From the NCBI RefSeq assembly GCF_000949135.2, contig NZ_JTAN02000017.1:248001-312000 (forward strand): a DNA stretch of 64,000 nucleotides, written 5' to 3'. Shown in pieces: positions 1 through 64,000 of this stretch. The notes under the pieces were generated by a model that saw only the letters and a list, made by a program, of their open reading frames with translations, did not search any database and was not told where the DNA came from. This stretch comes from Burkholderia sp. USMB20. Its GTDB lineage: Bacteria; Pseudomonadota; Gammaproteobacteria; Burkholderiales; Burkholderiaceae. Positions within the stretch are counted from its first letter, which is position 1. Each line of letters starts with the position of its first letter. Position numbers and translations under genes: made by a program.

Positions 1-233
1 CGCTCGCGCTCGCAGCCGGGCAGATCACGGGTGTGGTGACTGGTGCTGACGGTACGCGCCTGCTGATCCGCGGCGACACCATCAAGCAGAAGGAACAGGA
101 AGTCCAGATCGAGGAAACCGACAAGGGCGATATCCGGACCACGATCCTGATGCGGGACCGGTTCGTTCCGACGATCGCGGGCATCGACTTCACCCCCGGC
201 CCGAACCTGGGCCGGATCGTCACGATCCGCTAG
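1..233 (+). CDS. 3' end of a hypothetical protein
   Basis: The reading frame is open from the left edge and stops at 231-233, so only the C-terminal 76 or so residues are present and the true start lies outside the window. The visible part is polar and mixed-charge, with a beta-rich look (LLIRGDTIKQKEQE, then RFVPTIAGIDF) and no signal peptide or membrane segment. I do not recognise the family. It is followed on the same strand by further backbone hypotheticals, so it probably belongs to the same conserved plasmid/ICE block. Confidence 0.55.
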   Translation, partial: LALAAGQITGVVTGADGTRLLIRGDTIKQKEQEVQIEETDKGDIRTTILMRDRFVPTIAGIDFTPGPNLGRIVTIR

Positions 234-309
234 CCCGGATCACCTTCATCAACCCCGCGGGGCCACGCCCCGCAGGGACGGGTTACCGCACCTCCAGGAC
301 ACCCATGTC

Positions 310-762
310 ATGAATGAGATGAGCCTCACCTGGCAGGCACTGCCTGCCTTCATGGTCGGCTACAGCCTTGACCATACCCACCGCGTCGTCGTCGGCATTC
401 GGGCTGCCAGCGCCGACGCAGCTTGCGCCATCGCCCGTGCGGCATTCGACGCCGGGACATTGTGGGACGACACGCCGGACATGCCGCTGCTCTACGACGA
501 TTACGACGAGCTTGACGGGCAGGTCCTCAACTTCGATGCCACGTCAGTCGCAACGTGGCCAGCAGCCGATGTCTCGGTACGCGCAGTAAGACTCCATGCC
601 GCTGCGCATCGGCTGCTCGCGTTCGCACGGCTTGCCGACAGACGGTTGCCGGTCGCAGCGGCAATCGAAGCGTGGCATCCCGATGCCCTGGTGCCGATGA
701 CGGTCACCGCCCGGCAGGCGCGTGATCTCCGCGCACTGCTGGGCACGCTGGATGCCTGCTGA
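310..762 (+). CDS. hypothetical protein (150 aa)
   Basis: A 150-residue cytosolic protein of unknown function. An acidic middle section (LLYDDYDELDGQVLNFDA) is followed by an Ala/Arg-rich helical C-terminal half. No catalytic motif, signal peptide or membrane segment is visible. The ATG at 310 is followed at once by MNEMSLTW; a second ATG at 319 is an alternative start. Normal codon use and same-strand placement between a truncated gene and the 203-aa gene support it as real, but I recognise no family. Confidence 0.6.
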   Translation: MNEMSLTWQALPAFMVGYSLDHTHRVVVGIRAASADAACAIARAAFDAGTLWDDTPDMPLLYDDYDELDGQVLNFDATSVATWPAADVSVRAVRLHAAAHRLLAFARLADRRLPVAAAIEAWHPDALVPMTVTARQARDLRALLGTLDAC

Positions 763-1052
763 CTCGCGAGTCCATTGCCGGACATCCCTGTGCGCCCCTC
801 GAATGGGGCGCTTTCCCGGAACGTCCCATACGGCGTTCGGGGAAAGCGTGATTCGCAGCCCTCATTTCCGCTGATCTGCCGGCCGCAGATCCGTTGTCGC
901 CCGTCACGCGGCACCTTTGCACCACCCGCAGCTTTCTTCCGGCGCCTTCGTCTGCGCGGCTGCAGCTTCGTTCGCGAAGCCTCGGAATTTTCCCCAACCG
1001 GCCCGGGTCCGCACCCGGTGGGTGCGCCGGACATTCAGACTGGAGCACCCCC

Positions 1053-1664
1053 ATGCTGTATCCCATCAAGGAATTGCAGGACATCTTCGTCGACGCCTGC
1101 GTGCGCGCACCCAATGGCGAACTCGTCTTCGTCTCCGTCTTCGGACGCGATGGCGCCGTTCAGCAGCTGTATGCCTCGCTACACCTGGGCATTCAGGAAG
1201 GCGGCATCCGGCAGCTCACGCTGCTCGATCCCGACAACAGCCAGCCGGTTGCGGCCGTTCCCGTCGGTGACCCTCGGCGGCTGGACAAGTACAGCGGTCG
1301 CCTGCCGAAAGACAACCTGTTCGGCAACCTCGTCCATACCTGGATTTACGACGAGTCGCTCCTTACCCCATCGAGAGCCGCAGGCTCGGCATGGCTATTG
1401 GTCGATCGCGAAACGCAGGTGCACGACGACGAGTCCCTGCAGGCCCGCGTCTGGTCACTGATCGAACAGCTCAGTCCAATACCGCTGCTGCCGCATTGGC
1501 GTACGCCGGTGCTCGACGCACTTGGCAGTCAGCTCGTCGCCCATCTCGGCGACGCGCCTTATGCGCCTGTCGGGCGCATCCACGCTTCGCAGGTCACGCT
1601 CCCCGACACGTTCGCGAAGGCGATCTCTGAATTCGTCAGCAGAGCAAAGCTCACGCTCGACTGA
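1053..1664 (+). CDS. hypothetical protein (203 aa)
   Basis: The open frame reaches back to 894, but protein-like sequence begins at the ATG at 1053 (MLYPIKELQDIFVDACV), so that start is preferred. The product is an ordinary soluble protein with no membrane helices and no recognised motif. It ends 123 bases before the helicase gene on the same strand, so the two may be cotranscribed. Upstream bases 763-1052 contain no other convincing gene. The function is unknown; conservation next to the SNF2 helicase would be the most informative clue. Confidence 0.6.
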   Translation: MLYPIKELQDIFVDACVRAPNGELVFVSVFGRDGAVQQLYASLHLGIQEGGIRQLTLLDPDNSQPVAAVPVGDPRRLDKYSGRLPKDNLFGNLVHTWIYDESLLTPSRAAGSAWLLVDRETQVHDDESLQARVWSLIEQLSPIPLLPHWRTPVLDALGSQLVAHLGDAPYAPVGRIHASQVTLPDTFAKAISEFVSRAKLTLD

Positions 1665-1787
1665 CGCGCAGTAGCACTCATCCAGACCGCACGAGCCGCA
1701 CCTGCGGCCCCCGACATTTCCCCCAACCTGCGGGACTCACGCGTCCCGCCAGGGGAACGTGCGACCCGCGTCTTATGGAGACGTATC

Positions 1788-4085
1788 ATGGAAGATCTAC
1801 AACTCGCTGTCATCGATAGCAACACCCCCGGTGACGATCTGGTGAGCGGCAATCAGTCTCGTGACGTGATTGCCCTGCCGGACTTCATTGCGAACTTCGG
1901 TGCCGGACTGCTGGAGGCTGTCCGCCAGCAGAATCCGTCAATCTATGATGGCCAGCGTCCACAACGCTGGGACGCGCTACTGGATGCACTTTCGCGCCAG
2001 CCGTTTCCGGCGCAACGCGAGGTCATCCATGCGATCACGACGCTGCTCACGCAGCACGTGCCAGGCGGTGTCATCAATGCAGAAATGGGCACCGGAAAAA
2101 CGCTGATGGGTATCGGCGTCGCGGTCCTGCTGCATCACGCCGGTTATCCGCGCACGCTCGTCATCGCGCCACCGCATCTCGTCTACAAATGGCGACGCGA
2201 AATCAAAACGACGGTACCGGGTGCACGCGTCTGGATTCTCAACGGCCCTGACACGCTGCGCAAGCTGCTTCAGCTGCGTGTCATGCATTCGAAGCCAACG
2301 GTGCCGGAATTTTTCATTCTCGGTCGCGTGCGTATGCGCATGGGCTTCGACTGGAAGCCCGCCTTTGCGCGCCGCGTCGCCACTCTTGACATGGAGACCG
2401 ATGCAGTCACGCGCGTCTTTGCCTGTTGCCCCTCGTGCGGCGAGTTCGTCTGCGATGAAGACGGCAATCCACTGACGCCCACTCTGGCCCGCCCCGCACT
2501 CAACGAAAAGCGTCGGGCGTGCGGTTGCGGTGAGCGGCTATGGACCCTCGCGCCCAAAGGCCAGGGCACGCGAACGATGCGCGAATTGGTGAAGGGCGCG
2601 CTGTTGCAGATGCCGACCGTTGGCGAGAAGACCGCCGAGCGGCTGCTTTCCCGCTTTGGCGAGTCGATGCTGGCCGACATGCTGCAGGATAATCTGTACG
2701 AGTTCATCAATCTGATGGACGACGGCGGCGAGCTTGTATTCTCGGACCGGCAGGCCAAGCGCATGGAGCGTGCGCTCGCCCATACCGAAATCTCGTTCGG
2801 ACAGGGCGGCTATCAGGCCTCTGAATTTGTCAAACGCTATCTTCCTCAGGGCTACTTCGGTCTGCTGATCGCGGACGAAGGCCACGAATACAAGAACGAG
2901 AACTCCGCCCAGGGACAGGCCATGGGTGTGCTGGCTCGCAAGGCCTCGAAAACGCTGCTGCTCACCGGCACGCTGATGGGCGGCTACGCCGACGACCTCT
3001 ATCACCTGCTCTATCGGCTCAATCCGTCCATGCTGATCGAGGATGGTTTCAACTACAACAGCAACGGCTCGATGGCGGCCGCAACGATGGCGTTCATGCG
3101 CGAGCATGGCGTACTCATCGACATTCACAGGCAGGTCGACGAAGGTTCACACCGCACCGCGAAGGGCGACCGCAAGAGCGTCTCGACGGTGAAAGGCCCG
3201 GGCTTTGGCCCCAAGGGCATCATGCGGTACGTCGTGCCGTATACCGCCTTCCTGAAGCTCTCGCAGATCGGCCAGAATGTCTTGCCGCCCTACGACGAAT
3301 CGTTGCTCTCGGTCGCAATGACCGACGACATGGCGGCGGCCTATCGTGCGCTCGAGTCGACGCTGACATCGGAACTGCGCGCTGCCTTACGCTGCGGCGA
3401 CAAGAGCCTGCTCGGTGTGGTGCTCAATGCTTTACTTGCATGGCCGGAATGCTGTTTTCGGCCCGAGCTCGTACGTCATCCGCGCACCAAGCGCATCCTC
3501 GCCAGCGTGCCTGCATTGCTGCGCGACGACCAGCCCGGTCCTAAGGAGGAAGCGTTGCTGCGTCTCGTGCGCGGCGAACGGCTGAATCGCCGGCGCACGC
3601 TGGTCTACACGACCTATACCGGCACGCGCGATACGTCGGTGCGGCTGAAGAACCTCTTCGATGCAGTGGGCGTCAGGGCATCCGTGCTCCGTGCGAGTGT
3701 CCCTGCTGAAAAGCGCGAGGACTGGATCGCGGACCAGCTCGAACGCGGCGCCGAGGTCATCATCACAAACCCGGAGCTGGTCAAGACCGGGCTAGATCTG
3801 CTCGAATTCCCGACGATTGCTTTTCTTCAGTCGGGCTACAACGTCTATACGTTGCAACAGGCCGCACGCCGCAGCTGGCGTATTGGTCAGACGCTCGACG
3901 TCACAGTGCGTTTTCTCGGGTACGAGGGGACCGCGCAGATGCGGTGTCTTAAGCTGATGGGACAGAAGATCGCCGTCTCGCAGTCCACCTCCGGCGACAT
4001 GCCCGAGTCCGGTCTCGACATCCTCAATCAGGGCGGAGAGAGCATCGAAGTTGCGCTCGCGCGGCAACTGGTGAGTCAGGAATAA
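1788..4085 (+). CDS. SNF2/DEAD-box superfamily 2 helicase with zinc-ribbon insert
   Basis: An ATP-dependent DNA translocase or helicase of superfamily 2, SNF2-like. The Walker A GTGKT is at residues 101-105, the Walker B box is DEGH at 363-366, motif III is seen in TLLLTGTLMGG, and the C-terminal RecA domain ends with RRSWRIGQ (694-701), a SNF2-type motif VI. Between motif I and the DEGH box is an insert with Cys213/214, Cys217, Cys222, Cys245 and Cys247 that looks like a zinc ribbon, and the adjacent residues GEKTAERLLSRFG resemble a helix-hairpin-helix. These inserts may steer it to a nucleic-acid substrate. The start at 1788 follows TATGGAGACGTATC. SNF2-like helicases are common in ICE and megaplasmid backbones, where their role is mostly undefined. 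Confidence 0.85.
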   Translation: MEDLQLAVIDSNTPGDDLVSGNQSRDVIALPDFIANFGAGLLEAVRQQNPSIYDGQRPQRWDALLDALSRQPFPAQREVIHAITTLLTQHVPGGVINAEMGTGKTLMGIGVAVLLHHAGYPRTLVIAPPHLVYKWRREIKTTVPGARVWILNGPDTLRKLLQLRVMHSKPTVPEFFILGRVRMRMGFDWKPAFARRVATLDMETDAVTRVFACCPSCGEFVCDEDGNPLTPTLARPALNEKRRACGCGERLWTLAPKGQGTRTMRELVKGALLQMPTVGEKTAERLLSRFGESMLADMLQDNLYEFINLMDDGGELVFSDRQAKRMERALAHTEISFGQGGYQASEFVKRYLPQGYFGLLIADEGHEYKNENSAQGQAMGVLARKASKTLLLTGTLMGGYADDLYHLLYRLNPSMLIEDGFNYNSNGSMAAATMAFMREHGVLIDIHRQVDEGSHRTAKGDRKSVSTVKGPGFGPKGIMRYVVPYTAFLKLSQIGQNVLPPYDESLLSVAMTDDMAAAYRALESTLTSELRAALRCGDKSLLGVVLNALLAWPECCFRPELVRHPRTKRILASVPALLRDDQPGPKEEALLRLVRGERLNRRRTLVYTTYTGTRDTSVRLKNLFDAVGVRASVLRASVPAEKREDWIADQLERGAEVIITNPELVKTGLDLLEFPTIAFLQSGYNVYTLQQAARRSWRIGQTLDVTVRFLGYEGTAQMRCLKLMGQKIAVSQSTSGDMPESGLDILNQGGESIEVALARQLVSQE

Positions 4086-4130
4086 CCGGGAACCTCATCT
4101 CCCACCCCATCCCTCATGGAGGAATTCATC

Positions 4131-4481
4131 ATGATCCACTTCCTGGCCGCTGATCTGCGTCCCGTCATCTCCGAAGCCCGCACACAGCAATGTCGAATCG
4201 TGTTGGTCAAGGATCACGGCGTCTACATGCTGTCGGAGAAAGGCGAAATAGAAAACGGCCGTAGCAGGATCATCGCGTGGGCTGTCGAATGCAATCCCGA
4301 TACGGTGCCATTCGCCGACTGGTGGGAACGCGCCCAGGCGGAATTCGGCGGCGATGATTTCGTCGAGTATCTCGATCGCGACGATGCGTTCTTCGACCGC
4401 GTGATCGCCGAAGGCTTCGATCTCCAGATCGAAGCCGACACCGGTTACCTCTACATCAACGCTGTCGCCCCACGCTCCTGA
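4131..4481 (+). CDS. DUF3085-like hypothetical protein
   Basis: A 116-residue acidic protein. An upstream in-frame ATG at 4116 is unlikely because the Shine-Dalgarno sequence GGAGGA (4118-4123) sits eight bases before the ATG at 4131. The stretch IVLVKDHGVYMLSEKGEI followed by an acidic C-terminal half resembles the DUF3085 family found on proteobacterial plasmids; this is my recognition from memory, not a search. It lies 45 bases after the helicase gene and is followed by a strong terminator, so it is probably the last gene of the helicase transcript. Function unknown. Confidence 0.6.
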   Translation: MIHFLAADLRPVISEARTQQCRIVLVKDHGVYMLSEKGEIENGRSRIIAWAVECNPDTVPFADWWERAQAEFGGDDFVEYLDRDDAFFDRVIAEGFDLQIEADTGYLYINAVAPRS

Positions 4482-4516
4482 AGGTCTCCTTCCTTTTCGC
4501 TCCCGTTCAAAGCGAC

Positions 4517-4552
4517 GCGCCTGATCCCTTCCGGGACCGGGCGCCTTTTTTT
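4517..4552 (+). terminator. Rho-independent terminator after the DUF3085-like gene
   Basis: A 12-bp stem GCGCCTGATCCC / GGGACCGGGCGC with a TTCC loop (4517-4544), containing one G-T pair and one mismatch, is followed by a run of seven T. It lies 36 bases after the DUF3085-like stop codon. It closes the helicase transcript and separates it from the inverted nuclease-like gene. Confidence 0.85.
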
Positions 4553-4577
4553 GGTTCAGCCGGACCGGCGCGCCGGA

Positions 4578-6728
4578 TTAGCTTAAGCAGCACTTCTTGT
4601 ACTTGCGCCCACTGCCGCAGTGGCACGGCTCGTTCCGACCGAGTTTTGTGGAGCGCACTTTTCGAGTTACTTGGGGAAGAACATCGCGCACCTGAGATGC
4701 CGACTTCATGTCGGCTGTGAGCCGCTCCATCTCATCGGAGGCTTCCCACGGGAAGTCCAAAGTAACGCCGAACTGGATTTCGCCATTCGGGCCCACGGAG
4801 ACTCCAAACCACTGCGCTGCACGTTGCCGGTACTTGCGTTTGGCACAGTGGGTCTCCAGCACGGCAATCGCTTCGGGAGACGGCATTGGATTGCAATGGA
4901 AACTAACCCCGCACGGTGGTGTGCTCGATGCAAGCGTCACGTCGTGTCGCTTCCCGTCGAGCTGAGTCTGCCGCGTGATGATCTCGAGCACGCGATGGAC
5001 GTTCATACACGAATCTTCGTCCATCGAAAGCAGATGGAACCCGAGTTCTAGCGTTGCCGGGTCCGCCTTGGTTTCGATCTCCTTGACGAGTCGCTCGTAG
5101 CGCGTTCCGCGCATCTTCGTGAGAATGCCAACCGGCGTGGCGTCCCCTGGCTGGTTATCCCTGCGGACCAGCATCGCCGTGTCTAGGTCTTGCGCGATGG
5201 AGTCCTCGAGGATGACACTGTCGTACTCCTCATCCAGCCAGAGATTTTGCTTCAGGTGGTAACCGAGCACGGTCAGCTCATGCCCGCTCATCAGTTTGTC
5301 CGAGACGCTCACACGCAGCTTCACATAGCTCAGGAGTCGCAGCGGTGTCGTCAGCATCTCCGTCAGCGTGTCGAGAAGGAACACGTCCATTACGAACGGA
5401 GGTCGGATGACAGCGGTGGTCTGGAATTTTAGGAACTGGCTCGCCTGAAAGGCCAGAGCCGGATAGTGTTCTGACACGAGGCTGAACAGGAAGACCTCTT
5501 TGATGCTCGGGGGCAAGTCGATTTCTTTTTCTTTGTCGTCCACTAAGCGACATCCACCAGCGAGAATCTCGTTGGCGCAAGTCCAACCCTGGTCGTAGGA
5601 ATCTTGGATGGCGGCAGCGAAGTCCGCCTTCAGCTGGTTGTCATTTCCCTTGCGCGCCGCGATGGTCAGCTTCTTCGACTTCGCCTGCACGATGATGAGT
5701 CGGTCCGCGTAAATGACCAGAACGTCAACCTCACCCACGATGTCCTTGCCACGATGCAGATTCACATTCGTATGGACGTGCTCGCGGCCGAAGACCCCGG
5801 CTAGCCGGCGCGCAGCGAACTGCTCGGTGAAGGCGCCGCGGTGCTTGGCGGCCGCCGGGCGATAGGGTTTGTCGTCCCACATCCAGAAGAACGGAGACTC
5901 ATACAGAGCTTCGTAAATGGCGTAGTGCGAGAAAAGCAACACTGTCCCGCGGTCAGTCGGAAGCAGCGGCCGGGCGGCGACCTCATTGAAATCACCTACC
6001 TCTTCGAACGCCGCATTGTTTCCCGTATAGAGGAAAGCGCGGAAGAACGCTTCAGCGACGTCTTGCGCAACTCTACTGCGGAACGCCACTTCATCCAACG
6101 AGAACTCGAACACGGACAGCCAGGTCTCCGGCTGGGCCTTGGCAGTTCTAGCGTCCTCGAAGAGCCGCGTCCCCTTTTCGTCCATCAACGCGCACATCGT
6201 CTTGGCGATGGTCCTCGCTTGGCTGGAGGTGAAGCCTTTGGCCTTGAGCATCCAGTCGTCATCGGCCCCGTACTTCTCGGGCACAAGGTCCCTGTACTGA
6301 AAGGTGTAGGCCGACTCAGTGCCATAGAAGATGGGCTCTCGCATCCCCGGGCCATGCCACGGGTCTGGCGGCTCGGTCCCACCCTTCACCGCCTCGATCA
6401 TAGCCGCGAACATCGGGTAGGACATCGCGTTGTGAAGCTCCTGCATGAGGACATCGGTGCGTTCGACGTAGCCCTCGATCACATCAAACGGCAAAGGAGA
6501 TAGGTCTAACGGCTTCTTGGCCATCAAGCCTATTAGCGTTGTCACTTCCGTCCGAATCAGCCGCTCCCTACTGAACAACCGGTCCATGTCGGACGACTTC
6601 AGCTTGCCCTCGATGGGGATGACGTTGTCGCGATGACAGATGCGTGCGACTGCATGAACGTATCCAGGCGATGCAGCTAGGGCGGCCAAGTCCTCAAGAA
6701 TTTGGGATTCTTCCCGCGGTTTCTCCAT
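4578..6728 (-). CDS. PD-(D/E)XK nuclease-like protein with C-terminal SEC-C zinc motif
   Basis: A 716-residue protein with a putative restriction-fold core at residues 330-352: G-E333-V-D335, then a hydrophobic strand, then Q348-A-K350. The spacing and the Q-x-K variant match Mrr/NERD-like PD-(D/E)XK nucleases. The last 20 residues form a SEC-C motif (CHCGSGRKYKKCC), a zinc knuckle often appended to nucleic-acid or ribosome-associated proteins. The N-terminal 320 residues and the 350-690 region match nothing I know. The ATG at 6728 was chosen because AAAGGTGGAG lies just upstream; an in-frame ATG at 6755 is possible. It is inverted against its neighbours, stands alone and looks like inserted cargo, consistent with a defence gene, which is an inference. 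Confidence 0.7.
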   Translation of the reverse strand: MEKPREESQILEDLAALAASPGYVHAVARICHRDNVIPIEGKLKSSDMDRLFSRERLIRTEVTTLIGLMAKKPLDLSPLPFDVIEGYVERTDVLMQELHNAMSYPMFAAMIEAVKGGTEPPDPWHGPGMREPIFYGTESAYTFQYRDLVPEKYGADDDWMLKAKGFTSSQARTIAKTMCALMDEKGTRLFEDARTAKAQPETWLSVFEFSLDEVAFRSRVAQDVAEAFFRAFLYTGNNAAFEEVGDFNEVAARPLLPTDRGTVLLFSHYAIYEALYESPFFWMWDDKPYRPAAAKHRGAFTEQFAARRLAGVFGREHVHTNVNLHRGKDIVGEVDVLVIYADRLIIVQAKSKKLTIAARKGNDNQLKADFAAAIQDSYDQGWTCANEILAGGCRLVDDKEKEIDLPPSIKEVFLFSLVSEHYPALAFQASQFLKFQTTAVIRPPFVMDVFLLDTLTEMLTTPLRLLSYVKLRVSVSDKLMSGHELTVLGYHLKQNLWLDEEYDSVILEDSIAQDLDTAMLVRRDNQPGDATPVGILTKMRGTRYERLVKEIETKADPATLELGFHLLSMDEDSCMNVHRVLEIITRQTQLDGKRHDVTLASSTPPCGVSFHCNPMPSPEAIAVLETHCAKRKYRQRAAQWFGVSVGPNGEIQFGVTLDFPWEASDEMERLTADMKSASQVRDVLPQVTRKVRSTKLGRNEPCHCGSGRKYKKCCLS

Positions 6729-7128
6729 GGCTCCACCTTTCAAGTTCGAAAGCATTTTCTGCGAACCTCGTTCGCGCCGATTATCCGCTTTGCTTCGAAA
6801 AGGCGAAGTTCGAGGACCACCGGATGACCAACGAATTAATCTCCAGTGGCCGGCATGGCCCTCCGAACGACCGGTTCCAGGCTTGAAAGAGTCAGCGCAC
6901 CCGCCACATCGAAAGGCGGATCCCGGCCGTTGAACCCTAGACGAAGAACAACCCTAAACGAACGCCGACAGCTTCTCTCTGCGTTCCTCGCCATTCCGCA
7001 AAGAGCCCTTTTTTGTGTCGGTGCCTTTTCTCTCGACGTCGCGCGAACGAAAAAGTTGTCCTATGCTCGACAGTGCAGCGTGCGCAACACTGGGGAAGCG
7101 CGGCCGGCATCGACCGTGCCGCTAACTT
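6729..7128. other. non-coding stretch between divergent genes
   Basis: About 400 bases separate the divergently transcribed nuclease-like gene and the TraB-like gene. The open frames here have poor composition and only shadow the neighbouring genes. I see no convincing promoter or repeat. Confidence 0.5.
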
Positions 7129-8403
7129 GTGCATTCCTGCGGACCCATGTTTTCGCGGCCCCCACTTCTTCCGCCGACGCGGGCACCTGTTCGATCTCCC
7201 CCACGCAGCCTTGCATGTGCGACGTTGACCGCCATCGGCGCGATCGTGGCGCTATCCGCATGGTACCCGGGGCACTGGCAGGTGCTCCTGTTGCTCCTGC
7301 CAGCCGTATGGTCGCGCGCACGGGGACGCGCGTCGGCGCTCGCGATCTGGATGGGCTATTACCTCGCTGGCGCGCGCGATATTCCCCTCGTGTGTATGCG
7401 CTTCTTTTCCGGCTATGGGGAGCTGACGCGAGCCGAAGCGCTTATGCTCGGCTTCCTGTTCTGGATCGCGCAGGCGTGCGTGCTCGCGACACCGTGGGCC
7501 GTGCTCAAGCCGGAGCCGAATGCGGGCGCCGCACGCTACGCCTTGTGCGCCGCTGTCGCGACCGTGCTGGTGACCGTACCACCACTCGGCATCATCGGCT
7601 GGCTATCGCCGGCATACGTCGCCAGCACCCTGTTTCCTAGCTGGAAGGCGCCGGGCCTGATGCTCGGTGTGACCGCCATCGCGTGCGTGGCCTCTATCTC
7701 ACACGGATCTCCCGTCAGATATGTCACAGCGCTGCTGGTGATCCTGTCCGCCGTCGCGCACAGTGTGGTGAGCACGCCAACTGTACCGTCCGGGTGGGTC
7801 GCACTCGACACACAGTTGGGCCGGTTCGATCAGTCCAGCTACGCGTTGCTCAACGTTCGAACGCAACAGGTTCAAGCCATCACACGACGCGCGTTCACCG
7901 CAGGCGCCACCGTCATCGTCCTGCCAGAGGAAATTATGGGGCTGTGGCGCCCGGCGATGGACTACTGGTGGCGTGACGACATGCAGGCATTGGCTACGGC
8001 GAAGCGAACGCTGATCATCGGCATGGACCTGACCGTGTCCGCCACGCCGTTCCGGTACACCGATAGCGCAGTCATCGTTGGCGCCAGCCACGGGCGCATC
8101 GATAGTCGCCAGCCGGTGCCCGCGGCGCTATGGCGCCCCGGCGCGTCCATTAGTGCGATCCGCGGCGGCCTGATGCAACCATACATCACGGTCGCCGGCA
8201 AACGCGTGGCCTTCTCGATCTGCTATGAGGATCTGCTGTGGTGGCCGCACTGGCGCGTGCTGCTGCAATCGCCCGATGTGCTCGTCAACCTGTCCAACGG
8301 CTGGTTCGATTCCGACCTCGCGCTCGCACACATCCAGCGCCAAGGCATCGCCGCCGTCGCCCGCCTGTCCGGTACGCCATTGCTGGGTGCGGTGAACCGG
8401 TAG
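7129..8403 (+). CDS. traB: TraB-like conjugal transfer protein, nitrilase/Lnt fold
   Basis: A 424-residue membrane protein. Residues 30-215 hold several hydrophobic helices, and residues 225-424 form a carbon-nitrogen hydrolase domain like that of apolipoprotein N-acyltransferase. The expected catalytic Glu is in VLPEE (267/268) and the nucleophile in ICYED (Cys365). The segment that carries the catalytic Lys in Lnt reads RQPVPAALWRPG here, with no Lys. Plasmid TraB proteins of the Agrobacterium Ti type have this architecture and help conjugation in an undefined way. The start is uncertain: ATG at 7129 or 7147, neither with a clear Shine-Dalgarno sequence. Confidence 0.7.
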   Translation: MHSCGPMFSRPPLLPPTRAPVRSPPRSLACATLTAIGAIVALSAWYPGHWQVLLLLLPAVWSRARGRASALAIWMGYYLAGARDIPLVCMRFFSGYGELTRAEALMLGFLFWIAQACVLATPWAVLKPEPNAGAARYALCAAVATVLVTVPPLGIIGWLSPAYVASTLFPSWKAPGLMLGVTAIACVASISHGSPVRYVTALLVILSAVAHSVVSTPTVPSGWVALDTQLGRFDQSSYALLNVRTQQVQAITRRAFTAGATVIVLPEEIMGLWRPAMDYWWRDDMQALATAKRTLIIGMDLTVSATPFRYTDSAVIVGASHGRIDSRQPVPAALWRPGASISAIRGGLMQPYITVAGKRVAFSICYEDLLWWPHWRVLLQSPDVLVNLSNGWFDSDLALAHIQRQGIAAVARLSGTPLLGAVNR

Positions 8404-8462
8404 CTACTGTTGCCGCAGACAGGCGTGGGATAATTGTCCATCGTTCCGCCCCAGCCGTCCTG

Positions 8463-8666
8463 ATGCCGAAAGCCGACCGAAGACGAAAGCGATCCGTGTG
8501 CCCACCAATCGGTGCGCTGATGCGCTACCAGGACAGGATGGTACGCGTGGTGGCCGAGGCGAGCGGCCAGCGCGCCGTCATTGAGTCCATCCTCGAAGAC
8601 GGCCGCCCGTTAAGGAGTGTCGTGAAGTGGGCGAACCTCGCACATTCTGGCGACCAGCTCTTCTGA
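8463..8666 (+). CDS. small hypothetical protein (67 aa)
   Basis: A basic N-terminus (MPKADRRRKRS) precedes an amphipathic C-terminal half. It ends nine bases before the 290-aa gene and begins 59 bases after the TraB-like gene, so it fits an operon. It has no recognisable domain; the basic start would suit a small nucleic-acid-binding protein, but that is a guess. A longer open frame reaches back to 8238 inside traB and is not preferred. Confidence 0.45.
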   Translation: MPKADRRRKRSVCPPIGALMRYQDRMVRVVAEASGQRAVIESILEDGRPLRSVVKWANLAHSGDQLF

Positions 8667-8675
8667 GCACCACCC

Positions 8676-9548
8676 ATGCAACTCGATATTTTTGACGACA
8701 GCCGTGATGTGATGCTGCGCAACGATGTCCTGTCAGCATTGCAACACCACAATGCCGCAGTCGCCCGCGACGCGCTGCAGATCCTCGCGCACGAATACCC
8801 TGACGACGTTGCGCTCGTGGCACTGGACACGCTCGTGACTGCCCTCGAAGCACGTTGCAGCAGACCCTTCGGGAGTCACGGCGCCGCACTGTACGAGCGC
8901 GAGACGCTCCTGACCCGCGTCCACCCCTCGGCGAGTGACCTGATGAGAGAGCGCGGCGCCATCGCATGGCTGGCGCCCTTGTGGAACGAACTCGCGCAAC
9001 GCGCCGCGGGTCTGTCGTTCCGTGCGGGTCAGCCCGATGCGCACGCCGCCTCGCTCTACCTGCAAGCGGGCAACTGGAAAGCCGCGGAATCCGCCGTCAT
9101 GCGCATCGAATCCTGGCGTCGCATTCCTGCGCCGCTGATGTGGATGGCCGAATGCCGGTACCGAATCGACTGTCTCGAAGCCGCCTGGCCGCTTCTGGCC
9201 GAACTCGCTTGGCTTGCGCCCACGCGTTTCGATACCCTGTTCTCGCGTCTCAAGGACAGTTCGCTGGATACCCTGCGCAGGGCATTCGACGCGTCGTTTG
9301 ACGGAAGCGGCGATGTCGTAGACCTGGCGTGGTTTCCCGCGTGGGCGCTAATTCAGAAAACCGGACTCGCTCCACTGCTGAAGCAGGCGCAACCCGGTCA
9401 TGACACCGAGCCTGAGCGTGCGGTAAGACTGGTGCTTCGGCTGCTCGCGCTCGAGCGCGAAGGCCGTCATCACGAGTTGATGGATAGCCGCCGCGACCTG
9501 CTTGAGCTCCACGATCCGCTCTATCGGCTCTACATGAAAACCCGTTGA
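8676..9548 (+). CDS. hypothetical protein, helical-repeat type (290 aa)
   Basis: A mostly alpha-helical soluble protein with Ala/Leu-rich repeated helices (for example AASLYLQAGNWKAAESAVMRIESW) that resemble TPR/SEL1-type scaffolds. No catalytic residues stand out. It lies 16 bases before the next hypothetical, which is also helical, and the two probably form one transcript and perhaps a complex. The family is not one I can name. Confidence 0.6.
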   Translation: MQLDIFDDSRDVMLRNDVLSALQHHNAAVARDALQILAHEYPDDVALVALDTLVTALEARCSRPFGSHGAALYERETLLTRVHPSASDLMRERGAIAWLAPLWNELAQRAAGLSFRAGQPDAHAASLYLQAGNWKAAESAVMRIESWRRIPAPLMWMAECRYRIDCLEAAWPLLAELAWLAPTRFDTLFSRLKDSSLDTLRRAFDASFDGSGDVVDLAWFPAWALIQKTGLAPLLKQAQPGHDTEPERAVRLVLRLLALEREGRHHELMDSRRDLLELHDPLYRLYMKTR

Positions 9549-9564
9549 ACGTTGAAAGCCCGCG

Positions 9565-10779
9565 ATGTCACATAAGAACCCACATCGATGGACCTTCGCC
9601 GCCCGTTTCCGGCGTAACGCCTTCGGCTGGAAATCCGCGTTGCCGATCCAGCGCCTGAAGGAAGCCGCTGCGGAGATCCGGCAAGCGGCGCGCAATGATG
9701 CCATCCTTGCCGCCGACGGCGCGGTGTTGCTGGTGGAGAGACTGTCTCCGGCACTGGAACAGGTCGACAGCTCGTCCGGTGCGATGGGCACCGCAGTCAA
9801 CCGGACCATCGATGCACTGGTGCCCGTGATTGCTGCCGCAAACGTGGATTTTCCGACCAGACAGGCGTGGCTGGAACGTCTCTTCGAAGCACTGCAGGAA
9901 GACCAGATACCGTATATCGAGCGCCTTGCCGACGCATGGGGTGAACTTTGTGCGACACGGGATATGGCAGCCGCATGGGCGGACAGGCTGCTGCCCATCA
10001 CGGCGCGTGTGATGGGCCCCGACGGCCAGGGTGGATATTTTGTCGGCACAACCGCGTGCCTGAGTGCGCTTTACGTCGCGCTGCGGTTCGACGAACTTCT
10101 TGCGCTCGTCGACTCCGCGCGCATGACATGGTGGGCGTACCGGCAATGGGGCGTGAAGGCTCTCGTGGCGCTCGGCCGGCCCGCAGACGCGCTACGTTAT
10201 GCCGAGCAGTCGCGTGATGCCCATACACCAGAAAGTGCTATCGCCCTCACCTGCGAGACGATCCTGCTCGCCAGCGGCATGACGGTCGAAGCCTACCAGC
10301 GGTATGCGATCGCTGCTAACCGCGCAGGGACGTACCTCGCGACCTTCCGTGCAATCGTGAAAAAGTATCCCGGACTGTCAAAGGCTACGATCCTGCAGGA
10401 CCTCATCGACAGCGAGCCGGGTTCGGAAGGCAAATGGTTCGCTGCCGCGAAGGACGCGGGACTCTTCGACCTCGCGATATCGCTCATCCAGATCAGCCCG
10501 ACCGATCCACGCACCCTGATACGGGCTGCACGTGAGTTTGCGCAGCGGCAGCCGGCGTTCGCGATGAGTTGCGGCTTGGCTGCGCTGCGCTGGATCGACG
10601 CCGGCGCCGGGTATGAGATCAAGGCGGCCGATGTGCTTGATGCCCACGCCGCGCTCACCGACGCGGCCCATGCGAACGGCACGTCCAGCGATACGCTCAA
10701 CGCGCGACTTAAGGAACAGTTCGCGCAGCACGCCACTTCCGCATTTGTCGGCAAGGTGCTCACGCCATATATCCGGTAG
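9565..10779 (+). CDS. hypothetical protein, helical-repeat type (404 aa)
   Basis: The sequence is helix after helix with TPR-like spacing in the middle (WAYRQWGVKALVALGRPADALRYAEQ, then TCETILLASGMTVEAYQRYAIAANRAGTYLATFRAIVKKYP). No signal peptide, membrane segment or catalytic motif is seen. The N-terminal WTFAARFRRNAFGWKS segment is basic and aromatic. It follows the 290-aa gene by 16 bases and ends 56 bases before the convergent HU gene. A protein-interaction scaffold is plausible; the role is unknown. Confidence 0.65.
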   Translation: MSHKNPHRWTFAARFRRNAFGWKSALPIQRLKEAAAEIRQAARNDAILAADGAVLLVERLSPALEQVDSSSGAMGTAVNRTIDALVPVIAAANVDFPTRQAWLERLFEALQEDQIPYIERLADAWGELCATRDMAAAWADRLLPITARVMGPDGQGGYFVGTTACLSALYVALRFDELLALVDSARMTWWAYRQWGVKALVALGRPADALRYAEQSRDAHTPESAIALTCETILLASGMTVEAYQRYAIAANRAGTYLATFRAIVKKYPGLSKATILQDLIDSEPGSEGKWFAAAKDAGLFDLAISLIQISPTDPRTLIRAAREFAQRQPAFAMSCGLAALRWIDAGAGYEIKAADVLDAHAALTDAAHANGTSSDTLNARLKEQFAQHATSAFVGKVLTPYIR

Positions 10780-10835
10780 CGACGCGCGGCGAAGCAACCG
10801 CCGTGTTTCAGGTAGCCCCTTATGGGACAGCGCGC

Positions 10836-11120
10836 CTACCGCTGGCCACCGTTGACCGCGTCCTTGAACGCCTTGCCTGCCGTGAACTTGACGGTCTTCG
10901 CCGCAGCGATGCTGATCTCCTCACCCGTCGCAGGATTGCGGCCGGTGCGCGCGGCACGCGTGCCCTGAGTGAACGAGCCAAAGCCAACCAGTTGCACCGT
11001 GTCGCCTTTCACAACCGCGTTCGTAATCGCACCGATCACGGCATCAATCGCCTCGCCGGTGATGGATTTGCTCGAACCGGTAGCCGATGCCACCGCATCA
11101 ATCAGTTCCTGTTTATTCAT
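10836..11120 (-). CDS. HU-family DNA-binding protein
   Basis: A 94-residue histone-like protein that bends and packages DNA as a dimer. The whole HU fold is visible: [11 protein letters not shown] at the start, the VGFGSF turn and the arm [10 protein letters not shown], ending KAFKDAV. The longer open frame to 11306 is rejected because the ATG at 11120 has GGAAGAGG seven bases upstream. Plasmids and ICEs often carry their own HU, which can aid replication initiation or silence new DNA. It stands alone, facing away from the SSB gene. Confidence 0.93.
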
Positions 11121-11707
11121 TAACCTCTTCCTCTTTCGGTAATCAAGACTGGCCGACAGCTTTCCTGTCGGGTACGTGGACGGCAGCCGTCGAAAGCCAG
11201 ACCAGTTACCGTATCGCGAAGCCGGTACGCGCGCAAGCCTTGCTGGGCACCGTCGACGCAGATACAGTCGGAAGATGCCGGTTGCCGCCGACAAGCCTTT
11301 GTGCACTCCGTGTCATTGGCACGACAAACGAGAAACATGCGGGACCAGGCGATAGGCGATCCCCTCGAAGCCCCCGCTCCGGTCCGCGCCCTTGTATCAC
11401 CCGCGCTGAGTGACTCCACGGGCATCGCAAACGTTCAGAAGAAAACTGATACGCCCTAGCAGGCCACCATGACGGCAACAAATTTCAGCAGTAACTCGCA
11501 TTGCGTAACCGGCGTCGAAGGAACTCTCACGCGAAACTCGAACGAGCCATCCACGAAAGCATGCAACGTAGGGGCCGCGGTGTGCGAGCGCCGCGCCTTC
11601 AAACACGAGGGCCCGTAACATGCGCTCTTCTTCGACGTCCGGCCTGGTGGGACAGGCGCCGTCACGTATTGTCGACTCGTCGGTTGGCGCGCGAGTACCG
11701 CTGCGAG
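11121..11707. other. non-coding stretch between HU and SSB genes
   Basis: About 590 bases. Several open frames exist on both strands, but all have Arg/Pro/Ser-rich shadow composition and no ribosome-binding site. I see no repeat or promoter good enough to report. Confidence 0.45.
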
Positions 11708-12286
11708 TCATTGGCCTTGCGCCCGCGCCGCCCGGCGCGAACGCCGGCTCGCGGCTTGCCCTGGGGATGCCGTGTCATCCACTGGGTCCTCAGCAGGGGA
11801 CTCTCCCTCCGAGGTCGACTCAGACGGATTCGATACGTCATTGGCCGAACCCTCCTGCTCGCCCCCGCCCTCGCTCCGTGATGGGCCGGCGGAAACTTCA
11901 CCTTCGCGCGACTGGCGCGGCCGATACACCACCTGTTCGATGCGCACGAGGTTCAGCGAAATGGACTCCGCGTCGATATGCGCGCCGGCGTCCGCCTCGT
12001 TGTCGCGATTGATCCAGGGGCTGACGTAGAAGTCGCCGCGCACGACGACACTTGCCCCGGTCCGGATATGCTGAAGCACTCGCTCGGTGAGGCGTTCGTT
12101 CCAGATGGTCACGTCGACCGGGAACGTCCGTCCGTCGCGCTGCTCCAGCGTGCCGTCCTCAAGCCGTCGGTAACTGGCGGACATCACGCGTAGTTCGACA
12201 ATGCGGCGCGTGACGCTGGCGGTGTTGACCTGTTTCATCGTCGGCGATGCCAGCACGTTACCAACGAGTTCTGCATAGATTCCCAT
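11708..12286 (-). CDS. ssb: single-stranded DNA-binding protein, ICE type
   Basis: A 192-residue OB-fold protein that coats single-stranded DNA during replication or conjugative transfer. The N-terminal 115 residues carry the SSB-like core (VTRRIVELRVMSASYRR, TIWNERLTERVLQHIRTGASVVVRGDF). The tail from about residue 125 is acidic and Ser/Glu/Gly-rich but ends in basic residues (RRSRRAARAQGQ), not the usual DDDIPF-type tip, so partner binding may differ from chromosomal SSB. In PFGI-1-type ICEs an SSB gene follows the DUF3158 gene, the order seen here. Confidence 0.8.
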   Translation of the reverse strand: MGIYAELVGNVLASPTMKQVNTASVTRRIVELRVMSASYRRLEDGTLEQRDGRTFPVDVTIWNERLTERVLQHIRTGASVVVRGDFYVSPWINRDNEADAGAHIDAESISLNLVRIEQVVYRPRQSREGEVSAGPSRSEGGGEQEGSANDVSNPSESTSEGESPAEDPVDDTASPGQAASRRSRRAARAQGQ

Positions 12287-12415
12287 TCCCGACTCCGTTC
12301 ATCAAGGATTGCCCCTGTCTATCGCACGCGCTGTCCACTCCTGCTTCTTTTATTCGGGTGCCCTGCGTCAGCCCGATGTCCGCCAATCACACGCGGACGA
12401 AACTCCGCACCTGTC

Positions 12416-12904
12416 TCACGCCTCATCGCTGCGCCGAATTTTCACCGTGCCGTGCTCCAGGTACATCGCGAGCTGACTCGCGGCATAGCGGAACACCGAT
12501 TCGAGCGCGTTGAGCTCCTTCGCACGTACTTGGCACTGCGTCAGATAGGTTCGTAGCGGCGCGGGAATACCATTGAAACAGCCCTTCGCGCGCGACCACG
12601 CAACAGAATGAGGCTTGCCGCGGACGAACCAGTCGAGGCGATGGCGCGTCGCGCCACTCGCCAGGGCGATCCGTACGCAGCGCATCGACACGTCGAGCCC
12701 AGCGCTCGCGCTCTCTTGCGCCAGCGTCTGCATTTCGGTCACCGTCTCCTCGAGCCAGTGCTCATATGAACGCAGCAACACGCGTATCCCGGCGTCGCCC
12801 GCGATCCGTGATACAGGTAACGCCATCGCGGGCCCAAGGCCGCCGCTTCCCTTACCCTTAAATGCCTTTGAACGTCGATCCAGATCCGAAGGTCGGTTGA
12901 TCAT
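12416..12904 (-). CDS. DUF3158-like ICE protein
   Basis: A 162-residue protein of unknown biochemical role. The open frame runs up to 13006, but the ATG at 12904 (MINRPSDLDRR) avoids overlap with the upstream gene and is the likely start. Helical segments with Arg-rich stretches (FVRGKPHSVAWSRAKG, RAKELNALESVFRYAASQLAMYLEHG) suggest nucleic-acid contact. Its place between the TIGR03761-like gene and ssb is the same as that of DUF3158 genes in PFGI-1-type elements; the family call rests largely on this order. Confidence 0.55.
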   Translation of the reverse strand: MINRPSDLDRRSKAFKGKGSGGLGPAMALPVSRIAGDAGIRVLLRSYEHWLEETVTEMQTLAQESASAGLDVSMRCVRIALASGATRHRLDWFVRGKPHSVAWSRAKGCFNGIPAPLRTYLTQCQVRAKELNALESVFRYAASQLAMYLEHGTVKIRRSDEA

Positions 12905-12920
12905 TGCCGCAGTCCTCGCA

Positions 12921-13982
12921 TCACTGCACCAACGTTTCTGATGCAGCTTCCGCGACCGCGTCGTCCCCGGACAGCGGCACACTGTCGAGCAGCCGCAGTT
13001 CCGCATCCGACAGGCGGCTCACGCGCCGCCGGCTGTGACGTGGCTCATGCGCGCCGGTAAAGACGTCCCGGGGCAAGACACCGAGCAGCGAGCGCGCCGC
13101 TTCAACACGTTCGCGTGCGGCAGCATCTGCATTCGGCAGGAAGTCGACGCGCGAAAGCGGCAGCAGTTCGGCGCGCGTGAGCACGCGCTGGCAGTGCACC
13201 GCGAAATGGAACACGGACAGGCACCGGTGCTTGGCCGAGCCGATGCGCCGGAAGCCTTCTGTCGACGACATCAGGTCGCGCAACACCGCCGAACGCACGA
13301 GTCGCACCAGATAGTCGAGCTCGACAAGCAGCATGACGATCATGTAACCGTATGGCGAGCCGAACTCGAGCGAGACGTGTGCAGGTTCGCGCGATTGCAG
13401 CACCGAATACTCGAGGCCTTTTTCGCGCGCGGCATGTAGCAACTGGCGCGCATGCTGCTGCTCGAGTTCGTTCGCGTGCCGAATGCCGCTTATGCGATCC
13501 GCAATCTCGATGAGCTTCCAGTCCGCGTACGGATTGTCGTTGCCCGACAGCGCCCACAGCGCGCGCAGGGACGCGGCCACGCGGCGACCGCCTGCCATCG
13601 GATGGCCCTGCTCGCCGGGTGCGATCGATCGACCAAGAAAGAGCCGCATCGCATCCCGAGTATGCAACCGCATGCGGTCCACGCCGTCGCTGCCGAGCTG
13701 GCCGATTCGGCTGATGGCCTGCGCCTCGTGCGGGCGTACCAGCGGATCGCTGCCTTGTCGCAATGCGTGCGCCTCGCGCATGTGATTCAGCGCCTCCTCG
13801 CGTTCGAGAAGCAACTGATAACGCCCGAACAGCGGATCAGCCGGATCAGGATCGCCCTCGACAATGAGGTGCGCGAGAATCACTCGCTCTGCGTCGAGGT
13901 CATAGCCATCGGCAAACGGCGACGACGAAGAGCGTGCGAAGGCGTCGGCAGATGGGTCAATAGCGCTGGACGATGGCTCCAT
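12921..13982 (-). CDS. TIGR03761-like integrating conjugative element protein (PFL_4669 type)
   Basis: A 353-residue protein found in ICE replication/maintenance modules; its molecular function is not established. The key stretches are NPYADWKLIEI, a long segment SLEFGSPYGYMIVMLLVELDYLVRLVRSAVL, and a later LLPLSRVDFL. These match my memory of the family's conserved core. The first 30 residues are a low-complexity Ser/Ala/Asp leader. Two GTTACCC palindromes lie 50-120 bases upstream, in the likely promoter region. It is followed after 16 bases by the DUF3158-like gene. Confidence 0.72.
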   Translation of the reverse strand: MEPSSSAIDPSADAFARSSSSPFADGYDLDAERVILAHLIVEGDPDPADPLFGRYQLLLEREEALNHMREAHALRQGSDPLVRPHEAQAISRIGQLGSDGVDRMRLHTRDAMRLFLGRSIAPGEQGHPMAGGRRVAASLRALWALSGNDNPYADWKLIEIADRISGIRHANELEQQHARQLLHAAREKGLEYSVLQSREPAHVSLEFGSPYGYMIVMLLVELDYLVRLVRSAVLRDLMSSTEGFRRIGSAKHRCLSVFHFAVHCQRVLTRAELLPLSRVDFLPNADAAARERVEAARSLLGVLPRDVFTGAHEPRHSRRRVSRLSDAELRLLDSVPLSGDDAVAEAASETLVQ

Positions 13983-14032
13983 GTCAGGCTCCTCAAAGAT
14001 AGACTTTCAGTGACAACTAACGGCGTGCTCGT

Positions 14033-14053
14033 CGTGTTACCCGGGGTAACACG
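14033..14053. promoter_or_regulatory. palindrome copy 1 (GTTACCC-G-GGGTAAC)
   Basis: A perfect inverted repeat with 10-base arms around a central G; the core GTTACCC-G-GGGTAAC is extended by CGT/ACG. It lies 50 bases upstream of the TIGR03761-like start, where an operator would act. It is one of three copies within 880 bases. Confidence 0.7.
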
Positions 14054-14085
14054 CGCGTAATGGGCGGCCGACTGGCCGGGTTGCC

Positions 14086-14100
14086 GTTACCCCGGGTAAC
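14086..14100. promoter_or_regulatory. palindrome copy 2 (GTTACCC-C-GGGTAAC)
   Basis: The same 7-base arms with a central C, 53 bases (five turns of B-DNA) from copy 1 when measured start to start. It is in the same intergenic region, between the Rep-like gene end and the TIGR03761-like gene. Confidence 0.7.
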
Positions 14101-14164
14101 AGCAATGCGCAATGGCAATCACGAGCTCGCATGCGGGTGTGCCCGACAAGCGTGACGGATTCGG

Positions 14165-15754
14165 TCACACATGGGTGGTCGCCTGACTGACCAACTCGCT
14201 CGACGATCGACGCGTCGGCTGATGTGCCATGCGTGCGTGGAGTGCATGGCGGATCGCCGCCAGATGCCGGCAGGCGGTCTCGCGCGTTGATACTGGCAAG
14301 TTGCTGGCGTCATGCGCGCTTGGCGAATCCGCGCTCGCGCCCTCGCGTTGCGTTGCCCGCTTCCGCGTCGCGCGTTCGAGATGCGCCCTGGTGGCGATAA
14401 AGTCTCCCGCGAGATAGCGGCGCACGAGACCTGCGATGTACGCGACGGTCAGTTGCACCGGCTGGTGGCGGTGACCTGCCGCCATCTCGTCCAGCAGCGT
14501 CTGCCGGTCCATAGCAGGGATCCGTGCAAGATGCAAGGCGATCAGTGCGCGGTCATTCTCGACCACCATCGCTGGCCAGACGAGAGCCCCGATGTCATCT
14601 GTGGCGAGCCGTTGCGAGAATGGACAATCGATCCCCACTACAACCGGATTCGGCTGCTCACCGGGCAAGATCGCTGGGCCGCCGGTCGTTGTAGTCCGGT
14701 ATGTAATCCTTCCGTATACGCGCGCGTCTGCAACGCACGTTTCCCGCCATCGGTAATGGATCAAACCCGCCGACCACAGGGGCGCCGCGGGCACATCGAG
14801 ACCCAGTCGGACACTTCCGGTTGGCGACTTTGGGCGTTCGGTCGTCGGTGCGATTACCTGCGGAGTATGAACTGCAATGCTGCCCGGATAGCTGTTACCC
14901 GGGGTAACAGCCGACGGTGTCGCTGCCGGGGCACGCTCGTCTTCTTCGCGCAGACTCTGCGCGAGCAGGCGCTTGCGCGTCGCGAGCCGCTCGCGCATAT
15001 CACCGCGCGACACAATGCGTTCAAGCTGGCGCTTCAGTTCGCCCGCGTTGAGCTGGGTGAACACGCGCCGCCCCGTGCACTGGCGCGTGAGCTCACGAAT
15101 CAGCCCCTGGCGCACGAGCCGCGCTCTCGCGTTCTCGAGCTGGCGCCGGTTCAGGCCGAGCGTGCGCTGCCATTCGCCGGCCGTGAGCGTGAACCAGGTA
15201 CATTGCCGGTCGGCCTCACGGCGCTGCAGCTGCACCATGCGTGAGAGCAGCAATGCCGCGTTCACGTTACCGACCAGGTCGACAAAAATGCGCCGGTACG
15301 CGACAGTCGGCCCAAGCAAGGCGTCGCCCGCGAACTGATCCACCCGCATCGCTTCGATGGACGATGGAAGCTGCGCGACCATTGGGCAAGTGAATTGAAC
15401 TGCATTCGAGATTGCTTCCACCTCCAGCCGGTAGTGCATACGCGCGGGTTGGCCACCGCGCCATTCCGTCAGCAGTTTCATGCTCCGCAGGCGTCGCCGC
15501 GCATTTTCCTGCTCCTCACGCGACAGCCCCGTCTCCAGCAGCCAGTGTTCGCGCGTTTTGTGGACCCACCCGCCGTTGGCGTCCACATCACGCCCGCGGC
15601 GTGTCCAGTACACGAGCTGCGATAGCAGGAGCGCCTGCTTCGGATGCCCTGTGATGCGGGCGAGCCGTGTTCCGAAAGCAATGGGCCGGTAGGGCCTCAG
15701 CATCGCCCACATCGCTTCGAACTCAGTGATATAGGGATGGCATCCAGGCATCAT
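14165..15754 (-). CDS. Rep-like protein with two winged-helix units
   Basis: A 529-residue protein with two similar N-terminal units. The first is ALLLSQLVYWTRRG...WVHKTREHWLLETGLSREEQENARRRLRSMKLL (about 40-95). The second is ALLLSRMVQLQRREADRQCTWFTLTAGEWQRTLGLNRRQLENARARLVRQGLI (about 160-215). Both look like the winged-helix domains of plasmid or phage replication initiators. A linker rich in Thr/Pro and a helical C-terminal region follow. It starts in a 4-nt ATGA overlap with the 163-aa gene. In PFGI-1-type ICEs this slot is held by STY4528-type replication proteins. A palindrome copy lies inside its coding sequence at 14891-14911. Confidence 0.65.
   Translation of the reverse strand: MMPGCHPYITEFEAMWAMLRPYRPIAFGTRLARITGHPKQALLLSQLVYWTRRGRDVDANGGWVHKTREHWLLETGLSREEQENARRRLRSMKLLTEWRGGQPARMHYRLEVEAISNAVQFTCPMVAQLPSSIEAMRVDQFAGDALLGPTVAYRRIFVDLVGNVNAALLLSRMVQLQRREADRQCTWFTLTAGEWQRTLGLNRRQLENARARLVRQGLIRELTRQCTGRRVFTQLNAGELKRQLERIVSRGDMRERLATRKRLLAQSLREEDERAPAATPSAVTPGNSYPGSIAVHTPQVIAPTTERPKSPTGSVRLGLDVPAAPLWSAGLIHYRWRETCVADARVYGRITYRTTTTGGPAILPGEQPNPVVVGIDCPFSQRLATDDIGALVWPAMVVENDRALIALHLARIPAMDRQTLLDEMAAGHRHQPVQLTVAYIAGLVRRYLAGDFIATRAHLERATRKRATQREGASADSPSAHDASNLPVSTRETACRHLAAIRHALHARMAHQPTRRSSSELVSQATTHV
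14891..14911. promoter_or_regulatory. palindrome copy 3, inside the Rep-like gene
   Basis: A perfect 10-base-arm inverted repeat (GCT-GTTACCC-G-GGGTAAC-AGC). It shares the 15-base core with copies 1 and 2, but its outer bases differ, so only the core is conserved. An intragenic copy argues for a structural site such as an iteron, partition site or roadblock operator as well as a simple operator. Confidence 0.65.
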
Positions 15755-16242
15755 GATTCAACCTCCTCCAGCCGTTCGAGCTGGTCCGGATGGCACGGAT
15801 GTACGGGCGGCCAGGCGATATGGGCCGTTCGTTCCTCCGCCTTGCGCTGAAGTTGCGCGACGACGGCCGGCCATAGGACGCGGAACTCGTCCGCCTGGAG
15901 CGTCTTTCGCCGTCTATGCGCGATCAGCCCTTTCGATCGGAGTACCCGCCGCGCGGCGCGCTGCTGCAGCTCAGTGAGCGCCAGTCTTCGTTCGAGCTCA
16001 TCGGGCGCGACCAGAAGCCAGGCATGCTGGCGCCCCGTATCGCTTTCAAGCGTCGACAGTTCGGTGAGCATTGCGGCCGCAGCGAGGTCGCCGCAGATCT
16101 CGACGAAGCAGCGGTCGATCGTGATCGGAACATCGAGCATCGAGAGAACCATTTCGGCCTCCGCAGGCGGCAGTCCGGGCGAATCCTCCCAGGTCTTGCC
16201 GGGAAGCAGATTGCCTTCCGGATCAAGTCGCATGTCGTACAT
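15751..16242 (-). CDS. winged-helix-like hypothetical protein (163 aa)
   Basis: The segment ELEDRLALTELQQRAARRVLRSKGLIAHRRR-type (residues about 90-115) looks like the recognition helix and wing of a small DNA-binding domain, similar to the units in the downstream Rep-like protein. It overlaps the upstream gene by 20 bases and the downstream gene by 4, so its translation is coupled to both. It may be a regulatory or loading partner of the Rep-like protein. The family is not recognised. Confidence 0.6.
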   Translation of the reverse strand: MYDMRLDPEGNLLPGKTWEDSPGLPPAEAEMVLSMLDVPITIDRCFVEICGDLAAAAMLTELSTLESDTGRQHAWLLVAPDELERRLALTELQQRAARRVLRSKGLIAHRRRKTLQADEFRVLWPAVVAQLQRKAEERTAHIAWPPVHPCHPDQLERLEEVES

Positions 16243-16888
16243 AGTGAGGCTCCTGATGGGAAGAAGTTGGGCGGTAGGCCCCGGTGTCCGCGTTCAGTGC
16301 GGCGAAAAGCGTGGCGAGCGACCATTGGCCATCACATCGCTCATGCAGCGCCAGATACCGTTCGCGCAAATCGACGATGTCGTTGAGCGTGCCCCACGCA
16401 TCGAACAGTGCATCCAATTCGGACAGCGAGAGTGCGCGCGGTTTCGTCGGCGCGGCGACATTCAGTTCCGACCGCATTTGCGTGATCGTTGCGCGCGTCG
16501 CCGTGCGGAAAAACGCGCGGATCATCGGGATGCTCGCCTGCCTTTCGACAAACGCGTGCAACAGATCGTGATCGCGCCACTGCCGTTCGATCAGTTCGCA
16601 GCGACGCTGCAACGCGCCGGCGTCCACGAAGACACGCAATGCACCGGCGCTGAGTAGATCGCGCGCGAGCGCTGGCGAGCGGGCATCGCCGAGCACACGC
16701 CGAACTCCGTCTGGCAATCGGTCTATCCGTGACGTCGTATCGATCGAACCTGTTTCACATGAAACTTCGCGATCCTCCATACCTGCAACGGCGCGCCGAT
16801 TTGTCGTGCAAGCGAAGGCAATGAGCTCGAGCAGCACGAAACGTTCGAGCGCCTCGCTTTCGAGACGCAGGAAGGCCCTGTCCATCAT
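16223..16888 (-). CDS. DUF2857-like ICE protein
   Basis: A 221-residue protein. The C-terminal half (LLHAFVERQASIPMIRAFFRTATRATITQMRSELNV, then LSLSELDALFDAW) resembles DUF2857, a family that follows parB in PFGI-1-type ICEs; the segment reads like a helix-turn-helix. The N-terminal 75 residues are less conserved-looking. It overlaps parB by 4 bases and the 163-aa gene by 20. A parS-like 16-mer lies inside it at 16751-16766. The exact role of DUF2857 proteins is not known. Confidence 0.68.
   Translation of the reverse strand: MMDRAFLRLESEALERFVLLELIAFACTTNRRAVAGMEDREVSCETGSIDTTSRIDRLPDGVRRVLGDARSPALARDLLSAGALRVFVDAGALQRRCELIERQWRDHDLLHAFVERQASIPMIRAFFRTATRATITQMRSELNVAAPTKPRALSLSELDALFDAWGTLNDIVDLRERYLALHERCDGQWSLATLFAALNADTGAYRPTSSHQEPHYVRHAT
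16751..16766. promoter_or_regulatory. parS-like 16-mer
   Basis: TGTTTCACATGAAACT matches the common bacterial parS consensus TGTTNCACGTGAAACA at all but two positions, and its inner 14 bases GTTTCACATGAAAC keep the dyad except at the centre. It lies within the gene just after parB. The window's ParB is of the ICE type, so recognition of this site by it is unproven; chance is possible. Confidence 0.35.
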
Positions 16889-18639
16889 GGCCCCCCTCGC
16901 TGAAGCCGCTCGTCAGCGCCGGGTTCGGGCCAGCGTGTCAGCGCAAACCGTTCGGGATAGGCCGCGCGGAAGGCGCGCGCCACGCGAATGAGCTCACCCC
17001 ACCACTGACCGATTGGGTGATCTGGATTCAGCATGACGTCGAACATCACGTCCATGCGATCAGCGAGTAACGGCTCGCCGACGCTCGCGTCACATGTATG
17101 GTTCCACGCCTCATCATCGCGAGCCATGTGCGCAAAGAGACTATCGGTGGGCACGCGTGTGAGGCCTGTTGCAGTGTTTTGCCGGGACAGGCAGACCAGC
17201 CACCACCAGCCGAGATACCGTGTGAGTGCAGCTTCATCACGCTGCACGTCAGCGTCGGGAGAAGAGCGCGCCCTGCCCGGTGGTGGCGGCTCGATCAAGA
17301 ACCCGTACGGCAATCCAGGCGCATCACGCACGCACCCATCGAGACCACAGTTCCGTGCGAAAGCGAACACAGTCTCCCGGAAGATCTCACCTTCCTGCGT
17401 CGGCGGCGCAGTTTGCGGAATGCGCATCCCGTGAATATCACCAGCCATCAGTATGGACCCGTCATCCGGTGCCCGTTGCAGGCCATCCGGCGCCGTGCCC
17501 GTTTCGGAAGGCTGTTTCTCGAAAGCAGTCGGGTTTGACACAGCCCCGCTCGCGGCCTGCGCGGCTCGCACATCGTCACCAGCGCCCTGATCCGACGAGG
17601 CCGATGAACTCCGTGTTGTCGATGCTTTATTCGTTTCTGGAGCAGATGCAACGGATGACGTTTCACGTCGCGCCACTGGCATGCCACCTACTTCACGCAG
17701 GTCGTCGGCTGCGGCATCTGGCATCCGCTCGAGCAGATGACACATCCGGTTGAGCGCGCCGCGCGGCACGCCAAGCTCGCTCGCCAGGCGTAGTCGCAGT
17801 CCGTCCACCAACTGTGCAGCGTCGAATGGGACAGTCCTTTCCGGCGCGTGCTGCGCCACAATGCCGATATCGTCGAGACTGCAGCGGGCAGCAATGCCGG
17901 TCAGTTGCGGATCGAGCACCCGCTCCTGCATCCAGCGGTCGTCAAGACCCAGGCGGCGCGTCAGGCGCAGTAATATGCCGATGCCGGGCTGGATTACATC
18001 GACGAGCGCACGGCGGCTCAGATACACCGTGGCCGGTCCGAGTGCCGACAGCCGGTCGACCGCGAACTGGAACAACGCGAGCAGCACGTGGCTCACGGGT
18101 GCCCCTTCCTGTTCGAGCAGCCGCGAGAACTCGCGCAACGACAGCGTCCCGCCCCGCTCGGCCTCAAGATCCGCCTTTAGCGCGAGATAACCGTTCGCCT
18201 TGTCCCAGAAGCACAGATCGGCGCGCTGGTCGTTCTCGCGGAGGTGAGCGGCCAGCAGCTTCGCCTCGCCAGGATACGGCACATAGAAGAAGTCATAGTA
18301 GAGAAAGCGGTCGTCGCGCGTTTCGTCGTAAAGGGCCGTCGCCGCGGTCACGCGCGAATTGCCGCCCTTCGCTACCAAGTAGCGCGTTGCGCCCGGACGG
18401 CGGGTCACCGTCACGATCTGCTCGATGCCGTTGGTGCGGATCGACTCCTTGAGCTCCACGATGCGCTCATGCGACGCGCGACGTGGATTGCGTTCATAGG
18501 CCATCACGTCCGTGATCTTGAGTCGGATTACCGACGTGAGCTGCGGATCTGGCGTGCGCGCGCCCGGCGGTAGCACGTCCAGGCGCTGCGCGGCGAGACG
18601 CTCACGTGCTGCACTGACCGGCTCTCCCGGCGCGCTCAT
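16885..18639 (-). CDS. parB: ParB-family ICE partition protein (TIGR03764 type)
   Basis: A 584-residue DNA-binding partition protein. The ParB/Srx N-terminal domain is at about 38-125, with YERNPRRASHERIVELKESI and the phosphate-binding loop seen here as AKGGNSRVTAATAL in place of the usual GERRxxA. The central part (about 140-300) is helical and should bind the centromere. The C-terminal third (about 400-584) follows a Ser/Ala/Glu-rich linker and has no chromosomal ParB equivalent. The length and the GGNSR loop fit the PFGI-1 parB family. It overlaps parA and the DUF2857-like gene by 4 bases each. Confidence 0.85.
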   Translation of the reverse strand: MSAPGEPVSAARERLAAQRLDVLPPGARTPDPQLTSVIRLKITDVMAYERNPRRASHERIVELKESIRTNGIEQIVTVTRRPGATRYLVAKGGNSRVTAATALYDETRDDRFLYYDFFYVPYPGEAKLLAAHLRENDQRADLCFWDKANGYLALKADLEAERGGTLSLREFSRLLEQEGAPVSHVLLALFQFAVDRLSALGPATVYLSRRALVDVIQPGIGILLRLTRRLGLDDRWMQERVLDPQLTGIAARCSLDDIGIVAQHAPERTVPFDAAQLVDGLRLRLASELGVPRGALNRMCHLLERMPDAAADDLREVGGMPVARRETSSVASAPETNKASTTRSSSASSDQGAGDDVRAAQAASGAVSNPTAFEKQPSETGTAPDGLQRAPDDGSILMAGDIHGMRIPQTAPPTQEGEIFRETVFAFARNCGLDGCVRDAPGLPYGFLIEPPPPGRARSSPDADVQRDEAALTRYLGWWWLVCLSRQNTATGLTRVPTDSLFAHMARDDEAWNHTCDASVGEPLLADRMDVMFDVMLNPDHPIGQWWGELIRVARAFRAAYPERFALTRWPEPGADERLQRGGP

Positions 18640-19514
18640 GCGACTGCTCCCTGTCCGCTGTCAGCAGGCGCCGCGCAGTCGATCGCGGGCCGCGGAGACC
18701 CCGCATAGACGTTCGCAAGCGACGGGAACAGTTCCCACGCGAGGCGATGCATGACGTTCCAGGCCGAATTGTCGAACCGCCGTCGGCGATCGAAGTCGTG
18801 GACGGGAACGCGCGCCGTCGCAGCTGCCGCATACGCGGCGGCAGACGGAATGACGGTTCTGAGCACCCTTACCTTCGGATGACCAGTGAATCGCTCTCGC
18901 AATACAGCTGCAAGTGCCCTCGCATTGGTGGTGCGTTCATGCGCATTGATCAGCGTAAGCAAGTCGCCCGAACGGAATGATTCGCCGAAGTCGGCAAGCC
19001 GGTTAAGTTCGCCGAGCATGGCAATCGTGCCCGTGGCGAATTCGCCAGCGCTCAGCGCATCTGGCTTGACGGGCGACACCATCACGTCGGCCGCCATCGC
19101 CGCGGACTTCTGCAGTTCGCCGATCGCGCCTTGCGTGTCGATCAACACAACGTCATAAGGCTCCATGAGCGGGCTGCGCATCGCCCGGCGCAGGATCATC
19201 AGGCGATCCTCACGGCGATTGAGCCACGCCTGTAGCGCAGCATCCGGCGTATCGGAATAGATCAGATCGAGATTCGAGAAAATCGTGCGACTGATACAGT
19301 CGGCCGAAGGATTGCCGCCTGAAGTCACGACGGCAGTCAGACCTTGCGATGAACGGTAATAGACGGGAAAGAACTTGCTTAGACTCGGTTGGACATCTGC
19401 ATCGATCGCGAGAACCTTCAGGCCGAAGGCTGCGAGCAGGCCGCCAAGATTAGCGGCGACGGTCGTCTTACCGACGCCGCCTTTGGTGGAGACGAAGGAG
19501 ATAACAACCGGCAC
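18636..19514 (-). CDS. parA: ParA-family partition ATPase
   Basis: A 292-residue deviant-Walker ATPase that moves replicons on the nucleoid with ParB. The signature K11-GGVGK16-TT is followed by AIDADVQPS and VVLIDTQGA (Walker A', B). The start codon is GTG at 19514 (VVISFVSTKGG follows directly); no upstream ATG fits. A TATACT box about 15 bases upstream may be the -10 of its promoter. It is the first gene of the tightly overlapping parA-parB-DUF2857-163aa-Rep-like operon. Confidence 0.9.
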   Translation of the reverse strand: MPVVISFVSTKGGVGKTTVAANLGGLLAAFGLKVLAIDADVQPSLSKFFPVYYRSSQGLTAVVTSGGNPSADCISRTIFSNLDLIYSDTPDAALQAWLNRREDRLMILRRAMRSPLMEPYDVVLIDTQGAIGELQKSAAMAADVMVSPVKPDALSAGEFATGTIAMLGELNRLADFGESFRSGDLLTLINAHERTTNARALAAVLRERFTGHPKVRVLRTVIPSAAAYAAAATARVPVHDFDRRRRFDNSAWNVMHRLAWELFPSLANVYAGSPRPAIDCAAPADSGQGAVA

Positions 19515-19581
19515 GATGGGATATCCAGTATAGCGTCATCGCTTGAGTGGAAATTCAGAGAATGAAACAGAGGTTGCGCAG

Positions 19582-19842
19582 CTAAGTCGGGGCGTGAGAC
19601 GGTCCGTGTTGATCGCGGGCCGCGTCCTCAGTGGTGTCCAATGCGGCCTCGCTACCGCCAGAGTGGGTCAGTTGTGAGGCGATCCATCTTTCATACTCAT
19701 CGACCGGGAAAAGACGACGGCGCCCCACACGAATTGATGGTGGCATCGGCAGCCCGAGCGTCAGGCGATTACGTGCGGTCGCCGGTGCGATATGCAGCTC
19801 GTGCGCGATTTCTTCCAGCGTGTAGAAGCGCCTGCTCGTCAC
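19582..19842 (-). CDS. AlpA/excisionase-like helix-turn-helix protein
   Basis: An 86-residue protein. Residues 4-55 form a MerR/AlpA-type winged HTH (FYTLEEIAHELHIAPATARNRL, then RVGRRRLFPVDEYERWIAS). Such proteins serve as excisionases or small regulators next to parA in ICEs. The tail is Ser/Glu/Asp-rich. It lies 67 bases before parA on the same strand and is divergent from the XRE regulator, so the 133-base gap between them probably holds promoters for both. Confidence 0.8.
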   Translation of the reverse strand: MTSRRFYTLEEIAHELHIAPATARNRLTLGLPMPPSIRVGRRRLFPVDEYERWIASQLTHSGGSEAALDTTEDAARDQHGPSHAPT

Positions 19843-19911
19843 TTTTCCTCCACCACACGTCGAAGCATCGCCTGTCCGCCAACGGCTCTTTTCGTCCAGG
19901 CACGTCGAAGC

Positions 19912-19948
19912 TTGTCCATTACTCGAACGTACCTATAATCAAGGTACG
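19912..19948 (+). promoter_or_regulatory. promoter and operator of the XRE regulator gene
   Basis: A -35 box TTGTCC (19912-19917) and a perfect -10 TATAAT (19934-19939) are 16 bases apart. A perfect dyad CGTACCT-N7-AGGTACG (19928-19948) covers the -10 box, so a bound repressor would block polymerase. The XRE gene begins at 19976 after GGAAGGTGAG. Autorepression by the XRE protein is the simple reading. Confidence 0.75.
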
Positions 19949-19975
19949 AAATCACTCTAGGAAGGTGAGAGAAAC

Positions 19976-20422
19976 ATGTCAAGCACCGCGGATCCCGAGG
20001 CGTATCATCAGCGCGTTTCGCAGGTGCGCGAGCACCTCGAACTTTCGCAGGACAAGATGGCCCGTCAGCTCGGGCTGTCTCTACGTGCCTATGCGAATTA
20101 CGAGCGTGGCGAGCGCACGATCCCCGTCGAACTGCTGCGCGCGCTATACGAGCGATTTTCGGTGGACCCCATATGGCTGCTGGCGGGCGACGGTCACATG
20201 ATTCTCGATCGTGATGTGCGGTACCGGCTTGATCAGAAAACACTGGACAGTGTGATGGAAGCCGTCGAGCGGGTCGAGCAACGCCTTCCGGTGCCCCTCG
20301 ATGCAAGGAAGAAAGCGCGGCTCATTGGGCTGCTCTACGAGCAGTGTCAGCTACTGGGAGAGAGCGCCGACGAAATCCTCAAGGATTCGCGCATTGGTCG
20401 CCTGACGCGGCTGTCTCGCTGA
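19976..20422 (+). CDS. XRE-family phage-repressor-like regulator
   Basis: A 148-residue DNA-binding protein. Residues 15-55 carry the Cro/CI helix-turn-helix (VREHLELSQDKMARQLGLSLRAYANYERGERTIP), and the following WLLAGDG is typical of phage-type repressors. The C-terminal half (about 80-148) is helical and may dimerise. It faces the AlpA/parA genes across a shared promoter region and probably sets their on/off state, like CI-type switches in ICEs. A clear promoter with a dyad operator lies in front of it. Confidence 0.85.
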   Translation: MSSTADPEAYHQRVSQVREHLELSQDKMARQLGLSLRAYANYERGERTIPVELLRALYERFSVDPIWLLAGDGHMILDRDVRYRLDQKTLDSVMEAVERVEQRLPVPLDARKKARLIGLLYEQCQLLGESADEILKDSRIGRLTRLSR

Positions 20423-20549
20423 CGTCGACAACGCATAAAAATGTTGAACAGCGCGCAACGGCTACCCACGAGGGATTAATCTTCGGACTTACCGGTTTGC
20501 CGCAGGTGTCTATATCGGCAACATCGTGCATTCGTCGTGGAGATCGGTC

Positions 20550-20753
20550 ATGGCACGACTGGAAGACCTGCAGGAAGAACTCGAACGGCTGGGTAGGGAG
20601 ATCGAAGAAGAGATCCCGCGCACGCGTGGTAACCGTTCGCGCACTTCGGCGCCCTCGGATGAAACGCCCGTTAATATCCGACTCACCATTCCGCGAGACG
20701 TACATCGGCTGCAGATCAGCATCTCGATGGAGCAGTCCGTCAATGACGTGTAG
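20550..20753 (+). CDS. small coiled-coil hypothetical protein (67 aa)
   Basis: The first 25 residues (MARLEDLQEELERLGREIEEE) are a heptad-type helix, followed by an Arg/Ser-rich linker and a C-terminal segment NIRLTIPRDVHRLQISI. The ATG at 20550 has GGAGATCGG upstream and is preferred over 20526. The basic linker and coiled coil suggest a dimeric DNA- or protein-binding accessory. The family is unknown. Confidence 0.5.
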   Translation: MARLEDLQEELERLGREIEEEIPRTRGNRSRTSAPSDETPVNIRLTIPRDVHRLQISISMEQSVNDV

Positions 20754-20908
20754 TGATGATGCTTCGCGGTCCGCTCCTCGTCTGTCGGATATGCGTGCCT
20801 ACAGCGTCATCGTTCTTGGCTCCATTCTTCCTCACCGCAGTCCGACAGTCTCATCCGATCCCCGGTCCGCGCAGAACCCGCATCGCATGAGTTTCGACAG
20901 TCGCATGC

Positions 20909-21148
20909 TCAGCAGATATCGTCGCGAATCGCAGCAAGACATGCGTGACCCAAATATACCGGAATCGTCAATCCTCGCTTGATCCGTTTCATCCTAACCA
21001 TCACTTGCTCTCGCGTCTGAAACGCGAAGAGATTGCCCGACGCATAGGCCATGTCACGCAGCGCCAGATTTTCGGCGGTACGCATGGCCCACTTTCCACC
21101 GTCAAGCGCGTACACATTCGATCCCCCGAGCACCCAAATGCCGATCAT
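20909..21148 (-). CDS. possible small protein (79 aa), weak
   Basis: An open frame with fairly natural composition (MIGIWVLGGSNVYALDGGKWAMRT...) but no family match and only GTGAG directly before the ATG. It is the only candidate in the 610-base gap between the coiled-coil gene and the desaturase. It may be a remnant of a larger gene or a chance frame. Confidence 0.25.
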   Translation of the reverse strand: MIGIWVLGGSNVYALDGGKWAMRTAENLALRDMAYASGNLFAFQTREQVMVRMKRIKRGLTIPVYLGHACLAAIRDDIC

Positions 21149-21363
21149 CTCACGCCCAATCTAAACGCCGTCTGATTTCAATGCGTCGAGAGACCGTTGT
21201 GCATGCTGCTTCCGAGAGCGCAACGTTGTGCAAATTTGTAGAACACGGCACTGCGCGACGGAACGTTTCGTAAGATCAAAGCTCATTTCGTGCTTTGCCG
21301 CCGGCCTGCACTTTGCGCCTCCGGCCTCGGGCACACGATCATTCATAGATCGGGAGGTCACCC

Positions 21364-22314
21364 ATGAATCATCGCGCCGTAATGAACGACCAAGATCTCA
21401 TCCGCTCGTCATTTCCCGAATGGAGCGAACTACACCAGGCCATGACGTCGCCCGACGTCTTCAAGGTCGTGATCGACATTATGTTCGACTGGTTGACCAT
21501 CGCCGCCGCCATGCTGACCCTGCATCGTTTTGGATTGTGGTCGGCGCCTGCGGCTGTTGCATGGATTGGCAACCGGCAACGTGCGCTCGGTGACCTGCTA
21601 CACGACGCCGCGCATCGCAACCTCGCACACTCGAACGTCGTCAACGACACGCTGACGCGTCTTTTCGTTGCGCCCGCGCTCTTTAACAGCCTCACTCTCT
21701 ATCGCGAACTTCACGCACGCCATCATGCGTGGCTGGGCGATCCGACGCGCGACCCTGACTACATCGCCGTTCAGCACTATCCCGGCGAAAGCTGGTGGCG
21801 ACCATTTCTCAGAGTGCTGCTCACGCCGGCCGCATGGCACGGCTCAACGTTCGGGCATCTGCATCGAGTCGGCTGGTTGCAGGGTCTCGGCGTTGTGGGA
21901 TGGTGGGCGGCCATACTGGGCGCCGTGACGCTTGCATGGGGCATCCATACGGCGGCACTCTTCTTCGGCATCTGGATGCTGGCGAAAATCACCATCTTTC
22001 ACGCGATCACCACGTTTCGCGAGCTGTGCGATCACTTCGGCCTGCATCCGGGCGGGATCTTCCATTACACGCGCGACATCTCTTCCCACAGCCTATGGCG
22101 CTGGATCATTCATCCGCGCAACAACGGCTACCACCTCACGCATCATCTGATTCCGTCGATTCCCTATCACCGCCTCGCTCGCGCGCAAAGGAAGCTGCTG
22201 GCATTGCCTGCCTTCGCCGGCACGGCCAGAGTCTGCCACGCGTATTTTCGCGGCCCTGATGCGGTGGTCCGCGAATGGATCACGCCCTTGGGAGCAAACA
22301 ATGACGCAGCTTAA
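21364..22314 (+). CDS. fatty acid desaturase family membrane protein
   Basis: A 316-residue integral membrane di-iron oxygenase that introduces double bonds or hydroxyl groups into lipid chains. The three His boxes are present: H80-DAA-H84, H117-AR-H120-H121 and H257-LT-H260-H261, with hydrophobic pairs around residues 40-70 and 170-215. The Shine-Dalgarno GGGAGGT sits six bases before the ATG at 21364. The lipid substrate cannot be read from sequence; carotenoid/sphingolipid hydroxylase-type relatives exist in the same superfamily. It overlaps the next transporter gene by 14 bases, so the two are cotranslated. Confidence 0.85.
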   Translation: MNHRAVMNDQDLIRSSFPEWSELHQAMTSPDVFKVVIDIMFDWLTIAAAMLTLHRFGLWSAPAAVAWIGNRQRALGDLLHDAAHRNLAHSNVVNDTLTRLFVAPALFNSLTLYRELHARHHAWLGDPTRDPDYIAVQHYPGESWWRPFLRVLLTPAAWHGSTFGHLHRVGWLQGLGVVGWWAAILGAVTLAWGIHTAALFFGIWMLAKITIFHAITTFRELCDHFGLHPGGIFHYTRDISSHSLWRWIIHPRNNGYHLTHHLIPSIPYHRLARAQRKLLALPAFAGTARVCHAYFRGPDAVVREWITPLGANNDAA

Positions 22315-23533
22315 GCTTGGTGCCGTTGGTGTCGGTTCACTACTTGTCTCCGCGAGCTATGGCGTCGCGTTCCTGCTGGGCTCGGGCGAGATGGCTGTCC
22401 ATGCCGGGATGGCAGGTAGTCTCTATGCGATCGTCACCGCACTGGGCATGCTGGCGCTTGCGGCGCCGACACTGTGGCGGACACGGGAACTCATCTGGGA
22501 CGTATTCGGCGACCGCTATGGAACAGTGGTCCGCAAGCTCGTGGCGCTTCTGTCGCTCGTTTGGATGTCTGGCGTCCTTGCCGCCCAGATTCACGGAGGT
22601 ATCGCGGTCCTTGTGGCTATGGGACTCCCAGCAATGCCTGCGCTGGCAGTCATTGCGGCCGGCTTGCTCATAATGTCTTCTCTTGAACTCGGCATGGCAG
22701 CGACGGTCTTTGTAATCAGCCTGTTAGTGACGAATATCGCCCTTGTACATGCCCTCGTCGCGTCGAACGGCCTCCCCGTGTATCTGCACGCATGGCCGTC
22801 CTTTGCTAGCGAAGTGCGCGGAACTCCACGAGCGGAGACCCTGGTGACCATTGCTGCAGTCGGGTTTCTGGTGATTACCGGCTCGGACTATCAACAATTT
22901 GTCATTGCAGCGCGCCGACCGCGAGACGCGTGGCTCGGCTGCGTGCTCGCGGGCCTCTTTCTCACTGCCACGGGATTTCTTCCGGCCGCAGCCGTTGTCG
23001 CAGCGCTACATGCTGGAAGGCTGTCCGGCCTGCACGACAGTGCGAGCGCGATCCCTTCGCTAATCCTACAAACTGGCGGGCCGCTGGGTCCGCTGTGCAT
23101 CGGCGTCATCCTGCTCGCTGCGCTCGGTTCGGGCAGCGCCCTCACACGAGCGATGGCATGCGCACTGGAAGGAGTGGTGAAGGGCGGTGGCCACCGCGCC
23201 CACTACCGACGCATTTTAATTATCGCCATTGGATCTGCGATTGCGGCCGACGGGCAGGCGATCGTCTCTACCATCGTTTCACTGAACGTCGTTTACGTCG
23301 CCGCCGTCGGGTTGCTATTCATCCTTCACGAGACCGGGCTGAAGGTCCCTCCTCGCTGCGCAACCATGATGTTGCTCGCCGGTGCTGGCGTATCATTGCT
23401 TGTTGCCGCCATCCATTGGACTGGCATCTTCGATGTCGCGGGTTGGCTTCCGCTGCCGGCCGGCCTTCTTGCATCCTCCTGCATGTTGCTTACCTGGCAG
23501 ATAATGTTTGGTATCAGGCGGGTACGCGCCTAG
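22301..23533 (+). CDS. permease, SSS/APC-superfamily-like (410 aa)
   Basis: An integral membrane protein with about 11-12 hydrophobic segments. Helix GSGEMAVHAGMAGSLYAIVTALG near the start and the later GSDYQQFVIAARRPRDAWLG resemble sodium/solute symporters, where a similar motif follows helix 6. The start is the ATG at 22301, inside the end of the desaturase gene. A product or precursor of the desaturase pathway is a possible cargo, but this is inference from the overlap only. The family call is tentative. Confidence 0.6.
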   Translation: MTQLKLGAVGVGSLLVSASYGVAFLLGSGEMAVHAGMAGSLYAIVTALGMLALAAPTLWRTRELIWDVFGDRYGTVVRKLVALLSLVWMSGVLAAQIHGGIAVLVAMGLPAMPALAVIAAGLLIMSSLELGMAATVFVISLLVTNIALVHALVASNGLPVYLHAWPSFASEVRGTPRAETLVTIAAVGFLVITGSDYQQFVIAARRPRDAWLGCVLAGLFLTATGFLPAAAVVAALHAGRLSGLHDSASAIPSLILQTGGPLGPLCIGVILLAALGSGSALTRAMACALEGVVKGGGHRAHYRRILIIAIGSAIAADGQAIVSTIVSLNVVYVAAVGLLFILHETGLKVPPRCATMMLLAGAGVSLLVAAIHWTGIFDVAGWLPLPAGLLASSCMLLTWQIMFGIRRVRA

Positions 23534-23611
23534 ATATCGCGCCATGCGGGCTTCTGTAGACGACGACGCCTGACGGAACCTGGGCGGATCACTGCCAGTC
23601 ATCCCGGCGCT

Positions 23612-24520
23612 TCACGCGTAGCCTTCCTTCCCGAGAGCCTGCACCAAGCTCTTGCGCGCGGCATCGATAACCAATGCACTGATTCTCGCAAGTGGCTCAG
23701 GCTCCGACTCCCAGTGATGCCAATAGAGGTCGATCATCAAGTCATGTCTGGGTGCGAGCGCAACCAGTTCTCCACAATGAATCAGCGGTTCAGCCTGCAT
23801 CGAGGGCACGAGTCCATATCCCAGGTTGCTACGGATAGCATTGAGCAGCGCCGCTGGAGACGGAAAATAATGCTTCAGATACTTCCCCACAGACACGCCG
23901 AAGCACGAGTCGAGAAACGCATCGTGCAACATGTCTTTTCTGTCGAATAAGACTGCCGTGGCCTTGAGCGCACCGGGTAAAGTAATGCCACCAGGAAAGT
24001 ACTGAAAAGCAAACTGGGGAGTGGCCACGCATTGGTATCGCATCTGCCCGACCGGTTCAGCAAGAAAACCTTCAACAGGCTTGCGTTGAGTCGACAGGCA
24101 TCCCTTAACGTCGCCGCGAGCCAGAGCCTGGAGCGTATGATCCTGATCGTCAACGACGATCTCAAGCGCCACGTGCTGGAGCGCAAGTTGTCGTGCGACA
24201 GGCTCGAACCATGTTGCGAGCGAATCGGCGTTAACAGCGAGGGCAATGGCTGTCGTCGCCATACTGCCTGGCATGATGCGCCGAAGCAGCGCGTCCTCCA
24301 GAAGACGGACTGACATAAAATATCGCAGAACGTCTTCCCCGGCCTTTGTTGGGGTAAGAGGCGGCTCGCGGCTCAGCAGTAGCGCTCCTAAGCTTTCCTC
24401 AAGGATCTTCACCCTCCGCGAAGCCGCGCCGCGTGAAATGTTCAATGCGGCCGCGGCGCGCGTGAAGTGTCGGTGCTCAACCACGGCGGCAAACGTTTCT
24501 AACTGCAGCATGTTCAACAT
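23612..24520 (-). CDS. LysR-family regulator, ArgP-like
   Basis: A 302-residue regulator. The N-terminal winged HTH is at 1-60 (LQLETFAAVVEHRHFTRAAAALNISRGAASRRVKILEE) and a co-inducer-binding domain follows, whose phrases (VDDQDHTLQALARGDVKGCLST, QMRYQCVATPQFAFQYFPGG) are typical of ArgP/IciA. ArgP senses Lys/Arg and commonly controls an exporter. The start ATG at 24520 is preceded by GAGG. It converges on the permease gene 78 bases away and may regulate the desaturase-permease pair. Bases 24521-24785 hold no further gene. Confidence 0.85.
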   Translation of the reverse strand: MLNMLQLETFAAVVEHRHFTRAAAALNISRGAASRRVKILEESLGALLLSREPPLTPTKAGEDVLRYFMSVRLLEDALLRRIMPGSMATTAIALAVNADSLATWFEPVARQLALQHVALEIVVDDQDHTLQALARGDVKGCLSTQRKPVEGFLAEPVGQMRYQCVATPQFAFQYFPGGITLPGALKATAVLFDRKDMLHDAFLDSCFGVSVGKYLKHYFPSPAALLNAIRSNLGYGLVPSMQAEPLIHCGELVALAPRHDLMIDLYWHHWESEPEPLARISALVIDAARKSLVQALGKEGYA

Positions 24521-24785
24521 CGTGACCTCTTTCAGCGCCACTATTCAGCGCGTCTAATGCTTCACCCACCGGACCCCGCCGCCAGGCAGCAACACCCAAG
24601 CTATCGATCTTTCCACTATCCGGCTACCTGACTCTACCGATTAATACGCACCAGAATTGCTTGTTCGAGAAAGCCATAGCAAAACCGAAACCCAATTTCC
24701 GCTCGCCATCCATCCTGGTGCCCCGTCGCCACGAAATGCTTTTCCGTTTTATAGAAACTAGCTAGTGAGCTCGACGGCCTTCAAT

Positions 24786-25668
24786 TCATACAGGTTTAGC
24801 GAGGAGATAGCCACGACTCTGGGGCACGAGTGATGTTCGGTCCAATGGTCGGTCAGCCAGAAAGGTTTGAACGGCGTCGGTTTTGTGGCTGCTCACGTTG
24901 TCGCAAATCACGTGAATCTCCTTTCTGGCTGGCTGTGTCGCTACCACCTCGGTGAGGAACGCGACGAACTGGGCACTGGTATGGCGTGGGGCAGTCTTGC
25001 CCAACACTTCGTCGGCCGGCGACATTCAATGCCGCAAACAGGCTCAGGGTGCCGTTGCGCTTGTATTCAAAGCCATGACTTTCGGCGCGCCCGGGCGAGA
25101 GCGGCAACATCCGGTCTTTGCGATCAAACGCCTGAATGGCCGTTTTCTCGTCCACGCAGAACACCACTGCGTGCAGCGGCGGGTTCAGATACAGGCCGAT
25201 CACATCGGCAGCCTCGGTCTCAAAGTCGGGATCGTTGGACACCATGTGGGTATCGAGACGATGCAGACGAATGTCGTGCTTGCGCCAGATACGTTGCACC
25301 GTCATGAAGGGCTCGCCCAACTGCGCGGCCAACTTGCAGCTACTCCAGTGCGTCGAGCCGTCGGCCGGTTTGCGTCGCAGCGTGTAGTCGAGCACTCGCG
25401 CCTCAAGACGCGCCAGATCACGGCGCGGCGCACGACCCGGGTGCCTGCCGTACAAGCCCGCCAGACGTTCATTGCCGAAGCGGGTTTGCCATGTCGTGAT
25501 GAAACGCGAATCGCATCGCAATTCGTTCATGATCGCCCCGCGCGAGGCCCCTTCGTCGAGCAACAAGATCAACCGCGCTCCCCTTACTTGGCCAACGGCC
25601 ATCGTTCGGCTGCGCTGCATCGACAGCAATTCTTCGCGCTCGGCTTCACTCAGATTCATTTTTCCCAT
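24786..25668 (-). pseudogene. IS630-family transposase, frameshifted and 3'-truncated
   Basis: The N-terminal part (24853-25668 frame) carries the HTH and the first catalytic Asp (AVVFCVDEKTAIQAF). Reading continues in a second frame from about 25025 (EVLGKTAPRHTSAQFVAFLTEVVATQ, with the second Asp in VICDNVSSHKT). The third catalytic acid and the ...SSWLNQVE segment are missing or scrambled before the stop at 24786. A frameshift plus 3' loss makes it inactive. The element's ends were not identified. The 287 bases to the next gene (25669-25955) show no clear gene. Confidence 0.85.
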
Positions 25669-25955
25669 GCACCTTTAGATCGGTGCAATTTCATTGGTTC
25701 AATGGACTAGTTCATACACGGCGTTGACATTGCCCATCGAAATATCAGCGATGATGAGTTCGCGCGCGGCAGAAGCACATACATCTTTCTATCAACCACA
25801 CCCGAGTACTTGACAAAGCGGCCCATCAGCCTTGCCATCGTCGGCACGGGTGTCCTTAATCAGCTCGACAAGCAATCATCACGGCACACTTAGTTTCAAG
25901 CGGGTTCGAGTACTGCAGCAGTCTGGGTGCGTCGACGTAAACGCGCCGCGCGCTG

Positions 25956-27170
25956 CTACCCCAAGTTCTTCAGCGAGAATCCAGGCTCGCGCGCCAGAGT
26001 TGGGGAAAGACCGATTTGCTTGGCAAGAAGCCTTCTCGCCAACATGTGGTCTGCCGGCCGGTTAACCGATTCCACGGCTCGCAGCACGCCGTCCGAAATG
26101 CACAGGATGGAGAAGTTCCGGGCGGTGGTGTCGCCGATCACTACGCGCTCGTCACGGTCGTCGCGTAGCCCAGCGATTTGCAGTTTCAAGTCGCCTTGGT
26201 CGCTCCAGAACCACGGCACCGCCTGATACTCGATTGGCGTACGTCCCGCGAGGCGAGCCGCCACTACGCGCGCCTGATCGACAGCGTTCTGCACCGACTC
26301 GAGTCGAACACGATGACCATCAGCGCGCATTGGAAAGGATGCGACATCCCCAATGGCAGATACTTGCAGATCAGCGGTCCGCAATGTGGCGTCAACAACA
26401 ATCCCATTGTCGACCGGCAAACCTGCCTGAAGCGCAAGCTCGACCCTCGGCACAGCGCCGATGCCGACCACTACGAGGTCTGCGGGAATCCGCTCTCCTC
26501 TGGTCGTGATGACCGACGCTACCCTGCCACCCCGTCCTTCCAACCGTTCCACGCCCGTCCGGAACAGTAGTTCCGTACCCAAGGAGCGATGCGCCCGAGT
26601 AAATGCGGCTGCACATTCGGGCGACAAGACCCGGGCCATTGGTCGCTCGCCAATATCCAGCACGCTGACAGCATGGCCGAGCTGACGCGCCGAAGCGGCG
26701 AACTCAAGTCCGATGAAACCGGCGCCAATCACGACCGCCTTGTTGCAGCCTGCAAGCGCTGCAAGGAGCCGATCGGCATCGTCCAGTGTTTGCAGGGACA
26801 GCACGCCCGCAAGTTCCGCCCCCGGCACCGGCAATGTTCGTGGCCGCGAGCCGGTCGCTATGACGAGATGGTCATATGGCAGAGATTCTCCGCTGTTGAG
26901 TGTGACGCGCTGCGCTTCTCGGTCGATTTTTTCGGCAACACCCGGGATAAGGGTCAGTCTGTTCTCCTTGAAAAAACTTTCTCCGCGGAAAGCCAGATCG
27001 GCGGCGCACGTCTTTCCGAGTAGGTAACTTTTGGAAAGAGGCGGTCGCTGATAGGGCAATCTGCCTTCGTCGGAGATAAGGCACAAGTCGCCGGTAAAGC
27101 CTTGCTGGCGCAAGGTCGAAGCGCATTGAAAACCAGCGTGTCCAGCGCCGAGTATGACAACTTTCTGCAT
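25956..27170 (-). CDS. NAD(P)H ferredoxin reductase, putidaredoxin/rhodocoxin reductase type
   Basis: A 404-residue FAD-dependent reductase that passes electrons from NAD(P)H to a [2Fe-2S] ferredoxin. The FAD-binding GAGHAG is at 8-13, ATGSRPR at 105-111, the NAD(P)-binding GAGFIG at 149-154, and the second FAD motif AIGDVASFP follows at about 277. Of the open frame to 27281, only the ATG at 27170 starts the FAD motif correctly and has GGAGA upstream. Its likely partner is the ferredoxin at 30288 and, through it, the P450 at 41979. Two insertion sequences now separate reductase and ferredoxin. The C-terminal GFSLKNLG is shorter than usual. Confidence 0.88.
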   Translation of the reverse strand: MQKVVILGAGHAGFQCASTLRQQGFTGDLCLISDEGRLPYQRPPLSKSYLLGKTCAADLAFRGESFFKENRLTLIPGVAEKIDREAQRVTLNSGESLPYDHLVIATGSRPRTLPVPGAELAGVLSLQTLDDADRLLAALAGCNKAVVIGAGFIGLEFAASARQLGHAVSVLDIGERPMARVLSPECAAAFTRAHRSLGTELLFRTGVERLEGRGGRVASVITTRGERIPADLVVVGIGAVPRVELALQAGLPVDNGIVVDATLRTADLQVSAIGDVASFPMRADGHRVRLESVQNAVDQARVVAARLAGRTPIEYQAVPWFWSDQGDLKLQIAGLRDDRDERVVIGDTTARNFSILCISDGVLRAVESVNRPADHMLARRLLAKQIGLSPTLAREPGFSLKNLG

Positions 27171-27334
27171 GGCTAAGCAATCTCCGCATGAGACATTCAT
27201 TTTTCCTCGCGTCCAATCCGACGCAAATCGCACTGCAGGGGGCGGAATTCCAGGTCGGACATCGCCGGTCGCCGCTGCCATGCGGGCCCGGCCTTGCTTA
27301 CTTGCACCGGTCCGTCATGGTCGTCCTCGCACAC

Positions 27335-27600
27335 GAGCTTGCGCACAATCTTCTCCGCGTCCGGATTCTTCAAGTCGAGCGCAACGGAGTGCCTGTTGCG
27401 CAACTGTACTTGCCGCCAAACGTAGGCGCCGCTCTTTCGCTACGTGGCCATTTTCGAAAAGCAGGTACTTGTTCAGCGTTGCCTTATTAGAAGGCGCCAC
27501 TTGCGAATCGAATCACCTGTACCTGGAGGCTCAATCTTGATCACGTCGGCTCCAAAACCAGCCCGCGTCGTGGCCGCAAAAGGTACAGCAATCAGTTGGT
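27335..27600 (-). pseudogene. CaiB/BaiF CoA-transferase N-terminal fragment
   Basis: Translating the minus strand gives FGADVIKIEPPGTGDSIRKWR, then after a frame change SGAYVWRQVQLRNRHSVALDLKNPDAEKIVRKLV. These are the N-terminal signatures of class III CoA-transferases. The fragment is cut on one side by the IS5-type element at 27611 and on the other near 27335, where the frame continues into unrelated sequence. It is therefore a relic of a degradative gene lost through IS insertion. Confidence 0.75.
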
Positions 27601-27610
27601 CCGTTTCTAG

Positions 27611-28434
27611 AGGCTGTTAACAATCAATGAATTGTGTTTACATCCTGATTTTTATGGGAGATCAGGATGGTTCGCTGGCTGATGAGCAACGCGCAATGGA
27701 CGAAGATCGAGCATCTGTTGCCAGGCAAGGCAAGCGATCCGGGACGCACAGCGGCAGACAATCGGCTGTTTGTCGAAGCGGTGCTATGGATCGCTCGTAC
27801 TGGCGCACTGTGGCGCGACCTGCCCAGCGAATTCGGTCGGTGGGAGCGCACGTACATGCGCTTTTCCCGCTGGAGCAGAAAGGGCGTATGGGAACGTGTG
27901 GCCCATGCCTTGGCAGGCGAAGCCGATTTGCAGCAATTGTTCAGCGATTCGACCATCGTGCGGGCGCACCAGCATTCAGCCGGCGCCCAAAAAAAGCGGG
28001 GCCGCAGGCACTTGGGCGGTCGCGGGGAGGATTGAGCACGAAACTGCATGTCGCGGTCGACGCGCTGGGCAATCCGCTGCGCATCGTACTGAGCGCCGGC
28101 CAGGTTGCCGACATCGACTGCGCCCCGGAACTGATTGCCGATCTCGCGGCGCAAGCCGTCATCGCTGACAAGGGCTACGACAGCAACGCGTTCGTCCAGC
28201 AGATCGAAGCTTCTGGTGCCCAGGCCGTGATCCCGCCACGCGCCAATCGACGCAATCCGCGCGCTTTCGATCCCGAGCTGTATCGTTCTCGCAACCTTAT
28301 CGAACGCTTCTTCAGTCGCATCAAACATTTTCGACGCCTCGCTACTCGCTATGACAAACTCGCCCGTAATAACTTCATGGCCTTTGCGCAACTCGCTTGC
28401 GCATTTGCGCCAAAGCTTTGATTGTTAACACGAC
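27611..28434 (+). mobile_element. IS5-family (IS427-group) insertion sequence, intact-looking
   Basis: An 824-base element. The ends share TGTTAACAATCAA (left 27615-27627, right about 28414-28426 in inverse), with imperfect outer bases. The target CTAG is found on both sides (27607-27610 and 28435-28438), as expected for this group. It contains one transposase read by frameshift. Confidence 0.85.
27667..28421 (+). CDS. IS5-family transposase made by -1 frameshift (OrfAB)
   Basis: OrfA (27667-28035) starts MVRWLMSNAQWTKIEHLLPGK and has the first acid region (LFSDSTIVRAHQHSAGA). OrfB continues in the -1 frame to 28421, with ADKGYDSNAF and RNLIERFFSRIKHFRR (Y-1 region: R, E). The slippery heptamer A-AAA-AAG lies at 27990-27996, the most efficient -1 site known in E. 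coli, so the fused DDE transposase should be made. Neither part has an internal stop apart from the normal OrfA end. The element is probably still active. Confidence 0.85.
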
Positions 28435-28438
28435 CTAG

Positions 28439-29777
28439 CAGGCTGCTGAAATACGCCCGAGCTGAAGCGGCCTCGCTCCAATTACGCGGCTCTCGCCGCA
28501 AGATTTGCGCATTGTGCGATTTCAATGCGAATTCAACGTCCTTGTAAGCGTTTTGAGGCCAATTCATGGTCTCATTTCCGTGTTTACTTTCACGATGGAC
28601 GGACTTGTGCCAAGGATCGCAGGCGCACGAGGTTGTACGCGGCCATGTTCAAAACGAACATCTGATCCACCTTCTTCAACCCGCGCACCATCGCCTGGCG
28701 CATGCGCCCTACGGTCGTCGCCCAGCCGAAGCCTTGTTCGATCAGCTTGCGCTTTTGCTGAGAAATGGCGTAGCCCACGCTCGAGGCAATCGTGTCGGCC
28801 ACCGCCGAACGCCGCCCCGAGGTATTTTGTGCTACATGCGGTGTCACCTTCATCTCGTGGCAGGCCTCGATGAACTCCTGTGCGTCGTAACCCTTGTCCG
28901 CACCCAGCGTGATCTCCGCGCTCGCATCCTGTACCGCTTGCCGCGCGTCGTTGATCAGGATCTTGGCCGCTTCACGCTCGGCATGCCCGTCAGCGTGCGT
29001 CACGCGCGCGTTGACCACCAGGCCGTGCCGGTTATCGGTCAGCGTATGGCCCATGTACCGCAATTCGCTGGCCGTCTTGCCTTTGCGATAGAGCCGCGCA
29101 TCGGGATCGGTCCTGGACTGATGCGTCTCGTTGCTGCGCTTGCTGCCTTTAAAGTCGTCCGCGCTGCCGCCGTCGTTGTCCTGATCGTCATCGTCCTTGC
29201 GCACGAAGCTCTTGTGCCCCGCCCACGCCTGGATCAGCGTGCCGTCGACGCTGAAGTGTTCGCCCGAGAGCAGACCCTTCTTCCCAGCGATGACCACTAC
29301 TTCATTGAAGAATTCGATAATCGCATCGTGCTTGATCAATCGCTCGCGATTCTTCGTGAAGACCGTGGGCACCCACACCTCGTCATCCATTGCCAGGCCG
29401 ATGAACCAGCGAAAAAGCAGGTTATATTGAACCTGCTCCATCAGTTGCCGCTCCGAGCGGATGCTGTAGAGAACCTGGATCAGCATGGCTCGCAATAGCT
29501 TCTCTGGCGCGATGCTCGGCCGCCCGCCCTTTATGTCCGCTTCGTACATCCCGGCGAACAGTCGATCCATCTTCGCCAGCGCTTCGTTCGCCATCAGGCG
29601 GATCGATCGCAACGGATGCGACTTCGGGACGAAGTCGTCCAGCTTTCGCAAGGAAAACAGGCTCTCGGTGAACGTGTCAGCGCCGCGCATGATCTCCAGT
29701 GGGCAAGTGAGGGTCTCAATATCAACGCAGCAAGGGCCTTCCGCGATGACGTAAGCCGCCGGTACTTCAGCAACCTG
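28439..29777 (-). mobile_element. second IS5-family element, abutting the first
   Basis: A 1339-base element with 16-base terminal repeats CAGGCTGCTGAAATAC and CAGGTTGCTGAAGTAC (two differences). CTAG lies at both outer edges (28435-28438 and 29778-29781). The left CTAG is shared with the neighbouring IS, so two different elements stand end to end on the same target word. Confidence 0.85.
28590..29690 (-). CDS. IS5-family transposase (366 aa)
   Basis: A full-length DDE transposase: MRGADTFTESLFSLRKLDDFVPKSHPLRSIR at the start, first acid in GEHFSVDGTLIQAWAGHKS, second in TLGADKGYDAQEF and third in the KLIEQGFGWATTVGRMRQAM region. A variable Asp/Gly-rich loop follows the first acid, as is normal in this group. 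The frame has no interruption, so the element may be mobile. Confidence 0.9.
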   Translation of the reverse strand: MRGADTFTESLFSLRKLDDFVPKSHPLRSIRLMANEALAKMDRLFAGMYEADIKGGRPSIAPEKLLRAMLIQVLYSIRSERQLMEQVQYNLLFRWFIGLAMDDEVWVPTVFTKNRERLIKHDAIIEFFNEVVVIAGKKGLLSGEHFSVDGTLIQAWAGHKSFVRKDDDDQDNDGGSADDFKGSKRSNETHQSRTDPDARLYRKGKTASELRYMGHTLTDNRHGLVVNARVTHADGHAEREAAKILINDARQAVQDASAEITLGADKGYDAQEFIEACHEMKVTPHVAQNTSGRRSAVADTIASSVGYAISQQKRKLIEQGFGWATTVGRMRQAMVRGLKKVDQMFVLNMAAYNLVRLRSLAQVRPS

Positions 29778-29943
29778 CTAGGACCTTGGATCCGTCGAGG
29801 GGACCGGTGGAGTTTGATTCATGGGGCGAGACAGAGTCGCAAGCGCCACGCGTAACACGGGGGCTTTCTGCAACGTAAGTCATGCGGTAGTTCCTTGGAA
29901 TGCTCGATTAAACCGAATCTAATCACACGCTCCGGCGGCGTCA

Positions 29944-29960
29944 GTCCCCTTCCCGGGGAC
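29944..29960. promoter_or_regulatory. GTCCCC dyad, copy 1
   Basis: GTCCCC-TTCCC-GGGGAC, perfect 6-base arms. It is 328 bases from the ferredoxin start. Together with flanking A and GT it is the exact reverse complement of the copy at 30206, including the loop. Confidence 0.65.
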
Positions 29961-30205
29961 GTGTGCGTTGTCGTTCTAATGACCTGCGCAAGTCACTCGT
30001 CGACCAGGCTCGGCACTGGGCCATTACGATCAATCTCGCGCGAGATGAACATTGAGCTCAGCGGACCATTCCCCATAGTGCTCCGGGTTCCTCCGGCCAT
30101 TGGTCGGCATGTTGGTTTTCTGCGGCTCTAGCAAGCCAAGTACTCCTTCGCCCGCCGAGCATTCGCAGCCGCGCGTTCTGCACTTCCCCCCTCTCTCCCA
30201 ACGAC

Positions 30206-30222
30206 GTCCCCGGGAAGGGGAC
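30206..30222. promoter_or_regulatory. GTCCCC dyad, copy 2
   Basis: GTCCCC-GGGAA-GGGGAC, perfect 6-base arms, ending 65 bases before the ferredoxin ATG. This is a typical activator or operator distance and is almost the same as at the P450 gene. Confidence 0.7.
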
Positions 30223-30287
30223 TTACACCGACGCGACCTTGAGGGATATTAAAACCTGCACCGTATCATCTGAAGGACATCGAAACC

Positions 30288-30611
30288 ATGCCCCGTGTCA
30301 TCTACATCCATTCCAACGGCGAACGCAACGAGGTCGAAGTACCTATCGGGCAGAACCTGATGATGGCCGCAACCAGTAACGATATCAAAGGCATTGTCGG
30401 CGACTGCGGCGGCGCGATGAGCTGTGCCACATGCCACGTGATCGTGGATGATTCGTTCGCCGGCCTGCTGCCTGCGCCTGACGACACCGAAAACCAGCTG
30501 CTGGACTTCACCGCCGCGCCGCGTGAAGCAAACAGCAGGCTGTCGTGCCAGATCTCGATGAGCGACCTGCTCGACGGCCTCGCAGTACGCATCGCCGATC
30601 CGCAACTCTAA
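30288..30611 (+). CDS. [2Fe-2S] ferredoxin, adrenodoxin/putidaredoxin type
   Basis: A 107-residue electron carrier. The four cluster ligands are Cys40, Cys46, Cys49 (CGGAMSCATC) and Cys87 (RLSCQI), the adrenodoxin spacing. The Ala/Pro-rich acidic stretch around DDTENQLLDF (65-73) is the usual site for docking to the reductase and P450. It is followed after 25 bases by the VOC gene. The reductase at 25956 and the P450 at 41979 are its logical partners. It is probably transcribed from the dyad-containing region upstream. Confidence 0.93.
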   Translation: MPRVIYIHSNGERNEVEVPIGQNLMMAATSNDIKGIVGDCGGAMSCATCHVIVDDSFAGLLPAPDDTENQLLDFTAAPREANSRLSCQISMSDLLDGLAVRIADPQL

Positions 30612-30636
30612 ATCGCACCGACAGGAGAATCTACCC

Positions 30637-31278
30637 ATGCAAACCACCGCCCCCGAAGTTAGCGGCGCCAAACCCAACGCGGCCCTGACACCCAATCCGG
30701 GCCTGACGCCGATGATGTTGAACCACGCGGCATGGGTGACGCCCGACGCCGCCGCGACGACTGATTTCTACACGCGCATCATGGGAATGGAGCTGGCGAG
30801 CACGGTGCTGGACGATAGCATCCCGTCCACCGGTGATGCCATTCCCTACTTCCATATTTTCTTTCGCATGGGAGACGGCTCTACGCTGGCGTTTTTTGAG
30901 GCGCCCGGCGTGCCCGCCCCGGCAAAGGCAAGCCATCCCGCTTACGACCTGTTCAATCACATCGCGCTGCAAGCGAAGGATCGCGCCGAGGTGATGCGCT
31001 GGTACGAGTGGCTGAAGTCGCAAGGAGTGGACGTGATCGGCCCGACCGACCATAAGGGCTTGATCCTGTCAATCTACTTCCACGACCCGGCGGGCGTTCG
31101 ACTGGAAATCACAACCCCGCTCGACACGCATTGGAATCGCCACACCGAGAAGGGCTACGCCGACCTCAAGCTGTGGGAAGACTGCAAAGCCAAAGCCAAG
31201 GCCGATGGAAGAGATGTGGGCCAAGCGCTTATCGAAATGATCAAAGACGTCCGCAAACGGTACGAAAAAAAGGCTTGA
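30637..31278 (+). CDS. VOC-family (glyoxalase/extradiol-dioxygenase fold) protein
   Basis: A 213-residue metal-binding VOC protein. Residues 25-150 hold the paired beta-alpha-beta-beta-beta modules (MLNHAAWVTPDAAATTDFYTRIMGMEL, then FNHIALQAKDRAEVMRWYEWLKSQG, ending AGVRLEITTP). Candidate metal ligands are His30 in LNHAAW, His105 in NHIAL and Glu153 in LEIT. The C-terminal 60 residues are a basic helix absent from small glyoxalases. It has a close paralogue at 53685-54344. Members catalyse isomerisation, ring cleavage or epimerisation; which applies here is open. Confidence 0.85.
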   Translation: MQTTAPEVSGAKPNAALTPNPGLTPMMLNHAAWVTPDAAATTDFYTRIMGMELASTVLDDSIPSTGDAIPYFHIFFRMGDGSTLAFFEAPGVPAPAKASHPAYDLFNHIALQAKDRAEVMRWYEWLKSQGVDVIGPTDHKGLILSIYFHDPAGVRLEITTPLDTHWNRHTEKGYADLKLWEDCKAKAKADGRDVGQALIEMIKDVRKRYEKKA

Positions 31279-31296
31279 CCGCCCGTCGAACGGCAA

Positions 31297-31620
31297 TCGG
31301 AAGGACTTGTCGCCTTTGACGATAAGACCATCAATTGTCTCCGCGGCCGGCCATATGCGCCTGTCGGTGATCTTTGGGACGCCGCACTGACGGACTTGCG
31401 AATGCTCATCACGGAAGCCGTCAATGCTGCGCAAGTCGTGCCTATGGCCACGTGGGGCACTTCACCGGAGATGATTGTGCCCCTCGACGGATGCTTGCCG
31501 GATCTCGTGAAACCGACCCGATCCGCCGAAGCGGCATGGAGCGCGCCTTGGTTTATATGGGTTTGGAGCCTGGCCAGCCCGTCAGCGAGTTGCAAATCAA
31601 CAAGGTGTTCATCGGGTCAG
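31297..31620 (+). pseudogene. LeuC-type dehydratase fragment (aconitase superfamily)
   Basis: The plus strand reads [32 protein letters not shown], then [19 protein letters not shown] and, after a frameshift near 31540, [18 protein letters not shown] and INKVFIGS. These follow the mid-part of 3-isopropylmalate/homoaconitase large subunits, up to just before the Fe-S cysteine (SCTN). The 5' and 3' ends are missing. It begins right after the VOC stop codon. It may once have hydrated a pathway intermediate. Confidence 0.8.
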
Positions 31621-31855
31621 CGCCGCCGCCCACTGCGGTGACGTGTGGGTGGTACAATTCCTTGCCGGCATGGTTCAATAGCACTGCGCGCGGGCGGCAC
31701 CCCCGGCGCCATCGCGTCGCATCTAGCCCCCTTTTGAGAGACAATTCCCGTAGGTGACGGAATCACGTTGACCCGTTTCGTGCACGCCACGATGGTCCTC
31801 TTCCCGGTCTCCCGACAGGCCCGGTCAAACACCTGACAAGTCGCAGGATTGGAGA
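31621..31855. other. junk between LeuC fragment and IS3 element
   Basis: No gene is seen. A solo copy of the IS3 terminal repeat (TGACCCGTTTCGTGCACG, 31769-31786) lies 87 bases before the true left end at 31856, possibly the scar of an earlier insertion of a related element. Confidence 0.5.
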
Positions 31856-31906
31856 TGACCCGCTTTCGTGGACACGATCTATCCTGACAAGGAGGAGGTA
31901 CGGATC

Positions 31907-32221
31907 ATGTCCAAATACCGAGCGCCCTATGCACCGGAATTTCGGCAACAGATCGTGGACTTGGTACACGCCGGGCGTCGCCCGGAAGAGTTGTCCAAGG
32001 AATTTGGCCCGAGCACGCCGACCATCTACGGCTGGGTTGCCCAGGCCGATCGTGATGCCGGTACACGACACGACGGCTTGACCTCGACCGAACACGAAGA
32101 GCTCTCGCGCCTGCGCCGTGAGAACCGTCAGCTCAAGCTTGAGCGCGAGATCCTGGCAAAAGCCGCGGCCTGGTTCGCGAGGGAGACCGGAACGCTGCCC
32201 GACAAGGGTTCGAGTTCATGA
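31907..32221 (+). CDS. IS3-family OrfA (HTH/leucine zipper)
   Basis: A 104-residue DNA-binding subunit: MSKYRAPYAPEFRQQIVDLVHAGRRPEELSKEFGPSTPTIYGWV is the HTH, and SRLRRENRQLKLEREILAKAAAWFA is the leucine zipper. GGAGG lies upstream of the ATG at 31907. It overlaps OrfB by 4 bases, as usual for IS3 elements. It is intact, but it cannot drive transposition without OrfB. Confidence 0.8.
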   Translation: MSKYRAPYAPEFRQQIVDLVHAGRRPEELSKEFGPSTPTIYGWVAQADRDAGTRHDGLTSTEHEELSRLRRENRQLKLEREILAKAAAWFARETGTLPDKGSSS

Positions 32222-32726
32222 AAGCGAATCAGGCCACCTGGCCTATTGCGACGATGGCACGGCTGCTGGGGGTCTCTGCCAGCGGCTTCTACGCTTGGCA
32301 CCAACGAGCGCCATCGGCGCATTCCCGTAGTGACGCCGATCTGGCGACCCGCATCCGCGCCATCTACGACGGCTCACGCGGCACCTACGGCATGCCTCGC
32401 GTTCATGCGGAGCTTGCTGAGCAAGGCATCCACGTCGCGCGCAAACGGGTCGCACGGCTGATGCGCCTCGCGGGTCTGCGTGGCGTGAGCCGGCGCAAGT
32501 GGATCACCACGACACAACGACAAGCCGGGGCACGCGCCGCACCGGACTTGGTGCAACGGCATTTCAATGCCGATGAGCCGAATCGCCTGTGGGTCGCCGA
32601 CGCGACCTTCGTGCCGACCCGCGCAGGCTTTCTCTATCTGAATTAGTAAGGACTTTCCCGATCTCGTGGCATAGCGATATGCCAGGATGGTTGGTGCTAG
32701 GCAACCCATCTGGGAAGGGGAAAGTC

Positions 32727-33806
32727 ATGGACAAGATTACTCGTATCGGCGTGGATCTGGCCAAGAACCTGATTCAGGTACACGGCGTGGACAGCATGGA
32801 ACGCGTGGTGGTCATGAAAGCCATCTCACGGCAGAAGTTTCTCGAGTGGTTTGCCAACCTCGCGCCGTGCCTGGTCGCAATGGAAGCGTGCAGCACAGCC
32901 CACTACTGGGCGCGCAAGCTGCGCGCACTCGGCCACGAAGTGCGCCTGATCGCGCCGCAGTTCGCCGCCCCCTACCGCAAGGGCGGTAAGCACGTGAAGA
33001 ACGACAGGCTGGATGCTGAGGCCATCTGCGAGGCCGCGGGCCGGCCGCATATGCGCTTCGTGGCCGTCAAAACGGCAGACCAGCAAAACGTGCTGGTGCT
33101 GCATCGGATGCGGGCCGGTTTCGTTGAGGAGCGTACCGCGCTCGTCAACCGGCTGCGCGGTGAGCTGGTCGAGTTCGGCGCATTTCTGCCGCAAGGCATC
33201 GACGCATTTCGTGCCCACTTCGTCGAGGCACTGGAGGGCGGGGCTACTGAACTGAACGGTGTCGCGCGCACTGCACTGCTGCAAGGCTGGGAGCACCTGC
33301 AGGCCCTCGACCAGCAAATCGCCTGGTGCGACGTGCAAGTCGCCGCGCACGTAAAGCACGACAGCAACGCGCAGCGCGTCATGGCGGTCATCGGCATCGG
33401 GCCGCTCACCGCATCCGCCGCGGTGGCCACCATTGGCGACGCTCGCCTGTTCCACAACGGCCGGCAATTTGCCGCCTGGGTTGGCACGGTGCCCAAACAG
33501 AAGAGCAGCGGCGGCAAGACCCGGCTGGGTCGCATCACGAAGCAGGGCAACACGTATCTGCGCACGCTGCTGTTCCAGGGCGCGCGCTCCGCGGTAACGA
33601 GCGCCCATCGACGAACCGACCGGCTCTCCCGCTGGATCGTTCAGATCCAGGCACGCGTGGGCTGGTATCGAACGCTGGTGGCCGTCGCCAACAAGCACGC
33701 GCGCATCCTGTGGGCGATTCTGGCAAGGGGCGAGCGCTTCGACCCCTCGCATGTCGCCACTCCCTCAAAACCGGCCAGCCACGGAGGAGGTACGGCAACA
33801 GCATGA
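32727..33806 (+). CDS. IS110-family DEDD transposase (359 aa)
   Basis: A DEDD (RuvC-like) recombinase plus a C-terminal transposase_20 domain. The first Asp is in IGVDLAKN, the second acid in LVAMEACSTAHYW, and the DRLDAEA motif follows. The C-terminal part has VIGIGPLTASAAVATIGDARLF and AAWVGTVPKQKSSGGKTRLGRITKQGN, with the conserved serine region. The open frame begins at 32589, but the ATG at 32727 (MDKITRIGVDLAKN) is correct for the family. It is full length and uninterrupted. Confidence 0.92.
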   Translation: MDKITRIGVDLAKNLIQVHGVDSMERVVVMKAISRQKFLEWFANLAPCLVAMEACSTAHYWARKLRALGHEVRLIAPQFAAPYRKGGKHVKNDRLDAEAICEAAGRPHMRFVAVKTADQQNVLVLHRMRAGFVEERTALVNRLRGELVEFGAFLPQGIDAFRAHFVEALEGGATELNGVARTALLQGWEHLQALDQQIAWCDVQVAAHVKHDSNAQRVMAVIGIGPLTASAAVATIGDARLFHNGRQFAAWVGTVPKQKSSGGKTRLGRITKQGNTYLRTLLFQGARSAVTSAHRRTDRLSRWIVQIQARVGWYRTLVAVANKHARILWAILARGERFDPSHVATPSKPASHGGGTATA

Positions 33807-34112
33807 ACGGGTAAATCTGGGCGTCACCCGTAAAGGGTGACTTGGTAATCCAGGACGCAAAAGCAAGGATAGCGACAGGTCAGACCGGCAGCGGGCGAAC
33901 TCGAACCACAGTCAGGCGCTACATCGCATGTATTCGCCGTTATCTGGATGGAGTCCTGCTGCGCGGTTACTATCCGGGCCCGGGCACCGGCAACGATGGT
34001 GCCCAACAAGGCCGCTTATAGGTGTGCAGTCTGTCTCGCCGCTGAATGCCGAATGTGTCCCAATGACATGGGAATCGAACGGATGGATGAATCAACCCCA
34101 GCTTGCAAAAAA
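33807..34112 (+). ncRNA. candidate bridge RNA region of the IS1111-like element
   Basis: Non-coding bases between the transposase stop and the right sub-terminal repeat. A clear hairpin GTCACCC-GTAAA-GGGTGAC lies at 33823-33841. In IS1111-type elements the bridge RNA that pairs donor and target is encoded at this right end; the region's size fits. The exact RNA ends and guide loops were not determined. Confidence 0.45.
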
Positions 34113-34886
34113 GGAAAGTCCTTATAGGCCGTGGTGTTGGACGTGTTCAGTCGCCGCATCGTCGGCTGGGCGATGGGTGAGCACCTGCGCACGGAGCTGA
34201 TGCTCAAGGCCTTGGACATGGCGCTGGCGCAACGTCACGCCAAGGGTGTCATTCACCATTCCGATCAAGGGTGCCCAATACACCTCCCTCGCGTTTGGGC
34301 GGCGCTGCCGCGAGGCCGGCGTGCGCCCATCCATGGGCTCCGTGGGCGACTGCTTTGATAACGCGATGTGCGAGTCGTTCTTCGCCACGCTCGAATGTGA
34401 ATTGCTCGCGCGCACGCGATTCGAAACCCGCGAGCAAGCTAGCCGCGCGATCTTCTCATTCATCGAAGGCTGGTATAACCCGCATCGGCGCCACAGCAGC
34501 CTGGGTTATCGCTCGCCGAGCGTCTACGAGCATATCCACCACGAACAAAACCGAACATGCGCGCCAAGCGAGTTGCCCACCGCCGGCCAGCGTCATGGTC
34601 GTGATAAGCGACCCGCCGGCCGACCGTGGACAACTCGCAGCACTGCGTCAAACGGAGGAGTTCCACCTGCTTAAAATTTAACTGCCCAACCGTTCACGGA
34701 AACGGGTCAACCTCAGATCTCTTCACGGATTTGGCTACGCCGACGACCGATATCGCTCCGAAATCGCGCAGTCGCACCCTACCGCGCCGTGGGAGATGAA
34801 ATGCGGAACCTGCTTGCGCCGTAAGCCGTTGGGGAAGCGGCATGCTAGGCTACGTCCCCGGAAATCACAGCGGCGATGGAGTCCCC

Positions 34887-35702
34887 ATGGGTAAGAAGGT
34901 GGCCGAAGAAAATGTTGACGAGGAAACTGGCGGCGGCGTCCAGTCTGTCGACACGGCGTTACGTGTGCTCTCCGCACTGATCGAAATGGGTCCGCCGCTC
35001 ATGTTGAAGACGGTGGCTGAGCGGGCCGGGATGCAGCCTCCCAAAGCGCATCGATATTTGGTTAGTTTCTGCCGAGGCGGCCTGGCCGAGCGCGACCCCA
35101 CTTCCGGCGGATACCGGCTGGGCCCTCTAGCTATCCGACTGGGACTTGCGGCGCTGCGCCACCTGCACGTGGTCAACGTGGCGGCAAAAGCGCTTGGCGA
35201 GTTGCGCGACGAGGTCGGTTATACCGTCGGCCTCGCAGTTTGGGGGGCTGCTGGACCGACCTTCGTCCGATTTGAAGAGACCAACGATGTGTTGATAGTT
35301 AGTTGTCGGCCGGGCTCGGTCATGCCGATACTGTCGTCGTCCACCGGTAGGGTATTCGGAGCGTACATGCCCCGCAGCATCACCGACCCTTTCATTCGCC
35401 GGGAATTGGCAGGAAAACCCCATCCCGGCGCCAGCCTCGCCAGCGTGCCCCGAATCACTAAGCAGCAAATGGAGGCGCTCTTTGAGCAGGTGCACGAACA
35501 AGGCATGGCGCAGGTGCGAGGCGATCTCAATCCAGGCCTGCATGGACTCTCCGCGCCGGTGCTAGACCATGCGGGCGCCCTCGCTGGAGTCATCACGGTA
35601 ATGGGGCCAGCTGGAATCATCGACGTTGAACTCGACGGACCGATTGCGCAGGCACTCCGGATGCGGGCGCGACTGATCTCCCAGGGAATGGGCGCGCTCT
35701 GA
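34887..35702 (+). CDS. IclR-family transcriptional regulator
   Basis: A 271-residue regulator. The N-terminal winged HTH covers about 18-75 (GVQSVDTALRVLSALIEMGPPLMLKTVAERAGMQPPKAHRYLVSF) and an effector-binding domain follows (VGYTVGLAVWG, SSSTGRVFGAYMP, AGVITVMGP). The ATG at 34887 has GATGGAG upstream. IclR proteins often control aromatic or organic-acid catabolism. Two GTCCCC half-sites lie just upstream (34854 and 34881), so it could be part of the same regulon or its regulator. It is followed by the LuxR-type gene on the same strand. Confidence 0.88.
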   Translation: MGKKVAEENVDEETGGGVQSVDTALRVLSALIEMGPPLMLKTVAERAGMQPPKAHRYLVSFCRGGLAERDPTSGGYRLGPLAIRLGLAALRHLHVVNVAAKALGELRDEVGYTVGLAVWGAAGPTFVRFEETNDVLIVSCRPGSVMPILSSSTGRVFGAYMPRSITDPFIRRELAGKPHPGASLASVPRITKQQMEALFEQVHEQGMAQVRGDLNPGLHGLSAPVLDHAGALAGVITVMGPAGIIDVELDGPIAQALRMRARLISQGMGAL

Positions 35703-35866
35703 AATAAGCCGCACCGGGTAACGGGGAACTGCTGCGATAGCCCCAGAGGGTATCTCCCAGTGTCTCGATGATTACGATAAGCGTAATCTGATTTCGTACC
35801 GAATAATCGCCACGACTATTGGAACCGAGCGTCGGCGTAACAGGAGCGAATTCCAGGAGGCAAGCG

Positions 35867-36715
35867 ATGACGATCATGACCGTTCGCGAGAATGCCGCTC
35901 GTACTGCCCCGGAGGCCATGGCATTCGCCACGCTGGTCGATGCCCTCGGTGAGGATGGCTTCGGCCCTGCCCTCGCTCGCTTACTCAACGAACTTTGTGG
36001 CGCGGATCACTTCGCGGCGTTCCGTTTTGGCAAAAATGAACTGCGCGAAGTTGCGGCCTGCTGCGTCGAGCCAGAGCGGACGGTACGCGACCGTGTCGAG
36101 CGCTACATCAACCAAGGCTGGTGGAAGCGCGACCCCGCAATGACGGAGGCGCAACGCCATCTTGGTGCTCAGCGACCGGGCCTTATTCACATCGATTTGA
36201 CCGACGATGATTATTCCGCGATGCGCTCCGGCCTCTATTGGGACGTCCGTGATCGTCTTCTGCTCTGCGGCCATTGCGCTAATGCTGATTTTGGCCTGAG
36301 CATCGTGCGCGCGGACCCGCATGCGGCGTTCGCAAGCGAAGTAATCGAAAAGGTAGCTCAGTGGGCCGAACTCCTGCTAGCTGTGCTGGGTAAGCATGCC
36401 AGCATGTTTCAGCCCGTGCCAAACGTAGCGCAAGCGCTAACAGCCCTCGAGGAAATCGAAAGTTGCATTGCCTCCACCGGCACCCTACCCCGGCGTGAAG
36501 CCGAGGTCAGCGCACGCATCCTGTACGGCTTGTCCTCAGTAGGAATAGCGCTGGACCTCGCGGTAAGCGAAGAGACCGTGAAGACTTATCGTAAGCGAGC
36601 ATACCAGCGCCTCGCGATTGGGAGCGAGCGCGAACTGTTGACGTGGTACTTGGCCCAATGGAGCCGCTGGCGGGACCATCGTTGTAAAATTCCCTCGTCC
36701 GACGCTGTACATTAA
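35867..36715 (+). CDS. LuxR-family regulator with C-terminal HTH
   Basis: A 282-residue regulator. Residues 205-270 carry the LuxR/GerE helix-turn-helix (LPRREAEVSARILYGLSSVGIALDLAVSEETVKTYRKRAYQRLAI). The N-terminal 200 residues form a sensing domain (LCGADHFAAFRFGKNELREV, later YWDVRDRLLLCGHCANADFGLSIVR) that is not an obvious acyl-homoserine-lactone or receiver domain. AGGAGG precedes the ATG at 35867. LuxR-type proteins bind 18-20-base dyads, so this is a candidate reader of the GTCCCC dyads, by inference only. Confidence 0.85.
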   Translation: MTIMTVRENAARTAPEAMAFATLVDALGEDGFGPALARLLNELCGADHFAAFRFGKNELREVAACCVEPERTVRDRVERYINQGWWKRDPAMTEAQRHLGAQRPGLIHIDLTDDDYSAMRSGLYWDVRDRLLLCGHCANADFGLSIVRADPHAAFASEVIEKVAQWAELLLAVLGKHASMFQPVPNVAQALTALEEIESCIASTGTLPRREAEVSARILYGLSSVGIALDLAVSEETVKTYRKRAYQRLAIGSERELLTWYLAQWSRWRDHRCKIPSSDAVH

Positions 36716-36737
36716 ATATTGCCCGCGGCGAAGAAAG

Positions 36738-37024
36738 CTATCTCATACGAGCTAACACTGGTGCCATGGCGTCAACCGAAACGACCGGCACGAACGCCGA
36801 CGGCTCGGCGAGCGCAGCTCCGTTCGCCTGTGTGGGTCCGCAAATCCACTTGCGCAATTGGTTCGCGTTTACGCAGGCCTTCAGGGCATGCCGGATATCG
36901 ATACTCCCGGCTGCCGGCATGCCTCGATCAGCCGTCGCTTATCCTGCGCGTCAAACACCCGCCTGCCGCCCCGATCTATATGCGTCACCTTCAGTGGCAA
37001 AAAAGCCAAGTCATCTTCAGTCAT
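36738..37024 (-). pseudogene. IS66-family TnpA remnant, frameshifted
   Basis: The minus strand reads MTEDDLAFLPLKV, then RRVFDAQDKRRLIEACRQPGVSISG, a one-base loss, then ALKACVNANQLRKWI and APSAFVPVVSVD. This is the accessory HTH protein of IS66-type elements. TnpB and TnpC are absent, so only this small fragment of the element remains. It lies directly after the LuxR gene. Confidence 0.75.
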
Positions 37025-37089
37025 GGTTGCGTCCGCAAGTTGTGGTTGCGGACGCAAGCGTGACCCGTCTCAGACAGAAACACTAGGTG

Positions 37090-37312
37090 CGTCGAATTTC
37101 GCGCTTAGTCGTCGACCACGTTCAGGCATCGAAACCGCCGACCATAGGCCAACCCGTCAGAAACGAAGCCCATCGACCAGCTCTGATTCGGGCCTGTTGG
37201 TAACGGCAGCGGCGTGCGCTCGACAGCCGCAATACGCTTGCGTCGCCGCTTGCGCACGCTCAGCCCCGCTTTGCTGTACAGGCGCCAGATGCGCTTGTCT
37301 GCGGATTTCGGT
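37090..37312 (-). pseudogene. IS407-like IS3 OrfB fragment
   Basis: The minus strand reads ADKRIWRLYSKAGLSVRKRRRKRIAAVERTPLP, then PNQSWSMGFVSDGLAYGRRFRCLNVVDD followed by a stop. This is the middle of an IS407-group OrfB with the first acid region (here MGFVSD, normally MDFVSD, so the Asp is lost). Upstream and downstream parts are missing. A short OrfA piece of the same group lies at 39722. Confidence 0.75.
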
Positions 37313-37397
37313 GATGGTGATCAGCCGTTTCGGCGAACGTGATCAGTTTGGAAGGTGGTGTTGCGCGGTCAATGGATTATAGCGAAGGTGATCACGA

Positions 37398-38147
37398 TCA
37401 GGATGCGGAGGACTGCTTGGCGTTGGTCTTCCGCATCGATTCGCCCTTCAACGGTAGCTTGTGGGCCTGATGGACGAGCCGGTCGAGGATCGCGTCGGCG
37501 AGCGTCGGGTCCTGCAGCCAGGCGTGCCAGTGTTCCAATGGCAGTTGGCTGGTAATGATCGTGGAGCGCGTGCCAACGCGATCGTCGAGCACTTCGAGCA
37601 GATCGTTTCGGGCACCCTGATCGAGGTCCTGCAGGCCCCAGTCGTCGAGCAGGAGGACGTCCATCTTGGCGAGCTGCGCGAGCCGCCGCGTGAAGCTGCC
37701 GTCGCCGTGCGCGATCTTCAATTCCTCGAACAGCCGGGCAACGCGAACGTACATCACGGAGAAGCCTTGTCGGCAGGCCTGCTGACCGAACGCGCACGCA
37801 ATCCACGTCTTGCCTGCTCCGGTCGGTCCCGTCAGGATGAGGTTTTGTGCATTACGGATCCAGTCGCAGCCAGCAAGTGCGGCGACGACGCTCTTGTCGA
37901 TGCCGCGACTCTGCCGGTATTCGATGTCCTCGATGCAGGCCTGAGGATTCTTGAGTTTCGCAGACTTCAGCAGCCGTTCGAGCCGCCGAGTATCGCGCCA
38001 GGCGAGCTCGCGTTCGACGACCATGCCGAAACGCTCTTCGAACGATAGGCTGGTGCTGGCGGTCAACGCCGCTTGTTCCTCGAACGCGCGGGCCATGCCG
38101 TCGAGCTTCAGGGACTTGAGCTGGGTTAAGGTTTGCTGCATCAACAT
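37398..38147 (-). CDS. istB: IS21-family helper ATPase IstB
   Basis: A 249-residue AAA+/DnaC-like ATPase that assists IS21 transposition by target selection. Walker A is GPTGAGKT (107-114), Walker B is VLLLDDWG (164-171), and the [31 protein letters not shown] sensor region follows. It is full length and intact. It lies 15 bases after the truncated istA. Without complete istA it has no working partner in this window. Confidence 0.93.
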
Positions 38148-38162
38148 CGCGACCTCCTTGGG

Positions 38163-38528
38163 TCAGTGGTAATACCCGGGCCCGCGCACGTTCTCGTGAT
38201 CGGGCGAATGCCATTCGGTGGACGGAATCGGGAGCATCGGCTGTCGGTCCAGGCCGGATTCGAGGATCGACAGCACGGAGCGACGGGTCGGTGATCCGAT
38301 CACGAGCGCCCGCTGACAGGCGGCTTCCAGCCGTTCCTTGCCGTACTTGCGTGAGAGCGACAGGAGTCCGAGACAGGCGCGGTACCCCATCTCGGGATGG
38401 GGCCGGTTGGTCAACAGATGTTTGACGATCGCTTCGGCGCCGGGACCGACCGAGGCACCCCAGTTCAACAACCGGCCTGGCGTCCATTCCATGTGGGCAC
38501 GGTGCGCCGCCGGCATGTGCTCGGGCAA
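38163..38528 (-). pseudogene. istA: IstA C-terminal fragment (IS21 transposase)
   Basis: The minus strand reads RAHMEWTPGRLLNWGASVGPGAEAIVKHLLTNRPHPEMGYRACLGLLSLSRKYGKERLEAACQRAL, the C-terminal domain of IstA. The catalytic DDE core and N-terminal HTH are missing. The junction near 38525 joins it to an unrelated fragment on the other strand. The IS21 copy is thus a one-ended remnant, with its other end near 37320-37345. Confidence 0.88.
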
Positions 38529-38773
38529 CCTTCTATCAGGCCGAGGCCGCGTTTGCTCGCGATGGCTTGGCAGGACTCGTTCCGAAGCAGCGTGGGCCCA
38601 AGGGAGCGCACAAGCTCAATTTCGAGGCGATGGCGTTCGTCGAACGACATCTCGAAGGCGATGGCGCGATTCACGCCCGGGCGCTAGCCGAGCAACTGGA
38701 ATCCGAGCTCGGCATCTCGGTCCACCCCCGCAGCATCGAACGCGCAATCGCGCGCAAAAAAAACCGTAGATCT
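38529..38773 (+). pseudogene. HTH-domain fragment of a mobile-element protein
   Basis: In frame: FYQAEAAFARDGLAGLVPKQRGPKGAHKLNFEAMAFVERHLEG..., then GISVHPRSIERAIARKK. This resembles the N-terminal HTH region of a transposase-associated protein with an RGPKGAHKL linker. I cannot name the family. It begins abruptly at the IS21 junction and runs into the IS110-like remnant, so it is a fragment. Confidence 0.5.
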
Positions 38774-38781
38774 GTGAGGCG

Positions 38782-39500
38782 TTGCAACGACCATCAATGC
38801 GCTTTGTGCCGATCAAGTCAGTTGAGCAGCAGGATGTGCAAAGCCTTCACCGTGCTCGTAGTCGCCTCGTAAGCAATCGAACTGGACTTGTGAGTCAGAT
38901 GCGCGGCATTCTCACCGAACGCGGCATCGTATTCGCGCAATCGATTACGCGCGCGCGTCGGGAGATTCCGGCCGTCGTCGCCGACACGTCGAACGCTTTG
39001 ACGCCGCTCGCGCGTGAGATGCTGGCCGATCTGATGGATCAGTTGCGCGAGCTCGACAAACGCATCGCCGGATTCGACAGGCGTATCGATGCGGTGTTCA
39101 AAGCGAGTGAGACCTGCCAGCGTATTGCGCAGATTGAAGGAGTCGGTCCCAGGACAGCGACAGCCATTGTTGCCGCTGTATCGGATCCCAAAGCTTCCGA
39201 AACGGCCGTCACTTTGCGGCCTGGCTCGGCCTTGTTCCCCGTCAGAGCTCCAGCGGAGACCGAACGCACCTGCTCGGCATCAGCAAGCGAGGCGACCGAC
39301 ATCTACGTACCTTGCTCATACACGGTGCCCGCGCGGTGCTCCGAACCGCACCCACCAAGCATGACAAGAAGCACGCCTGGGCTCTTGCTCCGCAAGCCAG
39401 ACGAGGCGCCAACCGAGCCATTGTCGCGATCGCGAACACGATGGCCCGTGTCATCTGGTCGATGCTCGCAACCGGCCAGTCGTATCAGAAAGCAGTGTAG
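38782..39500 (+). pseudogene. IS110-family transposase remnant
   Basis: The fragment starts at the helical middle domain (FVPIKSVEQQDVQSLHRARSRLVSNRTGLVSQMRGILTERG) and keeps the C-terminal transposase_20 part (RIAQIEGVGPRTATAIVAAV). Frame changes near 39200-39310 separate it from HLRTLLIHGARAVLRTA and GQSYQKAV at the end. The N-terminal DEDD domain is gone. It is not the same subgroup as either complete IS110-type copy in this window. Confidence 0.8.
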
Positions 39501-39721
39501 CAATGTCACCAACGATGCGTTGACGAATTGACGAATGGCACTCCGGTCGATCCGGCGAGCAGGGAACCTGACTTTTATAACGGCCCCCGAGGCCTTCCAG
39601 TTGTTGAGGCCTGCACGCGCGGAATTCCAGTTGGGCGCTGGGCTCTGCCCTGACGCCGGATATATGTACGCAATCGACTTCCGTGTCCGTCAACTTCCGT
39701 TTGCTATTGGGAGCAGTCCAT

Positions 39722-39840
39722 ATATGTAGTAGGTCGCTTCCGAGATGCCGTACTTGCGGCACAGCTCCGCCGGCTTCAGGCCAGCCTCGGCTTCCTTCAA
39801 GATGCCGATGATTTGCTCTTCGGTGAATCGCTTTTTCATT
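39722..39840 (-). pseudogene. IS407-like IS3 OrfA N-terminal fragment
   Basis: The minus strand starts MKKRFTEEQIIGILKEAEAGLKPAELCRKYGISEATYY, the start of IS407-group OrfA, and breaks off after about 40 residues. The upstream side (39840-39900) looks like the matching IS end. The 39501-39721 gap shows no gene. Confidence 0.75.
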
Positions 39841-40021
39841 GCCGTTCCTCTCTGGAACGGACTCTACACCGTCACCGTACTAAACGCGGGGAGCAGGTCA
39901 ACCGGACTTGACTGCCGAGCGAACTCATTCGCTCGGCGATCAGGCTACCATCCGTTCGACGCGACGCTGCCTTCACAACGCATTGAGCATCACGCTTGTT
40001 CTCAACGCCGGGCTATACGCC

Positions 40022-41149
40022 TTAAAATGTATGCCGAATGCCGGCGAGCACGATCGCCTGCGAACTGCTGCTAGACGGTGCATTTCCAAAGATCACTGCC
40101 ACGGAACGGGGGCCACTTGCTAAAATCATGTCACCATAAGCGAAAAGAGTTGTTCGTTTCGACAAGAAATACGAAATGCTAAGCTGACCCGTATTCCAAT
40201 GAACGCTGGCATTCGAGGATACGCCTCCGTATTTTCCACAGGTGTACAGGTAGCCTCCCGACAACATCAAATACGGGGAAATCAGGTAACTAAGCGTGCC
40301 ATCATAGTTATCTAAGTGGAGGGAAGTTTTGTCCAGATACCGGTAGCGAACGTCAGACGCCATAACGCTCAATGTCAGTTGACCTAAGCCGTACGCCGCT
40401 CCAGCACCAAAAACTTTCTGCCTGTCGACGCCAACCGTATTGCTCAGTGGACTGACATGAAACAGCTGAAATGGTGCTAAGGAATAGTCCCCCGTCACTG
40501 CGCCGTTCGCGTTAGCGGCCCCTGGTTTATCGATGTTCAGGAACGTTGCAGCGATTTTTAGAGGGCCATTTTCGTATCCCACGCCAGCGCTCAGAGCTCG
40601 ATTCTGTGAAAAATCTCCTGCTTTGTTACTAAACGCATACATGCCTTCTATCTTGAATCCATTTGACGTTGGGCTAACATACTTGATCGAGTTGTTGTAC
40701 CTGAACGTTCCGAAAGTATTATCGTTATCGCCAACATTGACCCCGAGCCCGATTCCTGCCACTGCCGGAACCAGTGAGGTGAGAAAATCCCAATTCACAT
40801 CATACTGACGTCCGAAAGCGAGCATGCCGAATCGCTTGGAATTCAGCCCTATCCAAGCTTGCCTACCGAACAAGAGCCCCCCCTGCTTCAACTTCCCGTT
40901 GTTCACATCGAATCCATTTTCGAGTGTCGCTACTGCGGAGAGCCCACTACCTAGATCTTCGACGACCCTAAAGCCAAACCGACTGTCGTTTAGGGCGCCG
41001 CTGAACATCTTTACATTTCTGCTTCCAGCCTCATTACTCACATACTCAAATCCATTCGATATAATTCCATACAAAGTAATGCCACTTTGCGCGAATGAAC
41101 TGGCCGATATCACCATCGCGGATCCGAAGCAAAAAAATCTCTTCCTCAT
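40022..41149 (-). CDS. outer membrane porin, OmpC-like (375 aa)
   Basis: A trimeric beta-barrel porin for small hydrophilic solutes. The signal peptide is MRKRFFCFGSAMVISASSFAQ, cut before SGITLYG. The barrel holds typical phrases (SRFGFRVVEDLGSGLSAVATLENGFD, GLLFGRQAWIGL) and ends in Phe (IRHTF), as the Bam complex requires. The ATG at 41149 has GGAG seven bases upstream. The lower GC content and Ser/Asn richness differ from the neighbours, suggesting separate acquisition. It faces away from the P450 and probably admits its substrate. Confidence 0.9.
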   Translation of the reverse strand: MRKRFFCFGSAMVISASSFAQSGITLYGIISNGFEYVSNEAGSRNVKMFSGALNDSRFGFRVVEDLGSGLSAVATLENGFDVNNGKLKQGGLLFGRQAWIGLNSKRFGMLAFGRQYDVNWDFLTSLVPAVAGIGLGVNVGDNDNTFGTFRYNNSIKYVSPTSNGFKIEGMYAFSNKAGDFSQNRALSAGVGYENGPLKIAATFLNIDKPGAANANGAVTGDYSLAPFQLFHVSPLSNTVGVDRQKVFGAGAAYGLGQLTLSVMASDVRYRYLDKTSLHLDNYDGTLSYLISPYLMLSGGYLYTCGKYGGVSSNASVHWNTGQLSISYFLSKRTTLFAYGDMILASGPRSVAVIFGNAPSSSSSQAIVLAGIRHTF

Positions 41150-41349
41150 TTCTGTCTCCAAATTTATCCGTTGTGTTTTTATGAATCAATTTCAAACTCA
41201 TCTGACGTTCTATCAAACGTGGAGGTTCGCAGTAGCCCACCTAACGAACACTGTTTTCGGCGAACATCCCCTTCATCTTGGGCCAAGCGGGCCTCACCTG
41301 CTGTACCACTGCAGGGGGACAGGGATACTCCGTCATTCCTTGTCGACGT

Positions 41350-41376
41350 CGGTAAACGCGGTAAACGCGGTAAACG
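41350..41376. repeat. three tandem CGGTAAACG units
   Basis: Three perfect 9-base direct repeats in a row. They lie 200 bases upstream of the porin start. Such short tandem arrays can be binding sites or slippage products. Confidence 0.7.
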
Positions 41377-41893
41377 GGCGTCTGACCAACTTCAAGCTGC
41401 CTCTAGAGGTCTGGCGAATTACAAATGAAATTTGGTGCTTCGCCGCCCGCGCTGTTGATTAACGAACCCCTGGGCACCAGCAACCACCCGATCTCGTCAC
41501 TGCGGAAGCCTTGTGCTGCCGTTCGATGCGGGTGCAATAGAGTTGTCGATCGCGTCCGGCACTAAAGACCCGAAATAGCACGCAGCCCTAGCTCGTGGCA
41601 ACTACACACAACTAAGGAGCGAGTCTTCAATCGCACCGGAAACTAACAAAGCGCCGAGTGTTTCCAAACAAGAGGGCAGGCTCCCTGCAGTGGTCGCAAC
41701 TCGGCACGAAGGTCAAGTCATTTATCAGCAGCGCGTCAACGCACGATCGAGGCGCTGCTTTGCTCACCCGAACCACGAGTGTGCACGATCGCTACTCAAT
41801 CGATTCGATGCATGGCTCACCAGGACGCGAGAAATGCTCTTTACAAATTGGATGCGACTCTGGCGATTCTCAATGGGGCTGTGACAGGCTATC

Positions 41894-41911
41894 GTCCCGC
41901 CCGAGGGGGAC
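41894..41911. promoter_or_regulatory. GTCCC dyad upstream of the P450
   Basis: GTCCC-GCCCGA-GGGGGAC, five-base arms plus one mismatch within an 18-base frame. It ends 67 bases before the P450 ATG, almost the same distance as dyad copy 2 before the ferredoxin. Confidence 0.55.
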
Positions 41912-41978
41912 TGACTGAATTACTTGAGAAGGGCTACGCTGTCTCCCATACCGACATGGAGTCGGACAAGGAAATCTC

Positions 41979-43250
41979 ATGCGCCCACTTTCCACGGAAG
42001 CGTCCTCGCAGGCGCAAGGACCAATCACGCCTGCCAGCGAGCGTTTTGATCCATTTGATCCCCGCTACGTAAGCGATCCGTATCCAACGCTGGCCGAACT
42101 AAGGGCAAGTGAGGCTGTGTTCTTTTCACCGGCGATCGGTTCGTGGGTGGTAACGCGATTCGAGACCGTCAAAGCCGTTCTGCGCGACACCGAGCGGTTC
42201 TCCGCCAAGATCGCCTCCGATCCACTGACGCCTTTGTGCCCGCATGCACGGAACATCATCGCCGATTCCGGCTTCGACGTTCCGCCCATGCTGGTCAACA
42301 ATGACCCGCCATCGCATGCCCACTATCGGACGTTCTTTGGGGCGCCGCTTACGCGTGAGCGGCTGCAAGCACTGCGGCCTTTCACGGAACGGACCGTCGA
42401 CGCATATATCGACCGGTTGCTGGCTGGCACAGCCCCCGCCGATCTTGTCGCAGGCCTCACTTGGGACGTACCCGCACTGGTGCTGTTCCAATTGCTGGGA
42501 GTGCCAGCTGATGACGTTGGGCGGGTCAAGGAATGGGCTTCGAGTCGCGTGGTACTGACTTGGGGCCGCCCCACTGAAGCCGAACAGGTCGAGCTCTCCA
42601 ATGGAGCCGTGGCCTACTACCGGTACGCTCATGACTTGGTGCAACGTAAAGCGCTAGCCCCACAGGACGATTACCTCAGCGACCTTTTGCGCGCGAGAGA
42701 TGGCGACGATCACAAGGCAACGATGCACGAGATCGGCGCAATAGCCTTCAATCTGTTATTCGCGGGCCACGAAACGACCTCCAGTGCTGCGATCAATATG
42801 TTCAAGGCCGTCCTGGAAGACCGCAAGCTTTGGCAAGCAATCTGCCAGGGCAAACAGCCGCTCGCCCAAGTCATCGAAGAATCTTTTCGAATGGATCCGC
42901 CAGTTCAGGCGTGGCGCCGACAAGCCAAGGAAGATGTCGTACTTGATGGCGTGACCATTCCGGCTGGTGACCGCCTTCTCTTATCATTCGCTGCCGCAAA
43001 TAACGACCCTCAACAGTTCCCCGAGCCAGACACCTTCGCGCCCGGACGGCGCAACGTGATGCAGCACGTCGCATTCGGTGTCGGCGCCCACTTTTGCTTG
43101 GGCGCACCGCTGGCACGCATGGAGCTGGAGGTCATGCTGCAGCGCGTGGCTTCGCGCATCCCGCAGCTCGAGTTAGTCCCGGATCAGTCTTTTCCATATA
43201 CCCCTAACACCTCGTTCCGTGCTTTGCAGCGCTTGTTGGTGACATGGTAA
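41979..43250 (+). CDS. cytochrome P450, class I bacterial
   Basis: A 423-residue heme-thiolate monooxygenase. The I-helix AGHETT is at 262-267, ExxR is Glu301-x-x-Arg304, and the heme loop FGVGAHFCLG has its Cys ligand at 373. There is no membrane anchor or fused reductase, so it needs a separate ferredoxin and reductase, which the genes at 30288 and 25956 provide. The ATG at 41979 is the only good start. It is preceded by a GTCCC dyad. The substrate is unknown; the neighbours (alcohol oxidase, SDR, hydrolases) fit stepwise oxidation of an alicyclic or aromatic compound. Confidence 0.95.
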   Translation: MRPLSTEASSQAQGPITPASERFDPFDPRYVSDPYPTLAELRASEAVFFSPAIGSWVVTRFETVKAVLRDTERFSAKIASDPLTPLCPHARNIIADSGFDVPPMLVNNDPPSHAHYRTFFGAPLTRERLQALRPFTERTVDAYIDRLLAGTAPADLVAGLTWDVPALVLFQLLGVPADDVGRVKEWASSRVVLTWGRPTEAEQVELSNGAVAYYRYAHDLVQRKALAPQDDYLSDLLRARDGDDHKATMHEIGAIAFNLLFAGHETTSSAAINMFKAVLEDRKLWQAICQGKQPLAQVIEESFRMDPPVQAWRRQAKEDVVLDGVTIPAGDRLLLSFAAANNDPQQFPEPDTFAPGRRNVMQHVAFGVGAHFCLGAPLARMELEVMLQRVASRIPQLELVPDQSFPYTPNTSFRALQRLLVTW

Positions 43251-43894
43251 CGGTAAACTATTGAGTACCTCTGCATTCGCCGGATCACTTGACCGACCTT
43301 GTCTGCCATATCGACAGCGGGAAATCGCGCCCCGTCGAACATACGCGTAACACAACGAAGCGCGCGTCGAGAAGAGCGCCCGCTGTCCCAAGATTCAAAT
43401 GATCGGATAGTGGCGATTACCATCCACATCACTGTCATCGGTTCCACATCGAAGCTGCTGGGCGGAACCGAAAATTACATCATGCTAGTAGAGCGAATCG
43501 AGCGGCCCTCGGTTTGCTCCGCAAATTGCATCGTCGCAGATTCAGTTTATTTCGCGTAGCAATTGGAGGGATGGTGAACATGAAAATAAATCCCATATGT
43601 ATATGGCTTACCGCCGACATACAGAAAAAGGCTTTCGCCGATTTACCGAATGCTTGAAGCATCCATGTAACGGCAGGAGGACATCATGCAGGCCACACGG
43701 CGGCAGACCGTAACCGGTGACGCTGAAATAGCTGCGGCATCCGCTCGAGCCCAAGCCCGTACCAAACCCTTCGCTCTCATCGTCGGGTACGCGGCATGCG
43801 ATCGCGCTCCTATTGTTATGCACAACGCGAGTCTCGTTCCATCGCAATACCGGAACGAAGCGGTCGCCAGACGCGACCGTGCGAGGAGACGGTC
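43251..43894. other. gap between P450 and GMC genes
   Basis: About 640 bases. No gene with credible composition or start is seen. A short frame at 43686-43898 precedes GMC but looks spurious. No copy of the GTCCCC dyad was found here. Confidence 0.45.
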
Positions 43895-45499
43895 ATGAGC
43901 GAGGGCAACGCCTGTTACGACTATATCGTCGTCGGCGCTGGATCTGCCGGCGCAATCGTAGCGACGCGGTTGACAGAGGATCCTGCGACAAAAGTGCTGC
44001 TGCTCGAAGCTGGCCCCGAGGACACGAGTTACTGGTCCAAGGTGCCGATCGGTTTCGCAAAGATTCTGAATGACGCTCGCTTCATTTGGAATTACGAGAC
44101 GTGGCCGGAGCCCGGATTGAACGGCCGCAGATTTCCGTTGCCACACGGCAAAGTCGTCGGCGGTTCCAGTTCTGTGAACGGATTGGTGTTCACCCGCGGA
44201 TTGCCTTTCGATTACGACCATTGGGCCCGAATGGGCGCCAAGGGGTGGAGCTATATCGAGGTCCTGCAGTACTTCAAGAAGCTGGAAAGCTGGACGCTTG
44301 GCGCCGACGAGTACCATGGCGATAATGGTCCAACAGGCGTTGAAACGGCACGATGGAAAACGCCGTTAGCGGACGCCTTCATCGCAGCTTGCGTGAACTC
44401 AGGACTGCCGCGCAATGACGACTTCAACGGTCCAAAGCAGGACGGCGTTGGTTACTCGCCCTTGGATACACGCAATGGCAGTCGGTCCTCGACCGCGGAA
44501 GCGTACATCAAACCCAATCGCAAACGTTCCAATCTGCACATCATGACAGAGGCTCTGGTCGTTAAGATCGTGCTCGACGGACGGCGCGCTACGGGCGTGA
44601 CGTATGAACGAGACGGACAAGCGTATCAGGTCCGGGCCGCCCGCGAGGTCATTCTTAGCGCAGGGACGCTACACACACCCCATTTGTTGCAGACGTCAGG
44701 AATCGGGCCGGCCGCTTTACTACAGGCGCACGGCGTGCCAGTGGTCCACGACCTAAAGGGCGTTGGCGAAAATCTCATGGATCATGTGCAGACCGGTCGC
44801 ACCTTCGTCACGAACAGCCCGTTTACGTTCAATCGCACCGTCAACAACTGGCTGTCTCGATTGATGGCGGGGATCAATTACTACATTGGCCCCCGCAATG
44901 GAGCACTCACCATTGGGCCTTCGTCAGCTATCGCCTATGTTCGATCACATGACGGCCTGAACGAAGCGGATCTGCTGGTCCACTTCCTGCCCTTCCTGCC
45001 CGATAAAACCGGCTGGGGTCTCGATAGGAAATCCGGATTCCGCATCGCAATGTTCCCATCACGTCCCAGAAGCCGCGGCTTTGTCCGGCTGACGTCTCCG
45101 GACCCGAAAGTAGCGCCATCGATCGTATTCAACCATCTATCGATGTCGAACGATGTCGACACATTGATGCGTGGTATGCGTCTGGCGAAGCGGCTCAGTG
45201 AAACTGCACCGCTCAACCAATATGTCGTTGAGGAACTCGCGCCGGGCCCATTAGGGACCAGCGACGAGGGGTTGCTTGCCTTTATTCGCGAGAACGCCAA
45301 CACGAGCTTTCATTATGCCGGTACGGCACGGATGGGCAACGACGATATGGCTGTGCTGGACGAGAAGCTGCGAGTGCGCGGAGTCGATGGTTTGCGCGTG
45401 GTCGACGCATCGGCGATGCCAGCAATCACATCGGGGAATATCAATCCAGCGGTGCTGATGATTGGAGAAAAAGGGGCAGACCTCATCAAGTCAGACTGA
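43895..45499 (+). CDS. GMC-family FAD oxidoreductase (choline/alcohol dehydrogenase-like)
   Basis: A 534-residue flavoprotein that oxidises alcohols to aldehydes or ketones. The FAD-binding GAGSAG is at 14-19, the GMC signature 1 (HGKVVGGSSSVNGLVFTRG) at about 83-101 and signature 2 (GTLHTPHLLQTSGIGP) at about 257. The active His is 473 (SFHYAGTARMG), and an Asn (NP, 517) takes the second catalytic place. The ATG at 43895 follows GAGGAGA and is preferred to 43796. It is followed after 66 bases by the SDR gene. It could act on the alcohol made by the P450. Confidence 0.9.
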   Translation: MSEGNACYDYIVVGAGSAGAIVATRLTEDPATKVLLLEAGPEDTSYWSKVPIGFAKILNDARFIWNYETWPEPGLNGRRFPLPHGKVVGGSSSVNGLVFTRGLPFDYDHWARMGAKGWSYIEVLQYFKKLESWTLGADEYHGDNGPTGVETARWKTPLADAFIAACVNSGLPRNDDFNGPKQDGVGYSPLDTRNGSRSSTAEAYIKPNRKRSNLHIMTEALVVKIVLDGRRATGVTYERDGQAYQVRAAREVILSAGTLHTPHLLQTSGIGPAALLQAHGVPVVHDLKGVGENLMDHVQTGRTFVTNSPFTFNRTVNNWLSRLMAGINYYIGPRNGALTIGPSSAIAYVRSHDGLNEADLLVHFLPFLPDKTGWGLDRKSGFRIAMFPSRPRSRGFVRLTSPDPKVAPSIVFNHLSMSNDVDTLMRGMRLAKRLSETAPLNQYVVEELAPGPLGTSDEGLLAFIRENANTSFHYAGTARMGNDDMAVLDEKLRVRGVDGLRVVDASAMPAITSGNINPAVLMIGEKGADLIKSD

Positions 45500-45565
45500 C
45501 GCAAGCCGCCCATCGATCAGCTGCCACCGTTCAGCAAAATCTTTCTTAGACGAGACACGCGCGTC

Positions 45566-46345
45566 ATGATCATCAACTTATCCGGAAAAATTGCCCTCGT
45601 CACTGGTTCGACTGCAGGCATCGGCTTCGGTGTCGTTCAGGGATTGGCAGCCGCTGGTGCAACGGTAGTCTTAAACGGCCGTATCCAGGACGAAGTAGAT
45701 GCCGCCGTCACCAAGCTCCGCGGGGCCGTGCGCGGTGTCGTCGCCGAGCTCGGCACGATCGAAGGACACCAGACACTGGTCGACGCGGTACCTGCCGCAG
45801 ACATCGTGGTCAGCAATCTCGGCATCATCGAGCAGTCCGACTTCTTCGTTACCGACGATGAGACCTGGGCAAGGCATTGGAATGTCAATGTCATGGCCGG
45901 CGTGCGGCTCGCCCGTTCATACCTTCCGGGAATGAAGGAGAAAGGCTGGGGCCGATTCATCTTTCTCGGCTCCGAATCTGCCTTCAACATACCCGTGGAG
46001 ATGATCCATTACGGCGTCAGCAAGACGGCTGACGTCGCGTTGGCTCGCGGTCTCGCTAAACGCATGGCTGGCACTGGCGTCACCGTGAATTCCGTGCTTC
46101 CCGGCCCTACGCTATCCGAAAGCGTGACGTCGATGCTGGAACGTCAACGTGGAAACAGTGAGCGGTCTATTGAGGACCTAGCTAAGGACTTCGTTAAGAA
46201 GCATAGGTCGAGTTCGATCATTCAACGTGCAACGACCATCAACGAAGTAGCCAACATGATCGTGTATCTTGCGTCGCCGCAGGCAACGGCCACAACGGGC
46301 GCGGCCGTACGCGTTGATGGAGGCGTCATCGACACGATAATGTGA
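45566..46345 (+). CDS. short-chain dehydrogenase/reductase (SDR)
   Basis: A 259-residue NAD(P)-dependent classical SDR. The cofactor motif TGSTAGIG is at 13-20, the NLG motif (usually NAG) at about 84-86, catalytic Ser136/138, Tyr149 and Lys153 (YGVSK), and the family's C-terminal VRVDGG. The AIGDxxSG-type motif is intact. It oxidises or reduces a hydroxyl/keto group, probably on a product of the GMC or P450 step. The ATG at 45566 is well placed. The following MBL gene is 173 bases away. Confidence 0.92.
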   Translation: MIINLSGKIALVTGSTAGIGFGVVQGLAAAGATVVLNGRIQDEVDAAVTKLRGAVRGVVAELGTIEGHQTLVDAVPAADIVVSNLGIIEQSDFFVTDDETWARHWNVNVMAGVRLARSYLPGMKEKGWGRFIFLGSESAFNIPVEMIHYGVSKTADVALARGLAKRMAGTGVTVNSVLPGPTLSESVTSMLERQRGNSERSIEDLAKDFVKKHRSSSIIQRATTINEVANMIVYLASPQATATTGAAVRVDGGVIDTIM

Positions 46346-46518
46346 CGCGGCTGGGTCGCACGCGGCCGACGTCACGATTTTTCACACTCGCCTGATACTT
46401 GACGTTCTCACTCGGGAGCGGAGAGTTCCTGACAGACGACCGCCTGCGCCGGACTGATGGTTCGACGTTTTGCTCCCTTGGTCCGATCGCTTTTTGTCGA
46501 AACGAACTGAATATAAAC

Positions 46519-47490
46519 ATGAAAAAGCTCGCCTCCCTGCTCCGACGGATCCTACTGGCGTTCGGTGCAGACATATCGACAAGGCTCAAAAGACGTTTCG
46601 TTTTCGCTGCGCTGGACGTGCACGGCCAGGCGCCGGGCTTTTACCGCTGGAGGCTGGGTGAATTCGAGATCACGGCACTAAGCGACGGCACACTCGATAT
46701 GCCGGTTGATCAGCATCTCTGCGGCCCCAAGCCGGGAGAAGTCGCTGCAGCGTTCGAGGCGGTTTTTTCAAAACTGCCGATGGAGATGTCGGTCAATGCC
46801 TTCCTTATCAACGCGGGTTCGAAGCTAATCATCGTGGATGCCGGCGCGGGAACGCTGTATGGACCGACGCTGGGCCACTTGCACGAAAATCTGAGTGCTG
46901 CGGGATACCGGCCGGAACAGATCGATATGGTTTTACTCACCCATGTCCACGGCGATCATTTCGGCGGTCTCATCATCGATGGAGCGCGGAAGTTCCCAAA
47001 CGCTAAAGTCCATGTAGCTAAGGCAGATCTCGATTACTTTTTGAACACTTCCAACGAGTCAGCGGCCACCGGGCTTCACCGGATAAATTTCTCGGCCGCT
47101 AGGACGGTATTTTCTGCGTATAGGGCGACCGGTCAGATCAAACCATTTGTCGGATCGCACGAGATCATGCCCGGAATTCGCGCAGTTCCAGCACCTGGTC
47201 ATTCACCTGGCCATACAGCCTACCTGATCGAAAGTAAAAATCAAAAACTGATGCTTTGGGGTGACCTCCTGCATGTACCACAGCTTCAGCTTGCTCACCC
47301 CGAATATTCGATGGATTCCGACTTTGACCAATGTGAGGGACGCACCTCACGGACGGCTTTTTTCCATGAAGCCGCCGCACTAGGTTACTGGATAGCAGCC
47401 GCACATCTTCCTTTTCCTGGCATTGGCCATGTCAAATTCAACGGTAGCTCCTATACGTATATACCGGCTGACTACACGGCCAACCGCTAG
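46519..47490 (+). CDS. metallo-beta-lactamase-fold hydrolase
   Basis: A 323-residue dinuclear-metal hydrolase. The metal-binding THVHGDHFGG places His142, His144, Asp146 and His147; GHSPGHTAY and WGDLLH supply further ligands. The N-terminal residues 1-34 are basic and look like an anchor or leader. The ATG at 46519 was chosen because the frame before it has poor composition, but its ribosome site is weak. Lactonase, esterase or sulfatase activity is possible; within this cluster, ring-opening of a lactone is a reasonable guess, not shown. Confidence 0.85.
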   Translation: MKKLASLLRRILLAFGADISTRLKRRFVFAALDVHGQAPGFYRWRLGEFEITALSDGTLDMPVDQHLCGPKPGEVAAAFEAVFSKLPMEMSVNAFLINAGSKLIIVDAGAGTLYGPTLGHLHENLSAAGYRPEQIDMVLLTHVHGDHFGGLIIDGARKFPNAKVHVAKADLDYFLNTSNESAATGLHRINFSAARTVFSAYRATGQIKPFVGSHEIMPGIRAVPAPGHSPGHTAYLIESKNQKLMLWGDLLHVPQLQLAHPEYSMDSDFDQCEGRTSRTAFFHEAAALGYWIAAAHLPFPGIGHVKFNGSSYTYIPADYTANR

Positions 47491-47606
47491 AGAATCATAA
47501 ATATCCTGGCTTGATCATCTCGGACGTTCCTCTGCGATTATACTCGCAGCTATTGAAATGCATATTTTCATTTCGGCTTTAAGCTGTCCATGCTTTTCGA
47601 CTCATA

Positions 47607-47631
47607 CCCGGGTCGACTAAGCCGACCCGGG
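47607..47631. terminator. stem-loop between convergent genes
   Basis: A perfect 9-base stem CCCGGGTCG / CGACCCGGG with a 7-base loop, between the ends of the MBL gene (+) and the MFS gene (-). There is no T-run right after it on either strand, so it may stop transcription weakly or shield 3' ends. Confidence 0.4.
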
Positions 47632-47736
47632 GCACGGTTTGACGCTGACAACCAACTACTCGTACAGATCTCATGCGGCAGTCGGCGGGTGAAGGTTGTC
47701 AACGGTGAAACCATCTGCGCAACGTCAAGACTCAGC

Positions 47737-49029
47737 TCAATGTACTGGGAAGTCCTCCACTGCACTTCTATACTGTGGATGACTCGGCGTAAGTATAACG
47801 CCACCGATCGTCGCTACCGCAACGAAAAGCGCGTAACCAAGGATATAGAAATGATGTGACAGATTACCGTTTTGCGCGAAATAACCGACAGCGAATGGTC
47901 CGACCATACCACCGAAACTTGCGAACATGCTAATGAGCGCCACTGAAGGAGCAACCTGATTGCGCGGCACATTGCTCAACACCCACGCCCACCACGTTCC
48001 ATTTGCCGAGTACAATCCCGCTCCTGCGATACAGAACATGCATATTGTCAAGATCAGGGAGTTGTTCACATAGTGTTGCGCGATCAAGGCGATTCCTGCG
48101 GCGGCAAGCGGCACTGCCACGAACCAGCCACGCGACCTGTTTGACGGCTGGTCCGACAACCAGGAGTTGACGAACATCGAGACGGCGCCCAACAGAGGTG
48201 GAAGTGCCGTCAACCAGCCGACCACACCAAAGCCGGATGAGGTGAAATGCTCTCTGATCAAGGTTGGCATCCACATCATGAAGCTGAACACCACCATCAT
48301 CCAGCAAAACACCACAATCGAAAGCAGCCAAACGGTGGGCCGCTTGAGGACATCACAAAATGAACCGTCTGCACCCACTCCCCGCACTCGATTTTTCAAG
48401 ATGTAGTCTCGTTCAGCTGTGCCGAGCCAGCGATCCTTTACCGGGTCATCAGAAAGGAGCACCACGACGAGCAACCCGACGACGATCGCAGGGATGCCCT
48501 GCAGAATGAACATTACTCTCCAATGAAACGCGTCGATCATCCAGCCGGCCAGAGGCGCCATAATCACCGACGAGAGCGGTAGTGAATATTGCGCGAAGGA
48601 GATGCCGCGCGCACGTTCGCGCGCAGGATACCAGTGTACGAACATGATGGAGAACGCCGGCCAAATCGCGGCTTCAGCCAATCCCATTACTACACGCACA
48701 GCGATAAGAGCTCGCAAATCGTGCACTACTCCCGTTAGACATGCAGTTATTCCGGTTACCACCATAGCGCCGGCAATCACTTTCGTTGGACCGAATCTAT
48801 TGGCGAGCCAGCCGCCGGGGATTTGGGTGACTACATATCCCAAGAAAAACGCGGATAACAAGGCGCCCGTGACCGTACTACCCAAGCTCAAATCATGTGC
48901 CATTTGTGGCGCCGCCACCCCAATGTTCGACCTATCTGCGTAGGCAATCAGATAGGTAATGAACAGCAAAAGTCCAATACGCGTCCACCGGGAGGCTCCG
49001 ACATTTTTCATATCTCCTTTTACATTCAT
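47737..49029 (-). CDS. MFS transporter, ACS (anion:cation symporter) type
   Basis: A 430-residue membrane protein with 12 predicted helices in two halves. Helix 1 has the ACS motif (ITYLIAYADRSNIGVAAPQMA), followed by QIPGGWLANRFGPTKV as the loop 2-3 motif. ACS members import organic anions such as phthalate, tartrate or sugar acids. AGGAGACGGAG lies directly before the ATG at 49029. It converges on the MBL gene. It probably takes up a substrate for the catabolic cluster. Confidence 0.92.
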   Translation of the reverse strand: MNVKGDMKNVGASRWTRIGLLLFITYLIAYADRSNIGVAAPQMAHDLSLGSTVTGALLSAFFLGYVVTQIPGGWLANRFGPTKVIAGAMVVTGITACLTGVVHDLRALIAVRVVMGLAEAAIWPAFSIMFVHWYPARERARGISFAQYSLPLSSVIMAPLAGWMIDAFHWRVMFILQGIPAIVVGLLVVVLLSDDPVKDRWLGTAERDYILKNRVRGVGADGSFCDVLKRPTVWLLSIVVFCWMMVVFSFMMWMPTLIREHFTSSGFGVVGWLTALPPLLGAVSMFVNSWLSDQPSNRSRGWFVAVPLAAAGIALIAQHYVNNSLILTICMFCIAGAGLYSANGTWWAWVLSNVPRNQVAPSVALISMFASFGGMVGPFAVGYFAQNGNLSHHFYILGYALFVAVATIGGVILTPSHPQYRSAVEDFPVH

Positions 49030-50436
49030 CTCCGTCTCCTTTTAGTCGACACACGTGTTACTTCTCGTGGATCTTTATCCGCAATATAAGATTGAAATGC
49101 AGAAAATTGCTTGCCACCTCGTTGTTTGTCTGACTCATTCCACATACACAGATCAGGACGACGTCGTATTGGGCTGGAATACAATTTTCGCCGCACCGGT
49201 CCTATCAAAACCATGGATGCATAAAATGGTGAAGATATTCACAATCTCATGTAGCGCTCGAATAGTGAACGTGAAACCTATTCGATATCTCGAATCAGAT
49301 AATCTTTGGTAGGTCTGCGTCGACTTCGCAACCAAACGAGCGGCCCTGACGAACTGTCGACAATCGACTGGACTAACGGGGCGAGGATCAATCGATTTCC
49401 TGTCACGCCGCTGGCTCGCGGACCATGCGCAACCGGTATATCCGTGATTCGAGCTCGACGAAAGCTTCGGCCGGGAATGGGGAAGATGGGCCAATGCGGT
49501 TGTGGATAGAAGAAAATGTCCCGGCCACACGAGGAACCATAGGGCTGGGGCAACTCAGACGGCAGCTTTGCCGGAGTGGCCGGAGAGTGATACTCGGGGA
49601 GAACTGCAGCGGACGCTACGATGTCGGCGTCGACCGCCATCGCAGCAGTGGCGCCACTATACCGGTAGTGATGTTGAACCACCCCATTCTCTCGCCTTGA
49701 GACATCGACTGGCGCCATCAAGGAGGCCCATCGGAAGCATCCAGCCGCTAGCGCCACGCGGTATTCGAAATTGCGATTGGTGAAATGATGCGGGGTTTGC
49801 CCGCTGGGATGGATTTCGTTCACGCCAGAAGATATCGCGCAATCGCATAAGGCCACTCGAAGAGCACCCGGGGAAAAAGGCCGGCCAGACCGCCTGCATC
49901 GCCCTCCGCGCGCAACTGCTCTCTGGGCAAATGCCCATATTCGGACAAAGCCGCCAAGTGTAGCGCTGTCAGATTCGAGAAGCGACCGCGTGCCAGCACT
50001 GAGCATCGGCTGAATGCGGTACTGCCAAGGGTTCGCCGGATCATACATCTCGTTTGCGATCGATCTTTTCGGACTATGGAGCGACCGATGGCAATTGCTT
50101 CTGCTCGCCGCCTGCCCACCGCAAATCGCGTTCTGTTCGCCAGCCGGCGGCGTCAATTCTTGCATCTCCATGACGTCCGATGGACGTAGGCATCTTCGAA
50201 TTAAGTAGTCGTGGAACTGCTGCTTGTTGGATGAAATCTCTTCGAAGGCGAAAATCTTCACCGACAGGGCGGCTCCAAAGGTTCGACGCTTCATGAAATG
50301 AACGCCTCGAAGCTGCCCAGAGCCTTGGCATTCGGATGCAGCGTTGTGCATTGCGAGACGGTGTAGCGAGGCATGCTTGCGCTCCCTGTTCGAATCCGAT
50401 GGGCCAACCTTACTCCCGCACTCGGACATGCGTCAC

Positions 50437-50453
50437 GTCCCCTTGAAGTGGAC
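50437..50453. promoter_or_regulatory. GTCCCC dyad with one mismatch
   Basis: GTCCCC-TTGAA-GTGGAC. One arm base differs from the consensus. It is 725 bases upstream of the MDR gene, so it would be an auxiliary or relic site. Confidence 0.4.
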
Positions 50454-50909
50454 ACGGGGCAATACCTACGCTTGTACCCTTGGCCTCGATCGAGACAGGC
50501 GCCCGAGGCCCTTTGTGTCCGTCGACGTAGCAGCGGCCACTCTTCGTCGGCCAACCTTCTACGCCCATGCCGTCGCGGGACCGGGCCGCGGCACCAGCCG
50601 AGACATGTGGCTCGGTAGATTCCGTATCCCCAACGCCATGCACGGGCCGACTGACTTAGGCTCACGGAACTTGCGATGGCGGCTAAAGGCGATGCTCTTA
50701 AGACGAGGAGTTCTACGGGGCTGCGTTTGCCGCGAGAGTTTTCAACCCGCATCAACGTCGCCACCAACGAATCGTCGCAGCGGGAAATGGTCAACGTCTC
50801 GTCCATTGCCTGCACACTGCCCAAGTACATCTGGTGCCTGACAAGGACAATCCTTCTCGCGCCAAAGGCTTGGACCATGCACCGCTCGATGATCGGGCAT
50901 GCGACGTCA

Positions 50910-50927
50910 GTCCCCCACACGGGGGAC
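50910..50927. promoter_or_regulatory. GTCCCCC dyad upstream of the MDR-hydratase operon
   Basis: GTCCCCC-ACAC-GGGGGAC, perfect 7-base arms. It ends 250 bases before the MDR start at 51178, in the only plausible promoter region of that operon. Confidence 0.65.
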
Positions 50928-51177
50928 CGACACCGCATGCTGCTCTATGGATAATGACTAACCAAGAAGCGATCGAATCGGAGAGAGGCTTCTTTCCTCG
51001 CCGGGAGGAACACGGCCGAAGGCCGTTTCCGCCACCCTCGTCGGCAACGATACGCGCGGGAGCAAAAGGTTTTTCCCCGGTGATGACGCACCGACCGAGA
51101 CACTTTAATCGGATCGGCACCTGAACCATTGATGCCGCGAAAATCCGTTCCCATTTTCAACGATTTCGGACACGCCA

Positions 51178-52128
51178 ATGAAAGCCATCATTGCAACCTC
51201 AGAGGGGCCCAAGCTAGTGGATAGACCCCGTCCCAATCCAACTCCGACCGAGATTCTCGTTCGCTCGCGTGCCATCGGCGTAAATCGCATTGACCTATAC
51301 ACGCTTGGCAACCCGAATGACCAAATCATCGGCATGGAGTGGTCTGGTGAGGTCGTCGAAGTGGGTGCTAAATGCCAAGGGTTCCGCGTTGGCGATCGGG
51401 TGATGGGTACCGGCCCAGCCGCTTACGCCGAGTACGTGGTCACCGACTATGGCCGTGCCGTGCCGATACCCAAGCAAGACGTGGATTGGGCTGCAGCAGC
51501 ATCGTCTATGCTCGGGCTCCAGACGATGCACGACGCTCTAGTGACGCGCGGAAGGCTTCGTCCTGGTGAGGCCGTCCTCATGCAAGGCGCTGCTTCGGTG
51601 ATGGGTCTGATCGGAATGCAGATCGCCAAAATGCTTGGCGCCGGACCTGTTCTTGGAACTTCCGGTCATCCGGAGCGGCGTGGCAATCTGAAGGACTTCG
51701 ACTGCGATGTCGCCATCGATAGCAGCCAGGAGGCCTGGTCGCGGAAGGTACTCGATGCTACGAACGGCAAGGGCGCGGACATCGTCATTGACAACGTGTC
51801 CGGATCAGCCTTCAACCAGTGCATGGCCGCGGCCGCACTCGAAGCGCGCCTTGTCAACGTCGGCCGACTGGGCGGTGCGACAGCAGCATTCGACTTCAAC
51901 TTGCATGCACTTCGCCGCCTTGAGTACATTGGTGTGACGTTTCGCACGCGCAGCGTGGAGCAAGTACGGTCTATCAACTCCCGGATGCTGGCGGACCTTG
52001 GCCAAATGCTTGCCGATGGCGGTCCACGAGTTCCGATTGCGCACCGCTTTGCCTTCGACGACGCTGCAAGGGCCCTCGATACGTTGCGACGCAGCGAGCA
52101 CTTTGGCAAGCTGGTGCTGGCGCTTTGA
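51178..52128 (+). CDS. zinc-free MDR, quinone oxidoreductase-like
   Basis: A 316-residue NADPH-dependent medium-chain reductase. The nucleotide-binding stretch QGAASVMGLIGMQIAKMLGAG covers about 137-157. The catalytic-domain N-terminus (GVNRIDLYTLGN, GMEWSGEVVEVG) lacks the zinc-binding Cys cluster of alcohol dehydrogenases. Such enzymes reduce quinones or conjugated enones. The gene shares one base with the hydratase (TGATG), so the two are cotranslated. It follows the dyad at 50910. Confidence 0.9.
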   Translation: MKAIIATSEGPKLVDRPRPNPTPTEILVRSRAIGVNRIDLYTLGNPNDQIIGMEWSGEVVEVGAKCQGFRVGDRVMGTGPAAYAEYVVTDYGRAVPIPKQDVDWAAAASSMLGLQTMHDALVTRGRLRPGEAVLMQGAASVMGLIGMQIAKMLGAGPVLGTSGHPERRGNLKDFDCDVAIDSSQEAWSRKVLDATNGKGADIVIDNVSGSAFNQCMAAAALEARLVNVGRLGGATAAFDFNLHALRRLEYIGVTFRTRSVEQVRSINSRMLADLGQMLADGGPRVPIAHRFAFDDAARALDTLRRSEHFGKLVLAL

Positions 52129-52928
52129 TGGATCGCACACAGTCGCTTGCCCGAGCGGGAGATGTCCTATGGGGCGCATGGCAGCAGGGAACGGTTATTG
52201 AATCCTTGCCTGAGGAATGCCGACCCCTCACGCGTGCTGAGGGGTATCATGTGCAGTCGGTCATCGCGGCCCGTTCCCCAGCCCCTCTCTTTGGCTGGAA
52301 GATCGCCGCCACGAGTCATGCGGGCCAACGCCACATTAATGTGGATGGTCCGATCGCAGGCCGCCTCCTGCGCGAGCGTGTGCACCTTTCAGGATCACAG
52401 CTGTCGCTCGCACAGAATCGTATGGCTGTGGCCGAGCCTGAATTTGCCTTCCGCATGGCTCTCGACATCTTTCCAAGGCGGATCGCGTATTCGCTCGCCG
52501 AAGTGATGGCGGCGATCGCGGACCTGCATCCTGCAATCGAAGTTCCCGACTCACGCTTTGCCGATTTCACATTGGCCGGCGAGGCGCAAATCATTGCCGA
52601 TAACGCTTGCGCGCATGAGTTCGTTCTCGGTGCGGCGGCACCGCACAGTTGGCGCACGACGGACCTTTCGAAGCACCCAGTTCACGGTAACGTTTTCGGA
52701 CTGGAACGCAGCTATGCTCGTGAAGGCAGCGGAGCTTCTGTGCTCGGCAATCCACTGATTGCGCTCGTCTGGCTGGTCAATGAACTATCCTCACTTGGCA
52801 TCACATTGCACCGTGATCAGGTTGTTACCACAGGCGCATGCCTCATTCCTCTCGAAGTGAATGCCGGAGACCGCGTGTTCGCTGATTTCGGCTCGCTCGG
52901 CGAGGTTTCGGTCAGCTTTAGCGAATAA
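52128..52928 (+). CDS. 2-keto-4-pentenoate hydratase / oxalocrotonate decarboxylase family (MhpD-like)
   Basis: A 266-residue Mg-dependent enzyme of the fumarylacetoacetase-like fold family. FGWKIAATSHAGQRHINVDGPIAGRLL, VAEPEFAFRMA (metal-binding Glu pair) and VVTTGACLIPLEV are the hallmark stretches. Members hydrate or decarboxylate the dienoate left by meta-cleavage of aromatic rings. The ATG at 52128 overlaps the MDR stop; a TTG at 52125 is less likely. Its presence with VOC proteins suggests, but does not prove, a ring-cleavage branch. Confidence 0.85.
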   Translation: MDRTQSLARAGDVLWGAWQQGTVIESLPEECRPLTRAEGYHVQSVIAARSPAPLFGWKIAATSHAGQRHINVDGPIAGRLLRERVHLSGSQLSLAQNRMAVAEPEFAFRMALDIFPRRIAYSLAEVMAAIADLHPAIEVPDSRFADFTLAGEAQIIADNACAHEFVLGAAAPHSWRTTDLSKHPVHGNVFGLERSYAREGSGASVLGNPLIALVWLVNELSSLGITLHRDQVVTTGACLIPLEVNAGDRVFADFGSLGEVSVSFSE

Positions 52929-52954
52929 TTTTTTTAGGATAGAAGGAGTGTCTA

Positions 52955-53254
52955 ATGACGACGAAGAAAGGTTACCTGTTCGCAGAACTAGACGTGTTTG
53001 ATTCTGCGCATTTCTACAACGAGTATATGTCGCGGGTGCATCCCGTCTTGGAACAATATGGCGCGACCTTTCTGGCCGGGAGCGACACCCCGGTCATCAA
53101 GGAAGGTGGCAGGGACGTGAAACGCGTCGTGCTTCTGGAATTCGATTCTCTTCAACGCGCAGAGGAGTTCTATCACTCTGAACGCTATCAAGCCATCATT
53201 GGATATAGGTTCAAGTCGGCGCAGTCGCACCTCTACATTTTTGAGGGCGCCTGA
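52955..53254 (+). CDS. DUF1330-family small protein
   Basis: A 99-residue ferredoxin-like-fold dimer candidate. The pattern KGYLFAELDVFDSAHFYNEYMSRVHPVLEQYGATFLAGSD, then VVLLEFDSLQRAEEFYHSERYQAII, is typical of DUF1330. The family is often encoded in catabolic operons, with no assigned reaction. It lies 26 bases after the hydratase gene behind the sequence AGAAGGAGTG, so it belongs to the MDR-hydratase operon. Confidence 0.85.
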   Translation: MTTKKGYLFAELDVFDSAHFYNEYMSRVHPVLEQYGATFLAGSDTPVIKEGGRDVKRVVLLEFDSLQRAEEFYHSERYQAIIGYRFKSAQSHLYIFEGA

Positions 53255-53684
53255 TCCGCCCCGTTTTTGAGGCTCACATTCTCGAGAGGATCGAGCCATG
53301 AACGAGCAGGTGACGAGGCTGTCGCCCGAAGCACACTGCTCTAGCGAGCTGACTATGAGCCGAATTTCCCAGCAGCCGTGAGAGATCGGCTCGGTCGCGA
53401 TGAAACGATCACCGATTCTCGCCGAACGGAGGCCGTGCACAGCTCGTTGCAGTGTTCAGCGCCCGCCTCCAGCAGGCCGCTCGTCTGCATCTTCAGGTCG
53501 GCCCTCAGACCGGCGACCGTCAACAGATTCCGTCGGTTGAGCTCGACAATCGCCACGCGACTTCGCGCGAGACTGCACCGACGGAGCCCTCGCGTGACCC
53601 GAGGTCCACGTTACGTTTACGGCCGATCGACCAGACAACAAATCAATGTTCGAAAAGTCATCGACCCACTCCTTTGTCTTGGCA
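53255..53684. other. gap between DUF1330 and VOC genes
   Basis: About 430 bases between convergent genes. Open frames on both strands have shadow-like composition and no ribosome site. I see no repeat or dyad here. Confidence 0.45.
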
Positions 53685-54344
53685 CTATTGACCAACATCC
53701 ACACGCTCATAGCGCTTTCGCACTTCAATACAAAGGTCAGTTAGCGCTGCCACGACGTCGCGGCCCTCCTGCAAAGCTTTGTTTTTCGTTTCAACCCACA
53801 GGTCGAGATCGGCCTTTGCCTTGGCGTCATGTCGGTTCCAGTTCTCGTCAAGCGGCGTAGTGATTTCCAGACGAAGACCCGCTGGGTCGGTAAAGTAGAT
53901 ACTGAGGATCATACCCTTGTGGTCTGTGGGGCCCTGCACCTCCAAGCCGTTAGACTTCAGCCAGTCGTACCATCTCATGACTTCATTGCGATCCGAAGCC
54001 TGTAGCGCTACGTGGGTGAAAACATCGTAGGCGACATGGGAAGATTTCGCTGGCGGCGGGACGCCGGGCGCTTCGAAGAACGCCAGGGTCGAGCCGTCCG
54101 CCATCCGGAAGAAAAGGTGAAAATATGGGATTTTCAAACCGGTAGACGGACTCGTATCCTCGATCACGGTGCTGACCAAGTCCATCCCCATGATTCGCGT
54201 GTAGAATTCTGCTGTTGCCGCGGCATCTGGCGTGACCCACGCAGCATGATTGAGCATCATCGGCGTCAGGCCGGGGTTGGGAAGCTTTGACATTCTAAGT
54301 GATGAACCGGGTGGCTTGGGAAGTACGCCAGTCATATCCGCCAT
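53685..54344 (-). CDS. VOC-family protein, paralogue of the one at 30637
   Basis: A 219-residue VOC protein. It shares long identical blocks with the first copy (NPGLTPMMLNHAAWVTPDAA, FYTRIMGM, GSTLAFFEAPGVP, and GPTDHKGMILSIYF vs GLILSIYF). It also has the same extra C-terminal helix. AGGAGG precedes the ATG at 54344. It has no ferredoxin beside it, is inverted, and sits next to the alpha/beta hydrolase. The pair either acts on two related intermediates or was duplicated when the cluster was rearranged. Confidence 0.87.
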   Translation of the reverse strand: MADMTGVLPKPPGSSLRMSKLPNPGLTPMMLNHAAWVTPDAAATAEFYTRIMGMDLVSTVIEDTSPSTGLKIPYFHLFFRMADGSTLAFFEAPGVPPPAKSSHVAYDVFTHVALQASDRNEVMRWYDWLKSNGLEVQGPTDHKGMILSIYFTDPAGLRLEITTPLDENWNRHDAKAKADLDLWVETKNKALQEGRDVVAALTDLCIEVRKRYERVDVGQ

Positions 54345-54571
54345 GTCAGAACCTCCTATTGATGGATGTCATTGAATGAGTGCAGCCGTCCTTCGTCTCG
54401 CACGTCCTTCGCAGGTACGCCACTGCAGGCGTTACGAAGCTAATACGCCGCTACCAAACCCGACGACGGTGCACGGACCAGAGAGAGATCACAGTACCCT
54501 TAAATCCGTAGCGACCGCGAGTACGTTGCAATTAAGTCTACTGTGCAGCCCACACCAACCGGCCTGAGCGC

Positions 54572-55750
54572 TCAGGCCTCCAGCAACTTTCGCTCGACGA
54601 GCCAGCCGCGGATCAAGGTCGTCGCTTCCTTCAGCAGTTCCGGCTGGCCCGCGTAGTAATGTGTCGCGCCCTTGATGATCCGGAACGTCTTGTCGGATGA
54701 CGCGGCGGCTTCAAACAGCATCTTCGGGTGCGTCTGGGGTACCGCATCATCGGCACTGTTCTCGATCACCAGGAGCGGCGCGTGCATTCGCCTGGCATTC
54801 TCCAGTCCATTGCCGCAGGAGTCGTCGAGCGACCATTGCGACAGCCATGAGCGCAAGGTCGTAAAGCGCGCGAGCCCCACCGGACCAGTATTCACCGTCT
54901 CCGGATTGCCCATGTAGCACCACCCCGGCTTGCGGTCGTTTGGATCGAGCGACGAATCGAGGAACCGCGGATCAGCCAGGGTGCGATGCACGATGAACGG
55001 CCGCTCCAGCTCCCCCGTGCCGCGCTCCTTCAGTTCCTGCAGCTTGGTCTTGGCCCAGGATGTGATGCGCCGCATGCGCGCGAGCTGCGCGCCACGGTAG
55101 CGTGCGACGTACTCCTGCGAGTACGGCGGCTGGTTGGGATTACGCGGATCGTAGATATCGAGTTCAATCTCGCGGTCATCCGGGTTCGCCTCGTCATGCA
55201 CCGAAGGATCGATGGCTTCCGCCAGCAGGTGCGCTCGCGACAGGTGTGCCGCCTGGTAGATGACCGCATCCGCCGGAATCAGCCCGGCACCTTTCACATC
55301 CACGGGATCGCCCGCAGGCGTGTGCGTGATGCCGGGGTTTTCGGCTTCGGCCTGGTAACTCACCGCCAGCGCCCCCCCTCCGCTCCAACCGACCAGCACC
55401 ACATACTTATAGCCCCAGACCACCTTGGCATGCCGGATGTACGCGCCGAGGTCCAACAGCACCTTTTCCATGATGAGGGCCGTGTCATTGCGCTGGTAGC
55501 GGCTGCCCGCGCACAGCACGTGCGCGCCCGTTGCGGCCATCGCACGAGGAACCGGCAAAAGCTGCAGCGTCGAAGCCGGATGCATGAACACCATTAGTGT
55601 GTCCGAGGGGTGACCTTGCGGACGGAAACGGATTCCCTCCAGATTTACTGCCCCCTGGTTACCCGAGAATCCATAGGTTTCGGTGAAGACGGTGCGCTCC
55701 TCGTACTGCAGGTGCACCCACTCGGTCTGAATGTCGTAGGCTTGGTTCAT
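54572..55750 (-). CDS. alpha/beta hydrolase (392 aa)
   Basis: An esterase/C-C hydrolase-type protein. The nucleophile elbow GWSGGG puts the Ser at 123. The acid probably lies in IENSADDAVPQTHPK (about 340) and the His in KGATHYYAG (about 368). It has an N-terminal extension of about 50 residues and a large cap between 140 and 290. No signal peptide is seen. The GTCCCC dyad at 55785 lies 35 bases before its ATG. In a ring-cleavage or lactone pathway it could hydrolyse an ester or C-C bond, a guess. Confidence 0.85.
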   Translation of the reverse strand: MNQAYDIQTEWVHLQYEERTVFTETYGFSGNQGAVNLEGIRFRPQGHPSDTLMVFMHPASTLQLLPVPRAMAATGAHVLCAGSRYQRNDTALIMEKVLLDLGAYIRHAKVVWGYKYVVLVGWSGGGALAVSYQAEAENPGITHTPAGDPVDVKGAGLIPADAVIYQAAHLSRAHLLAEAIDPSVHDEANPDDREIELDIYDPRNPNQPPYSQEYVARYRGAQLARMRRITSWAKTKLQELKERGTGELERPFIVHRTLADPRFLDSSLDPNDRKPGWCYMGNPETVNTGPVGLARFTTLRSWLSQWSLDDSCGNGLENARRMHAPLLVIENSADDAVPQTHPKMLFEAAASSDKTFRIIKGATHYYAGQPELLKEATTLIRGWLVERKLLEA

Positions 55751-55784
55751 GTGTCTACTTTAGGAGGAAGCGAACACCCCAGCA

Positions 55785-55801
55785 GTCCCCCCAAAGGGGA
55801 C
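55785..55801. promoter_or_regulatory. GTCCCC dyad at the alpha/beta hydrolase gene
   Basis: GTCCCC-CCAAA-GGGGAC, perfect 6-base arms, 34 bases upstream of the hydrolase start on the minus strand. It is close enough to overlap that promoter. Confidence 0.65.
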
Positions 55802-56035
55802 GCCTCCGCGGCCTAGTGACCTGACACGTGCAAGCATCTGATCGGCGTATTGATTACCCAACTTTTAATCGTGTCGCAGTCCTCGACTTCAATACGCAGT
55901 ATCCCAATTGTCGAATACGAAAAAGCACAGAAAATCTTTTTCAACAGGGCTACTGGCTCACTTGTGGCACTTGGCGACACCGAAGGTGAGGGATCTCCGG
56001 GTAGGTAGATCCGGCGCTTCGGCCGGTTTCCGTTT

Positions 56036-56053
56036 GTCCCCCGCCGGGGGGAC
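56036..56053. promoter_or_regulatory. GTCCCCC dyad at the MHS transporter gene
   Basis: GTCCCCC-GCCG-GGGGGAC, 7-base arms. It lies 144 bases before the transporter ATG and 251 bases from the dyad at 55785; the two divergent genes thus have one each. Confidence 0.6.
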
Positions 56054-56197
56054 GGTTCCGATGCGAGGGCATTCCTATAATCCGTCGAACCGCTTTGTAA
56101 GCCACGCCGATATTGTGAAGACGTGGCCGGCAGCAGCCAAAAAGCCGTCGCAAACGCTGCATCATCGACGCGCCGGACAACCCCCAGGAGACACGCG

Positions 56198-57856
56198 ATG
56201 GCAACAACCCTTGAACACGCTTCATCTACTCGATCCGATCGATTTTGCTCACGGATCATCTTGGCGTCGACACTCGGAACCATATTCGAGGCATACGACT
56301 TCTTTCTGGCTGCCACGCTAGCCGCCTTTCTGAGTAAAAGTGTCTTCGCCGGTGTCAATTCGACTGCCGCGTTCTTTTTTACGTTGCTGAGCTTTGCTGC
56401 AGGATTCGTGGCACGTCCTTTTGGGGCGCTATTATTCGGTCATCTTGGCGACGTATTCGGACGAAAAGGCACATTTCTCATGACAATTGTCGTTATGGGA
56501 CTGGCTACCTTCATAATCGGCATTCTCCCGGGTTATCCAACGATCGGCATTGCATCACCACTCATCTTCATCGCAATGCGGTTGTTGCAGGGGCTAGCGC
56601 TAGGCGGCGAGTACGGCGGGGCTGCCACCTACGTTGCAGAACACGCTCCCCCGGACCGTCGCGGCGCATGGACGTCGTGGATGCAGATGGGCGCTGGGCT
56701 TGGTTTCCTCCTGTGCGCTCTCGGCATACTTTTTGTGCGGTGGGCAGTTGGCGATCAAGTCTTCAGTGACTGGGGATGGCGAATTCCATTTGTCGCCTCG
56801 ATCGTTCTCCTTGTGTTCTCGGTATGGATGAGACTGCGTCTGGAGGAGTCGCCGGCCTTCGCGTTAATGAAGCACAAAGGGATTCGCTCCAAGATGCCCT
56901 TGCACGAGGCATTCGGAAATCGGGCCAACCTCCGGATTGTGCTGGTCTCTCTCTTCGGCATGTTGAGCGGGGTTGCGATGATTTGGTTCACAAGCCTGTT
57001 CTATGCCTTCTTCTTCGTTACCCAGACACTCAAGGTTGACGGAGCAATGGCGAACATGCTCTTCGGTGGCGCGCTGGTCGTAAGCGCACCTCTGTATGTC
57101 GCCTTTGGTAAGCTGTCCGACCGTATCGGTAGGAAGCCAGTAATCCTAGCGGGATGCCTGCTTGGCGCAGTCCTGCTAATACCCTTGTTCAAGGCAACAA
57201 CACATTACATCAATCCGTCGCTGGAAGCTGCCCTCGTGAGGTCCCCGGTAACCGTATACGCCGACACAGCCGAATGCTCAACGCAATTTAACCCGACCGG
57301 GACAGCGAAGTTCACGAGCTCATGCGATATCGCGAAAAACGCACTGTCACAGGCCGGCATCAGTTATAAAAACGTCACCTTGCCAGCCGGTTCGACGGCG
57401 CGGATAACGGTCGGCGATGCGGTGATCGAATCGTATGAAGGCACCCTTCCGGACGCCAAGGCGAAGGGAGCCACATTTCATCAGGCACTTCATGCGCGTC
57501 TCCATGCGGCCGGATATCCGAGTCGTGCCAACCCTGCTCAGATCAATGTCGTGATGGCGATTCTGCTACTCTCGATCTTGATGGGCCTCGGCGCGATGGC
57601 CTACGCCCCTGTAGCAGCAACGTTGGTGGAGATGTTCCCAACCCGCATTCGCTATTCTGCCATGTCGCTTCCCTACCACATCGGCATGGGATGGTTCGGC
57701 GGATTTTTACCGGCGACCGCGTTCGCCATCGTTGCATCGAACGGTGATATCTATTCGGGCTTGCGATATCCGATCATTGTTGGAATCAGCTCTTTCTTTA
57801 TAGGCTTGCTTTTCATGAAAGAGACTCGGGATGTTGACATCAATGCGCAAACATAG
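56198..57856 (+). CDS. MFS transporter, MHS (metabolite:H+ symporter) family with large periplasmic insert
   Basis: A 552-residue permease, longer than the typical 430-450. The signature motifs are GTIFEAYDFFLAATLAAFL in helix 1, RPFGALLFGHLGDVFGRKGTF in loop 2-3, and RLLQGLALGGEYGGAATYVAE in helix 4. Between helices near residues 333 and 447 is a hydrophilic insert of about 110 residues with two Cys (AECST...SSCDIA), likely periplasmic and possibly disulfide-linked. The start ATG at 56198 follows GGAGA. It probably imports a carboxylate for this cluster. Confidence 0.9.
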   Translation: MATTLEHASSTRSDRFCSRIILASTLGTIFEAYDFFLAATLAAFLSKSVFAGVNSTAAFFFTLLSFAAGFVARPFGALLFGHLGDVFGRKGTFLMTIVVMGLATFIIGILPGYPTIGIASPLIFIAMRLLQGLALGGEYGGAATYVAEHAPPDRRGAWTSWMQMGAGLGFLLCALGILFVRWAVGDQVFSDWGWRIPFVASIVLLVFSVWMRLRLEESPAFALMKHKGIRSKMPLHEAFGNRANLRIVLVSLFGMLSGVAMIWFTSLFYAFFFVTQTLKVDGAMANMLFGGALVVSAPLYVAFGKLSDRIGRKPVILAGCLLGAVLLIPLFKATTHYINPSLEAALVRSPVTVYADTAECSTQFNPTGTAKFTSSCDIAKNALSQAGISYKNVTLPAGSTARITVGDAVIESYEGTLPDAKAKGATFHQALHARLHAAGYPSRANPAQINVVMAILLLSILMGLGAMAYAPVAATLVEMFPTRIRYSAMSLPYHIGMGWFGGFLPATAFAIVASNGDIYSGLRYPIIVGISSFFIGLLFMKETRDVDINAQT

Positions 57857-57904
57857 CTCCTACGTGCTGGAGTTGTCCCTGTAACTCAGGACACTTGGAC
57901 ACCG

Positions 57905-58492
57905 TTAGGTTGATGACGCCGCTGCTCGCCTGAACTCGCGAGGCGAGCGGTATTTCAGGGCTTTGTGCGGGTGGCGCTCATTGTAATGTTCAAACGCAAT
58001 GGCCAGACGCGAGAGCGCCGTTGGCGCGTCGGGCTTGTCTTGTCCATATAGGCGACGTAATTGTGCTTCATGGTCTTCACGAACGGCGTACGGGCGTGGT
58101 CAGCGGCTCCAGGCCGAGTTCGCGCGAAGCTACGCGTGCGACGGTCGATGTAGGCTGAGCCGTTGTCCGTCAGCCATTCGATGGGTTGCGCCGTCTGCGT
58201 GGCACCGAAGCGCTGCTCGACGGCGGCCAGCATCACGTCGCGCACCACGTCGCCGCTATGCCCGCCGGTCGTAACAGCCCAGCTAATCGCTTCCCTGTCG
58301 CAGCAATCTAGTGCGAACGTCACGCGCAGCGGCGTGCCATCGTCACAGCGGAACTCAAAGCCATCGGAACACCAGCCGGTGTTGCTGCGGTCCACGGTAA
58401 CGCGACGGTCATGCCGCCGCTTGTCTCGCCGCACGCCGGGGCGGTGCGCCAGCAACTGGTACTCGCGCATAATCTGGTACACACGCTTGTCG
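57905..58492 (-). pseudogene. IS3-family (IS2-group) OrfB fragment
   Basis: The minus strand holds MREYQLLAHRPGVRRDKRRHDRRVTVD, the first acid (FALDCCDREAISW), the second acid (EWLTDNGSAYID), then a shift and a short loss before [13 protein letters not shown]; the true C-terminus ([17 protein letters not shown]) is in another frame. The N-terminal part of OrfB and all of OrfA are missing. It is non-functional. Confidence 0.82.
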
Positions 58493-58731
58493 TCTAATTA
58501 CTGTCAATAGGTCCTGCTCCTAGATGAGGTTCAGACCAGCCGTTTCCTTGTCGTCTTCGTGGTCGCTTTCGCGCCACAACGTGCCGTTAGATGGTCGCTA
58601 CAACGTTCCGATGTGATTGCCGCGGTTTTTCCGCAAAGCGCGTCAAGGAATCGTTGCGGCGACGTAATCAGCCTGAATGAACCAGTGCGACACTTGCACA
58701 AGCGAAGCGAGTTACGAGCGCAGATACTCGG
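58493..58731. other. non-coding flank of the IS110 element
   Basis: About 240 bases between the IS3 fragment and the IS110 transposase. No gene is seen. It may be the right end of the IS110-type element. Confidence 0.4.
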
Positions 58732-59745
58732 TTATCCCGGGTTGAATTCCTTCCCGCTTCTCCACATTGAGAGTAATAGCGTGGCGAGTTTGCGCGCGGT
58801 TGCGACCAGCGCTTTGCGCAAGCCGATCCTGGGGATTAGTGATTGCGCCCAGCGTCGGAGTGCGCAGTCGCGCTTGTGACGCAGTATCAAGGCCGACGCC
58901 GCCTCGAACAGCATGTGTCTGGTGAGTCTGCAGCCTGTCTTGGATATTCCACCGTTGTGGTCCACCTCGCCTGATTGATACTTCTTTGGCGTCAGCCCGA
59001 GATACGGGCCAATGTCGCCGACGCGGCGGAATCGTTCCGGATTGTCGACTGCAGCAGCAAATGCGACTGCCGTTGTCACGCCGACGCCCGGAACGGTCAT
59101 CAGGCGTCGACAGACATCACTTGCGCGTGCAATTCGCTGGAGCGCGCGGTCGGTTTCGCGAACTTGCCCGTCAATATGCCTCCAACTGTCGAGCAGGATA
59201 CCGATCACCCCGCGGATCAGTGATGTCGATGGCGTACGCTCTTCGACGAGCCTCTCGAAAGTGCTACGTGTTCCTGGAGGCAGCACAACGCCGAAGGTTT
59301 TGAGCACACCCCGGATCTGGTTGTACAAGCTGGTGCGCATACTGATCAGTTGGCTACGCGCGCCGAGGAGTAGTCGGACTTCATGGCTGGCAATACTCTT
59401 GATTTCGACCGCGCGATACCAGCCACTACGCGTGAGTTGTGCGATGCCATGAGCGTCGTTGCTATCGGTCTTGTTTAGCTGCGTTGCGAGCGCGGCATGG
59501 ACATGGCGAGCATGAATGCAATCGACAGGAACATTCCTTTCGCGCAACCCGTGATAGAACCACACCGCAAGCGGCCCCGTTTCCATACCAACGCGTTTGG
59601 TTTCAGGAGCCTGCTGCTTGATAGTGTCGGCGATGGCATCAGGATTCGAAGCTACAGTTCCACGCCAGACCACGCTGCCGTCCCTGTCCACTACGCATAC
59701 CGCTGTCGCCTTCTGCGAGACATCGAGACCCACATACGTTTCCAT
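58732..59745 (-). CDS. IS110-family DEDD transposase (337 aa)
   Basis: METYVGLDVSQKATAVCVVDRDG gives the first Asp; GMETGPLAVWF the Glu; NKTDSNDAHGIAQL the Asp pair. The C-terminal domain has TVPGVGVTTAVAFAAAVDNPERF and GLTPKKYQSGEVDHNGGISKTGCR. The ATG at 59745 starts the RuvC-like domain; the frame to 59775 is longer without need. It is uninterrupted and may be active. It belongs to a different subgroup from the copy at 32727. The element's ends were not found. Confidence 0.9.
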   Translation of the reverse strand: METYVGLDVSQKATAVCVVDRDGSVVWRGTVASNPDAIADTIKQQAPETKRVGMETGPLAVWFYHGLRERNVPVDCIHARHVHAALATQLNKTDSNDAHGIAQLTRSGWYRAVEIKSIASHEVRLLLGARSQLISMRTSLYNQIRGVLKTFGVVLPPGTRSTFERLVEERTPSTSLIRGVIGILLDSWRHIDGQVRETDRALQRIARASDVCRRLMTVPGVGVTTAVAFAAAVDNPERFRRVGDIGPYLGLTPKKYQSGEVDHNGGISKTGCRLTRHMLFEAASALILRHKRDCALRRWAQSLIPRIGLRKALVATARKLATLLLSMWRSGKEFNPG

Positions 59746-60376
59746 GGCAACCTCCACCGTTAGCCGGAGAGGCAATTACAGCATGTGGTTGAGGGCGACA
59801 GCCCGCGTCAGGATCCAGGGCGCACGCGTCCGGCGGGCGATCTACCAGGAGCAGATCGCCGAGCGCTCGAACGAACTGCTGCAGGTGTTCTACGTCGGAG
59901 TGCCGCGCGGCCGGAAGAACCTGATGAAGGTCATGCGCGGTTGGGTGATAAATCTCCGCGCATGCTACGTTAGCTGGAATTCGGCCACGCCTATGTCCCG
60001 CCGCGTCCGAAGGGTATGTCGCTGAAGACGCATCAAATGTTCAGACTGCGGCGCGGGATCGCACTGATCGCGGGCCTGCTCCCTAACGAGTTCATACCAA
60101 CGCGGAACCGTCTCCGGCGCTTTTCCTCGCAGCGCCTTTCGGGGCGGCTGCCGGTGGTTCAGGCGCGGTGCCCGGAACGCTATTGGCCAGTCGCCATTGG
60201 TAAATCACGTCGAGGGAAATCCGCAGGAATCGGACGAGGATCGCACTCAACTGTCTCGCACTTCGGGGCAGATGCCTGTGGGATGTCAAGAAGAAGGAAG
60301 CGATAATAAAAACTGCCTCATCTTGTAACCTTGGCGGACCCCATTACAGAGAACGAGATCCGCCGTTCGGTGACGC
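59746..60376. other. region between IS110 copy and second porin
   Basis: About 630 bases. The plus strand reads ARVRIQGARVRRAIYQEQIAERSNELLQVFYVGVPRGRKNLMKVMRGW (about 59800-59950), which looks like protein but is cut on both sides. The minus strand at 60092-60230 reads LDVIYQWRLANSVPGTAPEPPA, also fragment-like. Neither family is recognised. The left end of the IS110 element should lie within the first 200 bases. Confidence 0.4.
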
Positions 60377-61489
60377 TTAGAAACCGTGCCGCATGCCTAC
60401 GGCCACGCCGGTCTGCCCCTGCCCGGCCGGCGGCGAGGCCGGCGTGATCGAGCTATCGGAAACCGAATACGTGCCAGTGCCCTTGTTGCTCATGTGAGCG
60501 ACCATCGCGTACAGCACGGTGCTCTTCGAGAGATTGTAGCTACCGCGCAACACCACCAGATTGCCGTCGGCATTCTGGGACTTGTTCCGGAAGGCGACAT
60601 ACTGCGCGTCGACGGAGAACGTCGGGGTGAACACATAGCTCGCGCCGCCGAAATATAGGTTAGTCGACAATGACGCCGCCTGCGCGCTGATACGGCGCCC
60701 AACCCAGCCGCCCGAGAGCTTCACGCCGCCGACTTTCACATAGCCGTCGACGATGTAGCGCTTGTCCTTGTCGCCCGAGTGGCTGAACGGCACACCAGGC
60801 CGGCCGGGCACGACGGTCATGGTGGCGCCGCTGCTGCCACCGCGCTGTTCGTCATAGACAACCGCCGTACCCCAGGCGGAGGCGTCGTACTTCAGCATTG
60901 CCGTCCAGGCGCGGCACGCTACAGGGTCACCGGGCACCTGTCCGCTGCAGTTGCCTGGGGCAAGCGCGTCGCGGCCCAGTGAATAGGTCGCGCCGATCGT
61001 TAGCCCGGAAAAAGTGCCGCGATACGAAATCGTATTGTCGGTGCGCGCGTTGGCGATGTATGGATCGAAATCGACCATCGAGAAAACCGCCGGGCCGATG
61101 ACATCCGCATCGAGCATCGAATAGAAGGTCATGTTCTGCTGGCGCCCCAGCGTGATCATGCCCCAGTTGCTGCTCAGGCCGACGAAAGCTTGGCGCCCGA
61201 ACTCACGGCCGCTTTGCGCCAATGTGCCGGCGGGCAATGAGAAGCCATTTTCGAGCGTAAAAATCGCCTTCAGGCCGCCACCTAGATCCTCCGTGCCGCG
61301 CAAGCCCCAGCGTGACGGCAGGCCGCCTGTGAGCGTCGGCATGCGAGTGAGGCTGGCGCCGTTCGGACCGACGTTCGTCAGGTACTCGACGCCTGTGTCA
61401 AGAACGCCGTAGAGTTGGACGTTCTGGGCTTGGGCTCCGCACCCGCTCACGCATAGCACCGCGACGAGAAGATATTTTAACTTCGTCAT
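60377..61489 (-). CDS. outer membrane porin, OmpC-like (370 aa)
   Basis: A Gram-negative trimeric porin. The signal peptide is MTKLKYLLVAVLCVSGCGAQAQ, cut before NVQLYG. Barrel strands include SRWGLRGTEDLGGGLKAIFTLENGF and GREFGRQAFVGLSSNWGMITLGRQ; the C-terminus is MRHGF, with the required Phe. It differs clearly from the first porin (40022) in loops. It lies 252 bases after the MHS transporter gene on the same strand, so the pair could import one substrate through both membranes. Confidence 0.92.
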   Translation of the reverse strand: MTKLKYLLVAVLCVSGCGAQAQNVQLYGVLDTGVEYLTNVGPNGASLTRMPTLTGGLPSRWGLRGTEDLGGGLKAIFTLENGFSLPAGTLAQSGREFGRQAFVGLSSNWGMITLGRQQNMTFYSMLDADVIGPAVFSMVDFDPYIANARTDNTISYRGTFSGLTIGATYSLGRDALAPGNCSGQVPGDPVACRAWTAMLKYDASAWGTAVVYDEQRGGSSGATMTVVPGRPGVPFSHSGDKDKRYIVDGYVKVGGVKLSGGWVGRRISAQAASLSTNLYFGGASYVFTPTFSVDAQYVAFRNKSQNADGNLVVLRGSYNLSKSTVLYAMVAHMSNKGTGTYSVSDSSITPASPPAGQGQTGVAVGMRHGF

Positions 61490-61740
61490 AGTTGATTTGC
61501 ATTCCTAATTATTAAATCGCCCGTCGGGCATGATGCAGTAAAGGACCGCCCCCCTGTGACGGCGGGCCTTTCAGCTATCGCGCCTGTCCAACCGCCAGGA
61601 TGTGAGCGGGTATATCGCGAATTCTCATCACATTCGCTTGAAGCGCGGCGCGGTCGCCGTGCAAGGCTGCGCTCGCTTCATCTGCGCCCGCTCTGGTCGG
61701 AACAGTCACGGCCAGTGAATGCTCAACAAGCTCTGCCGGC

Positions 61741-63075
61741 CTAGGCAAGTTCGCTTCGCGCAGTCTCCCCGGCCACCAACACGGCGCCAACCGCAATCAC
61801 GCAGACCGCGACGAAGTAAGCCATGACCCAGCGCAGGTCGCCACTGCTCATTGCTAACAGCGACGCGGCGATCATCGGCATCAAACCGCCGCCGAGAATC
61901 GTGCCGAACTGCCTGCCCAGCGATACGCCACTGAGCCGCAGCCGCGCGTCTTTGAACAGCTCTGGGTAAAAGCTTCCGCTCACCCCAAGCGACATCGGCG
62001 TCACCAATGCGCCGGGGATCGCCAGTGCGACCACCACCAGGACGGGATCGGTTGAGCGGAGCAAGGGGAAGAACAGGAACAGTACATACAGGGCCGCCAG
62101 CGTGTACGATCCGCCGATCAGGCCTCGGCGCCCGATCTTGTCGGACAATCCGCCGAACAGAGGATTGGTAGCAATCCCGATCGCGTTCCCGAGCACCACA
62201 CCCGCCAGCAGTAAGTGACGGCTTTGATGCAATGTTTGGATGGCATACGACAGGCTGAACACAGATGTGAAATAGAACGTCGACGATTCCGCCAGCGCGC
62301 AGCAAAGCACGAGCAACGCAGACTTCTTGCAGCGACGAAGTACGCCGAGCAACGGCACACGCTCCGGTTTCGCGCGCGTCATTGCCAACGTGAATACGGG
62401 TGATTCTTCGACTTTCATCCGCACATAGAAACCGACCAGGAAGATCACCGTGCTCAGCAGGAATGGCACACGCCATCCCCACGACGACAACTGCGTGTCA
62501 GGCAACAATCCCACAGCGAAGGTCACGAGCGCGCCAAGCACGGCACCCGCCGACCCGCCGCTCTGCACGACGGCCGCGAACAAGCCGCGCTTGTCTTGTG
62601 GGGCACTTTCCATCGCTAGCAGCGGACCCGCGGCCGACTCCCCCCCGAGCGCGAAACCTTGCAGGAACCGCAGGCATGTCAAGATCAACGGCGCGGCCAC
62701 GCCAATTTGTGAGTAGGTCGGCGTGAACCCGATCGCGGTGGTACTCGCGCCGGCCAGTATCAATGTCGACACCATGACTGGCTTTCGTCCGATGCGGTCG
62801 CCGAAGTGGGCGAAGAACAAGCCACCGAGCGGACGAGCCGCAAAGCCGACCGCGAAGATGCCTAACACCGCTATGGTGGCGGTGAGCGATCCGAACTTCG
62901 GAAAAAACAGCCGGTCGAATACGAGCGGCGCGAGAAACCCGTAGGCGAGAAAGTCGTACCACTCGATGGTAGTGCCTAGAAAGCATGACAGCAGCATGCG
63001 CCGGTGCGGCGAGCTGTCACGGAATGCCACTGCCAAGCGGTCCGCCGGCGCGACTGCTTCAGATTGATTTGCCAC
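61741..63075 (-). CDS. MFS transporter, MHS family (444 aa)
   Basis: A 12-helix permease of normal MHS length. The motifs are GTTIEWYDFLAYGFLAPLVF in helix 1, ARPLGGLFFAHFGDRIGRKPVM in loop 2-3, and RFLQGFALGGESAAGPLLAMESAP in helix 4. It has no periplasmic insert, unlike the copy at 56198. Substrates of relatives are carboxylates or aromatic acids. It is followed by the second porin on the same strand and preceded by the aldehyde dehydrogenase, so the three may form one unit. Confidence 0.92.
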   Translation of the reverse strand: MANQSEAVAPADRLAVAFRDSSPHRRMLLSCFLGTTIEWYDFLAYGFLAPLVFDRLFFPKFGSLTATIAVLGIFAVGFAARPLGGLFFAHFGDRIGRKPVMVSTLILAGASTTAIGFTPTYSQIGVAAPLILTCLRFLQGFALGGESAAGPLLAMESAPQDKRGLFAAVVQSGGSAGAVLGALVTFAVGLLPDTQLSSWGWRVPFLLSTVIFLVGFYVRMKVEESPVFTLAMTRAKPERVPLLGVLRRCKKSALLVLCCALAESSTFYFTSVFSLSYAIQTLHQSRHLLLAGVVLGNAIGIATNPLFGGLSDKIGRRGLIGGSYTLAALYVLFLFFPLLRSTDPVLVVVALAIPGALVTPMSLGVSGSFYPELFKDARLRLSGVSLGRQFGTILGGGLMPMIAASLLAMSSGDLRWVMAYFVAVCVIAVGAVLVAGETARSELA

Positions 63076-63169
63076 TTGTTTGTCTCCTCATTTCCACCCA
63101 ATCACGCGCGGCCGCGCACAGGGGCTCGCCTTAATCGACGTCTCGCCCCGATGCCGGCCCATTGCCGTC

Positions 63170-64000
63170 TCACGAAGGCAGATAAACGGACTTGCATTCC
63201 AGATAGCCCTTCAACCCTTCTACGCCACCCTGCCGTCCGATGCCCGATTGCTTATAGCCCCCGAATGGGATGCCGACATCTACGCTCAGGCCGTTGACCG
63301 ACACATTGCCAGTGCGCACGCGGCGCGCCACGTCAAACGCCTTCTCGGCATCGGCGCTGAAGACGGCGCCGCTCAGCCCGTAAGGCGAATCGTTGGCGAT
63401 GCGAATCGCATCGGCTTCGTCCTCGTAGGCTATGACCGACACCACCGGCCCGAAAATTTCTTCCTGAGCGATAGTCATGTCGTTGCAGACCTCGCTGAAG
63501 ACCGTGGGCTGCACGAAGAAACCCCGCTCGCACCCGGCCACGCGCCCTCCGCCGATGAGGATCCGGGCGCCTTCGGCGCGCCCTTTTTCGATACAGCCAA
63601 GCACGCGTTCCATCTGGCGTCGCATCGACAGCGGCCCGATCTGAGTCTGCGGATCGGCCGGGTCACCCACCTTGAGCGCCTTCACGGCGCCGACATAGGC
63701 ATCCAGGAACGCGTCGCGCTTCCTTTTTGAGACCAGCACGCGCGTAAGGGAAAAACAGATCTGTCCGCTGAACGGCATGGAAAATGGCATCAGGGTATCC
63801 AATACCGTTGGGATGTCGGCGTCATCCAGCACAATCGCGGCCGATTTGCCGCCAAGTTCCAGGTCCACGCGTGCCAGTCGGTGGGTACAGGCGGCGGCAA
63901 TCGATTTGCCGGCGGCGGTGCTGCCGGTGAAGCTAACTTTGTCGATTTCTGGCCGGCTGATCAGATAGGCACCGATCTCGCGCCCGCCGGGAACTAGATT
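63170..64000 (-). CDS. aldehyde dehydrogenase, 5'-truncated by the window edge
   Basis: The frame is open from base 64000 leftwards; the GTG at 63868 is internal. The visible 276 residues cover IDKVSFTGSTAAGKSIA (cofactor-binding), LELGGKSA (catalytic Glu), FSGQICFSLTRVLV (catalytic Cys in GQIC), IFGPVVSVIAY and the C-terminal FGGYKQSGIGRQGG. It oxidises an aldehyde to an acid with NAD(P)+. It lies 94 bases before the MHS transporter gene and probably completes the oxidation sequence begun by an alcohol oxidase. Confidence 0.93.
   Translation of the reverse strand, partial: NLVPGGREIGAYLISRPEIDKVSFTGSTAAGKSIAAACTHRLARVDLELGGKSAAIVLDDADIPTVLDTLMPFSMPFSGQICFSLTRVLVSKRKRDAFLDAYVGAVKALKVGDPADPQTQIGPLSMRRQMERVLGCIEKGRAEGARILIGGGRVAGCERGFFVQPTVFSEVCNDMTIAQEEIFGPVVSVIAYEDEADAIRIANDSPYGLSGAVFSADAEKAFDVARRVRTGNVSVNGLSVDVGIPFGGYKQSGIGRQGGVEGLKGYLECKSVYLPS

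Follow-up and report, generated by a model that had tools for sequence, protein, structure and literature searches.

In the window, by which we mean the whole 64-kb stretch of DNA analysed here, the GTCCCC-N5/6-GGGGAC dyads are very likely the operators of a single LuxR-type activator encoded in the cluster itself (35819-36715, forward strand), which would drive ferredoxin/P450 catabolic operons in a class II arrangement. Computation established how the promoters are laid out, that this geometry is conserved and that it is linked to the LuxR gene. The dyads proved to be parts of promoters with a fixed layout, which the initial annotation had missed.

Our analysis confirmed that the dyad is real in the window. 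Six exact GTCCC-N5..9-GGGAC matches were found (at 29944, 30206, 41894, 50910, 55785 and 56036), all with GTCCC-N7/8-GGGAC spacing, against a shuffle mean of 0.32, with none of 100 shuffles reaching six. Five carry full six-base arms, bearing out the five perfect copies described initially, and the sixth, at 41894, has GTCCCG on one side. A scoring matrix derived from 53 sites beyond the window and then scanned over both of its strands ranked the six exact dyads within the first eight rows (two in both directions), with everything else in the window scoring at most 2.4 and the best of 20 shuffled windows reaching 13.4; the P450 dyad at 41894, which scored 13.8 against that 13.4, is therefore borderline on its own. 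This dyad was one of two weaker copies originally proposed, and it stands on its exact GTCCC arms, while the other, at 50437, has one arm mismatch, scored at background (-1.3 on the forward and -9.5 on the reverse strand) and was dropped. The first 25 kb, where no copy had been noticed, indeed held no exact dyad, only 11 one-mismatch rows (spacings 4-10), and the four places from this part in the matrix listing all scored below -6. The genome-wide dyad counts given below come from relatives.

Each dyad could be paired with a -10-like element. The leftward dyad at 29944..29960 (reverse strand) precedes TAGATT (29921-29916) and is an inverted copy of the 30206 site (30-nt arms, 90% complementary); a gene that it serves was not found in the window. 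An IS element at 28434-29782, whose 21-nt inverted ends enclose a DDE transposase (28590-29690), begins to the left of this -10 at 29921, with its near end some 130 bases downstream, and since it sits downstream of the -10, the gene once served by the promoter seems to have been displaced. On the forward strand, the dyad at 30206..30222 is followed by GATATT (30245-30250) and by the genes for a 2Fe-2S ferredoxin and a VOC-family protein (30288..31278), the dyad at 41894..41911 by TACGCT (41935-41940, one base further than elsewhere) and a cytochrome P450 gene (41979..43250), and the dyad at 50910..50927 by GATAAT (50950-50955) and the genes for an MDR oxidoreductase, a hydratase and a DUF1330 protein (51178..53254). 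The reverse-strand dyad at 55785..55801, with TAAAGT at 55762-55757, heads the genes for an alpha/beta hydrolase and then a second VOC protein (53685..55750, reverse strand), and the forward dyad at 56036..56053, with TATAAT at 56076-56081, heads an MHS-type transporter gene (56123..57856, forward strand). Between the dyad-headed genes lie IS elements and a regulator pair on the forward strand, an IclR-family gene (34842..35702) and the gene of the proposed dyad reader, the LuxR-type protein (35819..36715). At 31868-34690, by eye, an IS3-type element is interrupted by an IS110-family element, whose transposase (32589-33806) was tested.

Promoter geometry was determined from 63 dyads in ten groups of loci, the window included. 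A [GT]AC flank follows the dyad on one side only in 55 of them, on neither side in 6 and on both in 2. The 57 dyads from outside the window yielded 54 oriented entries, four flankless dyads being dropped and one dyad being counted in both directions. In these entries the flank completes a -35-like hexamer (CTGACR, CAGACR or CATACR) whose first base is the last base of the dyad, a conservation that is partly built in because the entries were oriented by the flank. The -10 played no part in orienting the entries, and a -10-like hexamer appeared at offset 22 after the dyad with a mean score of 2.88, against -3.14 at the next best offset in the range 12-33; its second place is A in 44 of 54 entries and its last place T in 53. 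If this last T is taken as -7, the dyad ends at -35 and its centre lies near -43. The window, in which direction was set by the genes and, at 29960, by the flank, has the -10-like element at offset 22 in five of six dyads and at offset 23 for the P450 dyad, with one match also in the wrong direction, at 41911. An ATG with at least 80 open codons stands at offset 34 or 35, where +1 is predicted, in 15 of 44 full-pattern sites (pattern given below), and the window hydrolase likewise has its ATG there; as far as can be read from the letters, such mRNAs would be leaderless. The near-equal distances of 65 and 67 bases to the ferredoxin and P450 start codons, remarked on initially, are best taken as a coincidence: the constant distance is from dyad to -10 and not from dyad to start codon, and elsewhere the start lies mostly 34-35 bases after the dyad.

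This layout also bears on the sense of regulation. Because the dyad lies directly against the -35 element, a position from which binding could obstruct polymerase, the LuxR-type protein might instead read it as a repressor. However, the -35-like hexamers match poorly, which would be expected if the promoters depend on an activator, and the dyad stops at -35, leaving the start uncovered. Receptor-fold LuxR proteins, moreover, mostly activate, and we consider repression unlikely. For activation, we infer that a LuxR-type dimer binds GTCCCC-N5/6-GGGGAC on the immediate upstream side of a weak -35 element, with its centre some 43 bases ahead of the transcription start, and would from there recruit RNA polymerase in class II style to the operons of a ferredoxin/P450-dependent catabolic pathway. 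The ligand of the LuxR-type protein would probably be the pathway substrate or an intermediate.

A comparison of intergenic with coding placement, put forward initially as a check, came out in favour of the regulon. In the annotated region of the Variovorax VAI-C megaplasmid (W01; 181 kb, 9.2% intergenic), exact dyads were intergenic in 8 of 9 cases, and the ninth overlaps the end of the gene that precedes a ferredoxin gene, at 36 bases from the ferredoxin start; one-mismatch copies were intergenic in 6 of 11 cases and two-mismatch copies in 30 of 149. Strict dyads, with six-base arms, concentrate near the LuxR gene in G002 (6/6, all on one contig of 66 kb in a genome of 6.6 Mb), G004 (8/9), G008 (6/7), G001 (7/8, within 51 kb), W01 (7/8, within 163 kb) and G003 (5/9, within 62 kb). 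G009 and G010 have 7 and 6, distributed over small contigs, both of those in G005 are far from the LuxR gene, and G006, G007, W02 and W03 hold 1, 0, 1 and 0. At least one strict dyad occurs in 82 of 299 genomes of the family. A LuxR search of these genomes (7 candidates scored per genome listed) gave matches at E <= 1e-40 in two, the same two with the highest dyad counts, 8 and 6. The next counts, 5 in G167 and 4 in G255, are spread over contigs and speak against the linkage, as neither genome has a LuxR match at E <= 1e-40, and relaxing the threshold to 1e-5 gave a single weak match in G255 and none in G167.

A full promoter pattern, GTCCCN{7,8}GGGACWKACN{19}ANNNT, was counted as well. It occurs 7 times in G001, 8 in G002, 6 in G003, 8 in G004, 7 in G008, 9 in G009, 7 in G010 and 7 in W01, counts that are partly circular since the pattern was derived from these positives, and once in G007; G005, G006, W02 and W03 have none, though looser sites are present. 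Across 399 Burkholderiales genomes it was found 8 times in G002 and once each in 2 of the 398 others, and a reversed control pattern gave two hits, equal to these off-target hits. An off-cluster dyad, GTCCCCGACATCGGGGAC, recurs at G001:C12:18362, at G005:C1:2897233 and in many control genomes; in frame it would read VPDIGD, as in lipoyl-domain proteins, and it is probably coding sequence. Similar dyads occur singly in many genomes, some of them being long GC palindromes spread over contigs, as might be expected if the dyads were repeats rich in GC or terminator stems that no regulator reads. We give this disfavoured explanation almost no weight, considering the fixed promoter geometry, the position ahead of orthologous genes, the intergenic placement, the clustering near the LuxR gene and the rarity of the full pattern elsewhere.

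We then compared the targets in related clusters. The closest cluster found, in Comamonadaceae bacterium 2FH (G001; 80 kb compared), has best matches of 81% for the ferredoxin, 94% for the VOC protein, 85% for the P450, 86% for the MDR oxidoreductase, 83% for the hydratase, 88% for the DUF1330 protein, 87% for the second VOC protein, 92% for the hydrolase and 80% for LuxR, together with an IclR match of 83% and a second IclR copy at 85% over a shorter stretch. The GMC and SDR genes of the window have only 30-47% matches there, and the MBL, MFS, porin and MHS transporter genes have none at E <= 1e-10 in the 80 kb. A dyad precedes the ferredoxin-VOC orthologue in G001 (two copies), G002, G003, G004, G008 and W01, and the P450 orthologue in G001, G002, G004, G008 and G010, as well as in G005 with a broken match; a close P450 orthologue is absent from the compared stretches of W01 and G003. 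The hydrolase orthologue is preceded by a dyad in G001 (34 bases), G003 (62 bases, without the flank) and W01 (one mismatch), and in alphaproteobacteria the dyad precedes hydrolase and VOC genes. The scan of related clusters thus found the motif before orthologues of the ferredoxin-VOC, P450 and hydrolase genes, and conservation can be claimed for these promoters, not for the dyads of the MDR operon or the MHS transporter. Relatives of the MHS transporter at 55-57% identity sit on other contigs of five genomes, for which reason the transporter in the window looks recruited.

Collectively, the excess of exact sites over the shuffle mean, the constant -10 offset, the orthologous targets and the concentration of dyads near the LuxR gene support the dispersed catabolic regulon proposed initially, with exact dyads that are mostly intergenic and recur before orthologous genes; the window probably holds one such regulon, read by the LuxR-type protein. 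The chemistry of the pathway was approached through protein families. In an NCBIfam scan of 10 window proteins, none of the P450s, ferredoxin, VOC protein or hydrolase reached the cut-off of a model, a scan of 10 Variovorax proteins passed only a thiolase subfamily and an acyl-CoA synthetase model, PDB sequence searches returned broad matches, and the pathway substrate was not found from the NCBIfam or PDB matches or from PMC literature.

The initial annotation had left a single reader to be chosen from the LuxR and IclR proteins, and the comparison favoured LuxR. LuxR orthologues accompany the dyads in beta- and alphaproteobacterial clusters. The IclR gene adjoins LuxR in betaproteobacterial clusters only: eight betaproteobacterial genomes or records have an orthologue next to LuxR (69-85% identity), and G005 has a partial one, an association that would suit an IclR-family protein (34842-35702) reading the dyad in place of LuxR. 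However, no IclR match at E <= 1e-20 was found in G006, G007, W02 or W03, whose clusters keep dyads, with gene-facing sites that retain the -10 offset, and other IclR proteins (34-43%) in control genomes come without clustered dyads. An IclR gene therefore does not accompany the operator in every cluster, as an IclR-family regulon would demand, and since four clusters without a related IclR keep the motif, the LuxR-type protein is favoured; IclR as sole reader is disfavoured and quite improbable, and a joint role of LuxR and IclR may exist.

All 13 LuxR orthologues examined with Pfam match the C-terminal LuxR-type (GerE) helix-turn-helix, and the helix-turn-helix stretch SEETV-TYR-R is identical in 16 orthologues. 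The autoinducer-binding domain PF03472 matched one of 13, below cut-off (E 0.088). A PDB sequence search with four LuxR sequences returned none at E <= 0.01, and with 13 sequences only helix-turn-helix matches were significant; through re-alignment of Foldseek's best 1000 chains, the N-terminal part is predicted to adopt a receptor-like alpha-beta-alpha fold. At two LuxR loci, L003 and L005, four dyads, some of them carrying one mismatch, face genes for a P450, a hydrolase, a VOC protein and a second P450, and every one of the four has TA at offset 22-23. So do the four corresponding dyads of L014, and the other one-mismatch dyads of L005 (two) and L014 (one) are without it; these strains are close to one another, and the three loci are therefore not independent. 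The VOC site of Brevundimonas (L015) has GATAGT at the -10 offset. At thirteen loci whose LuxR-like gene is more distantly related, the 500 bases upstream of that gene were searched for GTCC-N7..13-GGAC, and a 19-base GTCC-N11-GGAC dyad was found in three (L056:10152 and L063:3410, both Neorhizobium, and L067:3358), whose LuxR-like genes adjoin VOC or other catabolic genes. These sites are suggestive only and hint at GTCC as a family-wide half-site. In Variovorax WS11, a strict dyad has a second LuxR-like stretch (G003:C3:2914964-2915398; 38% identity over 130 residues) at a distance of 28 bases. The island with the LuxR-type regulator also encodes an MBL-fold protein (46399-47490), for which the best NCBIfam match, below cut-off, is an AidB-type AHL lactonase.

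The first 25 kb is matched in part, with 28% of it covered at 79% identity, by a Paraburkholderia phenoliruptrix pSYMBR3459 region whose annotation includes an integrating-conjugative-element protein, ParA and SSB. Window positions 11902-20409 are similar to the integrating-conjugative-element region of that replicon. As the catabolic part is closest to Comamonadaceae clusters, transfer is likely to have occurred. With slightly less than even confidence, we propose that a quorum-receptor-like LuxR solo has turned into the substrate sensor of a P450 catabolic network, and that this unit, the activator with its own dyad promoters, many of them leaderless, travels across beta- and alphaproteobacteria and on conjugative elements, recruiting genes such as that of the MHS transporter through the dyad. 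The analysis thereby proposes a specific operator and its reader for a family of uncharacterised degradation clusters, whose regulon members can be read off the sequence, each of eight betaproteobacterial genomes or records showing 6-9 full promoters. The results also suggest that LuxR proteins with a receptor fold extend past quorum sensing to substrate sensing of P450 pathways, and the compact promoter set should be useful for substrate discovery and biosensors.

Among known degradation clusters, that of Variovorax for isoflavone catabolism likewise combines oxidoreductases, hydrolases, regulators and transporters (PMC11069340). In the available part of that paper, a word search did not find LuxR or ferredoxin and found P450 in the introduction only, and on this evidence the two clusters are different (PMC11069340). 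TeiR/TesR of Comamonas testosteroni steroid degradation is also a LuxR-type factor controlling a degradation cluster in the Comamonadaceae; compared by its description, it is a membrane protein with kinase activity, and a GTCCCC-type operator is not mentioned in the portion of the source available (PMC6678751). Searches of PMC literature found no description of a GTCCCC-N5/6-GGGGAC operator; LuxR-type activation is known, and the operator is apparently undescribed in the literature searched. To our knowledge, the box is unlike known lux boxes. In contrast to LuxR, TraR and LasR, the orthologues here match the Pfam autoinducer-binding domain in only one of 13, below cut-off, and the genes behind the dyad are catabolic. 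Like these receptors and LuxR solos, the protein combines a predicted receptor-like N-terminal fold with a C-terminal LuxR-type helix-turn-helix. Class II LuxR-type activators have their lux boxes near -42.5, and, as in the LuxR/TraR/LasR class II systems, the dyad is 17-18 bases long and ends at the -35 element.
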